A DNA stretch of 64,000 bases from NCBI RefSeq assembly GCF_001468285.1, contig NZ_LNSB01000015.1, forward strand, positions 1 to 64,000. The letters run 5' to 3'. The position numbers and the translations under genes were made by a program. This stretch comes from Sphingopyxis sp. HIX. GTDB lineage: Bacteria > Pseudomonadota > Alphaproteobacteria > Sphingomonadales > Sphingomonadaceae. The notes beneath the pieces are model-generated. The model saw nothing but the letters and a program-made list of their open reading frames with translations. It had not been told where the DNA came from and made no database searches. Positions 1 to 64,000 of the stretch are shown piece after piece (the stretch's first letter is position 1; each line of letters opens with the position of its first letter).

Positions 1-466
1 GAGGGGGAGGGGGTAATGCCTGCGCGATCTCGATCCGCTTGGCAGCCGGGGCGGCCGCGTCGAGCCGGGGAGACGGCGCGGCCACGGGCGCGGAAGCGGC
101 GGCGGCAACCGGGCGCGTCACCGCCGGGCTCGCCGCGGGTGCCGCGGCTACCTCGCGCCCGGCGACAGGCGCCTCGACCGGCGTTTCGGGCAATGGCTGC
201 TCGTCGGCCGCCGGTGCAATGGGTAGCGGCGCCTGCCATGCGAAGGGCAGGCCGATCGCGACAACCAGCGCCGCGGCGGCCAGCAGCCCGGCTTGCGGGC
301 GTTGCAGCTTTTGCCACCAGGATGCGGCGGCGCGCGGCCGCTCGGGTGCCGGAACGGGCGCGCCGTCGAAGCGCGCGAGCGCCCCGGCGATCGCGGCCTC
401 GCGCGGCTTCGGTGCCGGCGGCGGCGGATCGGGCAACAGCGCCCGGATATCGTCGTCGCCGGTCAT
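1..466 (-). CDS. N-terminal part of a membrane-anchored Pro/Ala-rich protein, runs off the left edge
   Basis: The reading frame starts at an ATG at 466 (MTGDDDIRALLPDPPPP) and stays open to base 1, so only about 155 residues are visible. After a Pro-rich start there is one hydrophobic segment near residues 59-77 (AGLLAAAALVVAIGLPF), followed by a long Ala/Pro/Val-rich stretch. A cytoplasmic N-terminus, one membrane helix and a flexible linker is the layout of anti-sigma-like N-terminal regions, which in sphingomonads can precede a VWA domain; that is only an inference because the C-terminal part lies outside. It follows the VWA lipoprotein gene and ECF sigma factor on the same strand and probably belongs to that operon. 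Confidence 0.6.
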   Translation of the reverse strand, partial: MTGDDDIRALLPDPPPPAPKPREAAIAGALARFDGAPVPAPERPRAAASWWQKLQRPQAGLLAAAALVVAIGLPFAWQAPLPIAPAADEQPLPETPVEAPVAGREVAAAPAASPAVTRPVAAAASAPVAAPSPRLDAAAPAAKRIEIAQALPPPP

Positions 467-594
467 CGACGCTTTCCGCCGCTGCGCCGTACGGGACTAT
501 GGGGAAGGGGCATCGGCATCGTCTTGCTTATACGCGGAATTGCCCGGCGGTCGATATGGCGGCGCTCGCGCCGGAGCGCCGCCATATCCGCGCT

Positions 595-2406
595 TTACCG
601 GTCGAGCCGCGCCATCGCGCCTGCGCTCTTCGCGGCGCGGACCAGATTGACCAGCTCCATGCGATATCCGAACTCGTCGGGACCGCGCGCGCCACCGACG
701 ATGCGCAGCACGTCGTCATAGGTCATCGGCCCGTTATATTTGCCGCCGCGCAGCAGTTCGGCAAAGGAGGCGACCCCCGCGGCGAAGCGCGCATCCTGCG
801 GCGCATCGTCGAAGCGGGCAAACTCCACACTGCGATTGATCGGCGCCGAGATCAGCTGGCTGGTGTCCGATTTCGGCAATTTGTAGCGGATCTTGACGAA
901 GCCATATTCGCCTGCGCGGCCTGCCTGTGCGACGCGCGGCGCCGGTTTGGCATAACGCAGGTCGCCGTTCGCGCGCGGTCCGCCGACGGGGACGATCTCG
1001 TAGATCGCGGTCACCGTCTGGCCCGATCCGACGTCGCCGGCGTCGACCTTGTCATTGTCGAAATCCTCGCGCTTCAGCATTCGCGTCTCATAGCCGACGA
1101 GCCGATATTCGGCGACGGTCGCGGGGTTGAACTCGACCTGGATCTTCACATCCTTGGCGATCGGGAACAAAGTCGAGGTCGCTTCGTCGACCAGCGTTTT
1201 GCGCGCCTCGCCGAGCGTGTCGATATAGGCGGCCGCACCATTGCCGTTCTGGGCGAGGGTCTGCATCAGCGCATCGTTGTAATTGCCCATGCCGAAGCCG
1301 AGCACCGACAGGAAGATGCCCTTGCCGCGCTCACGCTCGATATAGGATTTGAGCTCGTTCTGGTCGGTGATGCCGACGTTGAAATCGCCGTCGGTCGCCA
1401 GGATCACGCGGTTGACGCCGCGCGGGTCGAGGTTGCGTTCGGCGAGCGCATAGGCCTGGCGAATGCCTTCGGCGCCCGCGGTGCTGCCGCGCGCGCCGAG
1501 CTGGTCGAGCACGGCGAGGATCTTCTCCTTCTGGCTCGCCGGGGTCGGTTCGAGCGCGGTCCCCGCGCTGCCGGCGTAGGTGACGATCGACACGCGGTCG
1601 TTGTCGCCCAGCTGTTCGAGCAGCATCGCGAGCGACTGCTTGACCAGCGGCAGCTTCGCGGGATGGTTCATCGAACCCGAGGTGTCGACCAGGAAGACCA
1701 GGTTCGCGCGCGGTCGCGTTTCGCGTTCGATCGCAAAGCCCTTGATGCCGACGCGCACCAGCTTGCGCCCCTCGGTCCACGGGCTGGGGAACACCGCGAC
1801 ATTGGTGCTGAACGGGCGCTCGGCGCTTTGCGGCGCGGCATAGTCATAGGGGAAATAATTGACCAGTTCCTCGGTCCGCACCGCGGCGGCCTGGGGCAGG
1901 ACATTGCGATTCAGCGACGCGCGGACGAAGGAATAGGAGGCGGTGTCGACGTCGATCGAGAAGGTCGACACGGGTTCGTCGAGCGCGACCTTGAACGCAT
2001 TCTGCTCGGTGGTCGTGAATTTGTCGCGGCCGATGTCCTGGTAATAGGGTGACGTCGCATCGGGGTGCGGCGGAGCTACGCGCATATAGCTTCCCTGCGC
2101 GGCCATTTTCGCAGCAGCGGGAGGCGGAGGCGGAGGCGGAGGCGGAGGCGGAGGCGGAGGAGGAGGCGCCGCCGTTGCAACCGTTCCGGATGCGATGGCC
2201 GTCACCGCAATCGGGGTATTCTGGCTATTGTCCTCGCGCATCCGACCCGCGACGATGATTTCGCGCGCCTCGTCGGCGGCGCGCTCGGCCGTGACGATAT
2301 TCGGGGCCGGCGTCGAAGAGGGCGACGCGACGTCGGTCGATTGCGAGCAGGCGGTGACGAGCGAAATGGACAGCCCGGCGGTCAGCATCAGAGGAATACG
2401 GGACAT
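595..2406 (-). CDS. von Willebrand factor type A (YfbK-like) lipoprotein
   Basis: A 603-residue protein. The start is the ATG at 2406, chosen because GGGAG lies 8 bases upstream. It opens with a lipoprotein signal ending in a VTAC lipobox, so it is probably lipid-anchored in the periplasm or outer membrane. A low-complexity linker with 16 consecutive prolines follows, then a YfbK-type N-terminal domain and a VWA domain with the metal-binding motif VFLVDTSGSMNH and the downstream ATDGDFN. The C-terminal region matches the usual extension of this family (DUF3520 type). VWA domains bind protein partners through a metal ion; the partner here is unknown. The gene lies downstream of an ECF sigma factor on the same strand, a common pairing in Sphingomonadales. 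Confidence 0.88.
   Translation of the reverse strand: MSRIPLMLTAGLSISLVTACSQSTDVASPSSTPAPNIVTAERAADEAREIIVAGRMREDNSQNTPIAVTAIASGTVATAAPPPPPPPPPPPPPPPPAAAKMAAQGSYMRVAPPHPDATSPYYQDIGRDKFTTTEQNAFKVALDEPVSTFSIDVDTASYSFVRASLNRNVLPQAAAVRTEELVNYFPYDYAAPQSAERPFSTNVAVFPSPWTEGRKLVRVGIKGFAIERETRPRANLVFLVDTSGSMNHPAKLPLVKQSLAMLLEQLGDNDRVSIVTYAGSAGTALEPTPASQKEKILAVLDQLGARGSTAGAEGIRQAYALAERNLDPRGVNRVILATDGDFNVGITDQNELKSYIERERGKGIFLSVLGFGMGNYNDALMQTLAQNGNGAAAYIDTLGEARKTLVDEATSTLFPIAKDVKIQVEFNPATVAEYRLVGYETRMLKREDFDNDKVDAGDVGSGQTVTAIYEIVPVGGPRANGDLRYAKPAPRVAQAGRAGEYGFVKIRYKLPKSDTSQLISAPINRSVEFARFDDAPQDARFAAGVASFAELLRGGKYNGPMTYDDVLRIVGGARGPDEFGYRMELVNLVRAAKSAGAMARLDR
2119..2166 (-). repeat. GGAGGC hexanucleotide tract encoding 16 prolines
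   Basis: The plus strand reads as near-perfect tandem GGAGGC units, ending in three AGG units. On the coding (minus) strand this gives 16 consecutive Pro codons in the linker between lipobox and YfbK/VWA domains. The unit is 6 bases long, so slippage would change linker length without a frameshift. Confidence 0.85.
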
Positions 2407-2515
2407 GATATGTCTCCCTGGCAACAGCGGTGCAAAATCGCCCGCATGTTCCTGAGATGCGCGGGCGCGGGAAATCCTTGGCGGCCGCGCGAAAAAAAAT
2501 GCAGATGTGCGGAGG

Positions 2516-3052
2516 TCAGTCCGCCGCGCCGCCCTTGGGCGCGATCCGGCGCCGGATCTCGTGCATCCGCCACGAGACCGTCGCCTCGGCGATGCCCAGG
2601 ATTTCGGCGGCTTCGCCGTGCGTCAGCTGCTGTCCCGCGACGAGAATCGCTGTGTCGCGCAGTTCCGGCTTCAGCCGCGAAATCGCGCTTTCGATCCAGA
2701 TCGCGTCATAGAGATCGCGCCCGTCGGGCGCCTGCGCCAGACCCGCCATGACGCCGAGCTTGCCGGCGAAGCGCGCAAAGGCCGAGCGCCGCCGCCGGAA
2801 ATCGCGGCAGGCGTTGAAGACGATACTGCACAGCCAGGTGGTGAATTTCGCGTCGCCGCGAAAGTCGCCGAGCCTTTCGGCGAGGATGCAGCAGACGTCC
2901 TGCGCGATATCGTCGGCGTCGGCGCGCGATCCGGTCAGCTGCCAGGCGAGGCCGTGGATGCGATCATAGTGGCGCCCGAGCAGTGCGGCGAAAGCCTCGC
3001 GATCGCCGGCGATCGCCGCCTTTACGATGTCGGGATCGTCGCCGCCCGCCAT
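2516..3052 (-). CDS. RNA polymerase ECF-type sigma factor
   Basis: 178 residues, the usual ECF size. Region 2 is at about residues 15-85 ([20 protein letters not shown], then [18 protein letters not shown], then [20 protein letters not shown]). Region 4 is at about 120-170, with a helix-turn-helix ([20 protein letters not shown]). It would direct RNA polymerase to a small stress regulon. No separate anti-sigma gene is adjacent; the membrane protein beginning at 466 could fill that role, but this is inference. It is followed on the same strand by the VWA lipoprotein gene after about 110 bases. Confidence 0.92.
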
Positions 3053-3262
3053 GCGTCAGCGCCGCATGCGCTGCGGGCGATGGGGCCTGTCCGCGGCCGG
3101 GACATATATCTCCGGCCAAATATGTCCCCCGCATCGCGCCATTCCGGTCCTTGTGCCTCAACCCCCGCACGAAGGCTATCGCATAGTGGGACCGAGACAC
3201 GCAGCGCCCCGCTGCCGCAGCCAGAAAGCTACACGGAATTGCCTGCCAAGTCTTTGAGGAAA

Positions 3263-3309
3263 TGGTGGACGCACTAGGGCTCGAACCTAGGACCCGCTGA
3301 TTAAGAGTC
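3263..3309 (-). other. 3' half of tRNA-Lys(CTT): integration attachment site
   Basis: Read on the minus strand, 3309 to 3263 gives the anticodon loop CTCTTAA with its 3' stem, the variable loop, the T arm (CCTAGGTTCGAGCCCTAGT), the acceptor 3' strand and an encoded CCA. The 5' half (acceptor 5' strand, D arm, most of the anticodon 5' stem) is missing, and identity stops exactly at the anticodon stem. A truncated tRNA 3' end beside a tyrosine integrase gene is the standard signature of att duplication by a genomic island. The intact, reconstituted tRNA-Lys should lie at the other end of the element; I saw no second copy in the window. Confidence 0.85.
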
Positions 3310-3516
3310 GTTTTCAGCACATTCCGTGTGCTTCCGTCGTCTTCCGACCCTGTCCATCTTTTTTCATTTATATCACTGAACTTAATGATTAATATCAGAA
3401 GGCCTCTTCCATATTCTTCCGTCCTGATGTACGTTCGAGCACCGTCTGTCAAGGTCATTTTGACACCCATACGGCACCCATAGAAGATCCATTTTGTCGT
3501 CTTTCGAGTTCGATCC

Positions 3517-4809
3517 ATGGCTACATCACTGACAAAGAACGGTATTGAGGCGGCAATCGGCAAAGTACGTGCGAATCCCAAGCGTCGGGTCGAGCTTCGG
3601 GACGACAAGGAAGCGGGCCTTTTGTTGCGCGCAGGCGAACGCTCTTCGACCTGGTCACTCGTGGCTCGTCTGCAGAACGGCCAGCGTAGCCGGATCAAGC
3701 TTGGAACCTGGCCAGGAATGGGTATCGCCGAAGCTCGTGCTGCAGCCCGCGTCGCGCGGACGCAGATTGACCAAGGCAGCAATCCCAACGAACGGAAGCG
3801 GGTCGCGCGCAGAACCGCCGCTATCGCTGCTCTCAACCGCAAGACGCTGCACGAAGTGATTGAGGACTATCACGCGGCGGTGCTTTCGCAGCATCGCCGT
3901 GGAGCACAGACCAAGCGCGCGCTCGATGGCAAGCGGGGGCTTCTGCGGACGTTGCTGAACCGCGAACCATGTTCGATCATGCAAGCCGAGATTTCCGATC
4001 TCGTGAAGAAGCATGCCAAGACGGCTCCTATCGCCGCCAATAGGAACCTGGCGTATGCCTCCGCCTTCTTCAACTGGTGCGTCGACGAAGGAGTGATGAG
4101 CGAGAATCCCGCTGCAAAGGTGCGCAAGCCGTCAAAGGAAAATGAACGAGAGCGATTCCACACAATTGATGAACTTGCGGAGATATGGGCCGCCGCGGGC
4201 ACGCTAGGCTATCCATTCGATCAGCTTTTTCGGTTGCTGATCGTGCTGCCTAACCGGCGCGAAGAGGTAACGGCGATGCCTATTGAGCATCTCGATCTCG
4301 CCACCGACCAAGCACCTGGTGAAGCTGTGTGGTTGTTGCCTAGCGCTCGCACCAAGATGAACAACGCACTGCGCGTACCGCTATCCGCATTGGCGCGGTC
4401 TATCATCATCGAAGCGATCAAACATCCGGATCGACCGAAGGAATCCAAGTTCGTTTTCACCACGACGGGCGACACGCCTGTGTCCGGCTTCACCAAGGGG
4501 CGGCGCAGATTGGACAAGGCAATTCAAGATACTCGCATAGATCGGATGAAGGACGAAAACGCGCCTGAGATGCCGCATTGGATGGTCCACGATCTCCGGA
4601 CCACCTTCAACACTCACGCCTGTGAAATTTTGGGAGTTCCGCCTCACGTCGCGGACCGCATTCTCAACCACGTCGCGACCGCGACGCGATCCAAGATCAT
4701 GCGCGTCTACAACAAGTCAGAACTCTTCGAGCCGCGAAAGGAGGCCCTTGGCGCTTGGGCGTCGCTCCTGGAGCAGCGCGTGATCCCTCATCGATACCGC
4801 TCTGTCTAA
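3517..4809 (+). CDS. int: P4-type tyrosine recombinase (ICE/island integrase)
   Basis: 430 residues. The N-terminal part (about 1-95) is an arm-type DNA-binding domain of the DUF4102 class (ELRDDKEAGLLLRAG, KLGTWPGMGIAEARAAA). A core-binding domain follows (about 105-205) and then the catalytic domain. Visible catalytic elements are Arg in LPNRREEVTAM, His-x-x-Arg in HDLRTTFNTHA, the His in RILNHV and the nucleophilic Tyr in MRVYNKSE. It would catalyse site-specific integration and excision. It begins about 200 bases from the truncated tRNA-Lys 3' end and reads away from it, so that tRNA is the likely target. It appears intact. Confidence 0.93.
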   Translation: MATSLTKNGIEAAIGKVRANPKRRVELRDDKEAGLLLRAGERSSTWSLVARLQNGQRSRIKLGTWPGMGIAEARAAARVARTQIDQGSNPNERKRVARRTAAIAALNRKTLHEVIEDYHAAVLSQHRRGAQTKRALDGKRGLLRTLLNREPCSIMQAEISDLVKKHAKTAPIAANRNLAYASAFFNWCVDEGVMSENPAAKVRKPSKENERERFHTIDELAEIWAAAGTLGYPFDQLFRLLIVLPNRREEVTAMPIEHLDLATDQAPGEAVWLLPSARTKMNNALRVPLSALARSIIIEAIKHPDRPKESKFVFTTTGDTPVSGFTKGRRRLDKAIQDTRIDRMKDENAPEMPHWMVHDLRTTFNTHACEILGVPPHVADRILNHVATATRSKIMRVYNKSELFEPRKEALGAWASLLEQRVIPHRYRSV

Positions 4810-4996
4810 GCACGACCCGACAGGTGCGGCGGCCCGTACAGCTTGGGCTGCGAGCTCACAGTAGCCCGGCGGTTGCTCGGCATATATGCCCGATTTTGCC
4901 AGCCTATGCGATGACGCGGCGCAATGATCCCAATCGTGGCCGATGCAGCAGACGGTGCGCGCAGCCGCCACCATTGTCTGGTGTGCAGACGTGCCC

Positions 4997-5878
4997 CTAG
5001 GTCGAAGTCCGTGTGGTAGCCCCCTGTAATTGTCGCGCTATTTCGGCCACGATCGTATCGGGTTCGGTGAGGGGAATGAAATGTCCCGAACGCGCGGCGA
5101 TGACGTGACGGCCACGGGGAGACAGGGACGCGCGCCGAGCATGGGAAGCGTTGAACGCCGCGCGCAAGTTGGCCGACATGCCGGGGTCCGCCTTCGCTCC
5201 CGAGATCACGGTCACTGGAAAGGCGGCGTTCGGTCCCCGACCATCCCGCCAGCCGTTCATCGCCGCGATCATGCCCTTCAATTCCGCGCCCCGCGTGCGC
5301 ATCGCGGCGTTGGTAAAGGCTTCGGCCCGGAACTCTTTTTGCAGGCGTGCAGGCAGCGGGGCGAGCTGATCTCGAAAGAGACGTTCGAGCAGGCCGACCC
5401 GGGCGAGCATGCAGCTTGCATGATGGACCACCTTCTCCGTGAAGCGGAAAGAGCGGAAAAAGACGGGGCCGCATCCCTCGTCGGACGGATCGACCAAGAC
5501 CATCCCGGCCACACGGTCGGGCCACCGCGCAGCTGCTTCGCGCACTAAAAGCGCGCCGCCGCTGTGCGCGACCAGCAGGAGAGGCGCGGCATCAAGACTT
5601 TCCAGCAAATCCTCCAGGTCGTCGGCCATGCGCGCCACCGATCGCGGCTGGCTGTCGGGTTCGCTGCGGCCGAGACCGGCGCGATCGTAAACCACTGTCC
5701 GCGCCCTCCGCGACACCTCGGGCGCGACCAGTCCCCAATAGGATCCCGGCGCTGCGAGACCGGCTTCGAACACTATCGTCGGAACGCCGGGGGCGCTCTC
5801 GCCTCTGACCATGGCGTGGAGGCTGCGGCCGTCGCGCGTTTGGATGGCCCGGCTGGTGCCGAGCGGGTGATCGCTCAT
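4997..5878 (-). CDS. alpha/beta hydrolase
   Basis: 293 residues from the ATG at 5878 (MSDHPLGTSRAIQTRDGRSL); an in-frame start 42 bases further upstream is possible. It has an alpha/beta-hydrolase fold: an oxyanion-hole region near VFEAGLAAPGSYWG, the strand VVYDRAGLGRSEP, the nucleophile elbow AHSGGAL, an acid in the VTVISGAKADPG region and the catalytic His near ARSGHFIPL. The substrate cannot be told. It is the last gene of the minus-strand run with the TonB receptor and PepSY protein; ferric-siderophore esterases are alpha/beta hydrolases, so cleavage of an imported siderophore is possible, but it is not of the Fes/IroE class on sight. Confidence 0.8.
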   Translation of the reverse strand: MSDHPLGTSRAIQTRDGRSLHAMVRGESAPGVPTIVFEAGLAAPGSYWGLVAPEVSRRARTVVYDRAGLGRSEPDSQPRSVARMADDLEDLLESLDAAPLLLVAHSGGALLVREAAARWPDRVAGMVLVDPSDEGCGPVFFRSFRFTEKVVHHASCMLARVGLLERLFRDQLAPLPARLQKEFRAEAFTNAAMRTRGAELKGMIAAMNGWRDGRGPNAAFPVTVISGAKADPGMSANLRAAFNASHARRASLSPRGRHVIAARSGHFIPLTEPDTIVAEIARQLQGATTRTST

Positions 5879-5900
5879 GCTGCGGAGGTCGTGCCGTGCG

Positions 5901-6095
5901 TCATGACCCGCGCCATCCACGCCAGCACGCCGCGATCACGACGAGCGTCAGCCCTAGCGTTGCCCAAGAGACGATGTCGTACCAGCCGTCGCCGATTAGC
6001 GCCGCGACCAGCCCGACCGCGTTGGCGAGCGCCATCAGCAGCGGCCAGCGGAAGATGCGCCAGCCGGACTGGCCGCCTTTCGCACGCACCGTCAT
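5901..6095 (-). CDS. small two-helix membrane protein
   Basis: 64 residues starting MTVRAKGGQSGW. Two hydrophobic segments (about 18-37 and 42-58) with a short polar loop between them suggest an inner-membrane protein. Its ATG overlaps the stop of the PepSY gene (ATGA), so the two are translationally coupled. Function is unknown; the coupling suggests it assists the PepSY protein in reducing imported metal chelates. Confidence 0.72.
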   Translation of the reverse strand: MTVRAKGGQSGWRIFRWPLLMALANAVGLVAALIGDGWYDIVSWATLGLTLVVIAACWRGWRGS

Positions 6096-7237
6096 GCGGC
6101 GGGCTCCGTCTCGCCGCCGCTCTGCAATTCCGCGACGCGCTTCTCGATCGGCACCTTCCGCCGTCCGAGCCAGAGGCGAAGTCCGGTCCACAGCACAACG
6201 ATCGCCGCGATGTCGAGTAGCCCCCAGATGATCTTGAGCGGCAGGCCGCCATAGTCGCCGAAATGCAGCGGCGCCGACACGAACAGCGTCTTTACATACC
6301 AAGGCATCGAGCGGACATCGGTGAGCTTGCCGGTTTCGGCATCGACCATCGCGGGGTTGATCAGCCGCTCGGTCAGCGGCGTATTGCCGGCGAGCGCGAC
6401 CATATAATGATGTTTGGTGCTGAACTGGCTTCCGGGCCAGGAGACGAGGCTGACCTTGGCGTTTGGAACCGCGGCACGGACCGTCGCGACCGCCGCGTCT
6501 ACCGACGTCAGCTTGGCGGCCGGCTTCGCATCCTTGTACGGCGCCGCCATCTCGGCAAGCTCGTCCATCTGCCAGATCATCGTGATCGGAAGCGTCATTG
6601 TGATGATGAAGCCCGTAAGACCGACGACACTGACCCAGCCGAGCGTCACAATGCCGACCATGTTATGCGTGTCGAGCCATCGCAGCCGCCGACTGCGGTC
6701 CTTGCGCACCGTCCCGAAAGCGAGCTTGCGCATGAAGGGCGCGTAGACGATCACCCCCGACACCACGGCGACGAGGAAGACGAGGCCGATCAGTCCGAGA
6801 AAAAGCTGCCCTGGAATGCCGAGCAGCAGATGGGCGTGGAGATCGAGCAGGAACGCCATCACCCCTTCGTTGAACGGCGGTGCGTCGACGCGCTTGCCGC
6901 TGCGCGCGTCGTAGAGATAAAGTTTGCCCTCATCCTCGCCCGCGAGCGGTGTCGGGCCCACTGCGGCGAAGATGACCGGCTTGTCTGCGTCATAGGCGAC
7001 GAAGATATTATGCCAGCCGGGATGATCCTTCAGCGCATCGGCCGCGACGGCGTCGAGGCTGGCGTTGCCTTCGGCTTTCGCCGCGATCACCGGCGCGCGC
7101 GTCAGTTCGTCGATCTCTTCGTGAAAGATCAGCGGCAGTCCGGTGATGCAGAACATCAGCAGGAACGCCGTGCAGACGAGGCTGGTCCACTTATGGACCA
7201 GATACCACCGCCTTATGCCCGTTTGCGAAAGCGCCAT
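6092..7237 (-). CDS. PepSY-associated TM helix protein (putative ferric-siderophore reductase)
   Basis: 381 residues from the ATG at 7237 (MALSQTGIRRWYLVHKW). The N-terminal membrane helix (WTSLVCTAFLLMFCITGLPL), further helices near QLFLGLIGLVFLVAVVSGVI and MVGIVTLGWVSVVGLTGFII, and a C-terminal helix plus the motif LDIAAIVVLWTGLRLWLGRR are typical of the PepSY_TM family. The periplasmic loop carries the PepSY regions. Family members next to TonB receptors are thought to reduce siderophore-bound iron. It lies 10 bases downstream of the TonB receptor gene and overlaps the next small membrane gene, so it is one operon. Confidence 0.88.
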   Translation of the reverse strand: MALSQTGIRRWYLVHKWTSLVCTAFLLMFCITGLPLIFHEEIDELTRAPVIAAKAEGNASLDAVAADALKDHPGWHNIFVAYDADKPVIFAAVGPTPLAGEDEGKLYLYDARSGKRVDAPPFNEGVMAFLLDLHAHLLLGIPGQLFLGLIGLVFLVAVVSGVIVYAPFMRKLAFGTVRKDRSRRLRWLDTHNMVGIVTLGWVSVVGLTGFIITMTLPITMIWQMDELAEMAAPYKDAKPAAKLTSVDAAVATVRAAVPNAKVSLVSWPGSQFSTKHHYMVALAGNTPLTERLINPAMVDAETGKLTDVRSMPWYVKTLFVSAPLHFGDYGGLPLKIIWGLLDIAAIVVLWTGLRLWLGRRKVPIEKRVAELQSGGETEPAA

Positions 7238-7247
7238 CGCCCGTCCT

Positions 7248-9293
7248 TCAGAACCGGAGTTCGATGCCCGCGCTGATCTTCCGCGGTTCGAGGAGGACCG
7301 CATTGTCGAGCGCGGGCACGTCCATGCCCGTGAACGGGTTCGCGCCAAGGCCCTTCGAGACGACCTTGTTGCTGTTGAGCAGGTTGCGCGCAGTCAGGAA
7401 CAGCTTCGCCGGCCCGATGCTGTAGGCGGCGCGCGCATTGACGACCGCCCATGAGCCGACCTTCGCGCGCTCGACGTTGAGCACTTCGGAAAAATAGGAT
7501 CCGCTGTAACGGACGTCGGCTCCGAGCTCGAACCGGTCGTCGGGAGAAAAGCTGAAACCAGCGGCAAAGTTGAACGCGGGTGACCGCGGCAATTCCTTCC
7601 CGACTGCCCGCGGATCGCTGCTGTAGCGATTGATCTTCGTATCGAGCAGGCCGATGTTCGCGAAAATTTCATTCTTCTCCGACGGTCGCCAGCTCAGGCC
7701 CACCTCGGCGCCTTGCGTGGTTGCGCGTTCGGCGTTGCGGATCTCGATCGACAGCGAGGTCAGATAGAGGGGGAGCTGCATGTCCTTGTAACGACTGTAG
7801 AAGATATTGCCGGTGAGCGACAGGTCGTTGCCCAATCCCGCGCGCCCGAAGCCTTCGAAATTCCAGACATGCTCGGGCCGATAGGTATAGCCCTGGAAGG
7901 GCGGCGAGAGGGTGATGCTGGCGCCGCCGGCGTTATAGCCTCGGCTCGCGGTGACGCCGACCGTCACTTCGGGTGCGAGGTCGAGTGACAGCGTCGCCTT
8001 GGGCAGGAACTCCTTGTAGGTTTCCTGAAAGTCCGTGACGAGGAACCCCGTCGCCCCGACGCGATAGCGCTTTTCTTCTTCATAGCGGGCGCCGAGGATG
8101 ATCGAGAGCCGGTCGGCGGGCTTCACCGTTATTTCGCCGAACACCGCGGTCGTGTCAGTCTTGTCGCGATAGGCCCCGCCGCCGAGCAGGTCGTTCGTCT
8201 CGTCCTGGCGCGCGCGGAAGATATAGGCGGCGACGAACCCCGAGAAGCGCCCGTCCGGGGTGCCGTAGCGGAGCAGCGGCTGGGCCATATACTCTTCGCC
8301 GTCGATCTGCGCATTGCCGGTCCCGGCGGGCGCATAGCGGTTGACCCGGAAATCAGTGGCGGAAAGCAGCAATTGCAGGCTCAGCCCGTCAGTAAGGTCG
8401 AACGTCGTGTCGGAGATCGCGGTCGAGTTGCGCGAACGGAACACCGGCTGCTGCAAACCCGCATCGATCGAGATCGCGCGCTCGAACGGCAGCTTGACCC
8501 AGTTCGACTGCGGTTCCTTCCCGTCCTGGTAGGAAAGGGTGAGAAGCGAGCGGATGCCCTCCGCCGGCGTTAGCAGCAGCTTGCCGCGGAACGTCTTGGT
8601 GTCGTAGCGGCCGGGGTTTTCGGTGCCCGGATAGCCTTGAAAATCGACGAAGCTCTGGCTGCGCTGCCAGTCGGCACTGGCGCGGAACGCGAGCACGTCG
8701 GACACGATCGGGCCGCCAATGGCGGCCGAAGTCTGGACCTCGTCCCGGTTGCCGATGACCCCACGCGCTGCGCCGTGCCAGTCGAAGGTCGGATCGGCGG
8801 TCTTGATCGCGACGACGCCGGCGATCGCGTTGCGCCCGAGCAAAGTGTTCTGCGGCCCGCGATAGACCTCGACCTGCTCGATATCCCAGAGGCTCGTATC
8901 GCCGAAAGTTGCTTCGTTGAAACTCAGCGTGCGTCCGTCGACCAGATAGCTGAAGCGTGGCCGGCCTCCGGCGAAGAAGGCGGTCGGTCCGCCGCCAGGA
9001 CCCGTTCCGTCGACGCCGCGCACGGCGGGCATGTCGTTGCCGGGCTCGGTCGCGATGATGTTGGGGATGCGGTCGAGCAATTCGTTGACCGACCAGACCC
9101 CTGATTTTCGTTCGATATCCTCCCGCGTCGATACCGAAACACTTGCTGCGGTTTCGCGCAGGGTCCGATTGGCGCGCTCGCCGGTGACGATGATGTCATC
9201 CGGCGCCGTCGGCGCATCCTCGGCTCGCACTGCTCCAGCCTGGCCGAGCGCACAGGAGGCCGCGCCGATCACAAACAACACATTTTTCCGCAT
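7248..9293 (-). CDS. TonB-dependent siderophore receptor
   Basis: 681 residues. It has a signal peptide (MRKNVLFVIGAASCALGQAG, cleavage near AVRA), a TonB-box-like segment (DDIIVTGERANR), the plug domain (about 50-160, with the typical VEVYRGPQNTLLGRNAIAGVV) and a 22-strand barrel ending in the aromatic C-terminal strand (KISAGIELRF). It imports a ligand across the outer membrane using TonB energy. The PepSY gene downstream and a divergent PchR-like AraC regulator point to an iron-siderophore ligand. Length is usual for the family and no damage is seen. Confidence 0.93.
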   Translation of the reverse strand: MRKNVLFVIGAASCALGQAGAVRAEDAPTAPDDIIVTGERANRTLRETAASVSVSTREDIERKSGVWSVNELLDRIPNIIATEPGNDMPAVRGVDGTGPGGGPTAFFAGGRPRFSYLVDGRTLSFNEATFGDTSLWDIEQVEVYRGPQNTLLGRNAIAGVVAIKTADPTFDWHGAARGVIGNRDEVQTSAAIGGPIVSDVLAFRASADWQRSQSFVDFQGYPGTENPGRYDTKTFRGKLLLTPAEGIRSLLTLSYQDGKEPQSNWVKLPFERAISIDAGLQQPVFRSRNSTAISDTTFDLTDGLSLQLLLSATDFRVNRYAPAGTGNAQIDGEEYMAQPLLRYGTPDGRFSGFVAAYIFRARQDETNDLLGGGAYRDKTDTTAVFGEITVKPADRLSIILGARYEEEKRYRVGATGFLVTDFQETYKEFLPKATLSLDLAPEVTVGVTASRGYNAGGASITLSPPFQGYTYRPEHVWNFEGFGRAGLGNDLSLTGNIFYSRYKDMQLPLYLTSLSIEIRNAERATTQGAEVGLSWRPSEKNEIFANIGLLDTKINRYSSDPRAVGKELPRSPAFNFAAGFSFSPDDRFELGADVRYSGSYFSEVLNVERAKVGSWAVVNARAAYSIGPAKLFLTARNLLNSNKVVSKGLGANPFTGMDVPALDNAVLLEPRKISAGIELRF

Positions 9294-9519
9294 ACAGAAT
9301 ATCGCCCCATTTTTGGCGCTTGGCGCCGATGGGGCAGGCCGACCTTATGTCATTTCCCTGATAAACCCACACGGGCCGTGCACCGGCCGTCGCAAAGTTC
9401 GATCCACTTGCGACTAATTCCTATTATCGATTAATCTGGCTGTGCGCCATCGCGCGCGCTATGCAGAAAAACGGAAATTCCATTGCGAGAAATGAGTCGC
9501 GCGGGAACGAGGCAGGTCG
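9294..9519. promoter_or_regulatory. divergent promoter region of TonB receptor and AraC regulator
   Basis: 226 bases without a gene between the two divergent starts. An AT-rich stretch at about 9415-9435 (TAATTCCTATTATCGATTAA) could hold a Fur-type iron box, but the match to a 19-bp Fur consensus is partial. No strong sigma-70 boxes are evident. Confidence 0.35.
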
Positions 9520-10551
9520 ATGCGTCATGAGAGTACAAGCAGATCGGAAGCGGGCTTCCTAATACCTGCCATTTCGGGCGATTTTTCCGTGTCAGACCTC
9601 GTCCGGGCCGCCGCCGAGCGCGCCGTCACGATCAGCCATGTCGCGCGACCCGATTCCCGGATCGATACGCCGGCCATGTCCGGCACCGTTTTTGGTGAGG
9701 AATTGCAGCCCGGGCTGCTTCTAACGGCGTACGACCTTGTCTACACCGCAGACAGCCAAATCGAGGTCGAAGTAGACCGCTCGATCTCATGTGCGATCAT
9801 GCTTGCAGGGGAGGCCGCCGCGCTCGAGGTGGTGGGCTATCCTCCTGTCGTCTCGCCACCGCGGCGGGTCATCGTTGTCGGTTACGGCGATAGGCTGTCA
9901 TGCAGTCGCCCCTGGCGAGCAATGCAGCATAATCGCGCTTTCGGTGTCACCCTGCGCCCGTGCTTTTTCGACCGGTTTGCCGATCTCGTCGACGACGGCG
10001 GACTTGACGTGCTGCGGTCCTATCTCGACCCGGGCCTGCATTCTTCGCTGTTGCCTCCGTCGCGCAAGCTGATTGATCTTGCGGAAAACACGCTCCGGCA
10101 ACCCTATTCCGGGGCGCTCGGGGCCATTCACCGTGAAGCACAGGCGCTCGGGTTCATTCTCGAAGCCGCGTCGATGCTCCAGGAAGAACAGCGACTGGTC
10201 GCACGGATCGGGCGGCGCCATTATGACCGCGTGGTCCATGCCCGCGCTATGCTCGATCACAATCTCGTCGATCCGCCAAAGCTTCTCGAACTTGCAAGGG
10301 AATTGGGGATAAACGTCACCACGCTCCAGGCCAATTTCAAGGCCGCATTCGGTACCACGGTCTTCGGTTATCTGCGGGCGCGGAGGCTGGAGATGGGGCG
10401 TATCCTCATCGTCGAGCACCGCGTGGGCGTCGCCGAGGCAGGATATCGGGTCGGCTTCACCAACCCCGCGGCCTTCACTGCGGCCTATCGTCGGCACTTC
10501 GGCCTTCCGCCATCGCTGGACCGGAAGGATGCTCATATCTTGCCTCATTGA
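9520..10551 (+). CDS. AraC-family regulator, PchR-like (siderophore uptake)
   Basis: 343 residues. The C-terminal 100 residues form the AraC double helix-turn-helix (LLELARELGINVTTLQANFK, then VAEAGYRVGFTNPAAFTAAY, ending YRRHFGLPPS). The N-terminal 230 residues are a ligand-sensing region of the PchR/AlcR type. It is transcribed divergently from the siderophore receptor gene. In that family the regulator binds the ferric siderophore and activates its receptor, so it probably regulates 7248-9293 and the genes behind it. Confidence 0.87.
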   Translation: MRHESTSRSEAGFLIPAISGDFSVSDLVRAAAERAVTISHVARPDSRIDTPAMSGTVFGEELQPGLLLTAYDLVYTADSQIEVEVDRSISCAIMLAGEAAALEVVGYPPVVSPPRRVIVVGYGDRLSCSRPWRAMQHNRAFGVTLRPCFFDRFADLVDDGGLDVLRSYLDPGLHSSLLPPSRKLIDLAENTLRQPYSGALGAIHREAQALGFILEAASMLQEEQRLVARIGRRHYDRVVHARAMLDHNLVDPPKLLELARELGINVTTLQANFKAAFGTTVFGYLRARRLEMGRILIVEHRVGVAEAGYRVGFTNPAAFTAAYRRHFGLPPSLDRKDAHILPH

Positions 10552-10813
10552 GGCGTCGACCATCACTTCTCAGGCCAACGACCGCGTCTGGTGTCAAAAT
10601 CTCCCAGGGCCGACCACCCTGCTGAAATTGTGCACGGTCCCCAGGAGTTTGGCAAACGATCGTGGGAGGAACGCTGATTATCTGTTTTCTGGGCGCTCCA
10701 GATATTCCGACGCATCGAACGGTAGTGCGGCTGACCCGGTTGGCTTGGGAATCGATCGTCTCGTTTGTCGTCAACGCGGAGAAAACTGCTCAACGAAAAG
10801 TTAGGAATCGAGA

Positions 10814-11224
10814 TCAGGCGAAAAAGCGACCTGCCAAATCACCCGTCACGCGCACCAATTTCCGGGTTGAGCGGTCGAGGCAGCATAAGGTGCTCGTAAC
10901 TTCCGCGCGCACGTCGCCTGGCTGCCCGATACGGAGTTCGAAGATGGCGCGGGGACCCGCATAATCTGCGACCCATAACTCGATGTCCACCCTTTCGGCC
11001 TCGAAGGTCGGGCGTCGGTAAGTGATCTCGTGCCGGAACGCTACCCAGACAATCCTCGCCAGATCTTCCGGTCGTGCAGTCTTCTGCCAGAAATGCGAAA
11101 TCGCTTCCTGTACCCATCGCAGATAGACAGCGTTGTTCACGTGACCGAGCTCGTCGATCATGTCCGACGTTACGAGGATCTCATGCCGGTGGCGTAATGC
11201 CCGACCATGATGCTGAGGGCTCAT
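10814..11224 (-). CDS. hotdog-fold acyl-CoA thioesterase (4HBT)
   Basis: 136 residues from the ATG at 11224 (MSPQHHGRALRHRHEILV). The signature DELGHVNNAVYLRW is the 4-hydroxybenzoyl-CoA thioesterase active-site loop, with catalytic Asp in the first part and the N-terminus of the long helix following. It would hydrolyse an acyl-CoA. It lies divergent from a TetR gene, with a palindromic operator between them, so it is probably co-regulated with the P450-reductase fusion. A longer frame upstream exists but has no domain content. Confidence 0.85.
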   Translation of the reverse strand: MSPQHHGRALRHRHEILVTSDMIDELGHVNNAVYLRWVQEAISHFWQKTARPEDLARIVWVAFRHEITYRRPTFEAERVDIELWVADYAGPRAIFELRIGQPGDVRAEVTSTLCCLDRSTRKLVRVTGDLAGRFFA

Positions 11225-11397
11225 CAGTTTGGAGCGAGCCCGCCCGCTCTGGCGGGCGCTGATAATGCCAACATCCGATGATGCCTGAAGCTGAAGTGCG
11301 CCATGATCATGTTCTCCTCGCTCAGCGGTGTCCGGCGCGCCGGGCTTGCCTTCGCCGCTTCCCTGCGGCGGGCAGTGCAAGCTTGACTCGCGATAAC

Positions 11398-11419
11398 TCA
11401 GATATCATATGAAATCTGA
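11398..11419. promoter_or_regulatory. 22-bp palindromic TetR operator
   Basis: The two 11-base halves (TCAGATATCAT and ATGAAATCTGA) are inverted repeats with a single mismatched pair (positions 7 and 16). The site lies 25 bases before the TetR start and between the divergent thioesterase and TetR genes, which is where an autoregulating TetR dimer would bind. Confidence 0.8.
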
Positions 11420-11443
11420 AATTGAAAGGTCGGGAGAGGCAAG

Positions 11444-12148
11444 ATGCAATTGGCGCGCGCCAAAACGCCGCGAGTCCGCCGGGTCGACAGCCAGGCCGCA
11501 ACGCGTGCCCGCTTACTCGATCTCGCCGAACAGATGGTTGTGAGCCAGTCGATACCCGGCCTTTCACTTCGCTCTCTCTGTGTTGCCGCTGGCTATACCC
11601 AAGGAGCTTTCTACTCGAACTTTGCGAGCAAAGACGCTCTCCTCCTCGTTCTTCTCGAGCGGCACATGGGTGAACAACATGCCAGCTTGGCGTCGGTAGC
11701 GGAGGCCGTGGCCGGAAGCAGTGTCGAGGGCACACTTGACGCACTTACCGTATGGCTTCGGACGCTCGCCGCGCAGCGTGAATGGGCCGCGCTCGCAACC
11801 GAATTGCGGCTTCATGCAAACAGAGATGCTTTATTCGGGGAGAAGTTCGAAGAGGCCGAGCAGCGTATGGTAGCCTTGTTCGAAGCGCTGCTGGCCGATC
11901 TCGCGAAGCGATTTTCCATCGATCCGCCTGTGGCTGCGAGAGGCGCAGCTGAGGCGCTCCTTGACCTTTGGCGTGGCCTTGCCCTCCGGCGCCAAACGGC
12001 CGCGGCGCCCGAACTCACATTTGTGCGGACGCTGCGCGCCCTGATGGGTTTGGCTGATGGATGCATCGAAGCAGAGGGCGCCTCCGCCGATACTGCGAGC
12101 GCCGAGGTGGCGACACTGCAAGGTCAAAGACGCGAAGGGAGGGTATAG
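11444..12148 (+). CDS. TetR/AcrR-family regulator
   Basis: 234 residues. The N-terminal helix-turn-helix is at about 20-65 (ATRARLLDLAEQMV, LRSLCVAAGYTQGAFYSNF, SKDALLLVLL), followed by a helical ligand-binding domain. The P450-reductase gene starts 6 bases after its stop codon, so the two form an operon. TetR-type repressors that respond to fatty acids (Bm3R1, FatR) sit in front of CYP102A genes in Bacillus; the same arrangement here suggests fatty-acid-induced control. The palindrome at 11398-11419 is its likely operator. Confidence 0.9.
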   Translation: MQLARAKTPRVRRVDSQAATRARLLDLAEQMVVSQSIPGLSLRSLCVAAGYTQGAFYSNFASKDALLLVLLERHMGEQHASLASVAEAVAGSSVEGTLDALTVWLRTLAAQREWAALATELRLHANRDALFGEKFEEAEQRMVALFEALLADLAKRFSIDPPVAARGAAEALLDLWRGLALRRQTAAAPELTFVRTLRALMGLADGCIEAEGASADTASAEVATLQGQRREGRV

Positions 12149-12153
12149 GCACG

Positions 12154-15100
12154 ATGTCCAATGCGCGAAAGCCAATTCCGTCGCCGCCTGGCCTTCCCCT
12201 GGTGGGGCATCTGCACCAGATCGCGCGCGGAGGACTGATCGGCAGATTGCTAGAAGTCAGTCGCACTACGCCCGAGGGAATCTTCAAGATCCGCTTCGGC
12301 GACCGCGTCTCGCTATTTGTTACGGACCCCGACCTCGTTGCCGAACTCTCCGACGAAAAGCGTTTCCGCAAAATGCCGGGCCCGGCGTTGCAGGTGGTCC
12401 GCAAATTTGCCGGCGACGGACTCTTCACCGCATTCAGCGACGAGCCGAACTGGGGCAAGGCGCACCGCATTCTCCTCCCCGCATTCAGTCAAGGCGCGAT
12501 GCGTGGATATTTCGACATGATCGTCGATGTCTGCGACGAACTGGTCGCCAAATGGGAAAAGCTGGCCGGAACCGATGTACTCGTGGCCGACGACATGACG
12601 CGATTGACGATCGATTCCATCGCGATCGCGGGTTTTGGCCACCGCTTCGACAGCTTTGGCCGCGACGAGCTTGACGACTTTCTCGTCGCGCTGGGCCGCG
12701 CGCTCGAAGAGGCGCTAAACATGATTACCCGGCTTCCTATCCAGCAGCGCTTTGCCCAGCGTGCGAGGGCCCGGTATGAAGCGGATATCGCCCAGATGAA
12801 TTCACTGGTCGACGGCATTATCGCCGACCGACGCCGGCAACCGTCCGACGGCAAGGATCTGCTCAACCTGATGCTCAATGCGGTCGATCCGGAAACGGGG
12901 GAGGCGCTCGATGACCTCAACATCCGCTACCAGGTCCTCACGTTCCTGATCGCGGGGCATGAAACGACGTCCGGTATGTTGACTTTCGCCTTCAGCTATC
13001 TGCTCCGAAATCCGTCGGTCCTAGCCCAGGCTTATGCCGAGGTTGACCGTGTGTTGCCGGGCGACGCACGGGCCGATTATTCACAGGTCGCGCAGCTCAA
13101 GGTGATCGAGCGAATTCTCAAGGAGGCACTCCGGCTATGGCCCACAGCCCCGGCATTTCAGGTCGCGCCGTTCGATGACGAGATTATCGGCAATGGGTGG
13201 CACTTGCGCAAAGACCGGCCAATCAACATTTTTACTCCCGGCTTGCACCGCAATCCGCTCGCTTGGGCCGAGCCTGAAGAATTCGATATCGATCGATGGC
13301 TTCCGGACGCCGAGGCTGCGCGCCATGCCCATGCCTTCAAGCCGTTCGGCAATGGTGAACGGGCCTGTATCGGACGCCAATTTGCCATGGTCGAGGCGAA
13401 GATCGCCCTTGCAATGTTGCTGCGCCGGTTCGCGATCAGCGATCCGCACTCCTACAAGCTCCGGATCAAGGAAACATTGTCGATCAAGCCCGATGATTTC
13501 CGCATGCGTATCCGGCTTCGCGGAGCGCACGAGCGAAATTCACCCGCGCCCTTAAATCAGGCGGCGACCGAGGAATCTCTCGCCTCCATCACCGGCACTG
13601 GCCAGCGTTTCGTCGTCCTCTATGGTTCGTCACTCGGGACGGCACGCGATGTTGCTGAAGAAATCGCCGAGCGCGCCGAGGCAGATGGATTTGATGTCGC
13701 CGTTCGACCAATGGACGACGCGTTGCAAAGCGGTGACCTGCCCGAAGACAAGCTGATCGTGATCGTCACCGCCACTTATAATGGGCGCGCTCCGGATTCA
13801 GCCAAAGAGGTTGAGAAGTCGCTGGACGCGGAGCTTTTCGTCGCGGACGACTGGGCGGGTGCGTGTTTTGCGGTGCTTGGTATCGGCAATTCACAGTGGC
13901 CGAATTATCAGGCTTTTCCGAAGCGGGTCGATGCGGCGCTTGAAGCCGCAGGTGCGACGAGACTCGTGCCCCGTGCAGAAGCCGACGGCCAGGCGGATTT
14001 CGACGGCGCGGTTGGAAGCTTCGTTCGCGACCTGTGGCAAGCGCTCGGGGGTAAGAGCGTACCCGCCGCATCTGACGCGCAGCTGGCGCTTCGGCTGGTT
14101 GAACCCGGCGACCTTCGAGCGTCTGCGCTGCCCGAGCATGCGCAGCGCTTTGCCGTGGTCTCGAACACCGAACTCGTCCGGTCCGCCGACGGGCTTTGGG
14201 ATTTCGTGAAAGAACCGCCACGGCCCTCGACACGGTTGATACGGCTCCGCCTGCCCGAAGGGCAGACTTATCGCGCAGGAGACCATATCGCGGTCTATGC
14301 CCGAAACCGCCCGGATCTTGTCGAACGCGCCCTGGCCCGGATGGCACTCGACCCGGCCTTGCAGGTAGCAGTGGACGGGCAGGGTGGCCGCTTTCGTCAT
14401 TTGCCGCTCGGCCGCACACTGACCGTTAGGCAGCTGCTTACCGACTTCGTCGAGCTGTCAGACCCGGCGCCAAAACGCGCGCTCGATGTTTTGGGAGGCG
14501 CGACACGTTGCCCGAAAACGCGTGCCGAGCTTGCTGTGCTCGCCAATGACTATGATGCCTCGGTGGCGGGAAAACGGCTGACCCTGCTTGATCTCTACGA
14601 GAGCCATCCGGCAATCGAGGCCGACCTGGCGCACCTCATCGAGTTGTCGGCCGCGATTGCGCCCCGCTTCTATTCGATTGCTTCAAGCCCCCTGGTTGCG
14701 CCTGATGTTGTGGACCTGATCGTCGGCACCACCGCGGCACCTGCTTGGTCGGGGCTGGGGGAGCACCGTGGCTTTGCGTCCGCATATATGGCGAGCGCGG
14801 AAGCTGGGGCCGAGGTGTTTGCTTACGTCCGTCAGCCGAACCCGCCGTTCGCGCCGCCGAGTGACCTTGCGGTTCCCATGATCCTCATCGGGCCCGGAAC
14901 GGGCTTCGCGCCTTTGCGCGGCTTTCTGCAGGAGCGAGAGGCGCAGCGCATGGCGGGCGCGGCTATCGAATCAGTTCATCTATTCTTCGGCTGCCGCCAC
15001 CCGGATCATGATTGGCTTTGCCGCGGCGAGATGGAGCGCTGGGAGACGACGGGACTCGCCTTCCTGCATCTCGCTTTCTCCGCAGTCGAAAGCCATCCCT

Positions 15101-15339
15101 GGCGTTTTGTTCAGGATGCCCTCTGGGCTAAGCAGGAGGTCGTCTGGGCGGCCCTCGAAGCTGGAGGGTATATATATTTGTGTGGAGACGGGCAGTTCAT
15201 GGCACCCGCTGTCCGCGATACACTGATCCGCATCTGGATGCAGCAGGTCTGCGGTGAGCATGCGCAAGGCTCGGCATGGCTTGAGACCCTGATTGCACAA
15301 GGGCGTTTCCAGCAGGATGTCTTCGGCTTTGGCAAATAG
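12154..15339 (+). CDS. self-sufficient cytochrome P450-NADPH reductase fusion (CYP102-like)
   Basis: 1061 residues from the ATG at 12154, preceded by GAAGGGAGGG. The haem domain (about 1-460) has the I-helix AGHETTSG near residue 267, the K-helix EALRLWP, and the haem ligand loop FGNGERACIG with Cys at residue 405. A short linker leads to an FMN flavodoxin domain (about 480-640, LYGSSLGTARDVAEEIAE) and an FAD/NADPH ferredoxin-reductase domain (about 670-1061) with RAGDHIAVYAR, PRFYSIASSP, GPGTGFAPLRGF and YLCGDGQFMAP. This is the P450 BM3 architecture at its usual length of about 1050. It would use NADPH and oxygen for subterminal hydroxylation of fatty acids or similar chains in the cytosol. 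The gene is intact. Confidence 0.95.
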   Translation: MSNARKPIPSPPGLPLVGHLHQIARGGLIGRLLEVSRTTPEGIFKIRFGDRVSLFVTDPDLVAELSDEKRFRKMPGPALQVVRKFAGDGLFTAFSDEPNWGKAHRILLPAFSQGAMRGYFDMIVDVCDELVAKWEKLAGTDVLVADDMTRLTIDSIAIAGFGHRFDSFGRDELDDFLVALGRALEEALNMITRLPIQQRFAQRARARYEADIAQMNSLVDGIIADRRRQPSDGKDLLNLMLNAVDPETGEALDDLNIRYQVLTFLIAGHETTSGMLTFAFSYLLRNPSVLAQAYAEVDRVLPGDARADYSQVAQLKVIERILKEALRLWPTAPAFQVAPFDDEIIGNGWHLRKDRPINIFTPGLHRNPLAWAEPEEFDIDRWLPDAEAARHAHAFKPFGNGERACIGRQFAMVEAKIALAMLLRRFAISDPHSYKLRIKETLSIKPDDFRMRIRLRGAHERNSPAPLNQAATEESLASITGTGQRFVVLYGSSLGTARDVAEEIAERAEADGFDVAVRPMDDALQSGDLPEDKLIVIVTATYNGRAPDSAKEVEKSLDAELFVADDWAGACFAVLGIGNSQWPNYQAFPKRVDAALEAAGATRLVPRAEADGQADFDGAVGSFVRDLWQALGGKSVPAASDAQLALRLVEPGDLRASALPEHAQRFAVVSNTELVRSADGLWDFVKEPPRPSTRLIRLRLPEGQTYRAGDHIAVYARNRPDLVERALARMALDPALQVAVDGQGGRFRHLPLGRTLTVRQLLTDFVELSDPAPKRALDVLGGATRCPKTRAELAVLANDYDASVAGKRLTLLDLYESHPAIEADLAHLIELSAAIAPRFYSIASSPLVAPDVVDLIVGTTAAPAWSGLGEHRGFASAYMASAEAGAEVFAYVRQPNPPFAPPSDLAVPMILIGPGTGFAPLRGFLQEREAQRMAGAAIESVHLFFGCRHPDHDWLCRGEMERWETTGLAFLHLAFSAVESHPWRFVQDALWAKQEVVWAALEAGGYIYLCGDGQFMAPAVRDTLIRIWMQQVCGEHAQGSAWLETLIAQGRFQQDVFGFGK

Positions 15340-15543
15340 AGTGGGAGTCTGGCAGGTCCGAAATCGCATCCGCGCCCTTTAGAGGTCGACTATAAATCTG
15401 AGCAGATCTCCGGCCGTCTTCGAAGCCCGCAGGCCAGCGCGCCGGGCGTCTCGATGCAGGTCTAAGCCATTGAGGAAACGCGCTGCGTGCGCTGTCTGCA
15501 ACGTCAACACGCGCGACCCGCGAACGCAATCGCCCGCATGGTC

Positions 15544-16272
15544 TTAGCGAAGTTCGGCAACAGCAGTTCTGATCCAGTTCGAGAATTCACACGCGAGATG
15601 CCATCTATGTCCACTCACGACCGACGGCAGGATGAGGGTAGGAAATTCAACCGTCAGCTTTGCGCGGAAGCCGCTTCCTTCGTCGCGGAACTGGTGACGA
15701 ACGCCCCCTATCGCCGTGCCATTCGGTGATCGCGCCACACCCGCGACCTGTGCTGTGTAATCGGTGTCGCGTGTCGAGCGCAGAGTGGAAAGATCGGCGT
15801 AATCGATCAAGAAACGAGCAGCCATTGGCGATCCCCCGTTCGTCTCGATAACTTCCTGCCGGCCCGCGTCGTCGGTGGCAATGAGGTAATGCTCGGGTGC
15901 CGCCGCAACCATGACATCTTCACGGTTCCGATGTGCGAGTTCCTCAAACCAATTAGCGAACGCCGCCGCGGACCCTTCAGGCGACACAATCTCAATCACG
16001 CTATATCTGCGACCGCCGCGCGACAGCCACGCGACAAGCCGTGCATATTTATCCGAGACTGCAAGCTCGCGCCGAAGCAGCTTGCGGATGCCGGAATGCC
16101 CTAGCTTCAGCTTGCGGGCGCGCAGCTCTGCACGAAGCTCTGCAAGATCCATATGATTGGCCCGGAGGCCCAGTCTGCGGAGCGCCCTGCGAGCGCTATT
16201 TTGCTCCCACCTCGAGACTGCATCCTGTGATACGGCCTCGCCGTTGATGAAGACTTCAAGATCGATCGTCAT
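15544..16272 (-). CDS. conserved-looking protein of unknown function
   Basis: 242 residues, no recognised family. The start MTIDLEVFINGEAVSQDAVS is followed by an Arg/Leu-rich helical segment (RRALRRLGLRANHMDLAELRAELRARK) that could fold as a DNA- or protein-binding helical region, then mixed alpha/beta sequence (SVIEIVSPEGSAAAFANWFEELAHRN, HYLIATDDAG). No signal peptide or membrane helix is seen. It is divergent from a TetR gene, with a perfect 14-bp palindrome between them, so it is the probable target of that regulator. The gap before it (15340-15543) holds nothing obvious. Confidence 0.65.
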   Translation of the reverse strand: MTIDLEVFINGEAVSQDAVSRWEQNSARRALRRLGLRANHMDLAELRAELRARKLKLGHSGIRKLLRRELAVSDKYARLVAWLSRGGRRYSVIEIVSPEGSAAAFANWFEELAHRNREDVMVAAAPEHYLIATDDAGRQEVIETNGGSPMAARFLIDYADLSTLRSTRDTDYTAQVAGVARSPNGTAIGGVRHQFRDEGSGFRAKLTVEFPTLILPSVVSGHRWHLACEFSNWIRTAVAELR

Positions 16273-16305
16273 TGGCTTGCCAGTCCCTCTGTCAATGTTA
16301 TAAAA

Positions 16306-16319
16306 GCAACTATAGTTGC
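16306..16319. promoter_or_regulatory. 14-bp perfect palindrome, TetR operator candidate
   Basis: GCAACTATAGTTGC is a perfect inverted repeat. It sits 24 bases before the TetR start and 34 bases before the divergent start of the unknown protein, the expected place for a TetR operator controlling both. Confidence 0.7.
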
Positions 16320-16342
16320 ATTAGGTCCGAGAGGCAACCAAT

Positions 16343-16978
16343 ATGAGAGCGTCGAGTGAGGCAAAGACAGGAGGGCCGCGTAGACGACCGGGGGGCCGCT
16401 CGACAAAAGTGGTAACGGCGGTCCGCCAGGCTTTGTTCGATTTGCTGGCAGAGCGTGGACTGAACGGCGTCGAGATTCCGGAGATCGCGTTGCGCGCGGG
16501 CGTCAACCGGACGACGATATACCGCCGATGGCCTACGAAGGCCGCGCTTCTCCTGGCGCTCATGCTCGAAGAGATGCGGGTGAGGGTGCCAACGCCCAAT
16601 ACAGGTTGTTTCCAAACCGACTTGGAACAGATGTTAAAGGGTATCGCCAGCATATTGGCCGATCCCGCTATCCGCAGCATTTTCTTCTTTTTGTCCTCAA
16701 GGGTCGATCCAGAGGCCGCGCGCGTCAAATCCGCATTCTGGGAGCAGCGTTTTGCGGACAGCGGTGAAATCGTCACGCGTGCAGTTATGCGGGGTGAACT
16801 TCCCAAGGATGTTTCGCCGCGCGTGATTCTTGAGCTGGCAGCCGCGCCACTTCTTTACCGCATCCTCATTCTCGGGACGTCTGTTGACGATCGAACCATC
16901 CGACAAATGGCAGCTTGGGTCGCACGCCAGGATGTGAAGGGCTTCCCCCCGTTGCAAGCGGCCGACCTTCGCGGTTAG
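16343..16978 (+). CDS. TetR/AcrR-family regulator
   Basis: 211 residues. The N-terminal helix-turn-helix (about 28-72: RQALFDLLAERGLNGVEIPE, ALRAGVNRTTIYRRWPTKAA) is followed by a TetR C-terminal domain of the AefR/TetR_C_11 type. It is probably an autorepressor that also controls the divergent gene at 15544-16272 through the 16306-16319 palindrome. The fatty acid desaturase next to it is on the other strand, converging. Confidence 0.88.
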   Translation: MRASSEAKTGGPRRRPGGRSTKVVTAVRQALFDLLAERGLNGVEIPEIALRAGVNRTTIYRRWPTKAALLLALMLEEMRVRVPTPNTGCFQTDLEQMLKGIASILADPAIRSIFFFLSSRVDPEAARVKSAFWEQRFADSGEIVTRAVMRGELPKDVSPRVILELAAAPLLYRILILGTSVDDRTIRQMAAWVARQDVKGFPPLQAADLRG

Positions 16979-17077
16979 GTTGCGCCCCGCGTCGTGCGAA
17001 GAACGTGCGCAATGCCGATGAGCAGGTGCGGTCGGTGACGAGTGCGACAAGGCGACGGGTCACGCAAGCGAAGGAAG

Positions 17078-17935
17078 TTACAATCCGCCTAGATCGCAGC
17101 CGCGCTCCTCCAATATCGGGCGAAGCGCGCGAAAGGCGGCCGGATGCCGATTGAGCGGAATCGTCGGATAGAGGTGGTGAATGATGTGATATTGCATGCC
17201 CGATGAGCCGATATTGCCAAAGAAGCTGCTGAAGGCACGCGTGTCCTTGTACCGGCCGCGACCAGTCATCGGCCGATGCGGCGCCCAGCTGAGGTAGAAG
17301 TTGATATAGACCAAGCCGATTTTCAGCGGCAGCCACCAAAGCAGCAGCGCCTCAAGCGCATGTCCGCTCCATGCCAACGCGGCGAGCATCGAATATTGCA
17401 CGGCCTTCGCAAGCATTGCGTGAAGCGAGGCTGTCTTGGCGCCAGATGTCCCGAGCCTTTGCAATGTCATGCCGTAGCGATCGTGGCGTGGCTGCCCTTT
17501 TACAAGCGCTCTGCCGATTGCGGCCCAGGCGCTGTTTGCGGCCATCGGAATGTCAGGATCGAGCAGCGGGTCGTTCGTGTGCCGATGATGTTCGAAATGG
17601 GTCACCCGGAGGACGGTAAGGGGGGCGAACATGGGAATCAGCGCGTACCAACCGATAAACTCGTTGAACCAGTGCCAGCGCGATCCTTCCGGCACGATGA
17701 TGTGATGCTGGGCTTCGTGCGATGGCAGATAGGCGGCGGTCATGTTGACCGTTGCGATCAGAAATCCCGCCCATAGGGGCAGGGCGCCCGTCATGACCAG
17801 CGGCCACAACGCGAGCCACAGGCTCGTGTTGACTAGGGGCCAGATCACCATGATCCAGGGAAAACCGCCGATGAATTGTTCGGCGATCGCCTTTTCGCGA
17901 GCCCTCAGGCCCGGTGTATTTGTTTCCGTCACCAT
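17078..17935 (-). CDS. membrane fatty acid desaturase
   Basis: 285 residues from the ATG at 17935, 8 bases after GGAGG; an ATG 6 bases upstream is too close to that site. The three iron-binding histidine boxes are HEAQHH, HFEHHRH and HIIHHLYP, between hydrophobic segments near 30-70 and 165-205. This is the integral-membrane di-iron desaturase/hydroxylase family. It would introduce a double bond or hydroxyl group into an acyl chain. It is the last gene of the TetR-led minus-strand operon 20905-17078, whose start lies inside the preceding small gene. Confidence 0.9.
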   Translation of the reverse strand: MVTETNTPGLRAREKAIAEQFIGGFPWIMVIWPLVNTSLWLALWPLVMTGALPLWAGFLIATVNMTAAYLPSHEAQHHIIVPEGSRWHWFNEFIGWYALIPMFAPLTVLRVTHFEHHRHTNDPLLDPDIPMAANSAWAAIGRALVKGQPRHDRYGMTLQRLGTSGAKTASLHAMLAKAVQYSMLAALAWSGHALEALLLWWLPLKIGLVYINFYLSWAPHRPMTGRGRYKDTRAFSSFFGNIGSSGMQYHIIHHLYPTIPLNRHPAAFRALRPILEERGCDLGGL

Positions 17936-18123
17936 AGCCATGTCCTCCGCTGACGCGCGATCACCCCCAATATGATGCCGGTAAGAAGCCCGAACTGGAC
18001 GGCGCTGAGGCCGGCCGGTGCATCGAGACCGCTCGCGGTGATCGCAGCAGCGATGACGGGCGCCAGAAAACCGACCCCGAACAGGATCGGTCCGAGGCCG
18101 AATAAGAAACCGACGACACGCAT
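17929..18123 (-). CDS. small two-helix membrane protein
   Basis: 64 residues (MRVVGFLFGLGPILFGVGFL...). It has two hydrophobic helices (about 4-31 and 42-57) and a basic C-terminus. It overlaps the desaturase start by 7 bases and contains that gene's ribosome binding site, so the pair is coupled. Function is unknown; a helper of the desaturase is a reasonable guess from position only. Confidence 0.7.
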   Translation of the reverse strand: MRVVGFLFGLGPILFGVGFLAPVIAAAITASGLDAPAGLSAVQFGLLTGIILGVIARQRRTWLW

Positions 18124-18177
18124 GTGATATCCTTCAGCTGAGTACCACAGCAGATCGGCGCGTCAGAACAGGACTCA

Positions 18178-19317
18178 TCATATCGCGCTCGCAATCAGCG
18201 ACTGATCCGATCGGCGATCCGCTCTAGTGATGCCACTCTGGCGCACGCCTTCTTCCAGCGCGTCGACCCCGAAAGCTTGCACCGGTCCCAGGGCTCCCGT
18301 TCCGATAATCCCCCCGGCGGCCTGGATCGAAGCCCAAGCTAGAAAGTTCGCGGTGAAGCTGAAACCATCTACTCCCGTGAGGATGGTTGTTTGTAAGAGT
18401 TCATCCTTGTCGGACCATGCCCGTGCAATCACGCTGGTTGATCCTGCGGCACGCGCCTCGTCGCTGGGCCCGCCCGAAGATCCGTTCGCTTTGCGCGCCA
18501 TTGCACGGCGAATGCCACCCGCCACGGCGGGAATGCGCATGCCGGCGTTGAGCACTGCCGAGACATAGGGAACCACTGCCGATGAAGCACCATAGAGGCC
18601 CAGACCAACCTCGATATCGCGCAGATGGGGGAATTGCTCCGGCAATGTGAGGTGTTCCGTGCCGCCCGCGCTAAGTATCCAACGAGATTTACCGGAGGCG
18701 TCCGCGACGCGCCGAGCGCGGGCAGCTGTCCGCTCGGTGACCAGACGACCTTGGCGAAAGGCAAATGATGGCGCGATGATCGCGGCGGCCGCGCTCGCCT
18801 CCGCGCCGCCGCTCTCCGCGCTGGTGCCGTTGAGCAGATAGGCAATTTCAACGCGGGTTGCGGCAGTGCCGGCACGGGTGAGGGCCAAGGTGGCGGCGAG
18901 ATTGCCCGGCACCCAGTCGAAACCGTAAGCGGTCATCAGCGCTGATGACCGCAGGCGCGCCTGTGGTCCATAATGCTCGAACACCTTGCGGATGAAGGCG
19001 GGCTCGCCGGTGGAATCGAGGTAGTTTGCTCCGGCGTCGATGGCTGCCTCCACCGCCGCATTCCCCCATTGCAGAAAGGGGCCGACCGTCGAAATGAGGA
19101 CGTCGCCATGCCCGATGGCGGCGCGGATTGAAGCGGGGTGCGCGACATCGGCGATGTGCGTTTCGAGCCCGCCCAGGGCATCGGCCAGCCGCGCCAGCTT
19201 GTCGCGGGACCGTCCCGCCAGAACCGGCCGTGCGCCGCGTTCGACGAGCGCGCGCGCCACCAATGTTCCTGTGTAGCCGGTTGCACCGAAAACGACGATC
19301 CGCGCTGGTCCGCTCAT
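18178..19317 (-). CDS. saccharopine dehydrogenase-family NAD(P)-binding oxidoreductase
   Basis: 379 residues. The N-terminal Rossmann motif VVFGATGYTGTLVARAL (residues 7-23), the AGRSRDKL segment that selects NADP, and VGPFLQWG are characteristic of the saccharopine dehydrogenase-like/trans-acting enoyl reductase family. Members of this family act on lipids or polyketides rather than on saccharopine when found in this kind of context, so reduction of an acyl substrate is likely but unproven. Its start overlaps the stop of the upstream alpha/beta hydrolase (ATGA). Confidence 0.85.
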   Translation of the reverse strand: MSGPARIVVFGATGYTGTLVARALVERGARPVLAGRSRDKLARLADALGGLETHIADVAHPASIRAAIGHGDVLISTVGPFLQWGNAAVEAAIDAGANYLDSTGEPAFIRKVFEHYGPQARLRSSALMTAYGFDWVPGNLAATLALTRAGTAATRVEIAYLLNGTSAESGGAEASAAAAIIAPSFAFRQGRLVTERTAARARRVADASGKSRWILSAGGTEHLTLPEQFPHLRDIEVGLGLYGASSAVVPYVSAVLNAGMRIPAVAGGIRRAMARKANGSSGGPSDEARAAGSTSVIARAWSDKDELLQTTILTGVDGFSFTANFLAWASIQAAGGIIGTGALGPVQAFGVDALEEGVRQSGITRADRRSDQSLIASAI

Positions 19318-20237
19318 TGCGATTGCCCGGTCGACGTAGATGAGGCCGTGGGCACATGCCGGGCCAGGAAATCCAGCTCTCTGGCGAGCACGTCGCGGAA
19401 CGGCGCTCCATCATAAATGTCGAAGTGCCCGTACGGCACGACCTGAATATCGCCGCGAGGCGCCCGCCGTACATGGCTCAGTGAAGACTTAACGGGGATC
19501 AGCCGGTCACCCTCGCACAGAATGAACAGGGCCGGGCAGCTTATATCCGGTGTCGACAATCCAGGCCGATACCCGATGATGGAAAACAGGATACGCGCCG
19601 CAACTTGGGTCTCGCTCTGAACACCCTCGGGGATCATGGCGTTGAAGTCGGCCTGATCCGCCAGCACCAGAGACTTACTGCCGCGTGGCCCGCCGATGTC
19701 GACGAGAACCGGCGCCGCGCCGCGTCGGCGCGCGATCACATCGCGTATCGCCGGCCCGAGAAGTCGGAGGCCGCGAACCGGATCCGTCAGACGCGATGAG
19801 GCCACCCCATCCAGAAAAGGGCATTGGGCGATGATGGCCGCAATTCTCGCATCTTCGGAGCCCAAGCGGGTTACGTGGCCGCCGCCGAAAGAGGTGCCGA
19901 ACAGGACGATGCGGTCCGGATCGAATTCGGGGCGGGAGCGGGCATAGACGATAGCCGCGCGCCAGTCCTCGAGCAATTGTTCCGGATCAACGACCTGCCG
20001 CGGCGAGCCATCGCTGTCGCCGAAACCCCGGTAGTCGAACACGAGGCAACCATAGCCGGCCGCACAAAAGGCTCGGGCAAAATTGTCGAGACGCCACGAG
20101 CGCACACCGCCGAGACCATGCCCGAGGACTACCGCGGGAACGGGCCCCCCGGCAAAATTGTCGGGAAGGTAGAGCCAGGCAGCGCATTTTACGCCGCGTA
20201 CGTAAAAATCGACGTCGATGCGCGCAGTTGCCGTCAT
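19314..20237 (-). CDS. alpha/beta hydrolase (dienelactone hydrolase/X-Pro-type)
   Basis: 307 residues from the ATG at 20237 (MTATARIDVDFYVRGVKCAA). Features are the oxyanion motif GHGLGGVR, the strand CLVFDYRGFGDSDG, the nucleophile GTSFGGGH, the acid in ILCEGDRLIP and the catalytic His in PYGHFDIY. This subfamily cleaves esters or lactones of varied substrates. Its start overlaps the TetR stop (20234-20237) and its stop overlaps the next gene, so the three are translationally coupled. Confidence 0.87.
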   Translation of the reverse strand: MTATARIDVDFYVRGVKCAAWLYLPDNFAGGPVPAVVLGHGLGGVRSWRLDNFARAFCAAGYGCLVFDYRGFGDSDGSPRQVVDPEQLLEDWRAAIVYARSRPEFDPDRIVLFGTSFGGGHVTRLGSEDARIAAIIAQCPFLDGVASSRLTDPVRGLRLLGPAIRDVIARRRGAAPVLVDIGGPRGSKSLVLADQADFNAMIPEGVQSETQVAARILFSIIGYRPGLSTPDISCPALFILCEGDRLIPVKSSLSHVRRAPRGDIQVVPYGHFDIYDGAPFRDVLARELDFLARHVPTASSTSTGQSQ

Positions 20238-20905
20238 CGTTTTGATCCTTCTGCTTGCAGCGAAAAAGTGGCTGGGACGAGCAATGCGGAATGCCACATC
20301 TCGGTCAGGTCGACCGCCAGTGCCTCGAATGCTGCGGCGTCACCGCCGGATTTCGCCAAGTTGTAGAGATTGCGTTCCTGTCCCCAGGCGAGCAGATGGG
20401 CCTGCCGACGTAGCGTCTCGGGGTCCCGGGATATCTGTTCCAGATCAAGGCGGTGGAGGAACAGTTCCACACTACCAATAACGGCACGACGCCACATGTC
20501 CTCCACAACGGGCAGACGAGAGCTGAGTTCGACCGCGGCACAGAGTATCTCGGGGTGGGACAACCAAGCCACGACGACATGTCCGACCCCCTCTTGTACC
20601 CGTGCGCGCATATCGGCACCCTCGCGGGCATTGGCCAGTTCCAGGTTCGACCGGATTTCTTCCAGTACTTCTTCGATTAATGTCGCCAGCAACGCATCCT
20701 TGGAAGCAAAGTAGAAATAGAAGCTCGGCCGGGAAACCTGGGCGCTGGCTACCAGCTCCGCGATGGACATCGTATCGAAAGTCCGCGCTTTCAGCGCCAC
20801 CTTTGCTGCGGCCAGAATCGCGCGCTCCCGCTCATCCCCGCTGCGCGGCTGCTCTACGCGCCGTTGAGCGCGCCGGGAAGGCGCCGCTGCGCTATGACTG
20901 ACCAT
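20234..20905 (-). CDS. TetR/AcrR-family regulator, EthR-like
   Basis: 223 residues. The helix-turn-helix lies at about 25-70 (ERAILAAAKVALKARTFDTM, LVASAQVSRPSFYFYFASKD). The N-terminal Arg/Pro-rich tail and the C-terminal domain resemble EthR-type repressors, which bind long operators as several dimers. It is the first gene of the operon running down to the desaturase. A 39-bp palindrome starts 28 bases upstream of its start codon and is the likely operator. Confidence 0.88.
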   Translation of the reverse strand: MVSHSAAAPSRRAQRRVEQPRSGDERERAILAAAKVALKARTFDTMSIAELVASAQVSRPSFYFYFASKDALLATLIEEVLEEIRSNLELANAREGADMRARVQEGVGHVVVAWLSHPEILCAAVELSSRLPVVEDMWRRAVIGSVELFLHRLDLEQISRDPETLRRQAHLLAWGQERNLYNLAKSGGDAAAFEALAVDLTEMWHSALLVPATFSLQAEGSKR

Positions 20906-20933
20906 ATCGTGCCATCGCTTTCCTCAATCTCAT

Positions 20934-20972
20934 AATTGACATGTGTTGATCATTAATCAACGCATGTCAATT
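20934..20972. promoter_or_regulatory. 39-bp palindrome, operator of the TetR-led operon
   Basis: Two 17-base arms (left AATTGACATGTGTTGAT, right ATCAACGCATGTCAATT) match at all but one pair and flank a 5-base centre, CATTA. The length would accommodate two TetR dimers, as known for EthR. It also covers the expected promoter of the minus-strand operon. Confidence 0.8.
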
Positions 20973-21336
20973 AAATTGCGCACGGATGACGGGGTCTGCC
21001 GTCGATGCGCCTTCAGGAGAGATTTCCGCTTGAATGCAGCGGTGCATGTGCGAAGCCGGATCGGCAGGTTAAAGGCTGCGGATGGCGCGGTACGGGGGTG
21101 AGCTTCAAACGTTCAAGGTGTTCAGGGACTGATCGACCAGGCGGCCCAACGTCGGCCAACGTTCCTCAATTTGAGCAACTCCCAGCTCCGTTTGTACGCG
21201 GTCGAGCGCAGGCCGATCCCGGTCGTTCAGAGCATGTTGTTGAACAGGCGGGTCGCCGGCATCGCCTGCTCACCGAGAGCGTTGTGGCGAACCTAGCGAA
21301 CAGCTTCCTTCCGCTCGGCCGATCAAGTTGCAGTCA
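20973..21336. other. intergenic stretch without a supported gene
   Basis: Short open frames here have no recognisable content. It separates the TetR-desaturase operon from the AraC-led catabolic block and may mark a junction between two acquired segments. Confidence 0.4.
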
Positions 21337-22215
21337 TTAAATGCAGCGGCGGTATTCGGCCGGGGTTACACCCAGCGCTTTGCGGAACGTTCTGTTGAGA
21401 TGGCTTTGGTCGGAAAAGCCGCAATCGGCTGCCACCACTTTCAGTGGGATGTTTCTCAAGAGTAGCAATGACTTCGCTCGTTCAATTCGACGCTGAACCA
21501 CAAAGGCATGCGGCGTCACGCCGAACTCCAATTTGAACTTGCGAGAAAAGTGAAACGGACTCAATCCCGCGGTAGACGCCAGATCCTCAAGGTGGATACC
21601 ATCCGCCAATGTTTCCTCGATATATTCGGATACTGCCTTTCTGAGGCCCGACCCCAAGGCTCCCCCATGGGCCTCCTTGATCTCAATATCGGCGTAGTTT
21701 CTGATTATGTGAACGGCGAGCTGCGTTCGTAGCGCGTCAATCAGCAGGGTTTCTCCAACTCCAGCACCCCGATATTCCCGCTCGAGCATCGCGAGACATG
21801 AAGGTATCACAGTATCATTGCTGCGGATGCGGTCATCAATCTCTATGGCCGCGAGATTCCGATCAAAGATTTGAGCTGCTGCATCGATGATGACGTCATG
21901 GCTAAGGTAGATATGCTGTACGGTGATAGCGTCGTCCCACTGCCATGTTGATTGCGCGCCTCGCGTAAGGAGCGAGACGGCCCCGGGGCCAAGTCTCTCG
22001 GCTTGCCAAGGGCCGCCGCAACGTCGGCGCATGAAAGTGTCCGCCTCTTGATAGACCACGATCATGTAGTCCCGCATAGGCGGGATTTCGACTTCAAGGC
22101 CGCTATATCGATACCCCATCAAGGTAATGCCGCGCCAGCCCATCGCGGAGCTGTCGACCGTCTTGCGCCCAGGAATCCATTCCTTGATGTTTTCTGGTGG
22201 AATTAGGTCAGTCAT
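21337..22215 (-). CDS. AraC-family transcriptional regulator
   Basis: 292 residues. The C-terminal double helix-turn-helix (about 195-292) includes IHLEDLASTAGLSPFHFSRK and LKVVAADCGFSDQSHLNRTF, ending GVTPAEYRRC. The N-terminal region is a cupin-like sensor. It is the last gene on the minus strand of the catabolic block, 59 bases after the CoA transferase gene, so it may be co-transcribed with 22275-25802 and activate the cluster. Confidence 0.88.
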   Translation of the reverse strand: MTDLIPPENIKEWIPGRKTVDSSAMGWRGITLMGYRYSGLEVEIPPMRDYMIVVYQEADTFMRRRCGGPWQAERLGPGAVSLLTRGAQSTWQWDDAITVQHIYLSHDVIIDAAAQIFDRNLAAIEIDDRIRSNDTVIPSCLAMLEREYRGAGVGETLLIDALRTQLAVHIIRNYADIEIKEAHGGALGSGLRKAVSEYIEETLADGIHLEDLASTAGLSPFHFSRKFKLEFGVTPHAFVVQRRIERAKSLLLLRNIPLKVVAADCGFSDQSHLNRTFRKALGVTPAEYRRCI

Positions 22216-22274
22216 CGCTCACTCCCCCAACTCGGCGCTCTCGTTGATTTGTGGCGCGCAAGCTGGCCTTTGTT

Positions 22275-23477
22275 CTAGTCGCCGTCAGCTCCCTCGGTAC
22301 AAAACACTATCGCCTGATTTTCCAGTTCCGCAATCTGGGCCTCACTGTATCCCGATTCAAGCAATATGTGCCGGCTGTGCTGCCCGAAGCCGGGCGGTGC
22401 AGAGTGGACCGATCCTGGCGTCCTGCCGAACTTTGCAGCTATTCCCGTGCCCCGATAGCCTTCCGCATCGATCACCATATTGCGGTGGATGGTATGGGGA
22501 TGCGCCAGTGCGTCGCTGACGTTGCGCACGACGCCTGCCGGCACGCCGGCGATCAGGAGAGTTCGTTCGAGGTCTTCCGCCTCGAATTGAGTTAGGCAAT
22601 GTGCCAGGATTTCGCCAAGCTGTTCTCGATGTGCAATCCTGTCCGCATTGTCGACGAAGCGCTCGTCCCGGGCAATGTCAGGGCGTTCGAGCACTGCGCA
22701 AAGTTTTGCGAACTGACTATTGTTGCCAACCGCGAGATAGATATTTCCGGTTCTCGTCTCGAACATGTCATAGGGTACGATGTTCGGATGACCGTTGCCA
22801 GTCGCGACGGGTGTGTTGCCCGACATCAAGCTATTCGCCGCCTGCGGATGGAGCATGCTGATAGCACAATCGTATAGAGGAACTTCGATCTGTTGACCAA
22901 GCCCTGACCGGCCTCGTTCGATTATGGCGGCAAGGATGGCGTTGCAGGCGATGAGGCCTGTTCCGATATCAACGATAGGCGTTCCCATCCGGACTGGTCC
23001 ATGTTGGGGGTCGCCATTGATGCTCATCAAGCCAGTCATTGCTTGAACCACTGCATCATATCCTGGGAATCCGCCTAACGGGCCGTCGGCACCGAAGCCC
23101 GTAACATGGCACATAACAAGGCGCGGGAAGCGCCCTTCAAGCACTTCGGTGTAGCCCAATCCCCACTTCTCCAGCGCACCACTCTTGAAGTTGTGGACTA
23201 GCACGTCTGCTTCTTCCAACAGCTTCAATATGATGTCCCGTCCTTCCGGTTTGCCCACATCGATTGAGATCGAGCGCTTGTTGCGATTGGCGCCAGAAAA
23301 ATATGCGCTGACGCCGTTCTTGAAGGGCGGGCCCCACGCTCGTGTTTCGTCACCTTGCGGCGGCTCGATCTTTATGACTTCGGCGCCGTAGTCGGCGAGA
23401 ACCTGCGTGCAGTATGGCCCGCCAAGGACGCGGCTGAGGTCAACGACACGAATGCCTGCAAGCGGACCGCCAATCAT
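22275..23477 (-). CDS. family III CoA transferase (CaiB/BaiF)
   Basis: 400 residues, the usual size. Recognisable are GIRVVDLSRVLGGPYCTQVL at the N-terminus, AVNRNKRS-like GANRNKRSISID, DVLVHNFKSGALEKWGLGY, and the catalytic Asp region TPIVDIGTGL. These enzymes move CoA between acids without ATP. In this cluster it would activate the acid product of the ketone pathway. Its start overlaps the end of the alcohol dehydrogenase gene by 4 bases. Confidence 0.93.
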   Translation of the reverse strand: MIGGPLAGIRVVDLSRVLGGPYCTQVLADYGAEVIKIEPPQGDETRAWGPPFKNGVSAYFSGANRNKRSISIDVGKPEGRDIILKLLEEADVLVHNFKSGALEKWGLGYTEVLEGRFPRLVMCHVTGFGADGPLGGFPGYDAVVQAMTGLMSINGDPQHGPVRMGTPIVDIGTGLIACNAILAAIIERGRSGLGQQIEVPLYDCAISMLHPQAANSLMSGNTPVATGNGHPNIVPYDMFETRTGNIYLAVGNNSQFAKLCAVLERPDIARDERFVDNADRIAHREQLGEILAHCLTQFEAEDLERTLLIAGVPAGVVRNVSDALAHPHTIHRNMVIDAEGYRGTGIAAKFGRTPGSVHSAPPGFGQHSRHILLESGYSEAQIAELENQAIVFCTEGADGD

Positions 23478-24628
23478 AGGACTTCCTCATATAGCGAGAC
23501 CACATCGGCAAACGACATGTCGCGCGGATTGTTTGCTTGCAGGCGGGTAAGTCCGGTCGTCACCTCGCTCGCCATCATCGGGACGGCTTCGGCAGAAATG
23601 CCCAGTTGCGAAAGTCGCGTTTCCAGGCCGCTTGAAACAAACATCGACTCGATCGCCAAGATCAGACCGTTGGCCGCCTCAAAATCGTCGGAGAAGGTGT
23701 TCCGGGGCAAAAGCACACGGGCAAGTCGCGCGTATTCAGCCTCGGCGGAGGGGAGGTTGAACCGCAATACCGGTGCTGCAACCAAGGCGTTGCCATGGCC
23801 GTGCGGTACCTGGAAATGGCTGCTCAACGGGTAGGAAAGGGCGTGGATTGAGCCAACGCTGGCATTGATGAACGCCATGCCCGCCAAGGTAGCCCCCAGC
23901 AACACAGCTTCGCGCGCGGCCAAATCCGAAGGAGCGTCAAGTACGCGTGGCAGATTTTGTCCGAGAAGCGCGAGCGCCTTGTCCGCCAGCCCGTCCGATA
24001 CCGGGTTCTTGCGGGTCCGACTGGTCGCAGCCTCGATAGCGTGCACCATCGCGTCAAGGGCAGTTGCTGCAGTAATTTTGCGAGGCATCCCTATGGTAAG
24101 CTCTGCATCAAGCAATGCAACATCCGGGAGCAATTGCGGTGCATAAACCGCCATCTTCTCGTGATTTTCGCTGGTCAGGACCGAAACCCATGTGACTTCC
24201 GAGCCAGTACCCGCCGTTGTGGGGACCTGAATCAATGGCAGCCGCTGGCCGACTGCCCTATCGGTACCGATCATGTCATCGACCGACTGGCCGGTCGCCG
24301 CTGCCAGGGCAACGACTTTCGCAGTATCGAGAGAGCTTCCGCCACCCAAGCCTACAATGGCATCTGCGTGGAAGGACCGGGCGCATTCCACGGCATCGTT
24401 GACCACAGTTATCGGCGGATCCGCTGCCACGCGATCAAAAGTCGATGTCGCGATTCCGACGTCGGCAAGGGCGGAAACGGCTTGTTCGGCAAATCCGCAA
24501 GCAAAAATTCCAGGGTCGGTGACAAGCAAAACGCGACTTCCGCCAAGGCCGCGCATAAGTGCTCCAATTTGAGAGAGCGATCCCGCTTCGCAGATAACGC
24601 GCGGACAGGAACGGAAGTCGAGGCTCAT
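23474..24628 (-). CDS. iron-containing alcohol dehydrogenase
   Basis: 384 residues from the ATG at 24628 (MSLDFRSCPRVICEAGS). It has the NAD-binding GLGGGSSLDTAK, the PTTAGTGSEVT motif, and the iron ligands Asp in LLDAELT and His in DAMVHAIEA, IHALSYP and HGHGNAL. It belongs to the Fe-ADH/maleylacetate reductase superfamily. In context it probably oxidises a hydroxy acid. It is clearly paralogous to the enzyme at 31182-32417. Only 13 bases separate it from the acyl-CoA dehydrogenase upstream. Confidence 0.9.
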   Translation of the reverse strand: MSLDFRSCPRVICEAGSLSQIGALMRGLGGSRVLLVTDPGIFACGFAEQAVSALADVGIATSTFDRVAADPPITVVNDAVECARSFHADAIVGLGGGSSLDTAKVVALAAATGQSVDDMIGTDRAVGQRLPLIQVPTTAGTGSEVTWVSVLTSENHEKMAVYAPQLLPDVALLDAELTIGMPRKITAATALDAMVHAIEAATSRTRKNPVSDGLADKALALLGQNLPRVLDAPSDLAAREAVLLGATLAGMAFINASVGSIHALSYPLSSHFQVPHGHGNALVAAPVLRFNLPSAEAEYARLARVLLPRNTFSDDFEAANGLILAIESMFVSSGLETRLSQLGISAEAVPMMASEVTTGLTRLQANNPRDMSFADVVSLYEEVL

Positions 24629-24641
24629 TTCAAGTCTCCGA

Positions 24642-25802
24642 TCAGGCTGCGTCACGGATCATGTTCCGTGCGATGATGAGTTGCTGAATCTGTGTCGTGC
24701 CTTCGTAAATTCGAAACAGGCGCACATCCCGGTAGAACCGCTCCACTGAATATTCGGACATATAGCCTGCGCCACCATGAATCTGGACCGCGCGATCGGC
24801 GACCCGGCCAACCATCTCGCTGGCGTACATCTTGCAACATGCCGCTTCCGTCGACACGTCTTGACCGGAGTCACGTCGACGTGCGGTCTCCTCGATCATG
24901 CAACGGGCGGCGAATGCCTCGGCCTTGCTGTCGGCTAGCATCGCTTGAATAAGCTGCTTCTCCGCAAGCGCCTCACCGAACTGCCTTCGCTCCATGGCAT
25001 AGCTCAGGCTGTCCCGGATAAGCCGCTCGGCGGCACCGACGCATACGGCAGAAATATGCAGACGACCGCGGTCGAGTACTTTCATTGCCGTCCTGAATCC
25101 CTGGTTTTCGCGATCCGGACCACCGATGATCGCGGATTCGTGCACTCGTACATCCTGGAAAATCACATCGCATGTGTGCGTCCCTCTCTGGCCCATCTTG
25201 CGGTCACGAGCGCCGAATGTGATGCCGGCTGTATCGCCATCCACGAGGAAGGCTGTAACTCCCGAAGAGTTTGTCGATCCCGGCTTGGTGCGTGCGAAAA
25301 CTGTGAACAGTCCTGCGTGCGGCGCGTTTGTTATGAAACGTTTGGTCCCATTTATGACGTAATGATCGCCATCGCGCTTGGCAGATGTGGAAAGCGAACC
25401 GGCGTCAGAGCCCGCATCGGGTTCGGTTAAGGCAAATGAAGAAATCAATTCTCCCGTTGCCAGTCGAGGCAAGTAGCGCTCTCGTTGTTCGGCGGTGCCG
25501 TCGATGATAATCCCTTGCGACCCGATGCCATTGTTCGTTCCGATCAGTGACCGGAACGCCGGGGAGGCCTGACCGAGTACAAATGCAGCTTTTACCTCTT
25601 CGGTCATGGTCAAGCCGAGGCCACCATATTCCTGAGGTATCGACATGCCGAATAGGCCCATGATCCTGATTTCCTCGGTGAGAGCCGGTGGAATTGCATC
25701 GTTTTCGGCCACCTCGGCTTCGCACGGGACGAGCCGCTCGCGGACAAAGCGATCCAGCGTGTCGAGGAACTGTGAGAGTGTATCGTCATCCAGGGGCATC
25801 AA
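24642..25802 (-). CDS. acyl-CoA dehydrogenase
   Basis: 386 residues. Family signatures are FALTEPDAGSDAGS near residue 125, KRFITNAPHAGLFTVFA, and the C-terminal QIHGGAGYMSEYSVERFYRD with the active-site region RLFRIYEGTTQIQ. It would oxidise an acyl-CoA to the 2-enoyl-CoA with FAD, passing electrons to ETF. It leads the minus-strand operon 25802-21337, behind the IclR regulator gene. Confidence 0.94.
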   Translation of the reverse strand: MMPLDDDTLSQFLDTLDRFVRERLVPCEAEVAENDAIPPALTEEIRIMGLFGMSIPQEYGGLGLTMTEEVKAAFVLGQASPAFRSLIGTNNGIGSQGIIIDGTAEQRERYLPRLATGELISSFALTEPDAGSDAGSLSTSAKRDGDHYVINGTKRFITNAPHAGLFTVFARTKPGSTNSSGVTAFLVDGDTAGITFGARDRKMGQRGTHTCDVIFQDVRVHESAIIGGPDRENQGFRTAMKVLDRGRLHISAVCVGAAERLIRDSLSYAMERRQFGEALAEKQLIQAMLADSKAEAFAARCMIEETARRRDSGQDVSTEAACCKMYASEMVGRVADRAVQIHGGAGYMSEYSVERFYRDVRLFRIYEGTTQIQQLIIARNMIRDAA

Positions 25803-25817
25803 AATGTTTCCAAAAGC

Positions 25818-26615
25818 TCAGGGCGAAATCGCGCTGATGTTGCGGACAAGGTCTTTCAGCCGAGCAGAAATGTCGGTTTCGATCCAATCGCGTGATAGGT
25901 GGGACGCCGCCCCGCCGCAGTTGAAGGCTAAAACGGGCGAACCGTCTGAGGGGATGAAGGGCACAGCTACGGAGTTAACATCCGTCTTCCATTCGCCAAT
26001 CGAAAGGCAATATCCGTGTTTCGCGTGGGATTCGAAAGCGTCATATATCCCGCGCTCGATCGCGGGCCAGCCATGGCCTTCATGGTCTTGAATTTCTTGA
26101 AGGATTTCAGATCTGAGATCTTCGGATATACCCGCCAGGTACGCACGACCAATCGCCGTGGTCGCAAGTTTGATATGAGCCCCCACTTCGATCGCGAGTG
26201 TAACCGGGTTTGGACCGCGGCAGCGTTCCAGATAAACCATGGTCAGGCGATCTCTGCCCGCAACCGCAACGGGCATACCCGAGTAGTTCGCCAGCTCCTG
26301 CATATATGGCTTGGCCAACTGCAAGGTCGGCATGCCAGCCAGGCAGGAATATCCTAGAGAAAGGACGGGCGGAGCGAGGCGGTATCGGGCTGTTTCCGGA
26401 TTGAAGCTCAGGTACCCAAGACGATGGAGCGTGTACGTCAGCCTGGAGATGGTCGACTTGCTCAAGCCGGTCCGGGCGGCAAAGTCACCGTTGCCTAAGG
26501 CCTCACCCTCCTTTCGGAAAGCGCGCAAAACTTCGAGTCCACGTCCCAACGCGACCACGAAATCGCGATCTGTATCACCGACTTTTGAAGGCTCCTTGCG
26601 CGGTCGCACCGCCAT
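25818..26615 (-). CDS. IclR-family transcriptional regulator
   Basis: 265 residues. The N-terminal winged helix (about 20-80: VVALGRGLEVLRAFRKEGEA, ARTGLSKSTISRLTYTLHRL) is followed by the IclR effector domain (LAIEVGAHIKLATTAIGRAY, HGWPAIERGIYDAFESH, SVAVPFIPSDGSPVLAFNCG). It is divergent from the aldehyde dehydrogenase gene and heads the acyl-CoA dehydrogenase run, so it probably controls both directions from the intergenic sites at 26686-26721. Confidence 0.92.
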   Translation of the reverse strand: MAVRPRKEPSKVGDTDRDFVVALGRGLEVLRAFRKEGEALGNGDFAARTGLSKSTISRLTYTLHRLGYLSFNPETARYRLAPPVLSLGYSCLAGMPTLQLAKPYMQELANYSGMPVAVAGRDRLTMVYLERCRGPNPVTLAIEVGAHIKLATTAIGRAYLAGISEDLRSEILQEIQDHEGHGWPAIERGIYDAFESHAKHGYCLSIGEWKTDVNSVAVPFIPSDGSPVLAFNCGGAASHLSRDWIETDISARLKDLVRNISAISP

Positions 26616-26685
26616 ACTCCTCTCGCTCCGGTCGTTGCCGGCTTGAAATGCTTCTAAGCACGGAGTAATGCTTCTGTCAAGTTTG

Positions 26686-26721
26686 CGGAATATATTTCGG
26701 CACAGCGGAATATTTTATTTG
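26686..26721. promoter_or_regulatory. paired IclR-type boxes in the divergent promoter
   Basis: Two copies of CGGAATAT occur 20 bases apart (26686-26700 and 26706-26721). The first forms a near-palindrome CGGAATATATTTCGG, which resembles known IclR-family operators of the GGAATA type. Upstream, AATGCTTCT is directly repeated (26647-26655 and 26667-26675), also 20 bases apart. Confidence 0.55.
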
Positions 26722-26771
26722 AGATGCTAGTGCGGCATGGACGCTGGCACTCAAGGTCGGAGAGGGTCGTT

Positions 26772-28226
26772 ATGACGCAACATGATTATACAGACATTGG
26801 ATTGTTCATTGCCGGCGCGTGGATCGATCCAGGAGAACGTGAGGCACAGCCAGTCATCAATCCGGCCACGGCACAGCAGATTGGCCTGATGGCGATGGCA
26901 ACATTGGAAGATCTTGAGGCATCGGTTCGATCCGCCCAGGCGGCTTTTGATGATTGGAAGCAACGTTCGCCGCTCGATCGGAGCGCCATCTTGCGGCGGT
27001 TCGCGGACCTGCTTCGTGAGAACGAAGAATCAATTGCTACGGCCATTACCTTGGATGAAGGGAAGCCGCTGGCTGAAGCGCGCGTTGAAGTACGGGCCTC
27101 GGCCGATCATGTCGATTGGCATGCCGAGGAAGGGCGCCGCATCTATGGCCGAGTGATTCCTTCGCGCTCTCCCACTGTACAACAGCTGGTCCTGCGTGAA
27201 CCAGTGGGGGTATGCTTGGCGATTACGCCCTGGAATTTTCCACTGAGTCAGGCGGTACGTAAGGTCGCGGCCGCGTTAGCTTGCGGTTGCACGATGATCC
27301 TGAAAGGCCCTGCAGAAGCTCCGTCCGCATGTTTGGCCATCGCCCGTTACCTTCAAGAAGCTGGGCTGCCCGATGGGTGCCTCAATCTTGTGTGGGGCAA
27401 TGCGGCGATGATTTCAGAAACGTTGGTGGCCCATCCTGACGTCCGCAAAATTACTTTCACCGGATCGGTTGAAGTCGGCAAGAATCTTGCTGAACTCGCG
27501 GGTCGCCACATGAAGCGCACCACAATGGAACTTGGCGGTCATGCGCCGGTCCTGGTTTTCGACGATGCCGACGCAGAGGGCGCTGCCCTGGCATTGGCTA
27601 GCAACAAGCTGCGAAACGCCGGACAAGTCTGTATTTCACCGACCAGGTTCTTCGTGCAAGCGGGCGTCCACCAACGCTTTGTCGACGCGTTGGTTGACGT
27701 CTTCGCGAGTGTCAAGGTAGGCGATGGGCTCGAGGCGGATGTTCAAATGGGACCGCTGTGCCACGCAAGGCGGATTACGGAAATGGAGCGGCTTGTTGAG
27801 GACGCGCGCGCTGGCGGAGCCGCAGTCCTGGCTGGTGGCGCACGACAGGGAAATGCGGGCTATTTTTTCGCACCGACCATCGTCGATACCATGGGTGATC
27901 GCATCGCACTGATGCGGGATGAACCATTCGGGCCAATTGCCGTTGTTTCGCGCTTTGGTGATATGAGCGATGCTATCGATCGGGCAAACACATTGCCGTT
28001 CGGCTTGGCTTCCTATGTCTTTACCAGTTCGCTTGAGCGGGCCGATCGTGCCGCCGCCGCCCTCCAGGCCGGCATGGTCAGCATCAATCACTTTGGACTG
28101 GCATTACCTGAAACCCCGTTCGGAGGAGTCCGTGACAGCGGCTACGGCACGGAAGGCGGTAGCGAAACCTTTGACGGCTACCTCAACACGAAATTTGTTT
28201 CGCGATTTGCAGGCGTTTGCGCATGA
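26772..28226 (+). CDS. NAD(P)-dependent aldehyde dehydrogenase (succinate-semialdehyde type)
   Basis: 484 residues from the ATG at 26772 (MTQHDYTDIGLFIAGAW). Visible are ITPWNFPLSQAVRKVAAALA, KITFTGSVEVGKNL, the catalytic Glu in MELGGHAPVLV, the nucleophilic Cys in NAGQVCISPTRF and the C-terminal PFGGVRDSGYGTEGG. It is similar to semialdehyde dehydrogenases. In context it would oxidise an omega-oxo acid to a dicarboxylic acid. It is the first gene of the plus-strand half of the cluster, divergent from IclR. Confidence 0.93.
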   Translation: MTQHDYTDIGLFIAGAWIDPGEREAQPVINPATAQQIGLMAMATLEDLEASVRSAQAAFDDWKQRSPLDRSAILRRFADLLRENEESIATAITLDEGKPLAEARVEVRASADHVDWHAEEGRRIYGRVIPSRSPTVQQLVLREPVGVCLAITPWNFPLSQAVRKVAAALACGCTMILKGPAEAPSACLAIARYLQEAGLPDGCLNLVWGNAAMISETLVAHPDVRKITFTGSVEVGKNLAELAGRHMKRTTMELGGHAPVLVFDDADAEGAALALASNKLRNAGQVCISPTRFFVQAGVHQRFVDALVDVFASVKVGDGLEADVQMGPLCHARRITEMERLVEDARAGGAAVLAGGARQGNAGYFFAPTIVDTMGDRIALMRDEPFGPIAVVSRFGDMSDAIDRANTLPFGLASYVFTSSLERADRAAAALQAGMVSINHFGLALPETPFGGVRDSGYGTEGGSETFDGYLNTKFVSRFAGVCA

Positions 28227-28583
28227 GCGATGTCATGATGGTGCGGATCGAACGCCGCGATCGTACTGCACCCGATCATCGACAATCCCTGGGAATCCTC
28301 GACATGCGAGGGTCCTCTACACGAAATGTTGGCAATGCAGCAAAGGGACTTGCCCGGTCCGATGTGCGCTATGGCCTTGGTTGCGACGTGTGTTGGCGTC
28401 GGCGGACAGAGCGTTTGCTCCTAATGTGACAGCAATAAACGACAACGGAACGCGCAGGGAAATTCAAGACGTCCTCACCAGCGCAACCTAGCGTCTCCTC
28501 CTGATCACGCCTCACATCTGTCTGCCTCATGCGACGGGCAGCGGTGGAGTACGGCGTTCGCAAGAATTTGGATGGAGAGGAAA
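28227..28583. other. intergenic stretch, nothing recognised
   Basis: About 357 bases between the aldehyde dehydrogenase and the esterase gene. Short frames are present but none has a plausible product. It may hold a promoter for the esterase-BVMO-ADH operon; no clear boxes are seen. Confidence 0.4.
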
Positions 28584-29486
28584 ATGGCAGAAAATCGGGA
28601 AGCAGATTTCCTGCGCGAGCTGTACCAGGATTGGAGCGACCGAATGGTCGCTGATCCTGAAATGTCCATCGCAGGGCTGCGCAGTATGTTCGACGAGTGG
28701 GGCAAGCCCGCACGCGAGCCGGAAGGGGTAAGCTACAAGTCAGATGAAATTGGCGGTGTTCCAGGCATATGGGCATTCCCGCGAGATGCAGATCTCTCTC
28801 GCGTCATACTCTACACCCACGGCGGAGGTTTCGCGGTCGGTTCAGCTGATAGCCATCGCAAGCTTGTGGGGCATCTTGCGAAAGCTCTGGGCGTATCAGC
28901 TTTCATCCTGGACTATCGACGATCGCCCGAATTTCCATTTCCGGCCCAGATCGAGGATGCGGTTGCGTCATATTTGGGCTTGATCGAAAGAGGCATAGAG
29001 CCCCGGCACATAACAAGTGCGGGTGACAGCGCCGGCGGCAATCTTGCCATTGCCATGGTTCTTCAACTTCGAGAACTTGGCGAGCAGCTTCCTGGAAGCC
29101 TCATCGCGTTTTCGCCCTGGCTGGACATGGCGTTGCGTGGTGCCACGCTGGAGACAAACGCCGCAACGGATGCTCTCGTTGGCAGGCCGATACTGGAAGG
29201 TATGATCGCCATGTTTCTTGGCGACGCGGCCAGTCCGCTAAATCCGCTGGCGAACCCGCTCGAGAACAGCTTTCGGCGATTCCCTCCATTGTACGTCAAT
29301 GCGGGCGGCGCCGAGACATTGCTAAGCGACGCCGAAGCCTTGTGCGAAAAGGCACGGAGCGAAGGCGTTTCAGTCGCGTTCTCGGTCGTCCCTGGCATGC
29401 AGCATGTCTTTCCAGCTCTCGCCGGTCGAGCCGCTGAAGCTGACGAGGAACTGCTCAAGATCGCCGCTTGGTATCACTCACTTTGA
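28584..29486 (+). CDS. alpha/beta hydrolase of the HSL (GDXG) family, putative lactone/ester hydrolase
   Basis: 300 residues from the ATG at 28584 (MAENREADFL), chosen because GGAGAGG lies just before it; an ATG 12 bases upstream includes that site. It has the HSL oxyanion motif YTHGGGFAVGS, the nucleophile GDSAGGN, an Asp in the YVNAGGAETLLSDAEAL region and a catalytic His in PGMQHVFP. Hydrolases of this family open the lactone made by Baeyer-Villiger enzymes (as ChnC does), and the BVMO gene follows 62 bases later, so that role is likely here. Confidence 0.9.
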   Translation: MAENREADFLRELYQDWSDRMVADPEMSIAGLRSMFDEWGKPAREPEGVSYKSDEIGGVPGIWAFPRDADLSRVILYTHGGGFAVGSADSHRKLVGHLAKALGVSAFILDYRRSPEFPFPAQIEDAVASYLGLIERGIEPRHITSAGDSAGGNLAIAMVLQLRELGEQLPGSLIAFSPWLDMALRGATLETNAATDALVGRPILEGMIAMFLGDAASPLNPLANPLENSFRRFPPLYVNAGGAETLLSDAEALCEKARSEGVSVAFSVVPGMQHVFPALAGRAAEADEELLKIAAWYHSL

Positions 29487-29547
29487 CACGCGCGAAAATC
29501 CATTTCGCAGCAACGGTTTGTGCGGGAACCCCGCTCTGGAGAAAATA

Positions 29548-31185
29548 ATGATCAGCAATGTAACCGCGACAAAAACCCATGGTGCCGATTTCGACGCGAT
29601 TGTCATCGGCGGAGGCTTTGGAGGACTCTATGCGGTCCATAAGCTTCGCAATGAGCAGGGTCTTCACGTGAAGGCCTATGACAATGCGAGCGACGTCGGG
29701 GGAACCTGGCACTGGAATCGTTACCCCGGAGCCCTTTCCGATACGGAGAGCTTTTGTTACCGCTTTTCGTTTGACAAGGAACTTCTTGATCAAGGCAGCT
29801 GGCAGTCTCGATACCTTACGCAGCCCGAGATTCTCGAATATCTGAACGGCGTCGCTGACCGCTTTGATCTGCGCAGCAGCTATCAATTCAATACGAAAAT
29901 CGTGTCAACCCGCTTCGACGAGGCCACCGGCTTGTGGCACGTTTTGACAGATAAGGGGGAGTCGGCATCGGCGAAGTATCTGATCACCGGCCTGGGGCTG
30001 CTTTCGGCAATAAACAAGCCACGATTCGCCGGCATCGATGAATATCGCGGCGAAGTTTACCATACTGGCGCTTGGCCAGAAGGCGCCGATCTGAGCGGAA
30101 AGCGTGTCGGCATTATAGGAACCGGCTCTACAGGCGTTCAGGTCATCATCGCGCTTGCGCCCATTGTGCAGCATCTGGCCGTGTTTCAACGATCGGCCCA
30201 ATATGTGGTTCCTATTGGAAACTGGCCCGAAGACACCGAGACGATCGACAATTATAAGGCCAACTATGACGAAATCTGGAAACAGATTAAGCGTTCACAG
30301 GTTGCCTTTGGCTTCGCCGAGAGCACAACGTCAGGACTAGATGTCTCCGAAGCCGAACGAGACCGGGTATTCGAAGAAGCCTGGCAGCGAGGTGGCGGCT
30401 TCCGCTTCATGTTCGAGACATTCACCGATGTCGCAACCAGTCATGACGTAAACACGTCCGCTGCCAACTTCATCAAGCGGAAAATTGCCAGAATTGTGAA
30501 GGATCCGGACATTGCCCGGAAACTGATGCCTAGCGATCTTTATGCCAAACGCCCCCTGTGCGCAACGGACTACTACGGAGTCTATAATCGGAAGAACGTG
30601 TCGCTGGTAGACGTCAAGGAAGATCCGATCACCGAGTTCACGGCAAATGGCGTTAGCCTGGCCAGTGGTATCGAGCACGAACTTGACGTCGTGATTTTCG
30701 CCACGGGATTCGATGCGGTCGACGGGAACTATACGAAGATCGATATTCACGGGCGCGGCGGTGTAACCATTCGCGAAAAATGGGCCGATGGTCCCTTGGG
30801 GTATCTCGGAATGATGGAGGCCGACTTCCCGAACATGTTCATGATCCTCGGCCCGAATGGCCCATTCACAAACCTTCCGCCGAGTCTCGAAAGCCAGGTT
30901 GACTGGATTGCCGACGCGATCGCCACCATGGAAGCCGACGGCCGCTCCACGATCGAGCCGACACAGGCCGCCGAAGACGAGTGGGTAGAGACGTGCCGGA
31001 CAATTGCAAATATGACACTCTTCCCGAAAGCTGAATCGTGGATCTTCGGAGCTAATATTCCGGGAAAGAAAAACGCCGTGATGTTCTATCTCGGCGGCCT
31101 TGGAAATTACCGCGATGCGCTTCAGGCGGTGCGCGAGTCAGGATATGACTCAATGATTTTCGATCGCGAAGCAATTTTGACGTGA
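29548..31185 (+). CDS. FAD-dependent Baeyer-Villiger monooxygenase (cyclohexanone monooxygenase-like)
   Basis: 545 residues from the ATG at 29548 (MISNVTATKTHGADFDAIV), the usual type I BVMO length. It has two Rossmann motifs, GGGFGGLYAVHKL and GTGSTGVQVIIAL, and between them the BVMO fingerprint in the form YRGEVYHTGAWP, with Tyr replacing the usual first Phe. DVGGTWHWNRYPGALSD and VIFATGFDAVDGNY are also typical. It inserts oxygen beside a ketone using NADPH, giving an ester or lactone. It overlaps the next gene's GTG start. Confidence 0.94.
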   Translation: MISNVTATKTHGADFDAIVIGGGFGGLYAVHKLRNEQGLHVKAYDNASDVGGTWHWNRYPGALSDTESFCYRFSFDKELLDQGSWQSRYLTQPEILEYLNGVADRFDLRSSYQFNTKIVSTRFDEATGLWHVLTDKGESASAKYLITGLGLLSAINKPRFAGIDEYRGEVYHTGAWPEGADLSGKRVGIIGTGSTGVQVIIALAPIVQHLAVFQRSAQYVVPIGNWPEDTETIDNYKANYDEIWKQIKRSQVAFGFAESTTSGLDVSEAERDRVFEEAWQRGGGFRFMFETFTDVATSHDVNTSAANFIKRKIARIVKDPDIARKLMPSDLYAKRPLCATDYYGVYNRKNVSLVDVKEDPITEFTANGVSLASGIEHELDVVIFATGFDAVDGNYTKIDIHGRGGVTIREKWADGPLGYLGMMEADFPNMFMILGPNGPFTNLPPSLESQVDWIADAIATMEADGRSTIEPTQAAEDEWVETCRTIANMTLFPKAESWIFGANIPGKKNAVMFYLGGLGNYRDALQAVRESGYDSMIFDREAILT

Positions 31186-32417
31186 GTTCTGCGACGCGAC
31201 CGCTCGATGGATCGCTCGCCGCGCCAACTCGCAATGCGGCAGAAACGAGATTTGGGAGTCGCGAGACGCCGCTTGTTTTTCGTTCAGTGCCGACCCTCCA
31301 TGTCGAATGGGGCGTCCATCGCCGCTTGGGACAATTCTTTGCTGAGTGTTTTGCAGAGCGCCGCATCCTGATCGTTACGGACCATCATCTGCGCGCCGCT
31401 GGTATCCTGGATCCTGCTTTGGAATCGCTCGAAGGAGCCGGCTTCGCAATAACGGTTTTTGACGGCGTTGTTGCCGACCCACCCGAATCCGTGCTCGCCA
31501 ACGCTGTCCAGCTGGCGCGTGAGGCGGGCACGAATATCGTTCTTGGCCTGGGTGGCGGTTCATCGATGGATATTGCCAAGCTGGTTGCGGTCCTTGCTGT
31601 CTCAGAGCAACATCTGTCCGAACTCTACGGCATAGATCGCGTAAGGGGCAAAAGAGTGCCCCTGGTACAAATGCCAACTACCGCCGGCACAGGGTCCGAG
31701 GCAACGAACATATCGATCCTGACCACGGGGGAATCTTCGAAATCGGGAATTATAGCGCAGCAGCTATACGCCGATCGGGTCATCCTTGATGCGGAACTTG
31801 CCTGCGGTATGCCGCCGCTCCTCACTGCGGCAACAGGCATCGACGCGATCGTGCATGCCATCGAGGCATATACGAGCCAGAACCGCAAGAACCCCATGTC
31901 CGATATGTTTGCTCGCGAAGCCCTCCGGCTCATGACGGGCAACTTGATCACCGCTTGTCGCGTTGGTCATGACAGGGACGCGCGAGAAGCCATGATGCTT
32001 GGTGCAAATCTTGCGGGGCAGGCGTTTGCGAACGCGCCGGTCGCGGCGGTCCACGCGCTTGCTTATCCGCTCGGAGGACTTTTTCACATCGCACATGGGC
32101 TGTCCAACGCACTCATGCTGATGCCGGTACTTCGATTCAATATGGTAACAGCGGCGGCGCTGTACGCCGAACTTGGCGACGCGGTCTTGGGGCCTACGGC
32201 AGCACCGACTGTCGAGAGGGCTGAGGCGTTTGTGTCCTTCATTGGCCAGCTGCTCGTCGATTCCGGTTGCCCATTGCGGCTTCGGGACGTGGAAGTTCCT
32301 GAAAAGAGCCTGCCTTCGCTCGCGAGAGATGCGATGCTGCAGACCCGGCTTCTCGTCAACAATCCGAGAGCCATGACGGAACAAGACGCCCTGTCGCTAT
32401 ATCGAGAAGCCTACTGA
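31182..32417 (+). CDS. iron-containing alcohol dehydrogenase (second copy)
   Basis: 411 residues, starting at a GTG that overlaps the BVMO stop (GTGA). Motifs are GLGGGSSMDIAKLVAV, PTTAGTGSEAT, ILDAELACGMP, DAIVHAIEAYTSQNRKNP, VHALAYPLGG and HIAHGLSNAL, which include the iron ligands. It is paralogous to the enzyme at 23474-24628 but has a longer N-terminus. Its coupling to the BVMO suggests it either forms the ketone from an alcohol or oxidises the hydroxy acid after ring opening. Confidence 0.9.
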   Translation: MSSATRPLDGSLAAPTRNAAETRFGSRETPLVFRSVPTLHVEWGVHRRLGQFFAECFAERRILIVTDHHLRAAGILDPALESLEGAGFAITVFDGVVADPPESVLANAVQLAREAGTNIVLGLGGGSSMDIAKLVAVLAVSEQHLSELYGIDRVRGKRVPLVQMPTTAGTGSEATNISILTTGESSKSGIIAQQLYADRVILDAELACGMPPLLTAATGIDAIVHAIEAYTSQNRKNPMSDMFAREALRLMTGNLITACRVGHDRDAREAMMLGANLAGQAFANAPVAAVHALAYPLGGLFHIAHGLSNALMLMPVLRFNMVTAAALYAELGDAVLGPTAAPTVERAEAFVSFIGQLLVDSGCPLRLRDVEVPEKSLPSLARDAMLQTRLLVNNPRAMTEQDALSLYREAY

Positions 32418-32438
32418 GGCTACCGAGTTTTCTCCCGA

Positions 32439-32918
32439 ATGGTATTCCCGTTGAAGCGTCTTGCCCAAGGAGGCAGATTGGAAAAAGCGAAACTCCTGTC
32501 ACGCGGTGCTTACCCTCAATGGGCCAAGATTCAGACGCAATGGGCGGACAATGACGTCTATGGTCATGTCAACAACGCCGTGCACTATGGATGGTTTGAT
32601 ACTGCGATCAACAGCTGGCTGATCGGCAGCGGCCTGCTTCGTCTAAGTGGGGGCAAGCTGATCGGTCTGGTGGTCGAGACGGGATGTAGATATGCAGAAG
32701 CAGTCTGCTATCCCGAAGCCGTCGATGTGGGGTTTGGCGTAAGCCATTTGGGGCGAACAAGCGTGACGTATCGCGTTGGCATTTTCCGCGAGCTGAGCGT
32801 CCTTGCTGCCGCGGAAGGGCATTTCACCCATGTCATGGTAGATCGTAAGAGCCGCCGACCAGTCGTCTTGCCCGCGCGATGGCGAAAAGTCCTTGCGGCG
32901 CAGATGATCGAAACTTGA
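32439..32918 (+). CDS. hotdog-fold acyl-CoA thioesterase (4HBT)
   Basis: Up to 159 residues. The signature QWADNDVYGHVNNAVHYGWF is the 4HBT active-site loop. The ATG at 32439 has a weak ribosome site, whereas a TTG at 32478 is preceded by AAGGAGG, so the true protein may begin there (LEKAKLLSRG). It probably releases CoA from an intermediate of the pathway. It is on the same strand, 21 bases after the alcohol dehydrogenase, and is distinct from the thioesterase at 10814-11224. Confidence 0.87.
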   Translation: MVFPLKRLAQGGRLEKAKLLSRGAYPQWAKIQTQWADNDVYGHVNNAVHYGWFDTAINSWLIGSGLLRLSGGKLIGLVVETGCRYAEAVCYPEAVDVGFGVSHLGRTSVTYRVGIFRELSVLAAAEGHFTHVMVDRKSRRPVVLPARWRKVLAAQMIET

Positions 32919-33239
32919 TATCGCATGATGCTCGATCGTCGCTGATCGTGAGCTGACCGGGCGCCTCGGCCGTGGCTCTGCAAAGCGCCACGCTTTCCTA
33001 AAATCATCAGTGCGGCCCGGCAGGAATTTATAGCTGCTCTTGCGGCCGGAATGGCCGCGAAATCTTAGGCAATCCCGGTTGCCACCTCGCAGGATTGTTC
33101 AACCCATGCGAGCAAGGATTTTCAAGACTGCCGCCCCTCGATGGGCTCTACGCCTTGACGACAAACTAAGTCGGCATTCGCCTTTCCGCAAGCAGCGGGA
33201 GACGCGTGAAGAGCCGAACTTTGCAATCGAGGGAGAGAG
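32919..33239. other. intergenic stretch upstream of the TonB receptor
   Basis: About 320 bases without a gene, presumably carrying the receptor promoter. The only firm element is the ribosome binding site GAGGGAGAGAG directly before the start at 33240. Confidence 0.4.
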
Positions 33240-35804
33240 ATGATGAACCTGAAGGCAATTTCGCAGCTTCTATGTGGTTGCGCTTGGGGCATTGCGCTGT
33301 TGCCCGGGCAAGTGAACGCCCAGGCGATGGCGAGCAGCGCCGGCGACGTGATCGATCAAGCTTCAGAAGAAGGCCATGGCGACGAGATCATCGTTACCGC
33401 ACGGCAGAAGAACGAATCCCTGAAGGATGTTCCTGCGTCGGTCTATGTGCTCTCGACCGACACAATCGAAAATACCAAAGCTCGCGTAGCAGTCGATTTC
33501 GTGAGCTTGACTTCGGGTGTCACCATTCAAACCGCCACAACCGATCCATCGGACGTGTCCATCAACATCAGAGGTCTGAACAGCCCGCGCGACGCGGAAA
33601 ACAACATTGCGCTGGTGGTCGATGGCGTTCTCAAGACGAGCATTGCTTCAACTAATGAGCCTCAGGGTGCGCTGGCACAGGTCGAAATTCTCAAGGGGCC
33701 ACAGGGCGCTATCTACGGTCGGAACGCGTCGGCCGGCGCTATCGTCATTACGACAAAGAAGCCGACGCCGGATCTGTCTGGTCAGATCAAGGGCCGTGTC
33801 GCCAACGACAACACATATCTCGTCTCCGGGCTGCTAAGTGGCCCTGTCACAGATGGTGTCGGATTCGTGCTGAACGGCGAATGGACCAAGTCGGACGGAT
33901 ATTATCGCAACACCTTCGTAGGGTCGGATCTGCATCAGAGTGTGTACGGCTATCGCGGCAATCCGGCTTCAGTGGACAGCTATAACAAATTGAACATCTT
34001 TGGGCGCATCCTGATTGAGCCCTCGGATGACACCGAAATCGATCTCAAGGCCAATTACGGAAGAAGCCACGGCGGCGCACTGAGTTTCAACGCAGTCTTC
34101 CAGATCCCAACACTCGCGCAAGCGTTCAATGACCCGATTTTCAACGCGCCGGTGAGCAAGCACAAGTTCATATTCACGGACGACACCGAGGCTAAGCACT
34201 GGCAAAAAACATATGGGGCGTCGATGAGAATTCGGCAGGACCTGGATTTCGGCACATTGATCGGAGTCGTGGCCTACAACAACAACAGGAATGAATATAT
34301 TGCTGGAGGAACGAGCGGGGCGTTCGGTTTTTTCAACAACGAGCCCACCTGCATCCGCACCAGGCCAGCCACGGCAGGAGTAGTCAACCAGGCGCCATTT
34401 ACACAGTATAATGCTGCGTTCGGTTTCGCCATGCCCTACTCACCTTCCACCTGCGACGGTATCCAGGGCAATCGTCGCACGCAGAAAGATGTGGTTTCGG
34501 AAATCCGGCTCACTGGCGGCGAAGGCACCTCGTTGAACTGGCAACTGGGAGGTAGCTACATCTACATCGATCGACGGGTTTGCGTAAACCTTACTCTCGA
34601 CACGGGCCAGGGCGGGACGCGTCAGTGCTTCACGACGGACCCGCGATTCCCGACGGAGAATCTCACCGATGACAATTACCGGACCAATGTCTATGCCGTG
34701 TTTGCCGCAGCCGACTGGGACGCGACTGACAAACTTCGGCTGGGCGTCGCACTGCGCTACGATATCGAAGCGCGCGACCGCATCAATAATGTTCCGGTAA
34801 ATGCCCGCACGCGCTGGGTTGGCAATCCGCGTACGGGATATCCGATTGGTACGGCGACCACGCCGTCGAACTATTTCCTCAATCCAGGGCTCGACCCGGC
34901 CTATAACCCGTCGGGCGTGATTGCCCCGATTTCGGAAACGTTCAAGCAACTTCAACCGAAGATCACGATCACCTACAAGCCCAACAATGACCTCACGATT
35001 TTCGGAAACTGGGGCATGGGATTCAAGGCCGGTGGCTTCAATCCGGCCGGCACCGAGGCAATCATCAATGGCTACTTCAATCCGCCGCCGCCGACAGGCA
35101 TCAGTGCCGGAATCTCGGTTCCCGATCTCATCAAAAAGGAAACCAACAGCGCATTCGAACTTGGCGTTAAGGGGCGTGTTTTCGATGCGGTGAACTTCGA
35201 AGTGGCCGGTTTTCTCACCAACGTGAAAAACATGCAATTCTTTGAATTCTTCGTCGGCGACTTCGGTTTGCTGCGGAGCACCTCCAATATCGACAAGGTG
35301 CAGATCTACGGTATCGACGCTTCAATCGACTATAAGATATCGCCCGTCTTCAAGGTTTTCGTGAACGGAAACTACACCGAGAGCGAAATCAAAGCCAATA
35401 GCGGCCGTCCTTATACCGTCGGCAACAAATCTCCTGCGACGCCCGATTTCACGATCAACGGCGGCGTGCAGATGAATGCCCCGGTTTCCGACCGGGTCAA
35501 TCTGGTTAGCCGCATCGATTTCAGAGTTGTCGGTCCAACCCCGTTCCATACCGTTCAACGGAATACGACACCGACCATCTTCGGGTTGCCGGCAACCTAT
35601 GACAACTCGACGCGGGATACATTTGCGACCGTGAATGCAAGACTCGGTGTGGATGTTGGCAACTTCTCGATTTCTGCGTTCGCTACCAACCTGTTTAACA
35701 AGCACTATGTCGAGGACGTGGTGATCGCTCCGGAGTTCGGAGGCGACTTCATTGCAGGTGGCGCGCTCCGCCGGTTCGGCGTCGACGTCTCCTATAAGTT
35801 CTAG
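33240..35804 (+). CDS. TonB-dependent receptor (catabolic-cluster type)
   Basis: 854 residues. It has a signal peptide (MMNLKAISQLLCGCAWGIAL, cleavage near VNAQA), the TonB-box-like EIIVTARQKNESLKDVPASV, the plug domain with QVEILKGPQGAIYGRNASAG, and a barrel ending in GALRRFGVDVSYKF. This is the large sphingomonad receptor class found beside catabolic genes, rather than the siderophore class, so it probably imports the hydrophobic growth substrate of the cluster. Gene is intact. Confidence 0.93.
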   Translation: MMNLKAISQLLCGCAWGIALLPGQVNAQAMASSAGDVIDQASEEGHGDEIIVTARQKNESLKDVPASVYVLSTDTIENTKARVAVDFVSLTSGVTIQTATTDPSDVSINIRGLNSPRDAENNIALVVDGVLKTSIASTNEPQGALAQVEILKGPQGAIYGRNASAGAIVITTKKPTPDLSGQIKGRVANDNTYLVSGLLSGPVTDGVGFVLNGEWTKSDGYYRNTFVGSDLHQSVYGYRGNPASVDSYNKLNIFGRILIEPSDDTEIDLKANYGRSHGGALSFNAVFQIPTLAQAFNDPIFNAPVSKHKFIFTDDTEAKHWQKTYGASMRIRQDLDFGTLIGVVAYNNNRNEYIAGGTSGAFGFFNNEPTCIRTRPATAGVVNQAPFTQYNAAFGFAMPYSPSTCDGIQGNRRTQKDVVSEIRLTGGEGTSLNWQLGGSYIYIDRRVCVNLTLDTGQGGTRQCFTTDPRFPTENLTDDNYRTNVYAVFAAADWDATDKLRLGVALRYDIEARDRINNVPVNARTRWVGNPRTGYPIGTATTPSNYFLNPGLDPAYNPSGVIAPISETFKQLQPKITITYKPNNDLTIFGNWGMGFKAGGFNPAGTEAIINGYFNPPPPTGISAGISVPDLIKKETNSAFELGVKGRVFDAVNFEVAGFLTNVKNMQFFEFFVGDFGLLRSTSNIDKVQIYGIDASIDYKISPVFKVFVNGNYTESEIKANSGRPYTVGNKSPATPDFTINGGVQMNAPVSDRVNLVSRIDFRVVGPTPFHTVQRNTTPTIFGLPATYDNSTRDTFATVNARLGVDVGNFSISAFATNLFNKHYVEDVVIAPEFGGDFIAGGALRRFGVDVSYKF

Positions 35805-35961
35805 CTCGTTGGTCCGGTCCGGGATTCCCAAGCATCATTGCTGAGGATCCCGGGTCGCTAAATGCTCGGGAAGACCTGCAGACAGCCAGCGTCTTGCCCA
35901 CCCTGCACTGGTACCAACCGCGATTGGCAAGACAATATGTCATTGAAGGAATGGATCGATC

Positions 35962-37104
35962 GTGTCGCTATTTGAACCGTTGACGCTGCCGCGTGGCCCC
36001 GCGATGAAAAACCGTTTTCTTCTCGCCCCGATGACCAATCAGCAGGCACGTGACGATGGCACTCTGACGGACGACGAGTTGAACTGGTTGCTCATGCGCG
36101 CAACGGGTGACTTCAGCCTGGTCATGACCTGTTGCTCGCATGTGCATCTGAAAGGCCAGGGCTTTCCCGGCGAACTTGGCGTCTACTCTGATGCCTTGAT
36201 TCCCGGCTTGGAGCGGCTCGCAGGTGCCCTCCGCGGAGCGGGGGCCATATCAAGCATGCAGCTCTATCATGGCGGAATTCGCACGATTACTCCGGATCGC
36301 GCGGGACCATCCGCCGCCCCGGAAGATCATGCACGCGCGATGACGGTCGCAGAAGTGCGCGCGACAATTGAGGATTTCATAGTCGCGGCCGAGCGCGCAA
36401 AACGCGCCGGCTTCGATGGCGTGGAACTTCACGGAGCCCATGGTTACCTGATCAGTGCGTTCCTGAGCAGCGTCTATAACAGGCGTGAGGATCATTACGG
36501 CGGCAGCCCTGAGAAACGACGTCGGTTCCTGCTTGAGATTGTCGATGGAATTCGCGCGCGCTGCGGCGAGGATTTCCAGATCGGCGTTCGAGTTTCGCCG
36601 GAGCGTTTCGGCCAGGATGTCGGTGAAACCTCCGAACTGGCCCAGCAGTTGATCGACGAAGGAAAAATCGACTATCTTGATATATCGCTTTGGGACGTAT
36701 TCAAAGATCCGGTCGATCCCAAATATCAAGGACGCTCATTGATGTCCTATTTCACGGAGCTGGATATGAAGGGGGTCAGGCTTGGTTTCGCGGGTAAGAT
36801 AAATTCGCATGCCGACGCGACACGCTGCCTTGAGCAAGGGGCGGATTTCGTCGTCATTGGACGCGCGGCGATCGCTCATCATAACCTGCCCAAGCTGTTC
36901 AGGGCGAATCCACACTTCATCCCCCAGAAGTTCCCCGTAACTGCCGACTATCTGCGCACCCAAGGCCTTGGAGAAAGCTTCATCGCATATCTTGCAACTT
37001 GGCCAGATATGGTGATCAACTACTTTGTGCCGCCCGAGATTCCGCGGTTCGACGTCGAAGAATTCTTCAAGACCGGAAGGAGCGTCAAGCTCGCGGCCGG
37101 CTAA
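35962..37104 (+). CDS. NADH:flavin oxidoreductase (old yellow enzyme family)
   Basis: 380 residues, GTG start. Family signs are KNRFLLAPMTNQ at the N-terminus, MQLYHGGIR, GVELHGAHGYLISAFLS, YNRREDHYGGSPEKRRRF and the FMN-binding GADFVVIGRAAIAH. There is no C-terminal iron-sulfur/FAD extension, so it is the short OYE type. It would reduce an activated C=C bond (enone) or a similar group. In this cluster it could saturate an unsaturated cyclic ketone before Baeyer-Villiger oxidation. Confidence 0.92.
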   Translation: MSLFEPLTLPRGPAMKNRFLLAPMTNQQARDDGTLTDDELNWLLMRATGDFSLVMTCCSHVHLKGQGFPGELGVYSDALIPGLERLAGALRGAGAISSMQLYHGGIRTITPDRAGPSAAPEDHARAMTVAEVRATIEDFIVAAERAKRAGFDGVELHGAHGYLISAFLSSVYNRREDHYGGSPEKRRRFLLEIVDGIRARCGEDFQIGVRVSPERFGQDVGETSELAQQLIDEGKIDYLDISLWDVFKDPVDPKYQGRSLMSYFTELDMKGVRLGFAGKINSHADATRCLEQGADFVVIGRAAIAHHNLPKLFRANPHFIPQKFPVTADYLRTQGLGESFIAYLATWPDMVINYFVPPEIPRFDVEEFFKTGRSVKLAAG

Positions 37105-37170
37105 TCGGCGGCGTTATAAACGCTGGCGCCGCCACCATTGGCAGTTCAGATAGCCGGATGGAGACAAGAA

Positions 37171-38052
37171 TTGGAGCGGATAGGGTGGATCGGCGCTGGC
37201 AAGATGGGCTCACCGATGAGCTTTCGCCTGGCGAGACAAGGCTATGCGGTAACGGTGTTCGACCCATCGCATGCCGAAATTGAGCCTCTGATCGCCGAAG
37301 GCGGGCGGAGGGCGTCGAGCTTGGCGGAATTGGCTGAAGCGAGCGACCTGATATTTCTCACCATTCCCAACGACCAGGCGCTCGAGCAGATCATCTTCGG
37401 CGAAAACGGGATTCTCCCCGCGTTGGATGAATCGAAGCTGCTCATCGAAATGAGCACATTGTCGCCCGCCGTGTCAGCGAAGGTGGCGTCCGCGCTCGCC
37501 GCCGCTGGCGCGCGCTATCTGCGCGCGCCCGTTTCCGGCAGCACCGTCATGGCAAAGGATGGGAAGCTCACTGTGCTCGCGTCGGGCAATAGGGACGACT
37601 ACGCCGCCGTGCTGCCGCTCCTGTCTTGCCTTTCGGCGCGCCAGTTTCTTGTCGGAACAGCGGAGGAAGCCCGCTACCTGAAACTTGTCCTCAACCTGAT
37701 GTTGGCAGGCACCGCAGCACTGGTCGGCGAAGCGCTGACTTTTGGCGAAAAGGGCGGTCTCTCTGTCGAGGCTATGCTCGATGTCATCTGCGAAAGCGTG
37801 GTGGCATCGCCGGTTCTGGACTACAAGCGCGCCATGCTTATTCGGCGCGATTTTACTCCCGCGTTTACGGTGTCACAGATGATCAACGACGTTGATCTCG
37901 CGCTGGATTCGGCCAAGTTCGACCACGTCCCGATGGCGCTCAGCGCGCTCGTCCGTCAGCAATATGAAGCCGCCCGCGCACAAGGGCATGGCGCGAGAGA
38001 CTTTTTCATGCTGCTCGAACAATGCGAGCGTGATGCTGGCTTCGCCATGTAA
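37171..38052 (+). CDS. NAD(P)-dependent oxidoreductase, 3-hydroxyisobutyrate dehydrogenase family
   Basis: 293 residues from a TTG at 37171 (LERIGWIGAGKMG), 7 bases after GGAG; another TTG at 37138 would add 11 residues without a ribosome site. It has the Rossmann motif GWIGAGKMGSPMSFRL, the substrate-binding RAPVSGSTVMAKDGKLTVL, and the catalytic Lys in EARYLKLVLNLMLAG. The family oxidises beta-hydroxy acids or reduces the semialdehyde. Here it probably handles an intermediate of the same pathway; its exact substrate cannot be read. Confidence 0.88.
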   Translation: MERIGWIGAGKMGSPMSFRLARQGYAVTVFDPSHAEIEPLIAEGGRRASSLAELAEASDLIFLTIPNDQALEQIIFGENGILPALDESKLLIEMSTLSPAVSAKVASALAAAGARYLRAPVSGSTVMAKDGKLTVLASGNRDDYAAVLPLLSCLSARQFLVGTAEEARYLKLVLNLMLAGTAALVGEALTFGEKGGLSVEAMLDVICESVVASPVLDYKRAMLIRRDFTPAFTVSQMINDVDLALDSAKFDHVPMALSALVRQQYEAARAQGHGARDFFMLLEQCERDAGFAM

Positions 38053-38705
38053 ACGACCACGAACTCCTCCGTCTGATCGACTTCCTCGTCGAAACTCGGT
38101 CGCCGATGCCGCGCCTGCTGCCATCCGGCCGGCGATCTCATGGCTGGCTTTCGGGACTATGCCGGCGAAGTTAAATCGTTGCTCGCCAGAGCCGTGGGGA
38201 TGCGGGAAAGCGGCGAGGCGGAGGCCCATTTACGCGACCTCCTGCCACGCCGCGCTGCGGCGCGATTTGCGCGAGGAACAGAGCCTTAGAACGCTAGGGA
38301 CTCCCGATGACATGCTTGCGCTTGCATGCCGACCCTACCGATCCGGAAGTGGTCAATATGGCATCGTCTGGGTTGAGGCACGGGGAATGCCAGTGGCCTC
38401 GAGCTTCCTTATTTTTCTTGGCACTTTTGCCGGCTCCCCCGATGTAGGGCGGAGCCAGGCCGGGCAATTGATGGCCAAACTCCAGTCGGCGTCGGCTGAA
38501 TATGGCACGACCTGCATCTCGCCGCGAGACGGACGTCGTGGATGGCTAGGCTAGGGCGTCACCGAGGCTAGCCGTTCACCCCGAAATTTTGACATCGGAA
38601 AGAGAGTGCTAGTTGGAATCGGCAGGAAAACCTACAATGCTTACAGTCCAGTGGATTGATTTGATCTTGTATTGAGTCATTCGTTTGTGCGTCCGGAGTC
38701 ATTCC
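38053..38705. other. 653-base stretch without a supported gene
   Basis: Several short frames cross this stretch (one 49-codon frame begins at about 38140), but none resembles a known protein or has a ribosome site. It marks the right end of the catabolic cluster and could contain decayed coding sequence. Confidence 0.4.
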
Positions 38706-39176
38706 ATGACCATCGATCAACTCACGCCCCGTGAGAAGGAATGCCTGAGGCTTCTTCTAAAACCCATGCGTGCCAAGGAAGTGGCCCGGGTTACTGGCTT
38801 ATCGGTCAACACTGTCAACGAGCATCTGAAATCCGCGCGGCGCAAGCTGGGGACGACCGACAGCTGGAGCGCAGCCCAGTTGCTTCGCGCCCTCGAGGAC
38901 CCCATCACTAATTCGGATACCAAAGAATGGGGATCGTCCCCCATGGCGGTTCCTGTCCAGAACAGCGCCACCGACACGTCGGCGTTTGAGCCGGTGATGG
39001 TGGAGCGATCGAGCCTGTTTCCTTTCGCAACGAAAGGAAGACCATGGAACGATCTGAGTTTTGGATGGCGTCTTGCATGGCCGCTTCTCCTTTTTGGCGT
39101 TATCGCCATCGGAGCGGGAGCAATCATGGCCGTGGCATCGGAACTCTCGCAGCTGACCATCGCCCTCACACGCTGA
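38706..39176 (+). CDS. LuxR-type helix-turn-helix protein with C-terminal membrane helix
   Basis: 156 residues from the ATG at 38706 (MTIDQLTPREKECLRLLLKP). A LuxR/GerE HTH lies at residues 4-60 (AKEVARVTGLSVNTVNEHLK, then ARRKLG). A linker follows and a single hydrophobic helix near 128-150 (AWPLLLFGVIAIGAGAIMAV), so the DNA-binding domain would be membrane-tethered. There is no receiver domain. It heads a group of three small genes with unknown partners. Confidence 0.82.
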   Translation: MTIDQLTPREKECLRLLLKPMRAKEVARVTGLSVNTVNEHLKSARRKLGTTDSWSAAQLLRALEDPITNSDTKEWGSSPMAVPVQNSATDTSAFEPVMVERSSLFPFATKGRPWNDLSFGWRLAWPLLLFGVIAIGAGAIMAVASELSQLTIALTR

Positions 39177-39221
39177 CATCGGATTCACGCATGGCGACGG
39201 CCTGGGGCCGCGAGGAGTTAT

Positions 39222-39611
39222 ATGTCGATGTCATTTATGGAAAAACGTCAGGTTCAAATGCAGCGCCACGAAGTCGCGGGAGAAATTGTGTCGCGACTGA
39301 AGACCTTCGAAATGGATCTTGGCCGCGCCCTTTCAAGCGGTTCCGCGCTTGTCGGCTTGCTGCCGGAGGCGCGGTCGCGAGCCAACGTCTCCGATATCGT
39401 TGGCGTGGAGGTGATCAGCGATTTTGTCGCGTCCATCTCGCTCGTCAATCAGGCTATGGGCAAGGCAACAAGCGGACACTTGAACCTCGACGAAATACGC
39501 CGCGATCTGCGGATTCCTGAAACGCTTGGCGGCGACAAGATTCCGCTCCCGTCGTGGAGCGCCGTGCAGTCGGCAGCAAGTCCTGAAGAGCCGGATGCGA
39601 TTGCCGGTTGA
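39222..39611 (+). CDS. small protein of unknown function
   Basis: 129 residues, GAGGAG ribosome site. It is largely helical and charged at the N-terminus (KRQVQMQRHEVAGEIVSRLK), with a middle hydrophobic part (SDFVASISLVNQAMGKA) and a Pro-rich C-terminus. No family is recognised and no signal or membrane helix is seen. It lies between the tethered LuxR protein and a multi-helix membrane protein, so the three may act together. Confidence 0.6.
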   Translation: MSMSFMEKRQVQMQRHEVAGEIVSRLKTFEMDLGRALSSGSALVGLLPEARSRANVSDIVGVEVISDFVASISLVNQAMGKATSGHLNLDEIRRDLRIPETLGGDKIPLPSWSAVQSAASPEEPDAIAG

Positions 39612-39644
39612 CCGGGAGCCCCGTAATGCTGACCGTACGCCCTG

Positions 39645-40157
39645 ATGATCAGGATATTGATTTTCAACGCCCTTTACATTGTCTCCAGCCTCTTCGCGCT
39701 AATCCGCGGAGGAGCGCCGGAGAGGATAGGGGCCGTCATCCTGATCGTCGACTTTCAACTCAGTGCCTGGGTCGTGGAGCCGATGCAAAGCCGCTTCGCC
39801 GGTGTGGAATGGCCTATGTTCGCCATCGACTCCGCTGCCTTCGTTGCGCTCTATCTCTTGTCGCTGGTAACAACCCGGTACTGGCCCGCGTGGATGGCAG
39901 GAACGCAGGCCTGCGTGGCATTGTCGCACCTGGCGGGATTGCGCTTGGAGATCATTCCCTGGGCCTATGGTACCGTCGTCGCGGTTTGGGCCTATGCCAT
40001 GCTGATCATGCTTGTGGTTGCGACCTGCCGCCACCGGCAGCGCTTGCGCCGCTATGGCGCCGACCCCGCCTGGGTTTGGCAACTTTCCGCTTCCTATCGG
40101 TCCGGTGCGCCGCATGAGGGGCCGGTCGAGGTCGCGTTGGGCCGCGCCGCAAACTGA
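39645..40157 (+). CDS. multi-helix membrane protein of unknown function
   Basis: 170 residues with about four hydrophobic segments (IRILIFNALYIVSSLFALI, ERIGAVILIVDFQLSAWVV, FAIDSAAFVALYLLSLV, YGTVVAVWAYAMLIMLVVAT) and a basic C-terminal tail. It is probably an inner-membrane protein; no family is recognised. It is on the same strand as the preceding two small genes. Confidence 0.65.
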   Translation: MIRILIFNALYIVSSLFALIRGGAPERIGAVILIVDFQLSAWVVEPMQSRFAGVEWPMFAIDSAAFVALYLLSLVTTRYWPAWMAGTQACVALSHLAGLRLEIIPWAYGTVVAVWAYAMLIMLVVATCRHRQRLRRYGADPAWVWQLSASYRSGAPHEGPVEVALGRAAN

Positions 40158-40388
40158 AGAAACGCCGCGGCGACCACCGACCGTTCGCCGCGAACGCCGT
40201 TGCCTGGAATCTCCTGCCGGATCGGCGGCGCTAAGGCCCCTCTAATGTCAGCATTCGACAGGTCCCCCATTTTGCGATTGTCACCGACCGGCCCGTTGTC
40301 GTTGAACGCCGCGCACGAAGAGTTTGTAGTTTCCCATTTCGGCGCTCGGCAGCGACCGTCTAAAGGCGCATAGACCGCGCGCCTTGCT

Positions 40389-40715
40389 GTGTGGCAAGTG
40401 CGCAAAGCCATGAAGCTGATGGCGGACCATATGGCTGACCCGATCGATCTCGGCGAGGTTGCAAGAAGTTGCCGCGTTTCTCGCGGCTATTTCATTGACG
40501 CATTCAATGCATCCACCGGACTGACACCGCATCAATGGCTCATCCGCTCACGCCTTCATCGCGCTCAGGAACTGCTCGGGTCGACGGATCTTCCGCTCGC
40601 CGAGATTGCACTTGCTTGCGGCTTTTGCGACCAGAGCCATTTCAACCGCACGTTCGCGCGCCGGACGGGAGAAACGCCGGGTCGTTGGCGACGGATTGCG
40701 AGGCGGGCGATATAG
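40389..40715 (+). CDS. short AraC-type DNA-binding protein
   Basis: 108 residues from a GTG start. It is essentially only the AraC double helix-turn-helix (DLGEVARSCRVSRGYFIDAF, then LPLAEIALACGFCDQSHFNR, ending TGETPGRWRR). No sensor domain is present, so it is either a small stand-alone regulator (as MarA/SoxS are) or the surviving end of a larger gene. Its stop is immediately followed by a HEPN gene remnant. Confidence 0.75.
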   Translation: MWQVRKAMKLMADHMADPIDLGEVARSCRVSRGYFIDAFNASTGLTPHQWLIRSRLHRAQELLGSTDLPLAEIALACGFCDQSHFNRTFARRTGETPGRWRRIARRAI

Positions 40716-40718
40716 GGC

Positions 40719-40830
40719 TGTGCAAACCATATGCACGAGCTGGCCGAGTATCCCGATCCGGCCGGACAGCCACGTCAATTCTTACTCGCTGATCCTGTAA
40801 TGTATCGAGTAGCTCGTATTTGCCGATGCC
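40719..40830 (-). pseudogene. remnant of an MNT-HEPN gene 3' end
   Basis: On the minus strand this stretch encodes TWLSGRIGILGQLVHMVCTA, closely matching TWLSKQIEALGQLVHMVCTA at the C-terminus of the intact protein at 47176-48099. DNA similarity covers about 110 bases (40719-40830 against 47217-47327) and then stops. The rest of the gene is absent. Confidence 0.78.
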
Positions 40831-40923
40831 ATCGCCCTGATGCAGGGCAGGCCGAAGGACCGATCAGGCCTTTAGTGCAATCAATAATTCAAGCCCGGAG
40901 CATGCTGACAGAATGGCGCCCGG

Positions 40924-41121
40924 CTATTCGCGTGCTGCAGGAAGCTCCGCGGTCGCTTCGCCCTTGAGTCCGCGTTCGACAAGGCCAGCAAGAAACTCGG
41001 CGAAGGGTGCGATAATCTGCTTGCTGCTCGCCGCCTCGAGGGACGCCATATATTCCTTGCGCCGTTCGACGTGAATGACGGTCCAGGGATACCGGTCAGA
41101 CTGGGAGCCGGGACAACCCAT
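40924..41121 (-). pseudogene. Fic-family protein C-terminal remnant
   Basis: The minus-strand frame encodes VERRKEYMASLEAASS, IAPFAEFLAGLVERGLKGEA and LPAARE, which resembles the C-terminal helices of Fic-domain proteins. The catalytic HPFxxGNGR region is missing, so this is a fragment left of the IS1182 element. The bases from 41122 to the element hold nothing recognised. Confidence 0.55.
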
Positions 41122-41303
41122 GGACTGTCAAAGGCGTCATAACCTGATAAGCCGATCGGGACCCGGTTCGCGGACTCCATCAGGGCCAGCAGTCCCTACC
41201 GACTGCATCAACAGGTCGGACAGACGACTGCAACCGACCAGAACGCCGAACATCAATTTATGCTTGCAACGCGGGAGCCATCCACAGACGACAGACCACA
41301 TTC

Positions 41304-42828
41304 GGCCGATGGTGTTGATAAAGTCCGCATTTGACAGAAGCGGACGGTGCCGGCGAGCGGCAGCGCTCTTCATTCAAGCCATTTCTGGCCGCGGCATGGG
41401 GATGATCTTTGCCATTTTGCGGAGGTTTTGAGCTGCAGCTGCGAGGTGGAACTCGTCGCGGGCGCCATTGGGGCCGCGTAATCGCAGCCGGTCGAGCCGG
41501 AGGATGCGCTTGAGGTGTGCGAACAGCATCTCGACCTTCTTGCGTTCGCGCCGTGAGGTGATCCATTCGTCTTCCTGGGCGATCACACGGGCCAGATCGC
41601 GAGCACCTTCATGCACCGATCGCAGCACTTTGCGCGGCTCCGTCCCCGGGCAGCAGCGCGGCTTGAGCGCGCAGACATCGCAGTCGAGCTTGCTGGCGCG
41701 GTAGCGATAAAGACCATCGGCGTTGGGCCGGTTGTGATCGACATGGCCCGACCGGCGGAAGCGCCTCAGCTGCTTGCCCGCCGGGCAGGTGTAATGATCC
41801 AGCTCATGATCGTACAGGAAGTCGGTGCGATCGAAGGCGCCATCGGCGCGAGCGGACTTGTCGAACACCGGGATATGCGGTTCGATATCGCGTTCGTTGA
41901 CCAGCCAGCCGAGCATGTCGGCCGAGCCATAACCCGTGTCGCCGATCAGCTTGCGCGGCCAGAGCCCGAGGTCATCATGCACACGCGCGATCATCCGCTT
42001 CGCTGCCGTGACCTCGGCCTGCCGCACCGCGGTGCTCGCCTCGACATCAACGATCACTGCGTGGTCGACGTCGATCAGATAGTTGGTCGCATAGCAGAAC
42101 TCGGCGCGGCCGCCGTGCGCCGAGGTGTAGCGCGATGCCGGATCGGATGGCGATATGCGGGGCGGGACCGCTTGGCTCGCCGCCCCGAACGCCGCATCGT
42201 CGAGCACCGCCAGATACTCGTCGACCGCCCGGCTCGTCAGGTCAGCTGGCAAGCCGTCTTCGCCGCTATGGAAGTGCTGCCGGTTGGCCTCCGCGCGGAT
42301 CAGGCTCGCATCGACCGCGAAGCCTTCACCGCCGACCAGCCCCTCGGCCATGCAGCGCGACACCGTCATCTCGAACAGCTTGCGCAAGAGATCGCTGTCC
42401 CGGAAGCGGCCATGCCGGTTCTTCGAGAAGGTCGAGTGATCGGGAACCGCGCCATCGAGCCCCAACCGGCAGAACCAACGATAGGCGAGGTTCAGATGGA
42501 CCTCTTCACACAGCCGCCGCTCCGAACGGATACCCATGCAATAGCCGACGATCAGCATCCGGATCATCAGCTCCGGATCGATCGAAGGCCGACCCGTCTC
42601 ACTGTAATAGGGCCGAAGGTGTTCCCGGATATCGCCCAGGTCCACGAACCGGTCGATCGAGCGCAACAGGTGATCTGCCGGCACATGATCCTCGAGGCTG
42701 AAGCTGTAAAACAGCGCCTCCTGCATCACCGTCCGCTCACCCATCATCTGCAAAATCTCCCGGTCCTGGAGATTCTGAATCAGGACTGCGCCATCACTGC
42801 AAGGGGAACTTTTTCAACAGCATTGGCC
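41304..42828. mobile_element. IS1182-family insertion sequence
   Basis: A complete transposase gene is flanked by imperfect inverted ends. The left end begins near 41304 (GGCCGATGGTGTTGATAAAG) and the right end, read inward from 42828, is GGCCAATGCTGTTGAAAAAG. That is 17 of 20 matching, so the element is about 1.5 kb. I could not find a convincing target duplication, so exact tips are uncertain by a few bases. It lies just downstream of hipA. Confidence 0.82.
41374..42753 (-). CDS. IS1182-family transposase
   Basis: 459 residues. The N-terminal DUF772 region (LLRSIDRFVDLGDIREHLRP, SIDPELMIRMLIVGYCMGIR, LAYRWFCRLGLDGAVPDHST) is followed by a DDE domain with FAVDASLIRAEA, LIGDTGYGSAD and the C-terminal acidic region RRERKKVEMLFAHLKRI. 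A Cys-rich strip (CDVCALKPRCCPG) is typical for the family. It appears intact and thus possibly active. Confidence 0.93.
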   Translation of the reverse strand: MQMMGERTVMQEALFYSFSLEDHVPADHLLRSIDRFVDLGDIREHLRPYYSETGRPSIDPELMIRMLIVGYCMGIRSERRLCEEVHLNLAYRWFCRLGLDGAVPDHSTFSKNRHGRFRDSDLLRKLFEMTVSRCMAEGLVGGEGFAVDASLIRAEANRQHFHSGEDGLPADLTSRAVDEYLAVLDDAAFGAASQAVPPRISPSDPASRYTSAHGGRAEFCYATNYLIDVDHAVIVDVEASTAVRQAEVTAAKRMIARVHDDLGLWPRKLIGDTGYGSADMLGWLVNERDIEPHIPVFDKSARADGAFDRTDFLYDHELDHYTCPAGKQLRRFRRSGHVDHNRPNADGLYRYRASKLDCDVCALKPRCCPGTEPRKVLRSVHEGARDLARVIAQEDEWITSRRERKKVEMLFAHLKRILRLDRLRLRGPNGARDEFHLAAAAQNLRKMAKIIPMPRPEMA

Positions 42829-42869
42829 GTGCCCGGTCGTTGCCGGCAGTGAAATGCGGCCGTTGCCAA

Positions 42870-44204
42870 CTACTGATGCACATGTTCAAGGCGCGACAGG
42901 CGCGCCCCGATCGCGCCAGCGACACTTTCATGGATATGGGTTGCAAAATCCTTGGGCATGCGGGCGAGGGCCCGTTCGGCGGCGCTTGGCGCCTTCGCAA
43001 GAATATCGTCGATCATTGCCCTTATCTGGGTTTTGCCGAACCCCGCTTCGCGCGCGGTTTCGACAAAATGCCGGCCCCAGATGTCGAGAATCTTGTATTT
43101 GCGGTTGGTGCCGACCGACATCGCGAGCTTGTAGCGGTTGTTCGGAATCTGCTTCTTGTCGAACGCCGGTTGCGCCGACAGCACGTCGTAAAAAGGGGTG
43201 AGGGCAAAGCCGCCGCCAGGGCGTAGATAGATGCTGAAATTCTTGCCGTGCCCGTCGGTCGCGCCGATCAGCCAGAATATGATCTGGCTTTTGAAGAAAT
43301 CGGCGCGGTCCTTCGCTGGCTCGTCGCTCGCGGCAAGCAGTTTCAAAATGTCGACCGCACTCGGCCCGTTCTGATGGCCGATGACGGTCGACTGATATTT
43401 GCGGGTCGGCGGGATACCGAGCGCCTGACAGCAATCTTCCTGCGGAATGCGCAGCAGGTCCTTGTCGCCGCGCCATTGGCGATCGAAACGTTCGACGACG
43501 AGCACGCGGCGCTTGCCGAAGGTTGTGATGCGCGTCTGGGCAACGGAGAGGCCGAACTGTTCGAGAAGCGCCAGGCAATAATGCTCGTTGTCGACGCTTG
43601 CGGCCATGTCGATGACGCCGGTCGAGGTCGGTATCTCGCCGATCTGAGGCTTAAGGATATGCGTGGTCGGGGTGATGCCGATCGGCTTCATCCATCTTCT
43701 CTCGAAATGAAGCAGCGCGGTCTTTTCCTGCGCACCAGCTACCGAAATCCGGAACTCGTGCTCGGGATCGATACCGAGCGGCACGCCGCTAAGATTTGCG
43801 AGCATTTTCTCGATCGATTTGTCGCTGATCGGCTTGCCGTGGATGGTGCGATTTCCGTCGCCTTCGTGGTGCGGCAGGAATTGCATCGCGCCAACGCAGT
43901 CGCGGCCGATCTGTTCAAGCAGGCTGTAGGCGTCGGTTCCTGCGGCGCTGGTGCGCTCGGCAACTCGCCTCCGGATATTGGGATTATCGGGAAGGAGATT
44001 GTCGAACACGGCGACCACGGGGGCGCCGCGGTAGATGGCGCGGCGCAACGGAAGCGAGAGCGAAATCGCGAAGCGATGCTCCCATGCAAGCCAGCTTTCA
44101 TCGTAACGGAAGCTGATCGCGCCGCTCGTTTCTTTTTCCAGCTGACCCGCAAGACGCCCGTTTATCAGGATGTCGAGCGGGATGTGCGTCTTCTCGCGCG
44201 CCAT
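42870..44204 (-). CDS. hipA: HipA-type serine/threonine kinase toxin
   Basis: 444 residues. The N-terminal HipA domain (LDILINGRLAGQLEKE, FDNLLPDNPNIRRRVAER) is followed by the kinase core, with FRISVAGAQEKTALL, the THILKPQ nucleotide-binding Lys region, VVERFDRQW, and the catalytic Asp in IGATDGHGKNFSIYL. HipA phosphorylates glutamyl-tRNA synthetase in E. coli; the target here is unknown. It follows hipB by 1 base on the same strand. The gene is intact although flanked by IS1182 at its end and IS66 before hipB. Confidence 0.94.
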   Translation of the reverse strand: MAREKTHIPLDILINGRLAGQLEKETSGAISFRYDESWLAWEHRFAISLSLPLRRAIYRGAPVVAVFDNLLPDNPNIRRRVAERTSAAGTDAYSLLEQIGRDCVGAMQFLPHHEGDGNRTIHGKPISDKSIEKMLANLSGVPLGIDPEHEFRISVAGAQEKTALLHFERRWMKPIGITPTTHILKPQIGEIPTSTGVIDMAASVDNEHYCLALLEQFGLSVAQTRITTFGKRRVLVVERFDRQWRGDKDLLRIPQEDCCQALGIPPTRKYQSTVIGHQNGPSAVDILKLLAASDEPAKDRADFFKSQIIFWLIGATDGHGKNFSIYLRPGGGFALTPFYDVLSAQPAFDKKQIPNNRYKLAMSVGTNRKYKILDIWGRHFVETAREAGFGKTQIRAMIDDILAKAPSAAERALARMPKDFATHIHESVAGAIGARLSRLEHVHQ

Positions 44205-44205
44205 G

Positions 44206-44454
44206 TCAGAAGATGTCGCCGATATTCTGGTTTCCCTTGGTGCGGGCGCTGATTGCTATGTTGAGATCGAGTGCGGCGAGCACGAGGAGAAGCGTGTCGA
44301 GCTTCGTGCCGTCGCTGCCCTGCTCGATACTCGATATGGTTTTCTGATGCTTGCCGATCATCTCGGCAAGCTGCTGCTGCGAGATGCCCTTGCGGGCGCG
44401 GGCGTCCTGAATATAGGCGCCTAGCTGCGTAGCGGTTCGTACCATCTGATTCAT
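44206..44454 (-). CDS. hipB: HipB-type antitoxin, XRE-family regulator
   Basis: 82 residues. An XRE helix-turn-helix covers about 10-65 (QLGAYIQDARARKGISQQQL, AEMIGKHQKTISSIEQGSDG). It should neutralise HipA and repress the hipBA promoter. The palindrome at 44475-44492 lies 20 bases upstream of its start; further operators now sit beyond the IS66 insertion. Confidence 0.93.
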   Translation of the reverse strand: MNQMVRTATQLGAYIQDARARKGISQQQLAEMIGKHQKTISSIEQGSDGTKLDTLLLVLAALDLNIAISARTKGNQNIGDIF

Positions 44455-44474
44455 GCCGTGCCTCCGGGCGTCGA

Positions 44475-44492
44475 TATACCCTTTAAGGTATA
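44475..44492. promoter_or_regulatory. hipBA operator O1
   Basis: TATACCCTTTAAGGTATA is a near-perfect 18-base palindrome just upstream of hipB. It has the same TATACCC/GGTATA halves as two other sites, one now split by IS66 (44501-44515 joined to 46982-46986) and one at 46995-47012. Confidence 0.75.
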
Positions 44493-44590
44493 AAAACGCA
44501 ATATACCCTGCAGGGGTAACCGTGTCCTGAAGGCCGCCTTGCGGGAAGCTGCTCTGGGGTGCTGATAGCCGCTCTTTGCGAGGAGCGGTG

Positions 44591-45010
44591 ATGAACGAGG
44601 ATATCGGAGCGGCGGGAGCGAGTGCTCTTACGACCGGTCATATGAGTGATCGTATGAGCAGTCGGATCGCGGTCGTCGGTGGTCGCCGTCGCTGGTCGGT
44701 GGATCAGAAGCTGTCGATCCTGCGCGAGGCGTTCGGCCCGGATGGCTCGGTCTCGGCAACGTGCCAGCGGCACGCGGTCGGCAGCGGGATGCTCTATACG
44801 TGGCGCCGGCAGGCATTGGCGGGCGATCTGACGGGGGCGAAGCGGACGCCGCCGCCATCGTTCGCCGAGGTCGAGGTGTCGGTGCCGACCGCGGTGACGG
44901 CGGGCAGCGGCCAGATCGGGATCGAGCTGCCGTCGGGGGTGCGGATCACCGTCGACGCGGCGGTCGACGCCGATGCGCTGGCCCGGGTGATGTCCGTCCT
45001 TGCCCGATGA
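44591..45010 (+). CDS. tnpA: IS66 TnpA (Orf1, transposase accessory)
   Basis: 139 residues from the ATG at 44591 (MNEDIGAAGASALTTGHM). A helix-turn-helix of the TnpA/IS3-Orf1 type lies near 40-75 (RRRWSVDQKLSILREAFGPD, SATCQRHAVGSGMLYTWRRQ). It overlaps tnpB by 4 bases (ATGA). It is needed for IS66 transposition together with TnpB and TnpC. Confidence 0.9.
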   Translation: MNEDIGAAGASALTTGHMSDRMSSRIAVVGGRRRWSVDQKLSILREAFGPDGSVSATCQRHAVGSGMLYTWRRQALAGDLTGAKRTPPPSFAEVEVSVPTAVTAGSGQIGIELPSGVRITVDAAVDADALARVMSVLAR

Positions 45011-45354
45011 TCCCTTTACCACCGACGACGCGCATCTATCTGGCCTGCGGCGCCACCGATATGCGCAAGGGGTTCGATGGTCTCGCGGTGCTGGTGCAGC
45101 AGGTGCTGGAGAAGAGTCCGCACTCGGGGGCGCTGTTCGCGTTCCGCGGCAAGCGCGGCGATCTGGTCAAGCTGCTCTGGTACGACGGCCAGGGTCTGTG
45201 CCTGTTCTCGAAGCGCATGGACCGCGGCCGGTTCGTCTGGCCGATTACCAAGGCCGGCAAGGCAAGTCTCACCGCGGCGCAGCTTTCCATGCTGCTCGAA
45301 GGCATCGACTGGCGGCGTCCCGAACGCACCGCGGCACCCTTGCTTGCAGGGTAA
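45007..45354 (+). CDS. tnpB: IS66 TnpB (Orf2)
   Basis: 115 residues from the ATG at 45007. It has the family signature RIYLACGATDMRKGFDGLA, then FRGKRGDLVKLLWYDGQGLC and LFSKRMDRGRFVWP. Its size and order are standard for IS66. Function in transposition is known to be accessory. Confidence 0.95.
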   Translation: MIPLPPTTRIYLACGATDMRKGFDGLAVLVQQVLEKSPHSGALFAFRGKRGDLVKLLWYDGQGLCLFSKRMDRGRFVWPITKAGKASLTAAQLSMLLEGIDWRRPERTAAPLLAG

Positions 45355-45416
45355 AAAGTGGCGGATTATCGTTAGTTTTACTGGCATTGTGGAGCCTGTT
45401 TTGCTAGGCATCCGGG

Positions 45417-46949
45417 GTGTCGGAACCAGCCTCTTCCAGCATCGACAAGGACGCCCGGATCGCTGAGCTCGAAGCCGCTCTCGCGGCCCGCGACACGCTG
45501 ATCGATACCCTCCGTCACCAGCTCGCCCAGCTTCGCCGCATGACCTTCGGCCAGTCGTCGGAGAAGCTCGCGCTGCAGATCGAGCAGCTCGAGCTTGCTC
45601 TCGAGGAACTCGAAGGCGAGGCTGAGGTCGCCGACAACCGAACGAGTGAGCGGGCACCCACCGAGCGCCCCTCACCGGTGCGGGCCTTGCCCGATCATTT
45701 ACCGCGCGCCGAACGGCGGATCGAGCCCGAGGCCGGCAGCTGCACCTGTCCTGATTGCGGCGGCGCACTGCGTCCGCTGGGGGACGACAGCGACGAGCAG
45801 TTGGATGTCGCGCCGGTCCAGTGGCGTGTCATCCGCACCGTGCGGCCCAAGTATAGCTGCCGCGCCTGCGACAGGATCGTCCAGGCGCCGGCGCCGGTGA
45901 AGGCGATCGCGCGCGGTAAGGCGAGCTTCGCCACGCTCGCCCATGTCGTCGTTCACAAGTTCGATCATCATCTGCCCCTCTATCGCCAGGCAGAGATGAT
46001 GGCGGCGCAGGGTATCGACATCGATCGTTCGACCCTCGCCGGCTGGGCGGGCCAGGCCGCGCATCTGCTAGATCCCATTGTCAGCCGCATCCGCGAGGAA
46101 GGACTGAAGGCCGCCAAGCTCCACACCGACGACACGCCGGTGCCGATGCTCGTGCCCGGCAAGGACCGGACTGCGCAGGCGCGGCTCTGGGCCTATGTTG
46201 TCGATGACCGCGCATCGGGCGCCGCCACCCCGGCGCTCGCCTGGTATCGGTTCACCCCCGATCGCAGCGGCATCCATCCGCAGAGCGAGCTCAGGTCGTT
46301 CACCGGCCTACTCCAGGCCGACGGCTATGCCGGATATGACAAGCTCTACCAGGGCAATGGCATTCAGGAGGTCGCCTGCTGGGCGCATTTCCGGCGCAAG
46401 ATCTTCGAGTGTCACCAGACCAGCCCGACGCCGCTCACCACGGATCTTCTCGACCGCATCGCCGGGCTTTACCGGATCGAAGAGGACGTCCGCGGTCAGC
46501 CGCCCGATGTCCGGCGCCGCCACCGGCAAGAGCAGGCCAGGCCGCAGATCGACGCGCTTCGCGGCGCGATCGACGACGCCCTGCGCTGCCTGTCGCCCAA
46601 GTCGGCGATGGCAAAGGCGCTCGCCTATGGCCGCAAGCGCTGGGGCGCGCTGACCCGCTACATCGATGAGGGCATCGCGGAGATCGACAACAATATCGCC
46701 GAGCGCGCCATCCGCGCCATCGCGATCGGGCGCAAGAACTGGCTTTTCGCCGGATCGAAGGCCGGCGGCGAACGCGCCGCCGCCATCTACTCCGTCATCG
46801 AGACGGCGAAGCTCAACGGGGTCGAGCCGCAGGCCTATATCGCCGACGTCATCGAGAAGATCGCCTCAGGCTGGCTCGCGTCCCGATGGGATGAGCTCAT
46901 GCCATGGAACTGGCAGCACGATCAGCAGCAGATCGCCCAAGCCGCCTAG
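45417..46949 (+). CDS. tnpC: IS66 TnpC transposase
   Basis: 510 residues from a GTG start. It contains an N-terminal coiled coil (about 8-55), a zinc-binding CTCPDCGGALRPLG with a partner CRACDRI, and the DDE core with LHTDDTPVPML, LLQADGYAGYDKLY and the C-terminal acidic EIDNNIAERAIRAIAIGRKN. It is full length and undamaged, so the element may still be active. Confidence 0.95.
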   Translation: MSEPASSSIDKDARIAELEAALAARDTLIDTLRHQLAQLRRMTFGQSSEKLALQIEQLELALEELEGEAEVADNRTSERAPTERPSPVRALPDHLPRAERRIEPEAGSCTCPDCGGALRPLGDDSDEQLDVAPVQWRVIRTVRPKYSCRACDRIVQAPAPVKAIARGKASFATLAHVVVHKFDHHLPLYRQAEMMAAQGIDIDRSTLAGWAGQAAHLLDPIVSRIREEGLKAAKLHTDDTPVPMLVPGKDRTAQARLWAYVVDDRASGAATPALAWYRFTPDRSGIHPQSELRSFTGLLQADGYAGYDKLYQGNGIQEVACWAHFRRKIFECHQTSPTPLTTDLLDRIAGLYRIEEDVRGQPPDVRRRHRQEQARPQIDALRGAIDDALRCLSPKSAMAKALAYGRKRWGALTRYIDEGIAEIDNNIAERAIRAIAIGRKNWLFAGSKAGGERAAAIYSVIETAKLNGVEPQAYIADVIEKIASGWLASRWDELMPWNWQHDQQQIAQAA

Positions 46950-46994
46950 CTGCGGCCTTCAGGCCACGCTTACCTGCAGGGTATAATCCTTCAT

Positions 46995-47012
46995 TACACC
47001 CTGCAGGGTATA
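46995..47012. promoter_or_regulatory. hipBA operator O3, separated by IS66
   Basis: TACACCCTGCAGGGTATA repeats the palindromic core ACCCTGCAGGGT of the site into which IS66 inserted. Before the insertion it would have been the third operator upstream of hipB, about 25 bases beyond the second. Confidence 0.7.
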
Positions 47013-47175
47013 TTGTGCAGCCGGAAGCGGAAATTGGAGCTAGAACGGAAGGGGCCACTGCAGAGTATACCAAGGTCAGCGTCGTTCCAATGATAGCGAG
47101 AATAGACGGTGGTGCTCGGATCGAGTCGCGCAAAGGGAACCGCTTTGAGCGGCTCAGGTAGGAGGGGGCGAGCGA

Positions 47176-48099
47176 CTATTCCGATGAAGTGGAGGCGCGA
47201 AGCTCCTCGATACGCGCCGTGCAAACCATATGAACGAGTTGCCCGAGGGCCTCGATCTGCTTGGAGAGCCAGGTCAATTCCTCCTCGCTGATCTTGTAGT
47301 GTTTTGAGTAGCGCGCTTTCACATAGGCATCCTTCAGCTTCTCGAACCGTGCGCGTTCCTTTTGCGTATCGCGCGGCCAGGCGTCGAACAGGCGCGGGGA
47401 GGCGCGCTCGGCTTGCGTGCGGAGAAAGTTGAGATTGTGGACGTGGGGTGTGTAGAAGGTGAGGACGAGGAGGACGCAATGGTACAACTGCTCGGTGGCT
47501 TGATGTAGCGAAAACGCAGCGTGCCGATGCTCATTCTGCGAAATGTAGAAAAGAGCTCCTTTTTGAGAGGCTACAGCCAGCGAGAACCATTCTTCAAAAT
47601 ACTCTTCTGCCAATGCAAGCGCCTGACCAGACGCTTTCGGTTTCGGTTTGTGAAGTTCGCTCTCGTCAGCCTGATAGAGGGCGATGCCGTCGCGCGCGAC
47701 GTCCATGAAGAAATACCGGCCATGCGCGAGGCCATCGTTCACTTCTTGGAGGCTGTGGACGATAAAATTGACGGGCGTCTTCAGGGTCTGCGTGATCGCG
47801 CGCTCACGGTTGAGCCGTTCCTCCGCGCGTTCCCAATAGGCGACCCGGTCGGTGAGCTCCTTCTGGTTGACGATCACGAGAAGGTCGAAATCCGATTGAT
47901 AGCCCTTCGCCGTATGCGGCTCGTCGACCCAACCGCCGCGCGCATAGGAGCCGTAGAGAATGACTTTGAGAATGCGGCCGAGCCGGCGGTTGCCAGTCGC
48001 CTGGCCATTGGCATCGCCGAATTCCTCGAACAGAATCTGGACGACACGCTCAAGCTCGCGCTGTTTTGCGGGAGGGAGATTATCGAGGTCGGTTTTCAC
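47176..48099 (-). CDS. MNT-HEPN single-chain protein (nucleotidyltransferase plus HEPN)
   Basis: 307 residues, GTG start. The N-terminal minimal nucleotidyltransferase (about 1-130) has ILYGSYARGGW and the metal-binding SDFDLLVIVN. The C-terminal HEPN domain (about 155-300) has RHAAFSLHQATE, an Rx6H motif, and a KARYSKHYKI segment. In known two-gene systems MNT antitoxins AMPylate or otherwise neutralise HEPN RNases; here both are fused, as seen in many proteobacteria. It is likely a toxin-antitoxin or defence protein. A remnant of a second copy lies at 40719-40830. Confidence 0.88.
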   Translation of the reverse strand: MKTDLDNLPPAKQRELERVVQILFEEFGDANGQATGNRRLGRILKVILYGSYARGGWVDEPHTAKGYQSDFDLLVIVNQKELTDRVAYWERAEERLNRERAITQTLKTPVNFIVHSLQEVNDGLAHGRYFFMDVARDGIALYQADESELHKPKPKASGQALALAEEYFEEWFSLAVASQKGALFYISQNEHRHAAFSLHQATEQLYHCVLLVLTFYTPHVHNLNFLRTQAERASPRLFDAWPRDTQKERARFEKLKDAYVKARYSKHYKISEEELTWLSKQIEALGQLVHMVCTARIEELRASTSSE

Positions 48100-48118
48100 G
48101 TCATAAATCTCGTCAGCA

Positions 48119-48571
48119 TCATGTCAGCGGGAAGAGGGAAGGGTCGTCTTCCCAAGGGTTGAAGATGACCGCGCCACTGTGCCGGATATCCTTCGCGTTC
48201 CGCGTCACCAAGATCAGGTGATGCTCTACAGCGGTCGCGGCAAGCATCGTATCGATCACAGACGGGGCATGCCCGGTCTGCCGCTTCACTTCGCCCGATA
48301 TCGCGCCCCAGCGGTATATCACCGCGTCATCGACCGAAAGGATGCGATCGGCGAACCGCGTCGCCAAGGCGTCCCGGGCGACGGCATAGCGTGACCGATC
48401 GGGATGGTCCGGTTCGAGATTGTGGATGCCCTTATCGATCTCCGCGAGCGTCAGGACACTGACGAACATGCGTTGCTCGTGCTGCGTCGACGCCCAGGAC
48501 TTGACCGATGGCGCGCCACTGGGGCTTGCGAGCGCTGAAACAATATGAGTGTCGAGCAGCCACCCGATCAC
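48119..48571 (-). CDS. PIN-domain toxin (VapC-like)
   Basis: 150 residues. PIN acidic residues are visible in WLLDTHIVS, LTLAEIDKGI and APSVIDTMLAA, plus LVTRNAKDI. The fold is an RNase that cuts RNA and is blocked by its antitoxin. Its start overlaps the stop of the Phd-like gene (ATGA), so the two are coupled. Confidence 0.92.
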   Translation of the reverse strand: MIGWLLDTHIVSALASPSGAPSVKSWASTQHEQRMFVSVLTLAEIDKGIHNLEPDHPDRSRYAVARDALATRFADRILSVDDAVIYRWGAISGEVKRQTGHAPSVIDTMLAATAVEHHLILVTRNAKDIRHSGAVIFNPWEDDPSLFPLT

Positions 48572-48861
48572 AACGCAAAATCTCGTCCACGGTCAATCTC
48601 GCGCTCCAGATTGAGTCCATCGAGATGAAGCCCTTCTAGGAAGGGCACCAAGGAGAGCTGTTCGGGATTATCAGGCAGGAGCCGGTTGAGCTCAGCCACG
48701 CTCATTACTACGACCGCTTCGCGCCCGCGCACCGTAACGCGTTGGGGACCTTCGCTCTCGGCGAGCCGAACAACCTCGCTGAATCGTGCCTTGGCATCCT
48801 CCAGCTTCCAGCTCCGCATTCGAACGCCGGGTGCGCCACGAGCAATCTTGCGGGCAACCAT
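48568..48861 (-). CDS. Phd/YefM-type antitoxin
   Basis: 97 residues from the ATG at 48861, with AGAGGTG upstream; a GTG 6 bases earlier is less likely. The Phd fold motif WKLEDAKARFSEVVRLAESE is followed by PQRVTVRGREAVVVMSVAEL. The C-terminal tail (EREIDRGRDFAL) would wrap the PIN toxin. It probably represses its own promoter at the 48875-48890 palindrome. Confidence 0.92.
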   Translation of the reverse strand: MVARKIARGAPGVRMRSWKLEDAKARFSEVVRLAESEGPQRVTVRGREAVVVMSVAELNRLLPDNPEQLSLVPFLEGLHLDGLNLEREIDRGRDFAL

Positions 48862-48874
48862 ACTCACACCTCTT

Positions 48875-48890
48875 CTGACTAGCTAGTCAG
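48875..48890. promoter_or_regulatory. 16-bp perfect palindrome, antitoxin operator
   Basis: CTGACTAGCTAGTCAG is a perfect inverted repeat ending 14 bases before the antitoxin start. TATATC lies beside it as a possible -10 element on the minus strand. Its place and symmetry fit autorepression by the Phd-like antitoxin. Confidence 0.8.
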
Positions 48891-49204
48891 ATATAGCGAC
48901 ACCTCGATCGAACGGCAATAGCGGATATCGTATTCGAAGGAGGAGTTGAGTAGGGCAGCACGGCTCGGCTCCATCAGGCGATGCCCGATCGTTTGGATAG
49001 CTGCGTATTCAATGGCGTTCCATGAGAGATGCCGCAGATCTTGCGGCAATTTTCATGGGTTGTGAGAGAGGAGGGGGAGGTCTTGTTTGGGGTCGATCCG
49101 CCGTCATGATACGAGCCAACCGAGGATGTTCGCTATGGAACAGGAAACACAAGTGCAGGCCGCTCTGGAGGAATCTCCACCCGAATGGCATCACATGATC
49201 CTGG
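48891..49204. other. intergenic stretch with a 39-bp hairpin
   Basis: No gene is supported here. At 49020-49058 there is an inverted repeat: arms CCATGAGAGATGCCGCA and TGCGGCAATTTTCATGG (14 of 17 pairing) around GATCT. The inner 7-bp stem is perfect and is followed on the plus strand by ATTTT. It could be a terminator, an operator or a structured RNA. Confidence 0.5.
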
Positions 49205-49888
49205 TCATCGCCCCGTCAATTTCACGCCAATTCTGTCGGCGAGCAGAACAATCCCGGCAAAAATGGCGGGTTCGTTGACGATGTCGAGTGAAGGGCCATG
49301 CGGTGACAACAGCCCGGGATCAATCCGGTCGCCAAACAGAACGATGGCAAGCGCCCGGTCATCCTGTCGCGATACCCAGTACAATCCCTGAACATCTGCA
49401 CATTGCGCATGGATCGCCTCCGCCCAGCTCCGGGTATAGGGATAGCGATCCTTCTCGGTATCGATGAGCTGGGTGCGCGCGACCCCGAGCTTCCGCAGCG
49501 CGGTTACCCGCAGGTCCGCCAGCGTCAGGTCGGAGGAACTGGCGAACTGCGAATAGAGATGGCCGCGGAGCTTGCGCTTGGCGACGCTTTTGAGTCCGGG
49601 CACAAAAGGGACGTCGTGATAGACGGTTTCCATGGCGGCACAATCGAAGGTCTCACCGCCGTAAATGGTCGGAACCGGTTTGCCCTTGGCGTCAAGGATG
49701 GGACTGAAACGCGCATTACCCTTCGGACCGGGATTGAAGACGTCAGCGCCATATGCCTCCGGATGGACCCGGTGTATGATTTTGGTCGATGGCCAGGTCA
49801 CCCGGCGTACGAGCGCATCCAGATTTGCCGGAGGTGAAGGAGGGGGAGTGGGCGGCGGCGTGGAGGAAGCGGCCTTCTTCCTAGCCAT
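49205..49888 (-). CDS. RES-domain toxin (NAD+ phosphorylase type)
   Basis: 227 residues from the ATG at 49888 (MARKKAASSTPPPTPPPSPP). After a Pro-rich N-terminus the RES domain has the Arg in IHRVHPEAYGADVFNPGPKG, RFSPI, and GETFDCAAMETVYHDVPF with the conserved Glu, then LYWVSRQDDRALAIVLFGDR. RES toxins degrade NAD+. It overlaps the upstream antitoxin gene by 8 bases. The long Pro-rich leader is unusual for the family. Confidence 0.88.
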   Translation of the reverse strand: MARKKAASSTPPPTPPPSPPANLDALVRRVTWPSTKIIHRVHPEAYGADVFNPGPKGNARFSPILDAKGKPVPTIYGGETFDCAAMETVYHDVPFVPGLKSVAKRKLRGHLYSQFASSSDLTLADLRVTALRKLGVARTQLIDTEKDRYPYTRSWAEAIHAQCADVQGLYWVSRQDDRALAIVLFGDRIDPGLLSPHGPSLDIVNEPAIFAGIVLLADRIGVKLTGR

Positions 49889-50570
49889 GCAGCACGCCGG
49901 CCAGTTCGTCTTGAGCTGCCGCAAGAACGCGATCTGGAGCGCCCAACAGCAAATCCTTTGGTATCTTGCCGTCAAGGAAGCTGTTCACCGAGGCAAACCA
50001 GATCGCGACGTCCCATGCGTCAAGTTCGCTGTCGAATAGGGCCAGGATCGGCGCGAGCCCCTTGGCTGGCCGATATCCGCTGTCGGGGTCGAGCGCATAG
50101 CCAGGGTAATAGTCACTCCCGTTGCGACGGATCGCGAATATACGGCCCTCGCGTTTCCACTTGTTTGGCTGGGCGCTGGCATTCTGCCCACTGAACCCTG
50201 CGATTTCCGAAAGCTGCGCGGCCGTGAGCCAATCCGCAGTCTCAAGCACATGCTTGCGTGCCTCGGCGTTCATCCGGGCCTCTGCAAGCAGATGCTGCGG
50301 CGGCGGAACCTGCGGTACCAGCGCATCGACAATCGTCTCCAGCGCCTGCTGCTCACGGCGAGCAACGGCAGCGAGCACGAGAGGTGCGATCGCCTGAATC
50401 GCCTCTTCGACCGCCTTCGCGAGCTTTTTGTTGCCATGTTCCATGGTGAACGCCACGACTTGATCGTCGCCGGCGGCGTCAAGTTTCCGCCGCACCTCGG
50501 AAGCCGTGCCTGCGAGTGTTTCGAAGCCGATTGTCGTCAATTCGGTGGGAAAGGTCGCAGCCATGCGCAT
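49881..50570 (-). CDS. RES-associated antitoxin (Xre/MbcA/ParS-like)
   Basis: About 229 residues, starting near the ATG at 50570; several nearby ATGs and no good ribosome site leave the start open. The middle has a helix-turn-helix-like segment (TADWLTAAQLSEIAGFSGQN corresponds to about 125-145) and a KWKREGRIFAIRRNG wing. The C-terminus (WDVAIWFASVNSFLDGKIPK, then DRVLAAAQDELAG) matches the toxin-binding domain of RES partners. It should bind and block the RES toxin. Confidence 0.82.
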   Translation of the reverse strand: MRMAATFPTELTTIGFETLAGTASEVRRKLDAAGDDQVVAFTMEHGNKKLAKAVEEAIQAIAPLVLAAVARREQQALETIVDALVPQVPPPQHLLAEARMNAEARKHVLETADWLTAAQLSEIAGFSGQNASAQPNKWKREGRIFAIRRNGSDYYPGYALDPDSGYRPAKGLAPILALFDSELDAWDVAIWFASVNSFLDGKIPKDLLLGAPDRVLAAAQDELAGVLHG

Positions 50571-50782
50571 GTCCAATGGGATATAATGAATATCCATATA
50601 CATTGATCTTCGAAATATTCAAGAGAAAGGTTGGATCGACATCGCGAGCGGGAAAGGCGCAATCGAAGTTTGCCGGAATCCCGCAAGATTTGCGGCGATT
50701 GTCCCTCGGGGTCGGAGGAAAGATGGAAGAAATTGGTTGGGCTAGGTCAGCCCACATGATAGGATATCCGGGATCAATCGAG

Positions 50783-51193
50783 ATGACACGCGAATTTCAA
50801 ACGACGGATAGCGAGGAAGAAAATCCTCCGGAAAGGGTGCAACGGGCGCCCTTGTCCGCTTATCTTTGGCGCCCATGGTACGCTCGGCTCTGGTGGGTGG
50901 CGATCCCCGCCTATTGGGCGGGAATGGCGCTTTCGTCGCAAGTGCCGCTGATCGCGGATTTCTATGATCTCGCACTTGCCGGCTATCTCAACGTCTTCTT
51001 CTTTCCGCCGACCGCACTCATGGTGCTCGGGCTGGGCTTTGCGCAAGAGCGGATAGGCCCTTTCGATTGGTCCGGCGACTATGATCCCCACGAACGGTTC
51101 GGTCCGGAACGTGGACCAAGCGGCTTGCCCTGTTACGTGGATCCGCTCGACCCGCGCTCGGGTCCTCTCTGGATTGGCCACAAGCGGCACTGA
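50783..51193 (+). CDS. small membrane protein beside traG
   Basis: 136 residues from the ATG at 50783 (MTREFQTTDSEEENPPERVQ). Two hydrophobic segments (about 30-55 WWVAIPAYWAGMALSSQVPL and 60-85 LALAGYLNVFFFPPTALMVL) suggest an inner-membrane protein with a polar C-terminus. It converges with traG, ending 11 bases from its stop. No family is recognised; position suggests a conjugation accessory gene. Confidence 0.65.
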   Translation: MTREFQTTDSEEENPPERVQRAPLSAYLWRPWYARLWWVAIPAYWAGMALSSQVPLIADFYDLALAGYLNVFFFPPTALMVLGLGFAQERIGPFDWSGDYDPHERFGPERGPSGLPCYVDPLDPRSGPLWIGHKRH

Positions 51194-51203
51194 AGGTGGC
51201 GCC

Positions 51204-54200
51204 TTACTTGCGTTCCTTGAATTCGGAGTTGCCATCGGTCCAGCCGTTGTCGAGGTCGGTCGAGAAGCTTCCGCTGTTCAAGACTGATCGCTGCTCGATC
51301 GATGTCAGGGGTCCAGTAATGTCATCCGTCCCGCGGCTCGCATCGGCCTGCCGGAGATAACGGTTTCGCAGGCCATCACTGCCGAGGACCTCGCGCGACA
51401 GAGCAGAGCTGAAGGCCTTCTCGGGGACGGACGACCTGGCCGCCGCACGCTCGGCCTTGGCGATCGCATCGCGAACATCATAGTTCACGATATCAAGATT
51501 GGCATTGGCATCTTCGGTGGAATTGCCCATGTCGCTGCTCGAACCGCCGAGGCTGGCTCCGGATCGGCCATAATGATCTTTGCTGGGCGATTGACGGTTG
51601 CCCGCACGCGACGCTGCGGCCGCGCCTCGGCTTCCGGCTCCGCCCGAGATCTCGGCGTCGATCGTCGAACCCATGGTAATGCTGTCGCTGGCGCTCCGCG
51701 TGATCGACCGCTGCCATCCTGTCTGGACCATGATCGCCTGCACGTCGCGCTGAAGCGTGTCCGCGACTTGCGGCTTGAGCCGCCAATTGCCCTGGCGGTC
51801 CATCTCGAATCCGCCCTTGAGCCACCCTTCCATCGCGCGCTGCCCCTCCGCGCCGCCGCCGAGGAAATGCTCGATCGTGTCGGGTCCGGCCTGTTTGCCC
51901 GCCTCGAACCGCGTACTCGTGTCGCTCCGCGCAGATTGCTGATAGCTCGCGCTGCTTGATACAAGCAGATCGTTATTCGCGAAGCTGAAACGCGCATGGC
52001 CGCCATTGGCGAGCGCGCCATATTGGCTGTCGTTGATGAGCCCGGCCTGGTGGAATTGTGCGGCCTGCGCCGCTGTGAGGTTGAGACCGAGATCGCCATT
52101 CTGCGCGAGCGCAAGGTCGCGCTTGGACATGGTGATGCCCTGCGCGCGGAGCAGCCCCTGCATACGGGTAAGCCGCTCCTTGTCTACGATGCTCGTGGTC
52201 CGCTCGTTGCGCGCGCGATCGGCGATCCCGGCAGCGCCGCCAGCGGCCATATCGACCTGATTGCCCGCCGTGCGGCTGAGCGCCTGGATGAAGCTGTCGA
52301 GCTGCGCGGCTTCGCGGGTCGAAACGCCGGCCGCGGCCGCGCCCTGCGCGAACCCGAAATTGTCCGACTGCCGCCGCTGTTCACCGATCCGCGCTGCGGC
52401 ACGGGTGCCGCTCGTTCCCACCTCGCGCTGCGCATCGAGCTTGCCCGACCGTTCCGCGAAGTCATAGCCGGCTGCCTCACGAGTGCGTCCATAGACGCTC
52501 GCGCCCTCGCGCCCGGCCTCGGCCGTCGCCCCGTCGGCGGTTCCAACCGAGACCGAGGCATTATATTGCTCGAGTGCGCGCATGACCTGCGCTTCATTGC
52601 GTCCCGTCGACCGCGCGAGCTGCGTAATCGCACTGCTGCGCGCCTCGCCCGACAAGCCGTTGATGAAGGAGATGCGCCGGGCAGTCTCGTCAACCGGAAG
52701 GCCGAGCATGCCCGCCGCACCACGCTGACCCTGATTGCTGCCGGTCCGCCACGCCTGTTCGGTCGCGACATTCGCGCGCTCGACGCCAGCAACATCTTCC
52801 CCTGCGAAGTCCCTGCGTCCAGCCATCGCGCCAGCCTGGACCTGTGCGGCGGTGAGGTCGTTCGCGATCATCTGTTCCTGGTCATAGGCATTGGCTATGA
52901 GCTTCGCGAAGGTCGGGTCGGCCTGCGCTTCGCCGATGACACCCGACGCCTTCAGCGCCGCGTCGTCCTTCGAATAGCCGTTACGTTCGAAATGACGCGT
53001 CGCGGCCTGCTGCATCATCCCATAGGCGCGCTGATCGCCGAACGCGCGCCATTGTACCAGATTCTGGGCAAAGGAGGCAAAGGCACGTTCACCTGCTTCG
53101 CCCTTGCCGAAATAGGTCGTGCCGAGCGAACGAAGCGCATCTTGCTGCGCGAACTGGTGGATAGCGCTGGTCGCTGCGCTCGCCTGGACCGCGCGCGCCG
53201 CATCCGGATCGGCGAGATCGCGCCCGGCAAGCGCGGGGGCAAGGCCGCCGAGCGCGCGCGATCCCTCGATCCCGCCCAGCGCCATGGCCGTACCGCCGGG
53301 GGTGCCGGGCCGTTCACCGAGGATGCGGCCCGCCTCGCCGAAGGAGCGGTTGGCGCTGAACGTCGTGCGCTCGCCGAAATCGCCGAAGCTCGACGCCGCC
53401 GAGGCGCGGGCGCGTGTCCCGAGCGCGGAGGCTTGCGCTTCGAGTGCCGACGCCTGCCCTTCAGGGGTGGTCATCGGTGCGGCCACGGCCGCCGCGCCGC
53501 CGGCAATCCCTTGTGCGCCGTGGGTGAAGGACGAGAAGACGTTTCCGCTGAACCGGAAGATCGTGAACACGAAGGCCCCGGCGATCCCGGCCGCCGCCGT
53601 CCGGAAGGTCCCGAACACCGCGAGCGCCTTCATGGCCGATGACGGCGCGAGCAACCAGGCGTTCGCCGCGAGTCCGTTCGCGCGCACCTCTTCGAGCGCC
53701 GCCATGGCCCGCCCCAGCGTGAGCTGATGAATGCCGGCATCGATCACGCCCCAGAGCGCGACAAAGACGAACAGCCCGAGCGCGAAGCTTGCGACCCGGA
53801 GATTGATCGGGGTCAGGATGAAGAGAAGCGCGACCGGGATCATGAACAGCATGATCCCGAACACCGTCGCGCGGATTGTCGGCATCCATTCATTGGCGAC
53901 CGACAAAGTCGCGAGCCCGTTCGACATGACCGCGCGATTGGCCATCACGCGCGCCGCGCTCGCGGGCGAGTCCTCGAACAGGACATCGCCTACCGTATTG
54001 CCGAGCAGCACGTGGGTCATGAGCGCCTGGGTGGTAAGCGGGTGGCCGAGCATCATCTGGCCGAGATCGCCAAGCTGCTGCCGACAGCGCGCCAGCTGCT
54101 GCGCGCTGCCGACGTCATAGCCGGTTCGCGAGCAAATCTGCTTTGTGTAGCCGTCGAACAGCGTCGGGTCGGACAGGCGATCCGAAATATGGGTCCAAGC

Positions 54201-54938
54201 GTCCGAACAGCTCATCGTCGACCCACCCTTGTCGGCGGCGGTAAAGACCGTGGAGAAGGTCGCCGGCCCCGCCATCGCCGCGAATGCTTCGGGAAGGTCG
54301 GTTGCTGTGTGAAACAATTTATCGTCATCGACGCCATAGGCCGCAGATACCCTGGCGACCGGATAGCATTGCCGGACATAATCCTTGATCGTGGCATCGA
54401 GGAAGGTGTCGGTCATCGGCCCGCGCGGGCTCACCGCGTTGAGCAGCAGATCGAAGCCGTGGCCGCCGGCGCCGAACTCGATCTTGGCACCAGGATCGAG
54501 CGTATTGTCGTCGATCGTCTCGACGATCGCGCGCTCGATCATGTTCGTGGCGCCCGCCACCAGCACCAGCAAATTGGGGACGTCGCCAACCGGCTGGTAG
54601 GCGTTGCGCACCCGGTCATAGACATGGACCGTGCCCGTGGTCGCGATAAGGCCCACGAACAGGCCAATGCCGAACAACATCTGGAAACCGAACCCGACGA
54701 GGCCCATTCCCGAGCCGCGAACGCTCGCGATGACCGCGCCGAGCGCGATCCCGGCGGTCGCGATGATCAGGACCAACGTCTCATAGCGTGGATCGGCGAA
54801 GATCATCGAGACGAGCCGGAACGCATCGACCGTCTCGGCGAAGCCATTATAAGTGTGGAAGCTCGTATCGATCGCCCAGGCGGGACCGGCGGCGAGAAGG
54901 GCGGGAAGTCCGGCGCTTAGGCGAAGAAGGCGGCGCAT
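51204..54938 (-). CDS. traG: TraG-like conjugation protein (mating pair stabilisation/exclusion)
   Basis: 1244 residues from the ATG at 54938 (MRRLLRLSAGLPALLAAGPA), with GAGGG 8 bases upstream; the longer open frame beyond it is the antisense of traH. It has a signal peptide, then N-terminal membrane helices (LVLIIATAGIALGAVIASV, LFGIGLFVGLIATTG, and a group near 350-430), and a long hydrophilic Ala/Gly/Ser-rich C-terminal part. This is the TraG_N layout of F-type systems, where it stabilises mating pairs and acts in entry exclusion. It is the last tra gene of the cluster. Confidence 0.92.
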   Translation of the reverse strand: MRRLLRLSAGLPALLAAGPAWAIDTSFHTYNGFAETVDAFRLVSMIFADPRYETLVLIIATAGIALGAVIASVRGSGMGLVGFGFQMLFGIGLFVGLIATTGTVHVYDRVRNAYQPVGDVPNLLVLVAGATNMIERAIVETIDDNTLDPGAKIEFGAGGHGFDLLLNAVSPRGPMTDTFLDATIKDYVRQCYPVARVSAAYGVDDDKLFHTATDLPEAFAAMAGPATFSTVFTAADKGGSTMSCSDAWTHISDRLSDPTLFDGYTKQICSRTGYDVGSAQQLARCRQQLGDLGQMMLGHPLTTQALMTHVLLGNTVGDVLFEDSPASAARVMANRAVMSNGLATLSVANEWMPTIRATVFGIMLFMIPVALLFILTPINLRVASFALGLFVFVALWGVIDAGIHQLTLGRAMAALEEVRANGLAANAWLLAPSSAMKALAVFGTFRTAAAGIAGAFVFTIFRFSGNVFSSFTHGAQGIAGGAAAVAAPMTTPEGQASALEAQASALGTRARASAASSFGDFGERTTFSANRSFGEAGRILGERPGTPGGTAMALGGIEGSRALGGLAPALAGRDLADPDAARAVQASAATSAIHQFAQQDALRSLGTTYFGKGEAGERAFASFAQNLVQWRAFGDQRAYGMMQQAATRHFERNGYSKDDAALKASGVIGEAQADPTFAKLIANAYDQEQMIANDLTAAQVQAGAMAGRRDFAGEDVAGVERANVATEQAWRTGSNQGQRGAAGMLGLPVDETARRISFINGLSGEARSSAITQLARSTGRNEAQVMRALEQYNASVSVGTADGATAEAGREGASVYGRTREAAGYDFAERSGKLDAQREVGTSGTRAAARIGEQRRQSDNFGFAQGAAAAGVSTREAAQLDSFIQALSRTAGNQVDMAAGGAAGIADRARNERTTSIVDKERLTRMQGLLRAQGITMSKRDLALAQNGDLGLNLTAAQAAQFHQAGLINDSQYGALANGGHARFSFANNDLLVSSSASYQQSARSDTSTRFEAGKQAGPDTIEHFLGGGAEGQRAMEGWLKGGFEMDRQGNWRLKPQVADTLQRDVQAIMVQTGWQRSITRSASDSITMGSTIDAEISGGAGSRGAAAASRAGNRQSPSKDHYGRSGASLGGSSSDMGNSTEDANANLDIVNYDVRDAIAKAERAAARSSVPEKAFSSALSREVLGSDGLRNRYLRQADASRGTDDITGPLTSIEQRSVLNSGSFSTDLDNGWTDGNSEFKERK

Positions 54939-54952
54939 TGCGGTCGCCCTCG

Positions 54953-56374
54953 TCACGGATTGCGCGAAGCGGCGGTGCCGGCGGCGTCGCGAGCATCGCG
55001 GTCGCGCTCTCGCACCAGTCCCGCATAGCTCGCCGAAAGGTTCGCCGCCGACATCGCAGCCAGATAGCTCTGCCGCATCTGTGCACGCTGGCGCAGCACC
55101 TCGTCGCGCAGGTCGCGGAGTTGTTCGAGGCCCTTGGACAGGATTCTGGTCTGGCAAACATTCGCGTTGTTGGCGTCGGCCGCGCCCGCCGCGGCCGATC
55201 CGCGTTCGGCGTTGGTGAGGGCATAATCGATCGTCCGGGTAAGATCGTTGAGCATCTGGTAGGCGAGCGTAAGCGCCACCAGTTCGTCGGTGTCGGCGAT
55301 GACGGAATCGACAACGCCCTGACGGACGCCCCATTCGAGCATGCGATAGACAGGAAGAGTGCGAACATTCGCGACGAACTGGCGCTCCTCGGGGCTGAGC
55401 GCCGCGCGGGTCCGGATCTTGGTGGCGATCGACTGCATCCGCTCGCGCGCCAGGAGGAGCGCCCCGCGGCCCGCTCCATCCTGTGAGCAGTCGGCACCGG
55501 TCGGCGGCACGCTGAGCGAGCGCCGCTGGACCTTGCCGGTCAGGAAATCCTGCGCGCTCTCGCTGTCCTGCGCCGGGCATTGCGGAATGGCCGTGAACAA
55601 CGGAACCTTGTCCGACGGGTCCCAGCGCATATAGACGTCGCCGACCCGGGCGCGCATCACGCCCGTCCATTCGCCGGCACCGACCCGCTGCGCGGCATGG
55701 GCGAGGAGTGAGCCCGTGCGGAAGATGTCGGTGACGTCACGCGGACAATTGGCGAGCGCGTCTTTCAGATCCTCGGTCGGGTTGTTGTTGTTCGCCTGGA
55801 TTTTCTCTCGGCTCTGCTGATAGCTTTTCGCATAGCCCTGCTTGATCGAGCGATAGCCGGTCATCTCCTCGATGATCCCCGACATATTGTCGTCGCCCTT
55901 GGCGATCTGGACCATGCGGTTGGCAAGGCGGCAGTCGTTGACCTGGATCGAGTTCAGGAAATTGGTCGCCGCCTCCATCTTCGAGATGATGTTGCCCATC
56001 TTCTCGTCGAGGGTTTCCAGAAGATATTGGAATGCGACCGCCGGTGCCGCCTGGAGGATGCTCTCGAGTTTCTGGACGAGATATTCGGGGTCGAGGAAGG
56101 ACATGCCGCCCAGGAACATGTCAATGCCGCCGCAGCCCGCACGCACCTTGGGCAGGCTGATCGACATGAGATAATCATTATGGACGTCGACCCGCCCCGA
56201 CATGCCGCCAGCGGTCACATAGCCGCGCGTCTGGTCCTCGAACGAGCCCGGCGAGGTATAAGTGACATTGTCGAACCAGCTCTCGGCCCAGCTTTGGGCG
56301 TGTGCAGGCGCCGAGCCAAAGCCGGCGAACAAGGCGAGGGCTGCGAGGATCGTGCGGGGAGGGGAGGTGGACAT
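54953..56374 (-). CDS. traH: TraH conjugal transfer protein
   Basis: 473 residues from the ATG at 56374 (MSTSPPRTILAALALFAGFG). A signal peptide ends near AHAQS. The family pattern is visible in FDNVTYTSPGSFEDQTRGYV, FLGGMSFLDPEYLVQKLESI and the Cys-containing segments IQVNDCRLANRMVQ and ALANCPRDV. TraH is a periplasmic component needed for F-pilus assembly. It ends 14 bases before traG. The gene upstream in the tra order has been separated from it by a DUF4143 ATPase on the other strand. Confidence 0.93.
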   Translation of the reverse strand: MSTSPPRTILAALALFAGFGSAPAHAQSWAESWFDNVTYTSPGSFEDQTRGYVTAGGMSGRVDVHNDYLMSISLPKVRAGCGGIDMFLGGMSFLDPEYLVQKLESILQAAPAVAFQYLLETLDEKMGNIISKMEAATNFLNSIQVNDCRLANRMVQIAKGDDNMSGIIEEMTGYRSIKQGYAKSYQQSREKIQANNNNPTEDLKDALANCPRDVTDIFRTGSLLAHAAQRVGAGEWTGVMRARVGDVYMRWDPSDKVPLFTAIPQCPAQDSESAQDFLTGKVQRRSLSVPPTGADCSQDGAGRGALLLARERMQSIATKIRTRAALSPEERQFVANVRTLPVYRMLEWGVRQGVVDSVIADTDELVALTLAYQMLNDLTRTIDYALTNAERGSAAAGAADANNANVCQTRILSKGLEQLRDLRDEVLRQRAQMRQSYLAAMSAANLSASYAGLVRERDRDARDAAGTAASRNP

Positions 56375-56452
56375 GGCGGGTTTCCTTTGGAAGGCAAAGA
56401 TCCCGCTCCCGGCCCGCCAAGCCCGGGTTGCAGGGTGATGAGGCATCCCATA

Positions 56453-56497
56453 TCATCCTTGCATTTTCGGAATATAACTCCGAATATGCAAGGATGA
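56453..56497. promoter_or_regulatory. 45-bp palindrome overlapping the ATPase start codon
   Basis: The left arm (TCATCCTTGCATTTTCGGA) and right arm (TCCGAATATGCAAGGATGA) pair at 18 of 19 positions around ATATAAC. The ATG of the ATPase gene (56494) and the only AAGG before it lie in the right arm, so an RNA hairpin would hide the translation start, or a DNA-binding protein would cover it. Confidence 0.8.
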
Positions 56498-57663
56498 TTG
56501 AACGCAGGATCAAGCAGGAGCTCGCGGAGCGCCTCGGCGAGGTGCCCGCTGTCGCGTTGCTTGGGCCGCGGCAGGTTGGCAAGACGACGCTTGCCCACGA
56601 AATAGCGGAGGGGCGCCCTTCGATTTATCTCGATCTCGAATCGGACGCCGACCGGGCGAAGCTTGCTGATCCGGAGTTCTATCTCGCGGCCCATGAGGAA
56701 CAGCTCGTCATTCTCGACGAGGTTCATCGCATGCCCGGCATCTTCCAGATCCTGCGCGGGCTCGTTGATCGCGGACGCCAAAAGGGTCTTCGCGTCGGTC
56801 GCTTCCTTCTCTTGGGGTCGGCTTCGATAGACCTGCTCGCTCAATCCGGGGAAAGCCTTGCGGGCCGTATCAGTTATCTCGAAATGCGTCCGCTCGATGC
56901 TCTCGAAGTGCCGCCGAAGGATCTCGACCGGCTTTGGGTGCGCGGCGGCTTCCTCGACAGTTTTCTGGCAATCAGCGACCGAGTGAGCCAGCGCTGGCGG
57001 CAGGATTTTGTTCGCACCTATCTCGAACGCGACATTCCGATGCTGGGACCACGCATCGCGGCGGAAACGCTGCGGCGTTTCTGGACGATGCTTGCGCATC
57101 ACCAGTCGGGATTGCTCAACGCATCGGACTTCGCGCGCAGCCTCGGCGTGGATTCCAAGACCGTCGCGGGATATCTTGACCTGCTCGTAAATCTGCTGCT
57201 CATCCGGCGGCTTGAGCCTTGGCACAGCAATGGTTCCAAGCGCCTGGTCAAGTCGCCGCGCGTTTATGTTCGCGACAGCGGCCTGGTGCACAATCTGCTC
57301 GGCCTGACGACTCTTGACGACATATTGGGACATCCCGTCGCCGGGGCCAGCTGGGAAGGCTTCGTCATCGAAACCATGATCGCAGCCGCGCCTGAAGGGA
57401 GCACCGCGAACTTCTATCGGACGGCCGCCGGTGCAGAAATCGATCTTCTGCTGAGCCTTCCGGGCGGTGCGCTCTGGGCGATCGAAATCAAGCGCAGCCT
57501 CGCTCCGAAAATGGAGCGCGGATTCTACAGCGCGTGCGAAGACCTTAAGCCCCAACGCAAGATTGCGATCTATCCCGGCGCTGAGGCCTTCCCGTTGAAG
57601 GAGGGGGTAGAGGCGATGCCCCTCCCATTCGCAGCGCAGGAATTGCTGTCGCTCGGCGGCTGA
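56494..57663 (+). CDS. DUF4143-family AAA ATPase
   Basis: 389 residues from the ATG at 56494. The N-terminal AAA_14 domain has the Walker A LLGPRQVGKTTLAHE and Walker B LVILDEVHRMPG. The C-terminal DUF4143 domain includes SWEGFVIETMIAA and the nuclease-like FYRTAAGAEIDLLLSLPGG and WAIEIKRSLAP, a PD-(D/E)xK-like pattern. Function of the family is poorly known, with toxin-like or defence roles suspected. It is on the strand opposite to the tra genes, between traH and the thioredoxin-like gene, so it is an insertion. No ribosome site has proper spacing, so leaderless translation is possible. Confidence 0.9.
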   Translation: MIERRIKQELAERLGEVPAVALLGPRQVGKTTLAHEIAEGRPSIYLDLESDADRAKLADPEFYLAAHEEQLVILDEVHRMPGIFQILRGLVDRGRQKGLRVGRFLLLGSASIDLLAQSGESLAGRISYLEMRPLDALEVPPKDLDRLWVRGGFLDSFLAISDRVSQRWRQDFVRTYLERDIPMLGPRIAAETLRRFWTMLAHHQSGLLNASDFARSLGVDSKTVAGYLDLLVNLLLIRRLEPWHSNGSKRLVKSPRVYVRDSGLVHNLLGLTTLDDILGHPVAGASWEGFVIETMIAAAPEGSTANFYRTAAGAEIDLLLSLPGGALWAIEIKRSLAPKMERGFYSACEDLKPQRKIAIYPGAEAFPLKEGVEAMPLPFAAQELLSLGG

Positions 57664-57698
57664 CCACCCGTTCCGGGAGCGGCGGACGTTGTTCGTGG

Positions 57699-58277
57699 TC
57701 ACCGGGTGCTGGCCCGCGCGGGCACGCCGACTATGCCGGTGAATTTGGACATGGCGCGGACCCCGACATCGGGGCGCACGCCCGTCGCCATCTTCGCCGC
57801 GAGATAGAGATTGCGCGCGAGGTTGGGACGATGATCGGTCCCGACCGCGACCGGGATCGTGCGATTGACGTCCGCGAGCGGGCGAACCCAGGCCACGGGG
57901 TGTCCGACCCAGGGAAGCCCGAGACGCCCGGAGCGCAGCATAGCTTCTTGCGAACCGATCGTCCGGACCTGCCAGCCATAGTGCCGGCCGAGTGCAACGA
58001 GCTTGGTCCAGAGGTCCGCGCATGGAAGGCAGCCCGGCGCGGTGCTCATCTCGATTGTGAAAGCTTGGCCGTGGCCGCTAAGCGTACTCGTGAAATCGTC
58101 CGGGAAGTCGCGGGTGACGGGAACGCGTGACAGCCAGGCCTGCATCGCACCGTTATCGCGAACCGGATGGATAGCCGCGCGCATCGCGTCTTCGCGTGAC
58201 ACGGTCTGAGCGGTTGCGGCCGATCCGATCGCGAACACGAGACCGGGAATGCCGAGCAGGATATGGAAGAGGGTCAC
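57699..58277 (-). CDS. periplasmic thioredoxin-like conjugation protein
   Basis: 192 residues. It has a signal peptide (MTLFHILLGIPGLVFAIGSA, cleavage near ATAQT) and a thioredoxin-type CLPC motif in STAPGCLPCADLWTKLVALG. Its start overlaps the traF stop by 4 bases (ATGA). It probably assists disulfide chemistry of the Cys-rich Tra proteins (TraN, TraH), as TrbB or DsbC do in F-type systems. It is a member of the sphingomonad tra order between traF and traH, but I cannot name it. Confidence 0.75.
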   Translation of the reverse strand: MTLFHILLGIPGLVFAIGSAATAQTVSREDAMRAAIHPVRDNGAMQAWLSRVPVTRDFPDDFTSTLSGHGQAFTIEMSTAPGCLPCADLWTKLVALGRHYGWQVRTIGSQEAMLRSGRLGLPWVGHPVAWVRPLADVNRTIPVAVGTDHRPNLARNLYLAAKMATGVRPDVGVRAMSKFTGIVGVPARASTR

Positions 58278-59164
58278 GGTTCGACGCCCACGTGGGTCTC
58301 GACGAGATCGCCGCCGATTACGCGCGGGTCCGTGGCCGAAACCGGGCCATTGCCCAGCGCATCGAAGAAGCCGGCATCCTCGCCGGGGCCGGTCATGAAC
58401 TGCTCGGGGCGGATGTCTCCGCGCAGGAGCCGGACCGCCTGATAGGCCATCTGCGAAAGGTTGGGATAGGCCTCGACCCCCGAGGCGATGACCATGCGCT
58501 GCTGGCTGCCCCGGCGGATCACCATGGTGGTCGGCGTCACCTCGACGCCAAAGCGGCGGCCGACGTCAGGCCGACTGCCGAGATCGACGAGCGTGACCTG
58601 CCAGCCCATCTCTTCCTGGAAGCGCTGGATGATCGGCCATTGGACGCGGCAATAGCCGCAGGTCGTACGCGAGAACATGACGAGCGCGAATTCGCCGGCA
58701 TGGCTTCTGAGATAGGCGCGGCGGATGCTGTCCTTCTCGGCGGTGAGCCCGGATCGTGCGTCACCGACCATGGGATTGGCGGATTTCGAGTTGAGCTCGG
58801 GGTGCTGGAGCATCGCGATCTGCGTCACCCCGGCGAAGGCGCGCGCCTTGCGCCGGGCAAAGTCCTGGAGCCGCCAGAAGTCCGCCACCGCATCAACGGT
58901 CAAAACCGTCGCAGCATAGTCGCGCTGTTGCTCGATCAGCTTGCGGATCTTGGGCGGCGTCCAGGTCGCCAACTCCTTCATCGGTGGAATCACGGGTTTG
59001 GTGAGCGCCTCCGGATTCTTGTCGTCCGCCTTCTTCGGCTCTGGCGTCTCGTACCACCAATAGCCCTGCTTCGCTGGCGGAGCGATGACCACGGTTTGCG
59101 CCATGGCGATCACGGGCAAACCGCAAAGCGAGCAAGCCAGTAGTAGCGCGCGCCGCGACGGCAT
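58274..59164 (-). CDS. traF: TraF conjugal transfer protein (thioredoxin fold)
   Basis: 296 residues from the ATG at 59164 (MPSRRALLLACSLCGLPVIA). A signal peptide is followed by YWWYETPEP, a typical TraF start, a helical middle (about 60-130) and a thioredoxin domain with FSRTTCGYCRVQWPIIQRF and VEVTPTTMVIR. F-plasmid TraF mostly lacks the CxxC pair; here CGYC is present, as in the trimmed TraF class. It acts in the periplasm in pilus assembly. Its own upstream neighbours are now separated by the cargo at 59.3-61.5 kb. Confidence 0.92.
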   Translation of the reverse strand: MPSRRALLLACSLCGLPVIAMAQTVVIAPPAKQGYWWYETPEPKKADDKNPEALTKPVIPPMKELATWTPPKIRKLIEQQRDYAATVLTVDAVADFWRLQDFARRKARAFAGVTQIAMLQHPELNSKSANPMVGDARSGLTAEKDSIRRAYLRSHAGEFALVMFSRTTCGYCRVQWPIIQRFQEEMGWQVTLVDLGSRPDVGRRFGVEVTPTTMVIRRGSQQRMVIASGVEAYPNLSQMAYQAVRLLRGDIRPEQFMTGPGEDAGFFDALGNGPVSATDPRVIGGDLVETHVGVEP

Positions 59165-59368
59165 TACACTGACTTGGGAGGATGCCCGCTTTTCGAAAGC
59201 GCGGTGTTTGGTGACGAGATATGTCATGCCGACATCGTGCGGATCGAGCGACGGCGCGACAAGAAGGGGGGCACTTCAGTGCCGTTTGTAACTCATTATG
59301 CACCAAAAGGACCAAAATGCGCACAATGGGAGCATGAGTGGTTTCATGTGCCCGCCGACGTCATCAGA

Positions 59369-59502
59369 TTTTGTCCTGCAAATCCGAAAATCGAAAAATC
59401 GCAGGATAAAACCCTGATACACGCTCAATGGGATTGTATAAGTATCTATATATGAGCGATTTATCCAGCAATTGACAGAATCCAATATTCGCAGGATAAA
59501 TT
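59369..59502. promoter_or_regulatory. two inverted pairs of a TTTATCCTGCGA-like motif
   Basis: Four copies occur before the nucleotidyltransferase gene. Copy 1 is TTTTGTCCTGCAAAT (59369-59383), copy 2 is its inverse ATCGCAGGATAAAA (59398-59411), copy 3 is ATTTATCCAGCAATT (59459-59473) and copy 4 is the inverse ATTCGCAGGATAAATT (59487-59502). The last copy reaches to within a few bases of the start codon. This looks like a pair of operators for an autoregulated gene; the remainder of 59165-59506 is AT-rich and gene-free. Confidence 0.65.
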
Positions 59503-59506
59503 GCCG

Positions 59507-60508
59507 ATGGCGATCAGGGCATTTTCCGATGAACAGGCGAGGGCGCTCATCAATTTGCGCCAACGCTACGAGGTCTGGATTGAGGCCGAGCGAGGCCTGG
59601 CCCAGCTTCCCTATGGCCTCGCGCGGAAGGAAGTTGGCGGGCGAGCCTATCTTTATGAAATCCGCGACCGCAAGGGCAATGGCAAGAGCCTTGGACCATG
59701 GTCGGATGCCCAGGCCGCGCAACTCGAAGCCTATCGTGATGAGAAAGAAGGCCTGAAGGCCCGAGCCGCCGCAAGTCGATCGGCGCTCGATGAAAGCGCT
59801 TCGATCGCACGCGTCTTGCGCGTGCCAATGATCGCCAACGAAGCCGGTCCCATTTTGCGCGAGGCCGATCGGCGAGGGCTGCTGGGTGGCGCGCTGCTCG
59901 TCGTGGGAACCAATGCAGTTGCTGCCTACGCACTTGAGGCCGGCGGCTTCATTCCCGAACTTCCCGACGAGACTGCCGACTTCGATCTCGCTTGGACCGA
60001 GATCGATCCCCAACAGGATGCACAGATCGTCTGGAATTTGCTGAAAGCCGTCGATGCGACATTCACAGTCAACACCGGGCGTAGCTTTCAGGCGCGCAAC
60101 GCCAACGCCTATGAGGTCGAAATCATCGCCGGTCCTTCGCGTGCGGCCAATATGGCACGTACCGATCGGCCGCAGCCGATTCCGCTTCCCGAACAGGAAT
60201 GGCTGCTTGAGGGGAGACCCGTCGACCAGGTCGTCATCTGCCGCAATGGCAGCCCGGCACGCATCGTTGCGCCCGATCCGCGCTGGTTTGCGCTCCAGAA
60301 GCTGTGGATGTCCGGGCAATCGAAGCGTCACCCGCTCAAGCGTGGCAAGGACCTGAAGCAGGCGCTGCTTCTCCTCGATGCTGTTGCCGAGGCTATGCCG
60401 CACTATCCACTCGACGATGCCTTCGAAGCGGCGCTGCCCGGCGAACTTGCGCCTTATTATGTCCGTTGGGCCGAGCGGCGCCCACAGCCGCGATCGCCGG
60501 ACTGGTAG
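59507..60508 (+). CDS. GSU2403-type nucleotidyltransferase-fold protein
   Basis: 333 residues from the ATG at 59507 (MAIRAFSDEQARALINLRQR). The N-terminal half is helical and charged. The C-terminal half has GALLVVGTNAVAAYALEAGG and TADFDLAWTE, a nucleotidyltransferase-like fold with the DxD metal site. This resembles GSU2403-family proteins, which are thought to be toxin or defence related. It is on the strand opposite to tra and follows two operator-like inverted pairs, so it is cargo within the tra cluster. Confidence 0.78.
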   Translation: MAIRAFSDEQARALINLRQRYEVWIEAERGLAQLPYGLARKEVGGRAYLYEIRDRKGNGKSLGPWSDAQAAQLEAYRDEKEGLKARAAASRSALDESASIARVLRVPMIANEAGPILREADRRGLLGGALLVVGTNAVAAYALEAGGFIPELPDETADFDLAWTEIDPQQDAQIVWNLLKAVDATFTVNTGRSFQARNANAYEVEIIAGPSRAANMARTDRPQPIPLPEQEWLLEGRPVDQVVICRNGSPARIVAPDPRWFALQKLWMSGQSKRHPLKRGKDLKQALLLLDAVAEAMPHYPLDDAFEAALPGELAPYYVRWAERRPQPRSPDW

Positions 60509-60668
60509 GCCGTGCGCGGTAACATCGCGAAGACCCGACAGACAGCAACGGACTTTGACGCGAAATGGTCAGATTGAAGGGCGACCAGGCATCATCGTGG
60601 AGCGAAGCGGGACTGTTCCTCCCCTCACGAAGCATGGAAGCCACTCGACCGCTCTGCGAACCCTCGAC

Positions 60669-60823
60669 TTAAATCAGCCGCGTCATTCGCTTGAGCTTTG
60701 TGATTGGTGGAAGCCCGAAATAGCAGCTGTCGAATCCTTTGGGGTGATGCGAGCCGACATAGATTATGCCCGGCGGCACGATACCGCTCCATTGCATATG
60801 ATCGAGCTTTATCCCGCTGGACC
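60669..60823 (-). pseudogene. duplicated 3' end of the S26 peptidase gene
   Basis: The minus-strand frame encodes KLDHMQWSGIVPPGIIYVGS, HHPKGFDSCYFGLPPITKL and KRMTRLI, then a stop. It is a diverged copy of the last 50 residues of the intact peptidase at 61594-62199 (KLEHMQWSGIVPPGMVYVGS and so on). DNA similarity ends abruptly on the upstream side near 60823. Confidence 0.85.
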
Positions 60824-60880
60824 TTGCCAATTGCGGTAACTGTCTCTATCTTACCGATGTCTTACTTGGAGGAAGTTTCC

Positions 60881-61153
60881 GTGGGCGTGCATGAACGGTT
60901 GACCACGATTGTATCGACCAAAGGGCAGATCATCCTGCCGAAGACCATTCGCGATCAACGCCATTGGCCTGCTGGCACACGGCTAACGGTCGAGGATACT
61001 GCCGAGGGCGTGCTCCTTAAGCCAGTCCCCGTTTTCCCCGCATCCAGCATCGATTCTGTGTTCGGTTCCCTGCCATATAAGGGACCCGCCTTGTCGGTTG
61101 ATGACATGCACGAAGCGATCTCGCGCGAGGCGAAACGACGTGCGCGCGATTGA
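60881..61153 (+). CDS. AbrB/MazE-type antitoxin
   Basis: 90 residues from a GTG at 60881, preceded by GGAGGAAG at a 5-base distance. The swapped-hairpin AbrB domain is at residues 5-45 (TTIVSTKGQIILPKTIRDQR, WPAGTRLTVEDTAEGVLLKP). The C-terminal tail (SVDDMHEAISREAKRRARD) would cover the PIN toxin, whose gene overlaps its end. Its DNA-binding domain probably represses the pair. Confidence 0.9.
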   Translation: MGVHERLTTIVSTKGQIILPKTIRDQRHWPAGTRLTVEDTAEGVLLKPVPVFPASSIDSVFGSLPYKGPALSVDDMHEAISREAKRRARD

Positions 61154-61529
61154 CACCAATATCATCGTTCGCTTTCTCACCGCCGACGATAAAAAGCAGG
61201 CAAAGGCCGCCCGTGCGGCGATCGAGGCCGGGGACATCTTCATCGCGACGACGGTCCTGCTCGAAAGCGAATGGGTCCTTCGCAGCGGCTATGATTTCAC
61301 ACCCGCTCAGATCGCTGGGGGCTTGCGCAACCTGGCTGGTCTCCCCGGCCTCACGCTGGAGGAACCTCTTGTACTTGCGCAGGCACTGGATTGGATGGTG
61401 GAGGGGATGGACTTCGCCGATGCCTTGCATTTGGCCAAGTCCGACGACTGCACTGCATTTCTGACCTTCGATCGCAAATTTGTGAAGGCAGCCAAGGGAC
61501 TCTCGCCGATTCAGGTCGAAATCCCCTGA
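61140..61529 (+). CDS. PIN-domain toxin (VapC-like)
   Basis: 129 residues from a GTG at 61140, overlapping the antitoxin by 14 bases. PIN acidic residues appear in RAIDTNIIVRFL, VLLESEWVLRSG, MDFADALHLA and AFLTFDRKF. It would cut RNA unless bound by the AbrB-type partner. It is a different pair from the Phd-PIN module at 48.1-48.9 kb. Confidence 0.93.
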   Translation: MRAIDTNIIVRFLTADDKKQAKAARAAIEAGDIFIATTVLLESEWVLRSGYDFTPAQIAGGLRNLAGLPGLTLEEPLVLAQALDWMVEGMDFADALHLAKSDDCTAFLTFDRKFVKAAKGLSPIQVEIP

Positions 61530-61593
61530 TTCTATCGGCGTGAAAAGGACCCGCAAGGGTGCAGGTAGTACACCCGTTCTAATAGCTCACGCA

Positions 61594-62199
61594 TCAGATC
61601 AACCGGGCCATTCGGGTAAGCTTCGTGATCGGCAGAAGCCCGAAATAACGGCTATCGAACCCCTGAGGGTGATGCGAGCCGACATAGACCATGCCGGGCG
61701 GCACGATGCCGCTCCATTGCATATGCTCGAGCTTCATCCCGTTGCCGGCGAAGGGGAGGGTCGTTCCCAGCCGGTGACCGTTGCAGAAATAGCGTGCGTC
61801 CATCGCGATCCGGGACATGCGCGACGGCATCTCGATCTTGGTGAGGCGATCGCCCGGCACGCAGAGGGCAAGCTTGGTTACCGACACCGGCTCGGGGCCG
61901 GCGATCGGGTGCCGCAGCTCGAACATGACATAATCACCGCGGCGAATGGGACCCGCCGCCTTGCGCACCGCCCAGGCGTCGATCGACGGGCTCATGACGA
62001 GCACGATCCTCGGCATCGCCACCGCCGCGCCGAAGGCGATCGGGAGGATCAGGGCGAGCGCGATCCACAACCGCCGCGGTGCCGCCGGCCTGCCGGGCGC
62101 GGGCGCGCCGAGCGCGGATGCCGCTTCGCGCGGCAGGCCCCGCAAGCGATGCCACAATGCTCCAAGCGCGTTAAAGAGAACCAAGGCGAGCCTGAGCAT
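61594..62199 (-). CDS. S26-family conjugation peptidase (TraF of RP4 type)
   Basis: 201 residues from the ATG at 62199 (MLRLALVLFNALGALWHRLR). One membrane helix (about 45-65, LWIALALILPIAFGAAVAMP) is followed by the catalytic Ser region VMSPSIDAWAVRK, then RRGDYVMFEL, LALCVPGDRLTKI and the C-terminal VPPGMVYVGSHHPQGFDSRY. Such peptidases process conjugative pilin or other secreted Tra proteins. It overlaps the trbC stop. A fragment of its end is duplicated at 60669-60823. Confidence 0.9.
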   Translation of the reverse strand: MLRLALVLFNALGALWHRLRGLPREAASALGAPAPGRPAAPRRLWIALALILPIAFGAAVAMPRIVLVMSPSIDAWAVRKAAGPIRRGDYVMFELRHPIAGPEPVSVTKLALCVPGDRLTKIEMPSRMSRIAMDARYFCNGHRLGTTLPFAGNGMKLEHMQWSGIVPPGMVYVGSHHPQGFDSRYFGLLPITKLTRMARLI

Positions 62200-63031
62200 C
62201 CTGCACCTCCTTGCTTCCGCCGAGGCGGGCATATTCCGCGAGCAGTCCGGCGAGCGCGCTGTCGCCGAACACCAGATAGGCGGCGCGGGGGCTCTCATCG
62301 TCCCTTTCGCAATACGCCTGGGTCGGATCGCCGGGGATCATCGCCAGCGCCGGCACGCGCGTGACGCCATGCTGCCGAAAGACGATCGGATCCACGATGA
62401 TCTGGACATTCCGCATTGCGCAGCCCGGCCCCTCGCACCCGGGGTCGAGCCGCAGAATCTCGGCCGAGAGCTTGGCCATCGGTCCGACTTTTCGCAAACC
62501 TCCGGGCATGCCGCGAAACGCCAGCACGCCCTGAACCCGCTCGAGCTGCGCGGCATAGGCGCGCAGCACCGGGACGGGCATCGAGGAGGATACGAAGAGC
62601 ACGGGCACCCAGCTTTTGGCCGCGGGTGCCGGGACGGTCTTCGCGAGCGCCTTTTCTTCGGATGGCTCGAGTCCGAGGGCCTGGCGCAGCCGTTTCGCCT
62701 GCGCCTCGCGCTGTGCTGCAAGACGGGCCGCGCCGTTACCCGCGGCGGCGCGGGCACGCGCGTCCATCCGCGCGTCCGGCATGCGCTTTCGCAAGCCGTC
62801 AAAAGCGCGCCGCCGTTCGGCCTCATGCTGGTTTCGGGGGAGCGTGGGAGAAGGGGTGGGCGCAGCCTCCGCCTTCTGCCGTGAAATCGCGCGCTCGACC
62901 CGCTCCATGGCGGCGGGTCCCTCCTCCTCCATTCGGGTTCGGGCAGAATCCTGCGCCAGCGCGGCTCCTGCCGCGAGCAGGGACAGGAGAAGGGCTGCGC
63001 TATTGCGGCTGAACGGCTTTGAGATACGCAT
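62171..63031 (-). CDS. trbC: TrbC, type-F conjugative pilus assembly protein
   Basis: 286 residues from the ATG at 63031, 8 bases after AAGGA; a GTG 6 bases before is an alternative. A signal peptide ends near AALAQ. A charged coiled region (about 30-130) is followed by the TrbC domain, with VPVLFVSSSMPVPVLRAYAA, VLAFRGMPGGL, VQIIVDPIVFRQHGVTRVPA and YLVFGDSALAGLLAEYA. It is a periplasmic thioredoxin-like fold needed for pilus assembly. It overlaps traN upstream and the peptidase downstream. Confidence 0.92.
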   Translation of the reverse strand: MRISKPFSRNSAALLLSLLAAGAALAQDSARTRMEEEGPAAMERVERAISRQKAEAAPTPSPTLPRNQHEAERRRAFDGLRKRMPDARMDARARAAAGNGAARLAAQREAQAKRLRQALGLEPSEEKALAKTVPAPAAKSWVPVLFVSSSMPVPVLRAYAAQLERVQGVLAFRGMPGGLRKVGPMAKLSAEILRLDPGCEGPGCAMRNVQIIVDPIVFRQHGVTRVPALAMIPGDPTQAYCERDDESPRAAYLVFGDSALAGLLAEYARLGGSKEVQDAQARLGSL

Positions 63032-64000
63032 CCACACGATCCTTCATGTCGATCTGGATATCGGACTGGGCGCGGGCCTCGATGTCCGCATAATATTCGG
63101 AGAGGTCGATCTTGCTGAAATCGAGCGCCTGGAATTCTTCCGGTGTGAAGCCGCGGCACAGCGGCTTCTTGGGCGTACCCCAGGGATTGGTGTTGAACGA
63201 CTTGAGCTGGGGACGCCCCTGTTCCTGGATGATCCGGCCGAGCTTGGTGTTGAAGCAGCAATGCCCGCGCGCCTTTTGGAGGCAAACGCCGAGAAAACTC
63301 GAGGCACAGTAGGTGCCGACCTCGTGGCACATGCCCGATCCGCGTAGCATTCCTGTCTCCATGTCCTGCTGGTCACAGCCCGAGAACAGGAAATCGATCA
63401 TGAAATTGATCGCGAGGCTGATCGCGATCGATGTTGGATCGATGCCGACGATGAGCGCGTTCGCGCCGGCGCTCGCCGCCTGGCTCGCCGTGGCCCCGGC
63501 CTTGAAAGCGGTATAAGCTGCCTGCATGCCGGTGAAGACGCCCTTTGCGACCGCGATCTTTGTGCCGACCGATCCGATCGAGGAGCCCATGCCATCCTTC
63601 AGGATCTTGCCCTTGTCCTTGCAGCAATCGGACAAGGTCGTGCTGATCCCGGGCGGGCGGCACCGCATGCCGCGCCCGGAGAAAATCTCGATTGCGCCAA
63701 GGCAATTGCCGTCGGCATCGACCGCACCGTCGGGTACGGCACCCGGATCGGCGATCGCCGGTTCTTCCTCGATCGGACGGACCGCGGGATCGGCACATTG
63801 ATTAGGCGAGCAGGACGGCACGCCCCCGCTAGTCTTGGTGAGGCAGGCGAACTGAGGTCCTGCCGGACAGCTATATTCGCCGGCAGGATCGACGGCGCAG
63901 GCGACCTCCTGGATCGGGCAAAGGAACGCGCCCGAGGCGGTCGGCTGGCAATAGGTAATCTCGCCCGGATCGGACGCATCGCCGCTATTGTTAAGATCGG
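63000..64000 (-). CDS. traN: TraN mating-pair stabilisation protein, C-terminal part (runs off the right edge)
   Basis: The frame is open from base 64000 to the stop at 63000, giving about 333 residues. It is very rich in Cys (YCQPTASGAFLCPIQEVACA, YSCPAGPQFACL, CRPPGISTTLSDCCKDKGK, CASSFLGVCLQKARGHCCFN), the mark of TraN, an outer-membrane adhesin with many disulfides. Also typical are FCGCD-like FSGCDQQDMETG and CHEVGTYC. Its C-terminal end (KDRVDAYLKAVQPQ) overlaps the trbC start. The N-terminal part lies outside. Confidence 0.92.
   Translation of the reverse strand, partial: DLNNSGDASDPGEITYCQPTASGAFLCPIQEVACAVDPAGEYSCPAGPQFACLTKTSGGVPSCSPNQCADPAVRPIEEEPAIADPGAVPDGAVDADGNCLGAIEIFSGRGMRCRPPGISTTLSDCCKDKGKILKDGMGSSIGSVGTKIAVAKGVFTGMQAAYTAFKAGATASQAASAGANALIVGIDPTSIAISLAINFMIDFLFSGCDQQDMETGMLRGSGMCHEVGTYCASSFLGVCLQKARGHCCFNTKLGRIIQEQGRPQLKSFNTNPWGTPKKPLCRGFTPEEFQALDFSKIDLSEYYADIEARAQSDIQIDMKDRVDAYLKAVQPQ

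What the first reader, a model, noticed from the sequence alone, without database searches (positions are those of the whole stretch)
22275..38052. Mobile cluster for stepwise degradation of a cyclic ketone
A BVMO, an HSL-type hydrolase, two Fe-dependent ADHs, an ALDH, a family III CoA transferase, an acyl-CoA dehydrogenase, an old yellow enzyme and a hydroxy-acid dehydrogenase sit around one IclR promoter, with a catabolic TonB receptor. This follows the chemistry of cyclohexanone degradation (chn genes) but with unrelated alcohol dehydrogenases and a CoA transferase in place of a ligase. The OYE suggests the substrate is an unsaturated ketone such as a terpenoid enone. Presence on an ICE would make it transferable.
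Basis: partly seen in the sequence, partly recalled or inferred. Interest (0 to 1): 0.75.

Follow-up and report, generated by a model that had tools for sequence, protein, structure and literature searches.

The report
Transferable cyclohexanone-degradation gene cluster
A block of about 13 genes that looks able to turn cyclohexanone-like ring ketones into ordinary metabolites sits on a DNA element that moves between bacteria; the chemistry follows a known pathway, but the gene set is a little-described version of it.

Summary
In detail: every named gene is present around one IclR/ALDH divergent promoter. The BVMO is of cyclohexanone-monooxygenase type (72% to a Xanthobacter flavus CHMO record). 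The core AraC-CoA transferase-FeADH-ACAD-IclR <> ALDH-(FadB)-hydrolase-CHMO recurs in Novosphingobium and Sphingobium and on Roseibium and Sulfitobacter plasmids, with a PcaF-type thiolase in the four sister copies tested. This points to cyclohexanone -> caprolactone -> 6-hydroxyhexanoate -> adipate -> adipyl-CoA. Fe-ADH appears to replace the zinc ADH (0 of 31 CHMO loci have both). ICE carriage is well supported: both ends lie at tRNA-Lys, and 37.9 kb is 100.0% identical to another Sphingopyxis species whose rpoB region differs by 7%. The terpenoid-enone idea is not supported: OYE and the hydroxyacid dehydrogenase were seen in none of seven core clusters outside Sphingopyxis (two truncated). 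Against completeness: the window's cluster lacks its relatives' FadB and thiolase, and no PcaF over cut-off was found in the three Sphingopyxis genomes. No function was tested. A new variant of a known pathway.

The parts
3263..3309 (-). ICE left end: 47-bp copy of the 3' end of tRNA-Lys(CTT)
   Evidence: exact match to intact tRNA-Lys on G000:C43; same junction in H050 and H053
3517..4809 (+). tyrosine integrase beside the left end
   Evidence: Arm-DNA-bind_3 and Phage_integrase
21337..22215 (-). AraC-type regulator that travels with the cluster (possible ChnR counterpart)
   Evidence: 76-77% in 4 sphingomonad loci, 50% in Sulfitobacter, annotated at the same place in Roseibium
22275..23477 (-). 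family III CoA transferase, proposed dicarboxylate (adipate) activation
   Evidence: Pfam; close solved relatives include succinate-hydroxymethylglutarate CoA-transferase 9br6; 73% to Sulfitobacter, 80% to a partial Roseibium sequence
23474..24655 (-). Fe-type alcohol dehydrogenase 1, proposed 6-hydroxyhexanoate dehydrogenase
   Evidence: 68-70% orthologue on 20 plasmid records, 18 of them with a CHMO within about 9 kb (by eye)
24642..25802 (-). acyl-CoA dehydrogenase, proposed adipyl-CoA dehydrogenase
   Evidence: EGT motif; 79% to Roseibium
25818..26615 (-). IclR regulator, PcaR/PcaU/PobR-like
   Evidence: below the TIGR02431 cut-off
26684..26710 (+). predicted IclR operator, three boxes TGCGGAA-N5-TTCCGCA-N2-GCGGAA (1 mismatch)
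   Evidence: conserved in 6 aligned sequences; 1 match in the window, 0.03 expected
26724..28226 (+). SSADH-like aldehyde dehydrogenase, proposed 6-oxohexanoate dehydrogenase (likely start 26772)
   Evidence: GQVC and ELGG
28572..29486 (+). HSL-type alpha/beta hydrolase, proposed lactone hydrolase
   Evidence: HGGG and GDSAG; directly before CHMO in the six plasmid regions opened
29548..31185 (+). cyclohexanone monooxygenase-type BVMO, 545 aa
   Evidence: 72% over 99% to X. flavus CHMO record; the seven best PDB sequences are CHMOs
31182..32417 (+). Fe-type alcohol dehydrogenase 2 (seen only in the Sphingopyxis version)
   Evidence: 45% to Roseibium FeADH; follows CHMO where an SDR stands in Roseibium
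32439..32918 (+). 4HBT acyl-CoA thioesterase (seen only in the Sphingopyxis version)
33240..35804 (+). TonB-dependent receptor, orthologue seen only in sphingomonad loci
   Evidence: 90% in L011, L013, L014
35962..37104 (+). OYE-family reductase, accessory
   Evidence: only in Sphingopyxis copies of the core
37138..38052 (+). 3-hydroxyisobutyrate-dehydrogenase-like protein, accessory
   Evidence: only in Sphingopyxis copies of the core
51204..63821 (-). F-type transfer genes of the ICE (TraG, TraF, TraN matches)
   Evidence: TraC and TrbI follow at C15:68.4-72.9 kb

Best explanation
A mobile catabolic module for cyclohexanone (and perhaps cyclohexanol). Uptake is proposed through the TonB receptor. 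CHMO makes epsilon-caprolactone; the HSL hydrolase opens it to 6-hydroxyhexanoate; FeADH1 gives 6-oxohexanoate; the SSADH-like ALDH gives adipate; the family III CoA transferase moves CoA, probably from succinyl-CoA, to adipate; the acyl-CoA dehydrogenase starts beta-oxidation. In sister clusters FadB and PcaF-type thiolase would finish to acetyl-CoA and succinyl-CoA, which would feed the CoA transferase. IclR acts at a three-box operator between the two arms; AraC is a second regulator. An ICE at tRNA-Lys carries it between Sphingopyxis species. Shown by sequence: gene content, orthology, synteny, operator conservation, ICE ends, identical DNA in different species. Inferred: every reaction, the substrate, the regulation and the transfer event itself.
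For: CHMO identity. Catalytic motifs of BVMO, hydrolase, ALDH, acyl-CoA dehydrogenase and Fe-ADHs (partly by eye). Same order on Roseibium and Sulfitobacter plasmids. Thiolase over the PcaF cut-off in sister clusters. FeADH1 orthologue at 1e-100 on 20 of 72,556 plasmid records, 18 of these with a CHMO of at least 70% identity within about 9 kb (compared by eye). Fe- and Zn-ADH never together, 0 of 31 loci. Precedent: a caprolactam-induced SSADH-like ALDH, CaiB-like CoA transferase, acyl-CoA dehydrogenase and thiolase proposed for 6-oxohexanoate and adipate in P. jessenii (PMC6061476, passages). ICE.
Against: The window cluster lacks the FadB and thiolase of its relatives, and no PcaF over cut-off was found in the three Sphingopyxis genomes. 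The SDR and ETF genes of the Roseibium cluster are not in it either (locus L009). Four Sphingopyxis-only genes (FeADH2, 4HBT, OYE, HIBADH) have no role in the scheme. CHMO-type BVMOs accept many ketones (recalled), so enzyme class does not fix the substrate. CoA transferase, ALDH and IclR score below the curated cut-offs of the models listed. Left-flank relatives showed no tRNA-Lys, so the empty site was not seen. No expression or growth data.
Confidence: 0.72

Rival explanations
1. One reading: a pathway for an unsaturated or terpenoid cyclic ketone, in which OYE first reduces the C=C bond and CHMO then acts on the saturated ketone.
For: OYE and a second Fe-ADH are kept in all three Sphingopyxis copies; the loss of the PcaF-type thiolase could mean a branched product.
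Against: OYE and HIBADH were not seen in sister clusters with the same core. The OYE is below all NCBIfam cut-offs listed and nearest to NamA/YqjM, a family with many substrates (recalled). An ALDH after the hydroxy acid needs a primary alcohol, so the migrating carbon is CH2 (chemical inference).
Confidence: 0.13
2. The core degrades cyclic ketones of several ring sizes and the Sphingopyxis version has been remodelled for another ring size or for partial oxidation, using generic beta-oxidation genes elsewhere in the genome.
For: No PcaF over cut-off in G000, G429 or G430; a full-length FadB-like gene (42%) and other thiolases are present in G000.
Against: CHMO, hydrolase and CoA transferase are 81-89% identical to copies that have the PcaF-type thiolase.
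Confidence: 0.12
3. An aryl or linear ketone pathway in which the BVMO and hydrolase make an ester, alcohol and acid.
For: HSL hydrolases are ester-active (recalled); the IclR resembles regulators of aromatic catabolism.
Against: BVMO scores 722-739 bits with CHMO chains and 460-475 with phenylacetone monooxygenase; the CoA transferase plus acyl-CoA dehydrogenase arm would have no purpose.
Confidence: 0.03

Closest known systems
Acinetobacter cyclohexanol pathway (chnA-E, ChnR; layout recalled)
   Same: CHMO, lactone hydrolase, hydroxy-acid dehydrogenase, semialdehyde dehydrogenase and AraC-type regulator in one cluster
   Different: FeADH instead of zinc ADH ChnD; IclR added; CoA transferase, acyl-CoA dehydrogenase and TonB receptor included; no SDR cyclohexanol dehydrogenase in the window cluster
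Plasmid clusters of Roseibium aggregatum NZ_CP045625 and Sulfitobacter D7 NZ_CP020697
   Same: AraC-CoAT-FeADH-ACAD-IclR <> ALDH ... HSL-CHMO
   Different: they also hold FadB, SDR, EtfB, EtfA and PcaF; TonB receptor, second FeADH, OYE and HIBADH were not seen in the stretches opened
Novosphingobium percolationis, Sphingobium fluviale and Novosphingobium FKTRR1 clusters (L011, L012, L014/L111)
   Same: core at 79-90% protein identity, AraC at 76%, TonB receptor in L011 and L014
   Different: FadB and PcaF-type thiolase kept; FeADH2, 4HBT, OYE and HIBADH not seen; 99.8-100% DNA identity among the three
P. jessenii caprolactam cluster (PMC6061476, passages)
   Same: SSADH-like 6-oxohexanoate dehydrogenase, CaiB-like CoA transferase, acyl-CoA dehydrogenase, thiolase proposed for adipate
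   Different: enters through a lactamase and aminotransferase; no BVMO in the passages seen

Membership tests
cyclohexanone (chn) catabolic cluster | CHMO-type BVMO | tested here: met
   72% to X. flavus CHMO record; seven best solved sequences are CHMOs
cyclohexanone (chn) catabolic cluster | adjacent lactone hydrolase | tested here: met
   HSL gene directly upstream, also in the six plasmid regions opened; activity not tested
cyclohexanone (chn) catabolic cluster | zinc-type 6-hydroxyhexanoate dehydrogenase (ChnD) | tested here: not met
   Fe-ADH instead; 0 of 31 loci have both
cyclohexanone (chn) catabolic cluster | 6-oxohexanoate dehydrogenase (ChnE-type ALDH) | tested here: inconclusive
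   SSADH-like ALDH with GQVC and ELGG; none of the 25 models shown is over its cut-off
cyclohexanone (chn) catabolic cluster | SDR cyclohexanol dehydrogenase (ChnA) | tested here: not met
   no SDR near CHMO in L009, which equals the window; present in Roseibium and Sulfitobacter
cyclohexanone (chn) catabolic cluster | AraC-type activator ChnR | tested here: inconclusive
   AraC gene travels with CHMO clusters; not compared with Acinetobacter ChnR itself
cyclohexanone (chn) catabolic cluster | growth on or induction by cyclohexanone | not testable with these tools
   needs culture work
Type I BVMO | two GxGxxG motifs (recalled) | tested here: met
   GGGFGG 21, GTGSTG 191
Type I BVMO | FxGxxxHxxxW[PD] fingerprint (recalled) | tested here: inconclusive
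   strict F form gave no match; relaxed form with Y matches YRGEVYHTGAWP at 166
ICE | site-specific integrase and tRNA direct repeat at the left end | tested here: met
   integrase 3517-4809; 47-bp tRNA-Lys copy
ICE | second end at the intact tRNA | tested here: met
   C43:12939-20000 is 100.0% identical between G000 and H050 directly 3' of tRNA-Lys; 5' side 85.1%
ICE | relaxase, coupling protein and T4SS | tested here: met
   TrwC, TrwB/TraD, TraC, TrbI, TraG, TraF, TraN matches; spread over two contigs
ICE | excision and transfer | not testable with these tools
   only indirect: identical DNA in different species
PcaR/PcaU/PobR regulators (TIGR02431) | score over the curated cut-off | tested here: not met
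   123.8 against 284.75 bits
PcaR/PcaU/PobR regulators (TIGR02431) | three-box operator, palindrome plus direct repeat, as for PcaU | tested here: met
   PMC8222616 passages; the box sequence differs and binding is untested
succinate-glutarate CoA transferase (NF052585) | score over the curated cut-off | tested here: not met
   355.2 against 750 bits

The most novel reading that the evidence does not exclude
A complete cyclohexanol/cyclohexanone-to-succinyl-CoA module, using an iron-type 6-hydroxyhexanoate dehydrogenase and a succinyl-CoA-fed CoA transferase under a PcaU-like three-box switch, spreads as one unit on ICEs and plasmids through Sphingomonadales, Rhodobacterales and Hyphomicrobiales. 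In Sphingopyxis it has been rebuilt: its beta-oxidation genes are gone and FeADH2, a thioesterase, an OYE and a hydroxyacid dehydrogenase are added, so that it now handles a different, possibly unsaturated, ring ketone.
Probability: 0.22. Interest if true: 0.62.

Novelty: new variant of a known kind. Interest (0 to 1): 0.48.

Why it matters
CHMO is a workhorse of biocatalysis, yet its natural context outside Acinetobacter and Rhodococcus is little described (recalled). The evidence points to a CoA-transferase version of the pathway that would need no ATP-dependent ligase, carries its own FadB and thiolase in six of the clusters seen (L011, L012, L013, FKTRR1, Roseibium, Sulfitobacter), and appears to have moved recently between species and genera. 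It gives concrete candidates: an iron-type 6-hydroxyhexanoate dehydrogenase, an adipate CoA transferase, and an operator sequence for a possible dicarboxylate or lactone sensor.

Tried and rejected
Terpenoid enone: not supported, since OYE and HIBADH are not part of the core seen outside Sphingopyxis.

Aryl or linear ketone: rejected on BVMO class.

M. aquaticum plasmid Fe-ADH, the only DNA-level plasmid hit to the region: it lies in an acyclic-terpene (AtuA) region with no BVMO in the annotation shown, so it was not counted as a sister cluster.

The window's thioesterase is not a BLASTP relative of the thioesterase beside the Sulfitobacter cluster.

I first read the C43 tRNA-Lys site as unoccupied, because C43 and H050 align on both sides. 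Splitting the alignment at the tRNA showed 85.1% on one side and 100.0% on the other, i.e. an element end. The empty site was not reconstructed: the left-flank relatives scanned carry no tRNA-Lys within the 1.5 kb fetched.

My stricter Fe-ADH pattern (second half of the metal site) and the strict BVMO fingerprint gave no match; the metal-site histidines were then read by eye from the printed sequences.

P450 12061-15339 as the first pathway step: left open. It is BM3-like, was not found in the sister loci, and has TetR genes nearby.
Full report
What is there. Pfam confirms every gene in the finding. The BVMO frame opens at 29404, but its start is better placed at 29548 (545 aa). Motifs (their meaning is recalled): BVMO GGGFGG, GTGSTG and YRGEVYHTGAWP (Y where the strict fingerprint has F); hydrolase HGGG and GDSAG; ALDH GQVC and ELGG; acyl-CoA dehydrogenase EGT; both Fe-ADHs a DxxxH pair and, read by eye after a stricter pattern failed, two further His 14 residues apart. 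A contiguous lower-GC stretch covers the cluster.

What the BVMO is. Of the 120 best hits shown, the nearest named CHMO with a named organism is 'Cyclohexanone 1,2-monooxygenase' of Xanthobacter flavus, 72% over 99% (P0077); that it was characterised at the bench is recalled. The seven best solved sequences are CHMOs, 722-739 bits; phenylacetone monooxygenase scores 460-475.

Where the cluster recurs. One scan of one-genome-per-species contigs confirmed 149 loci and kept the best 80. Sphingopyxis H050 has the whole cluster at 99-100% protein identity, H053 at 94-100%. N. percolationis, S. fluviale and Novosphingobium UBA6272 have the core at 78-90% (AraC 76-77%), with FadB and a thiolase between ALDH and hydrolase; in Novosphingobium FKTRR1 the core is split over two contigs (L014, L111). 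In plasmids 126 of 72,556 records hold a CHMO-like gene at 1e-100, 24 of them at 60-80% identity. The Roseibium aggregatum plasmid reads AraC-CoAT-FeADH-ACAD-IclR <> ALDH-FadB-HSL-CHMO-SDR-EtfB-EtfA-PcaF (FadB is annotated otherwise but is 62% to the Novosphingobium FadB); Sulfitobacter D7 is alike. Window identities to Roseibium: CoAT 80 (partial sequence), FeADH 70, ACAD 79, IclR 68, ALDH 74, HSL 72, CHMO 72%. Actibacterium has ACAD-IclR-HSL-CHMO-SDR with a medium-chain (zinc-type) ADH.

Why FeADH1 is a pathway enzyme. Comparing coordinates by eye, 18 of these 20 have a CHMO of at least 70% within about 9 kb (one, Phaeobacter G2, only if its record is circular); CP084956 and CP139702 are not among the CHMO records of 60% or more. 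The reverse is less strict: 2 of the 20 records with a CHMO of 70% or more (Actibacterium, Mameliella) lack it. Among 31 loci with CHMO of at least 50% identity, 9 have an Fe-ADH within 10.5 kb (in L010 the one in range is FeADH2), 8 a zinc-type ADH, none both; 14 have neither, some only because the locus is short. Sulfitobacter counts as 'neither' in that script, but its FeADH lies just outside the locus. These loci are not independent, so I give no P value.

Why adipate. The cluster thiolase passes the curated 3-oxoadipyl-CoA thiolase cut-off (597 bits) in N. percolationis, S. fluviale and UBA6272 (656-657) and in Roseibium (660); none of 14 control genomes has one over the cut-off. In P. 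jessenii a SSADH-like ALDH, a CaiB-like CoA transferase, an acyl-CoA dehydrogenase and a thiolase are induced by caprolactam and proposed for 6-oxohexanoate and adipate (PMC6061476, passages). In Ralstonia a CoA transferase of the operon under pcaR has negative fitness on adipate (PMC12543098, passages). Solved relatives of the window's CoA transferase include succinate-hydroxymethylglutarate CoA-transferase (third listed sequence, after 4ed9 and a formyl-CoA transferase chain), but it is below all curated cut-offs listed.

What does not fit. Window, H050 and H053 lack the cluster FadB and thiolase; the best matches to the N. percolationis proteins in their genomes are 42-43% and 41-44%. None of the three genomes showed a PcaF over cut-off. 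They have gained, or the others have lost, FeADH2, 4HBT, OYE and HIBADH. So the Sphingopyxis version may lean on generic beta-oxidation or may have changed substrate. I hold the second as the novel case.

Regulation. The IclR-ALDH intergenic region of six sequences (window, H053, N. percolationis, UBA6272, Roseibium, Sulfitobacter) shares TGCGGAA-N5-TTCCGCA-N2-GCGGAA: exact palindrome in H053, L011, L013 and Roseibium, degenerate in Sulfitobacter, one mismatch in the window at 26684-26710, the only match in 64 kb at up to 3 mismatches (0.03 expected). PcaU, PobR and HmgR sites also have a palindrome plus an external direct half-site, needed for PcaU binding (PMC8222616, passages). The box sequence is different and the protein is below the TIGR02431 cut-off: it may work like, but is not shown to be, a member. 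AraC: 11 of the 120 listed AraC relatives have a longest contig equal in length to that of one of the 120 listed CHMO relatives (by eye), which fits linkage.

Mobility. A 47-bp stretch at 3263-3309 equals the 3' end of tRNA-Lys(CTT), beside an integrase. H050 and H053 break at the same point, with different left flanks. From 3263 to 41182 the window and H050 are 100.0% identical to one decimal (matches of 17,672 and 21,635 bp that overlap), while their rpoB regions are 92.8% identical. H053 is 93.5-99.8% over most of C15:3253-72335, with one 362-bp piece at 87.8%. In the window's genome the intact tRNA-Lys lies on contig C43: 5' of it C43 is 85.1% identical to H050, and 3' of it 100.0% over 7,062 bp. 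There sit a TrwC relaxase and a TrwB/TraD protein; TraG, TraF, TraN, TraC and TrbI matches lie on C15. So the element is most simply an ICE; its full length is unknown because of contig breaks. Across genera, N. percolationis and S. fluviale share 12.5 kb at 100.00% against 81.5% at rpoB. Within the genus, 3 of 80 genomes have this CHMO at about 100%; 38 of 80 have some match at 1e-100, the rest of these at 36-44%. In a sample of the family, 2 of 397 have a match at 1e-150, the window's own included; that draw missed H050 and H053, so it undercounts.

In print. Ten paper searches in open PMC text listed no paper that I could recognise as describing this Fe-ADH/CoA-transferase cluster. I saw listings (one search showed 30 of 72) and passages of seven papers; subscription papers are not held. 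PMC6771000 (passages) says H050 came from drinking water.

Verdict. It is a new variant of the cyclohexanone pathway with a partly unexplained Sphingopyxis form.

Noticed in passing
12061-15339: BM3-like self-sufficient P450 (P450-reductase fusion, 1092 aa) on the same ICE, 100% in H050 and within a 97.8% stretch in H053; substrate unknown.
   Followed up: partly
L010 2719-8179: H053 has about 6 kb more between ALDH and hydrolase than the window, with a transposase-like fragment (by eye), two SDRs, a second, distant BVMO (514 aa) and an AraC-like gene: a possible second ketone module.
   Followed up: partly
L115:14362-19163 (contig C15, about 78.4-83.2 kb, outside the window): Asparagine-synthase-like protein next to a prolyl-oligopeptidase-like protein and a 283-aa ORF: resembles a lasso-peptide cluster with an isopeptidase (recalled likeness).
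   Followed up: no
42870-50603: Several toxin-antitoxin-like genes on the ICE: HipA, PIN, RES and a nucleotidyltransferase/HEPN fusion.
   Followed up: no
L106, L108, L111: N. percolationis, S. fluviale and FKTRR1 share DNA to about 7.7 kb beyond AraC at 99.8-100.0% identity, so a second, different mobile element may carry the sister cluster.
   Followed up: partly
L013 16464-21503: The UBA6272 cluster is followed by P-type (Trb-like) conjugation genes, by eye from the translations.
   Followed up: no
L145 4395-4441 (G430:C9:64395-64441): H050 has a second tRNA-Lys att-like copy (1 mismatch) with a related integrase (64% DNA identity) 26 kb away, which suggests stacked elements at tRNA-Lys.
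   Followed up: partly
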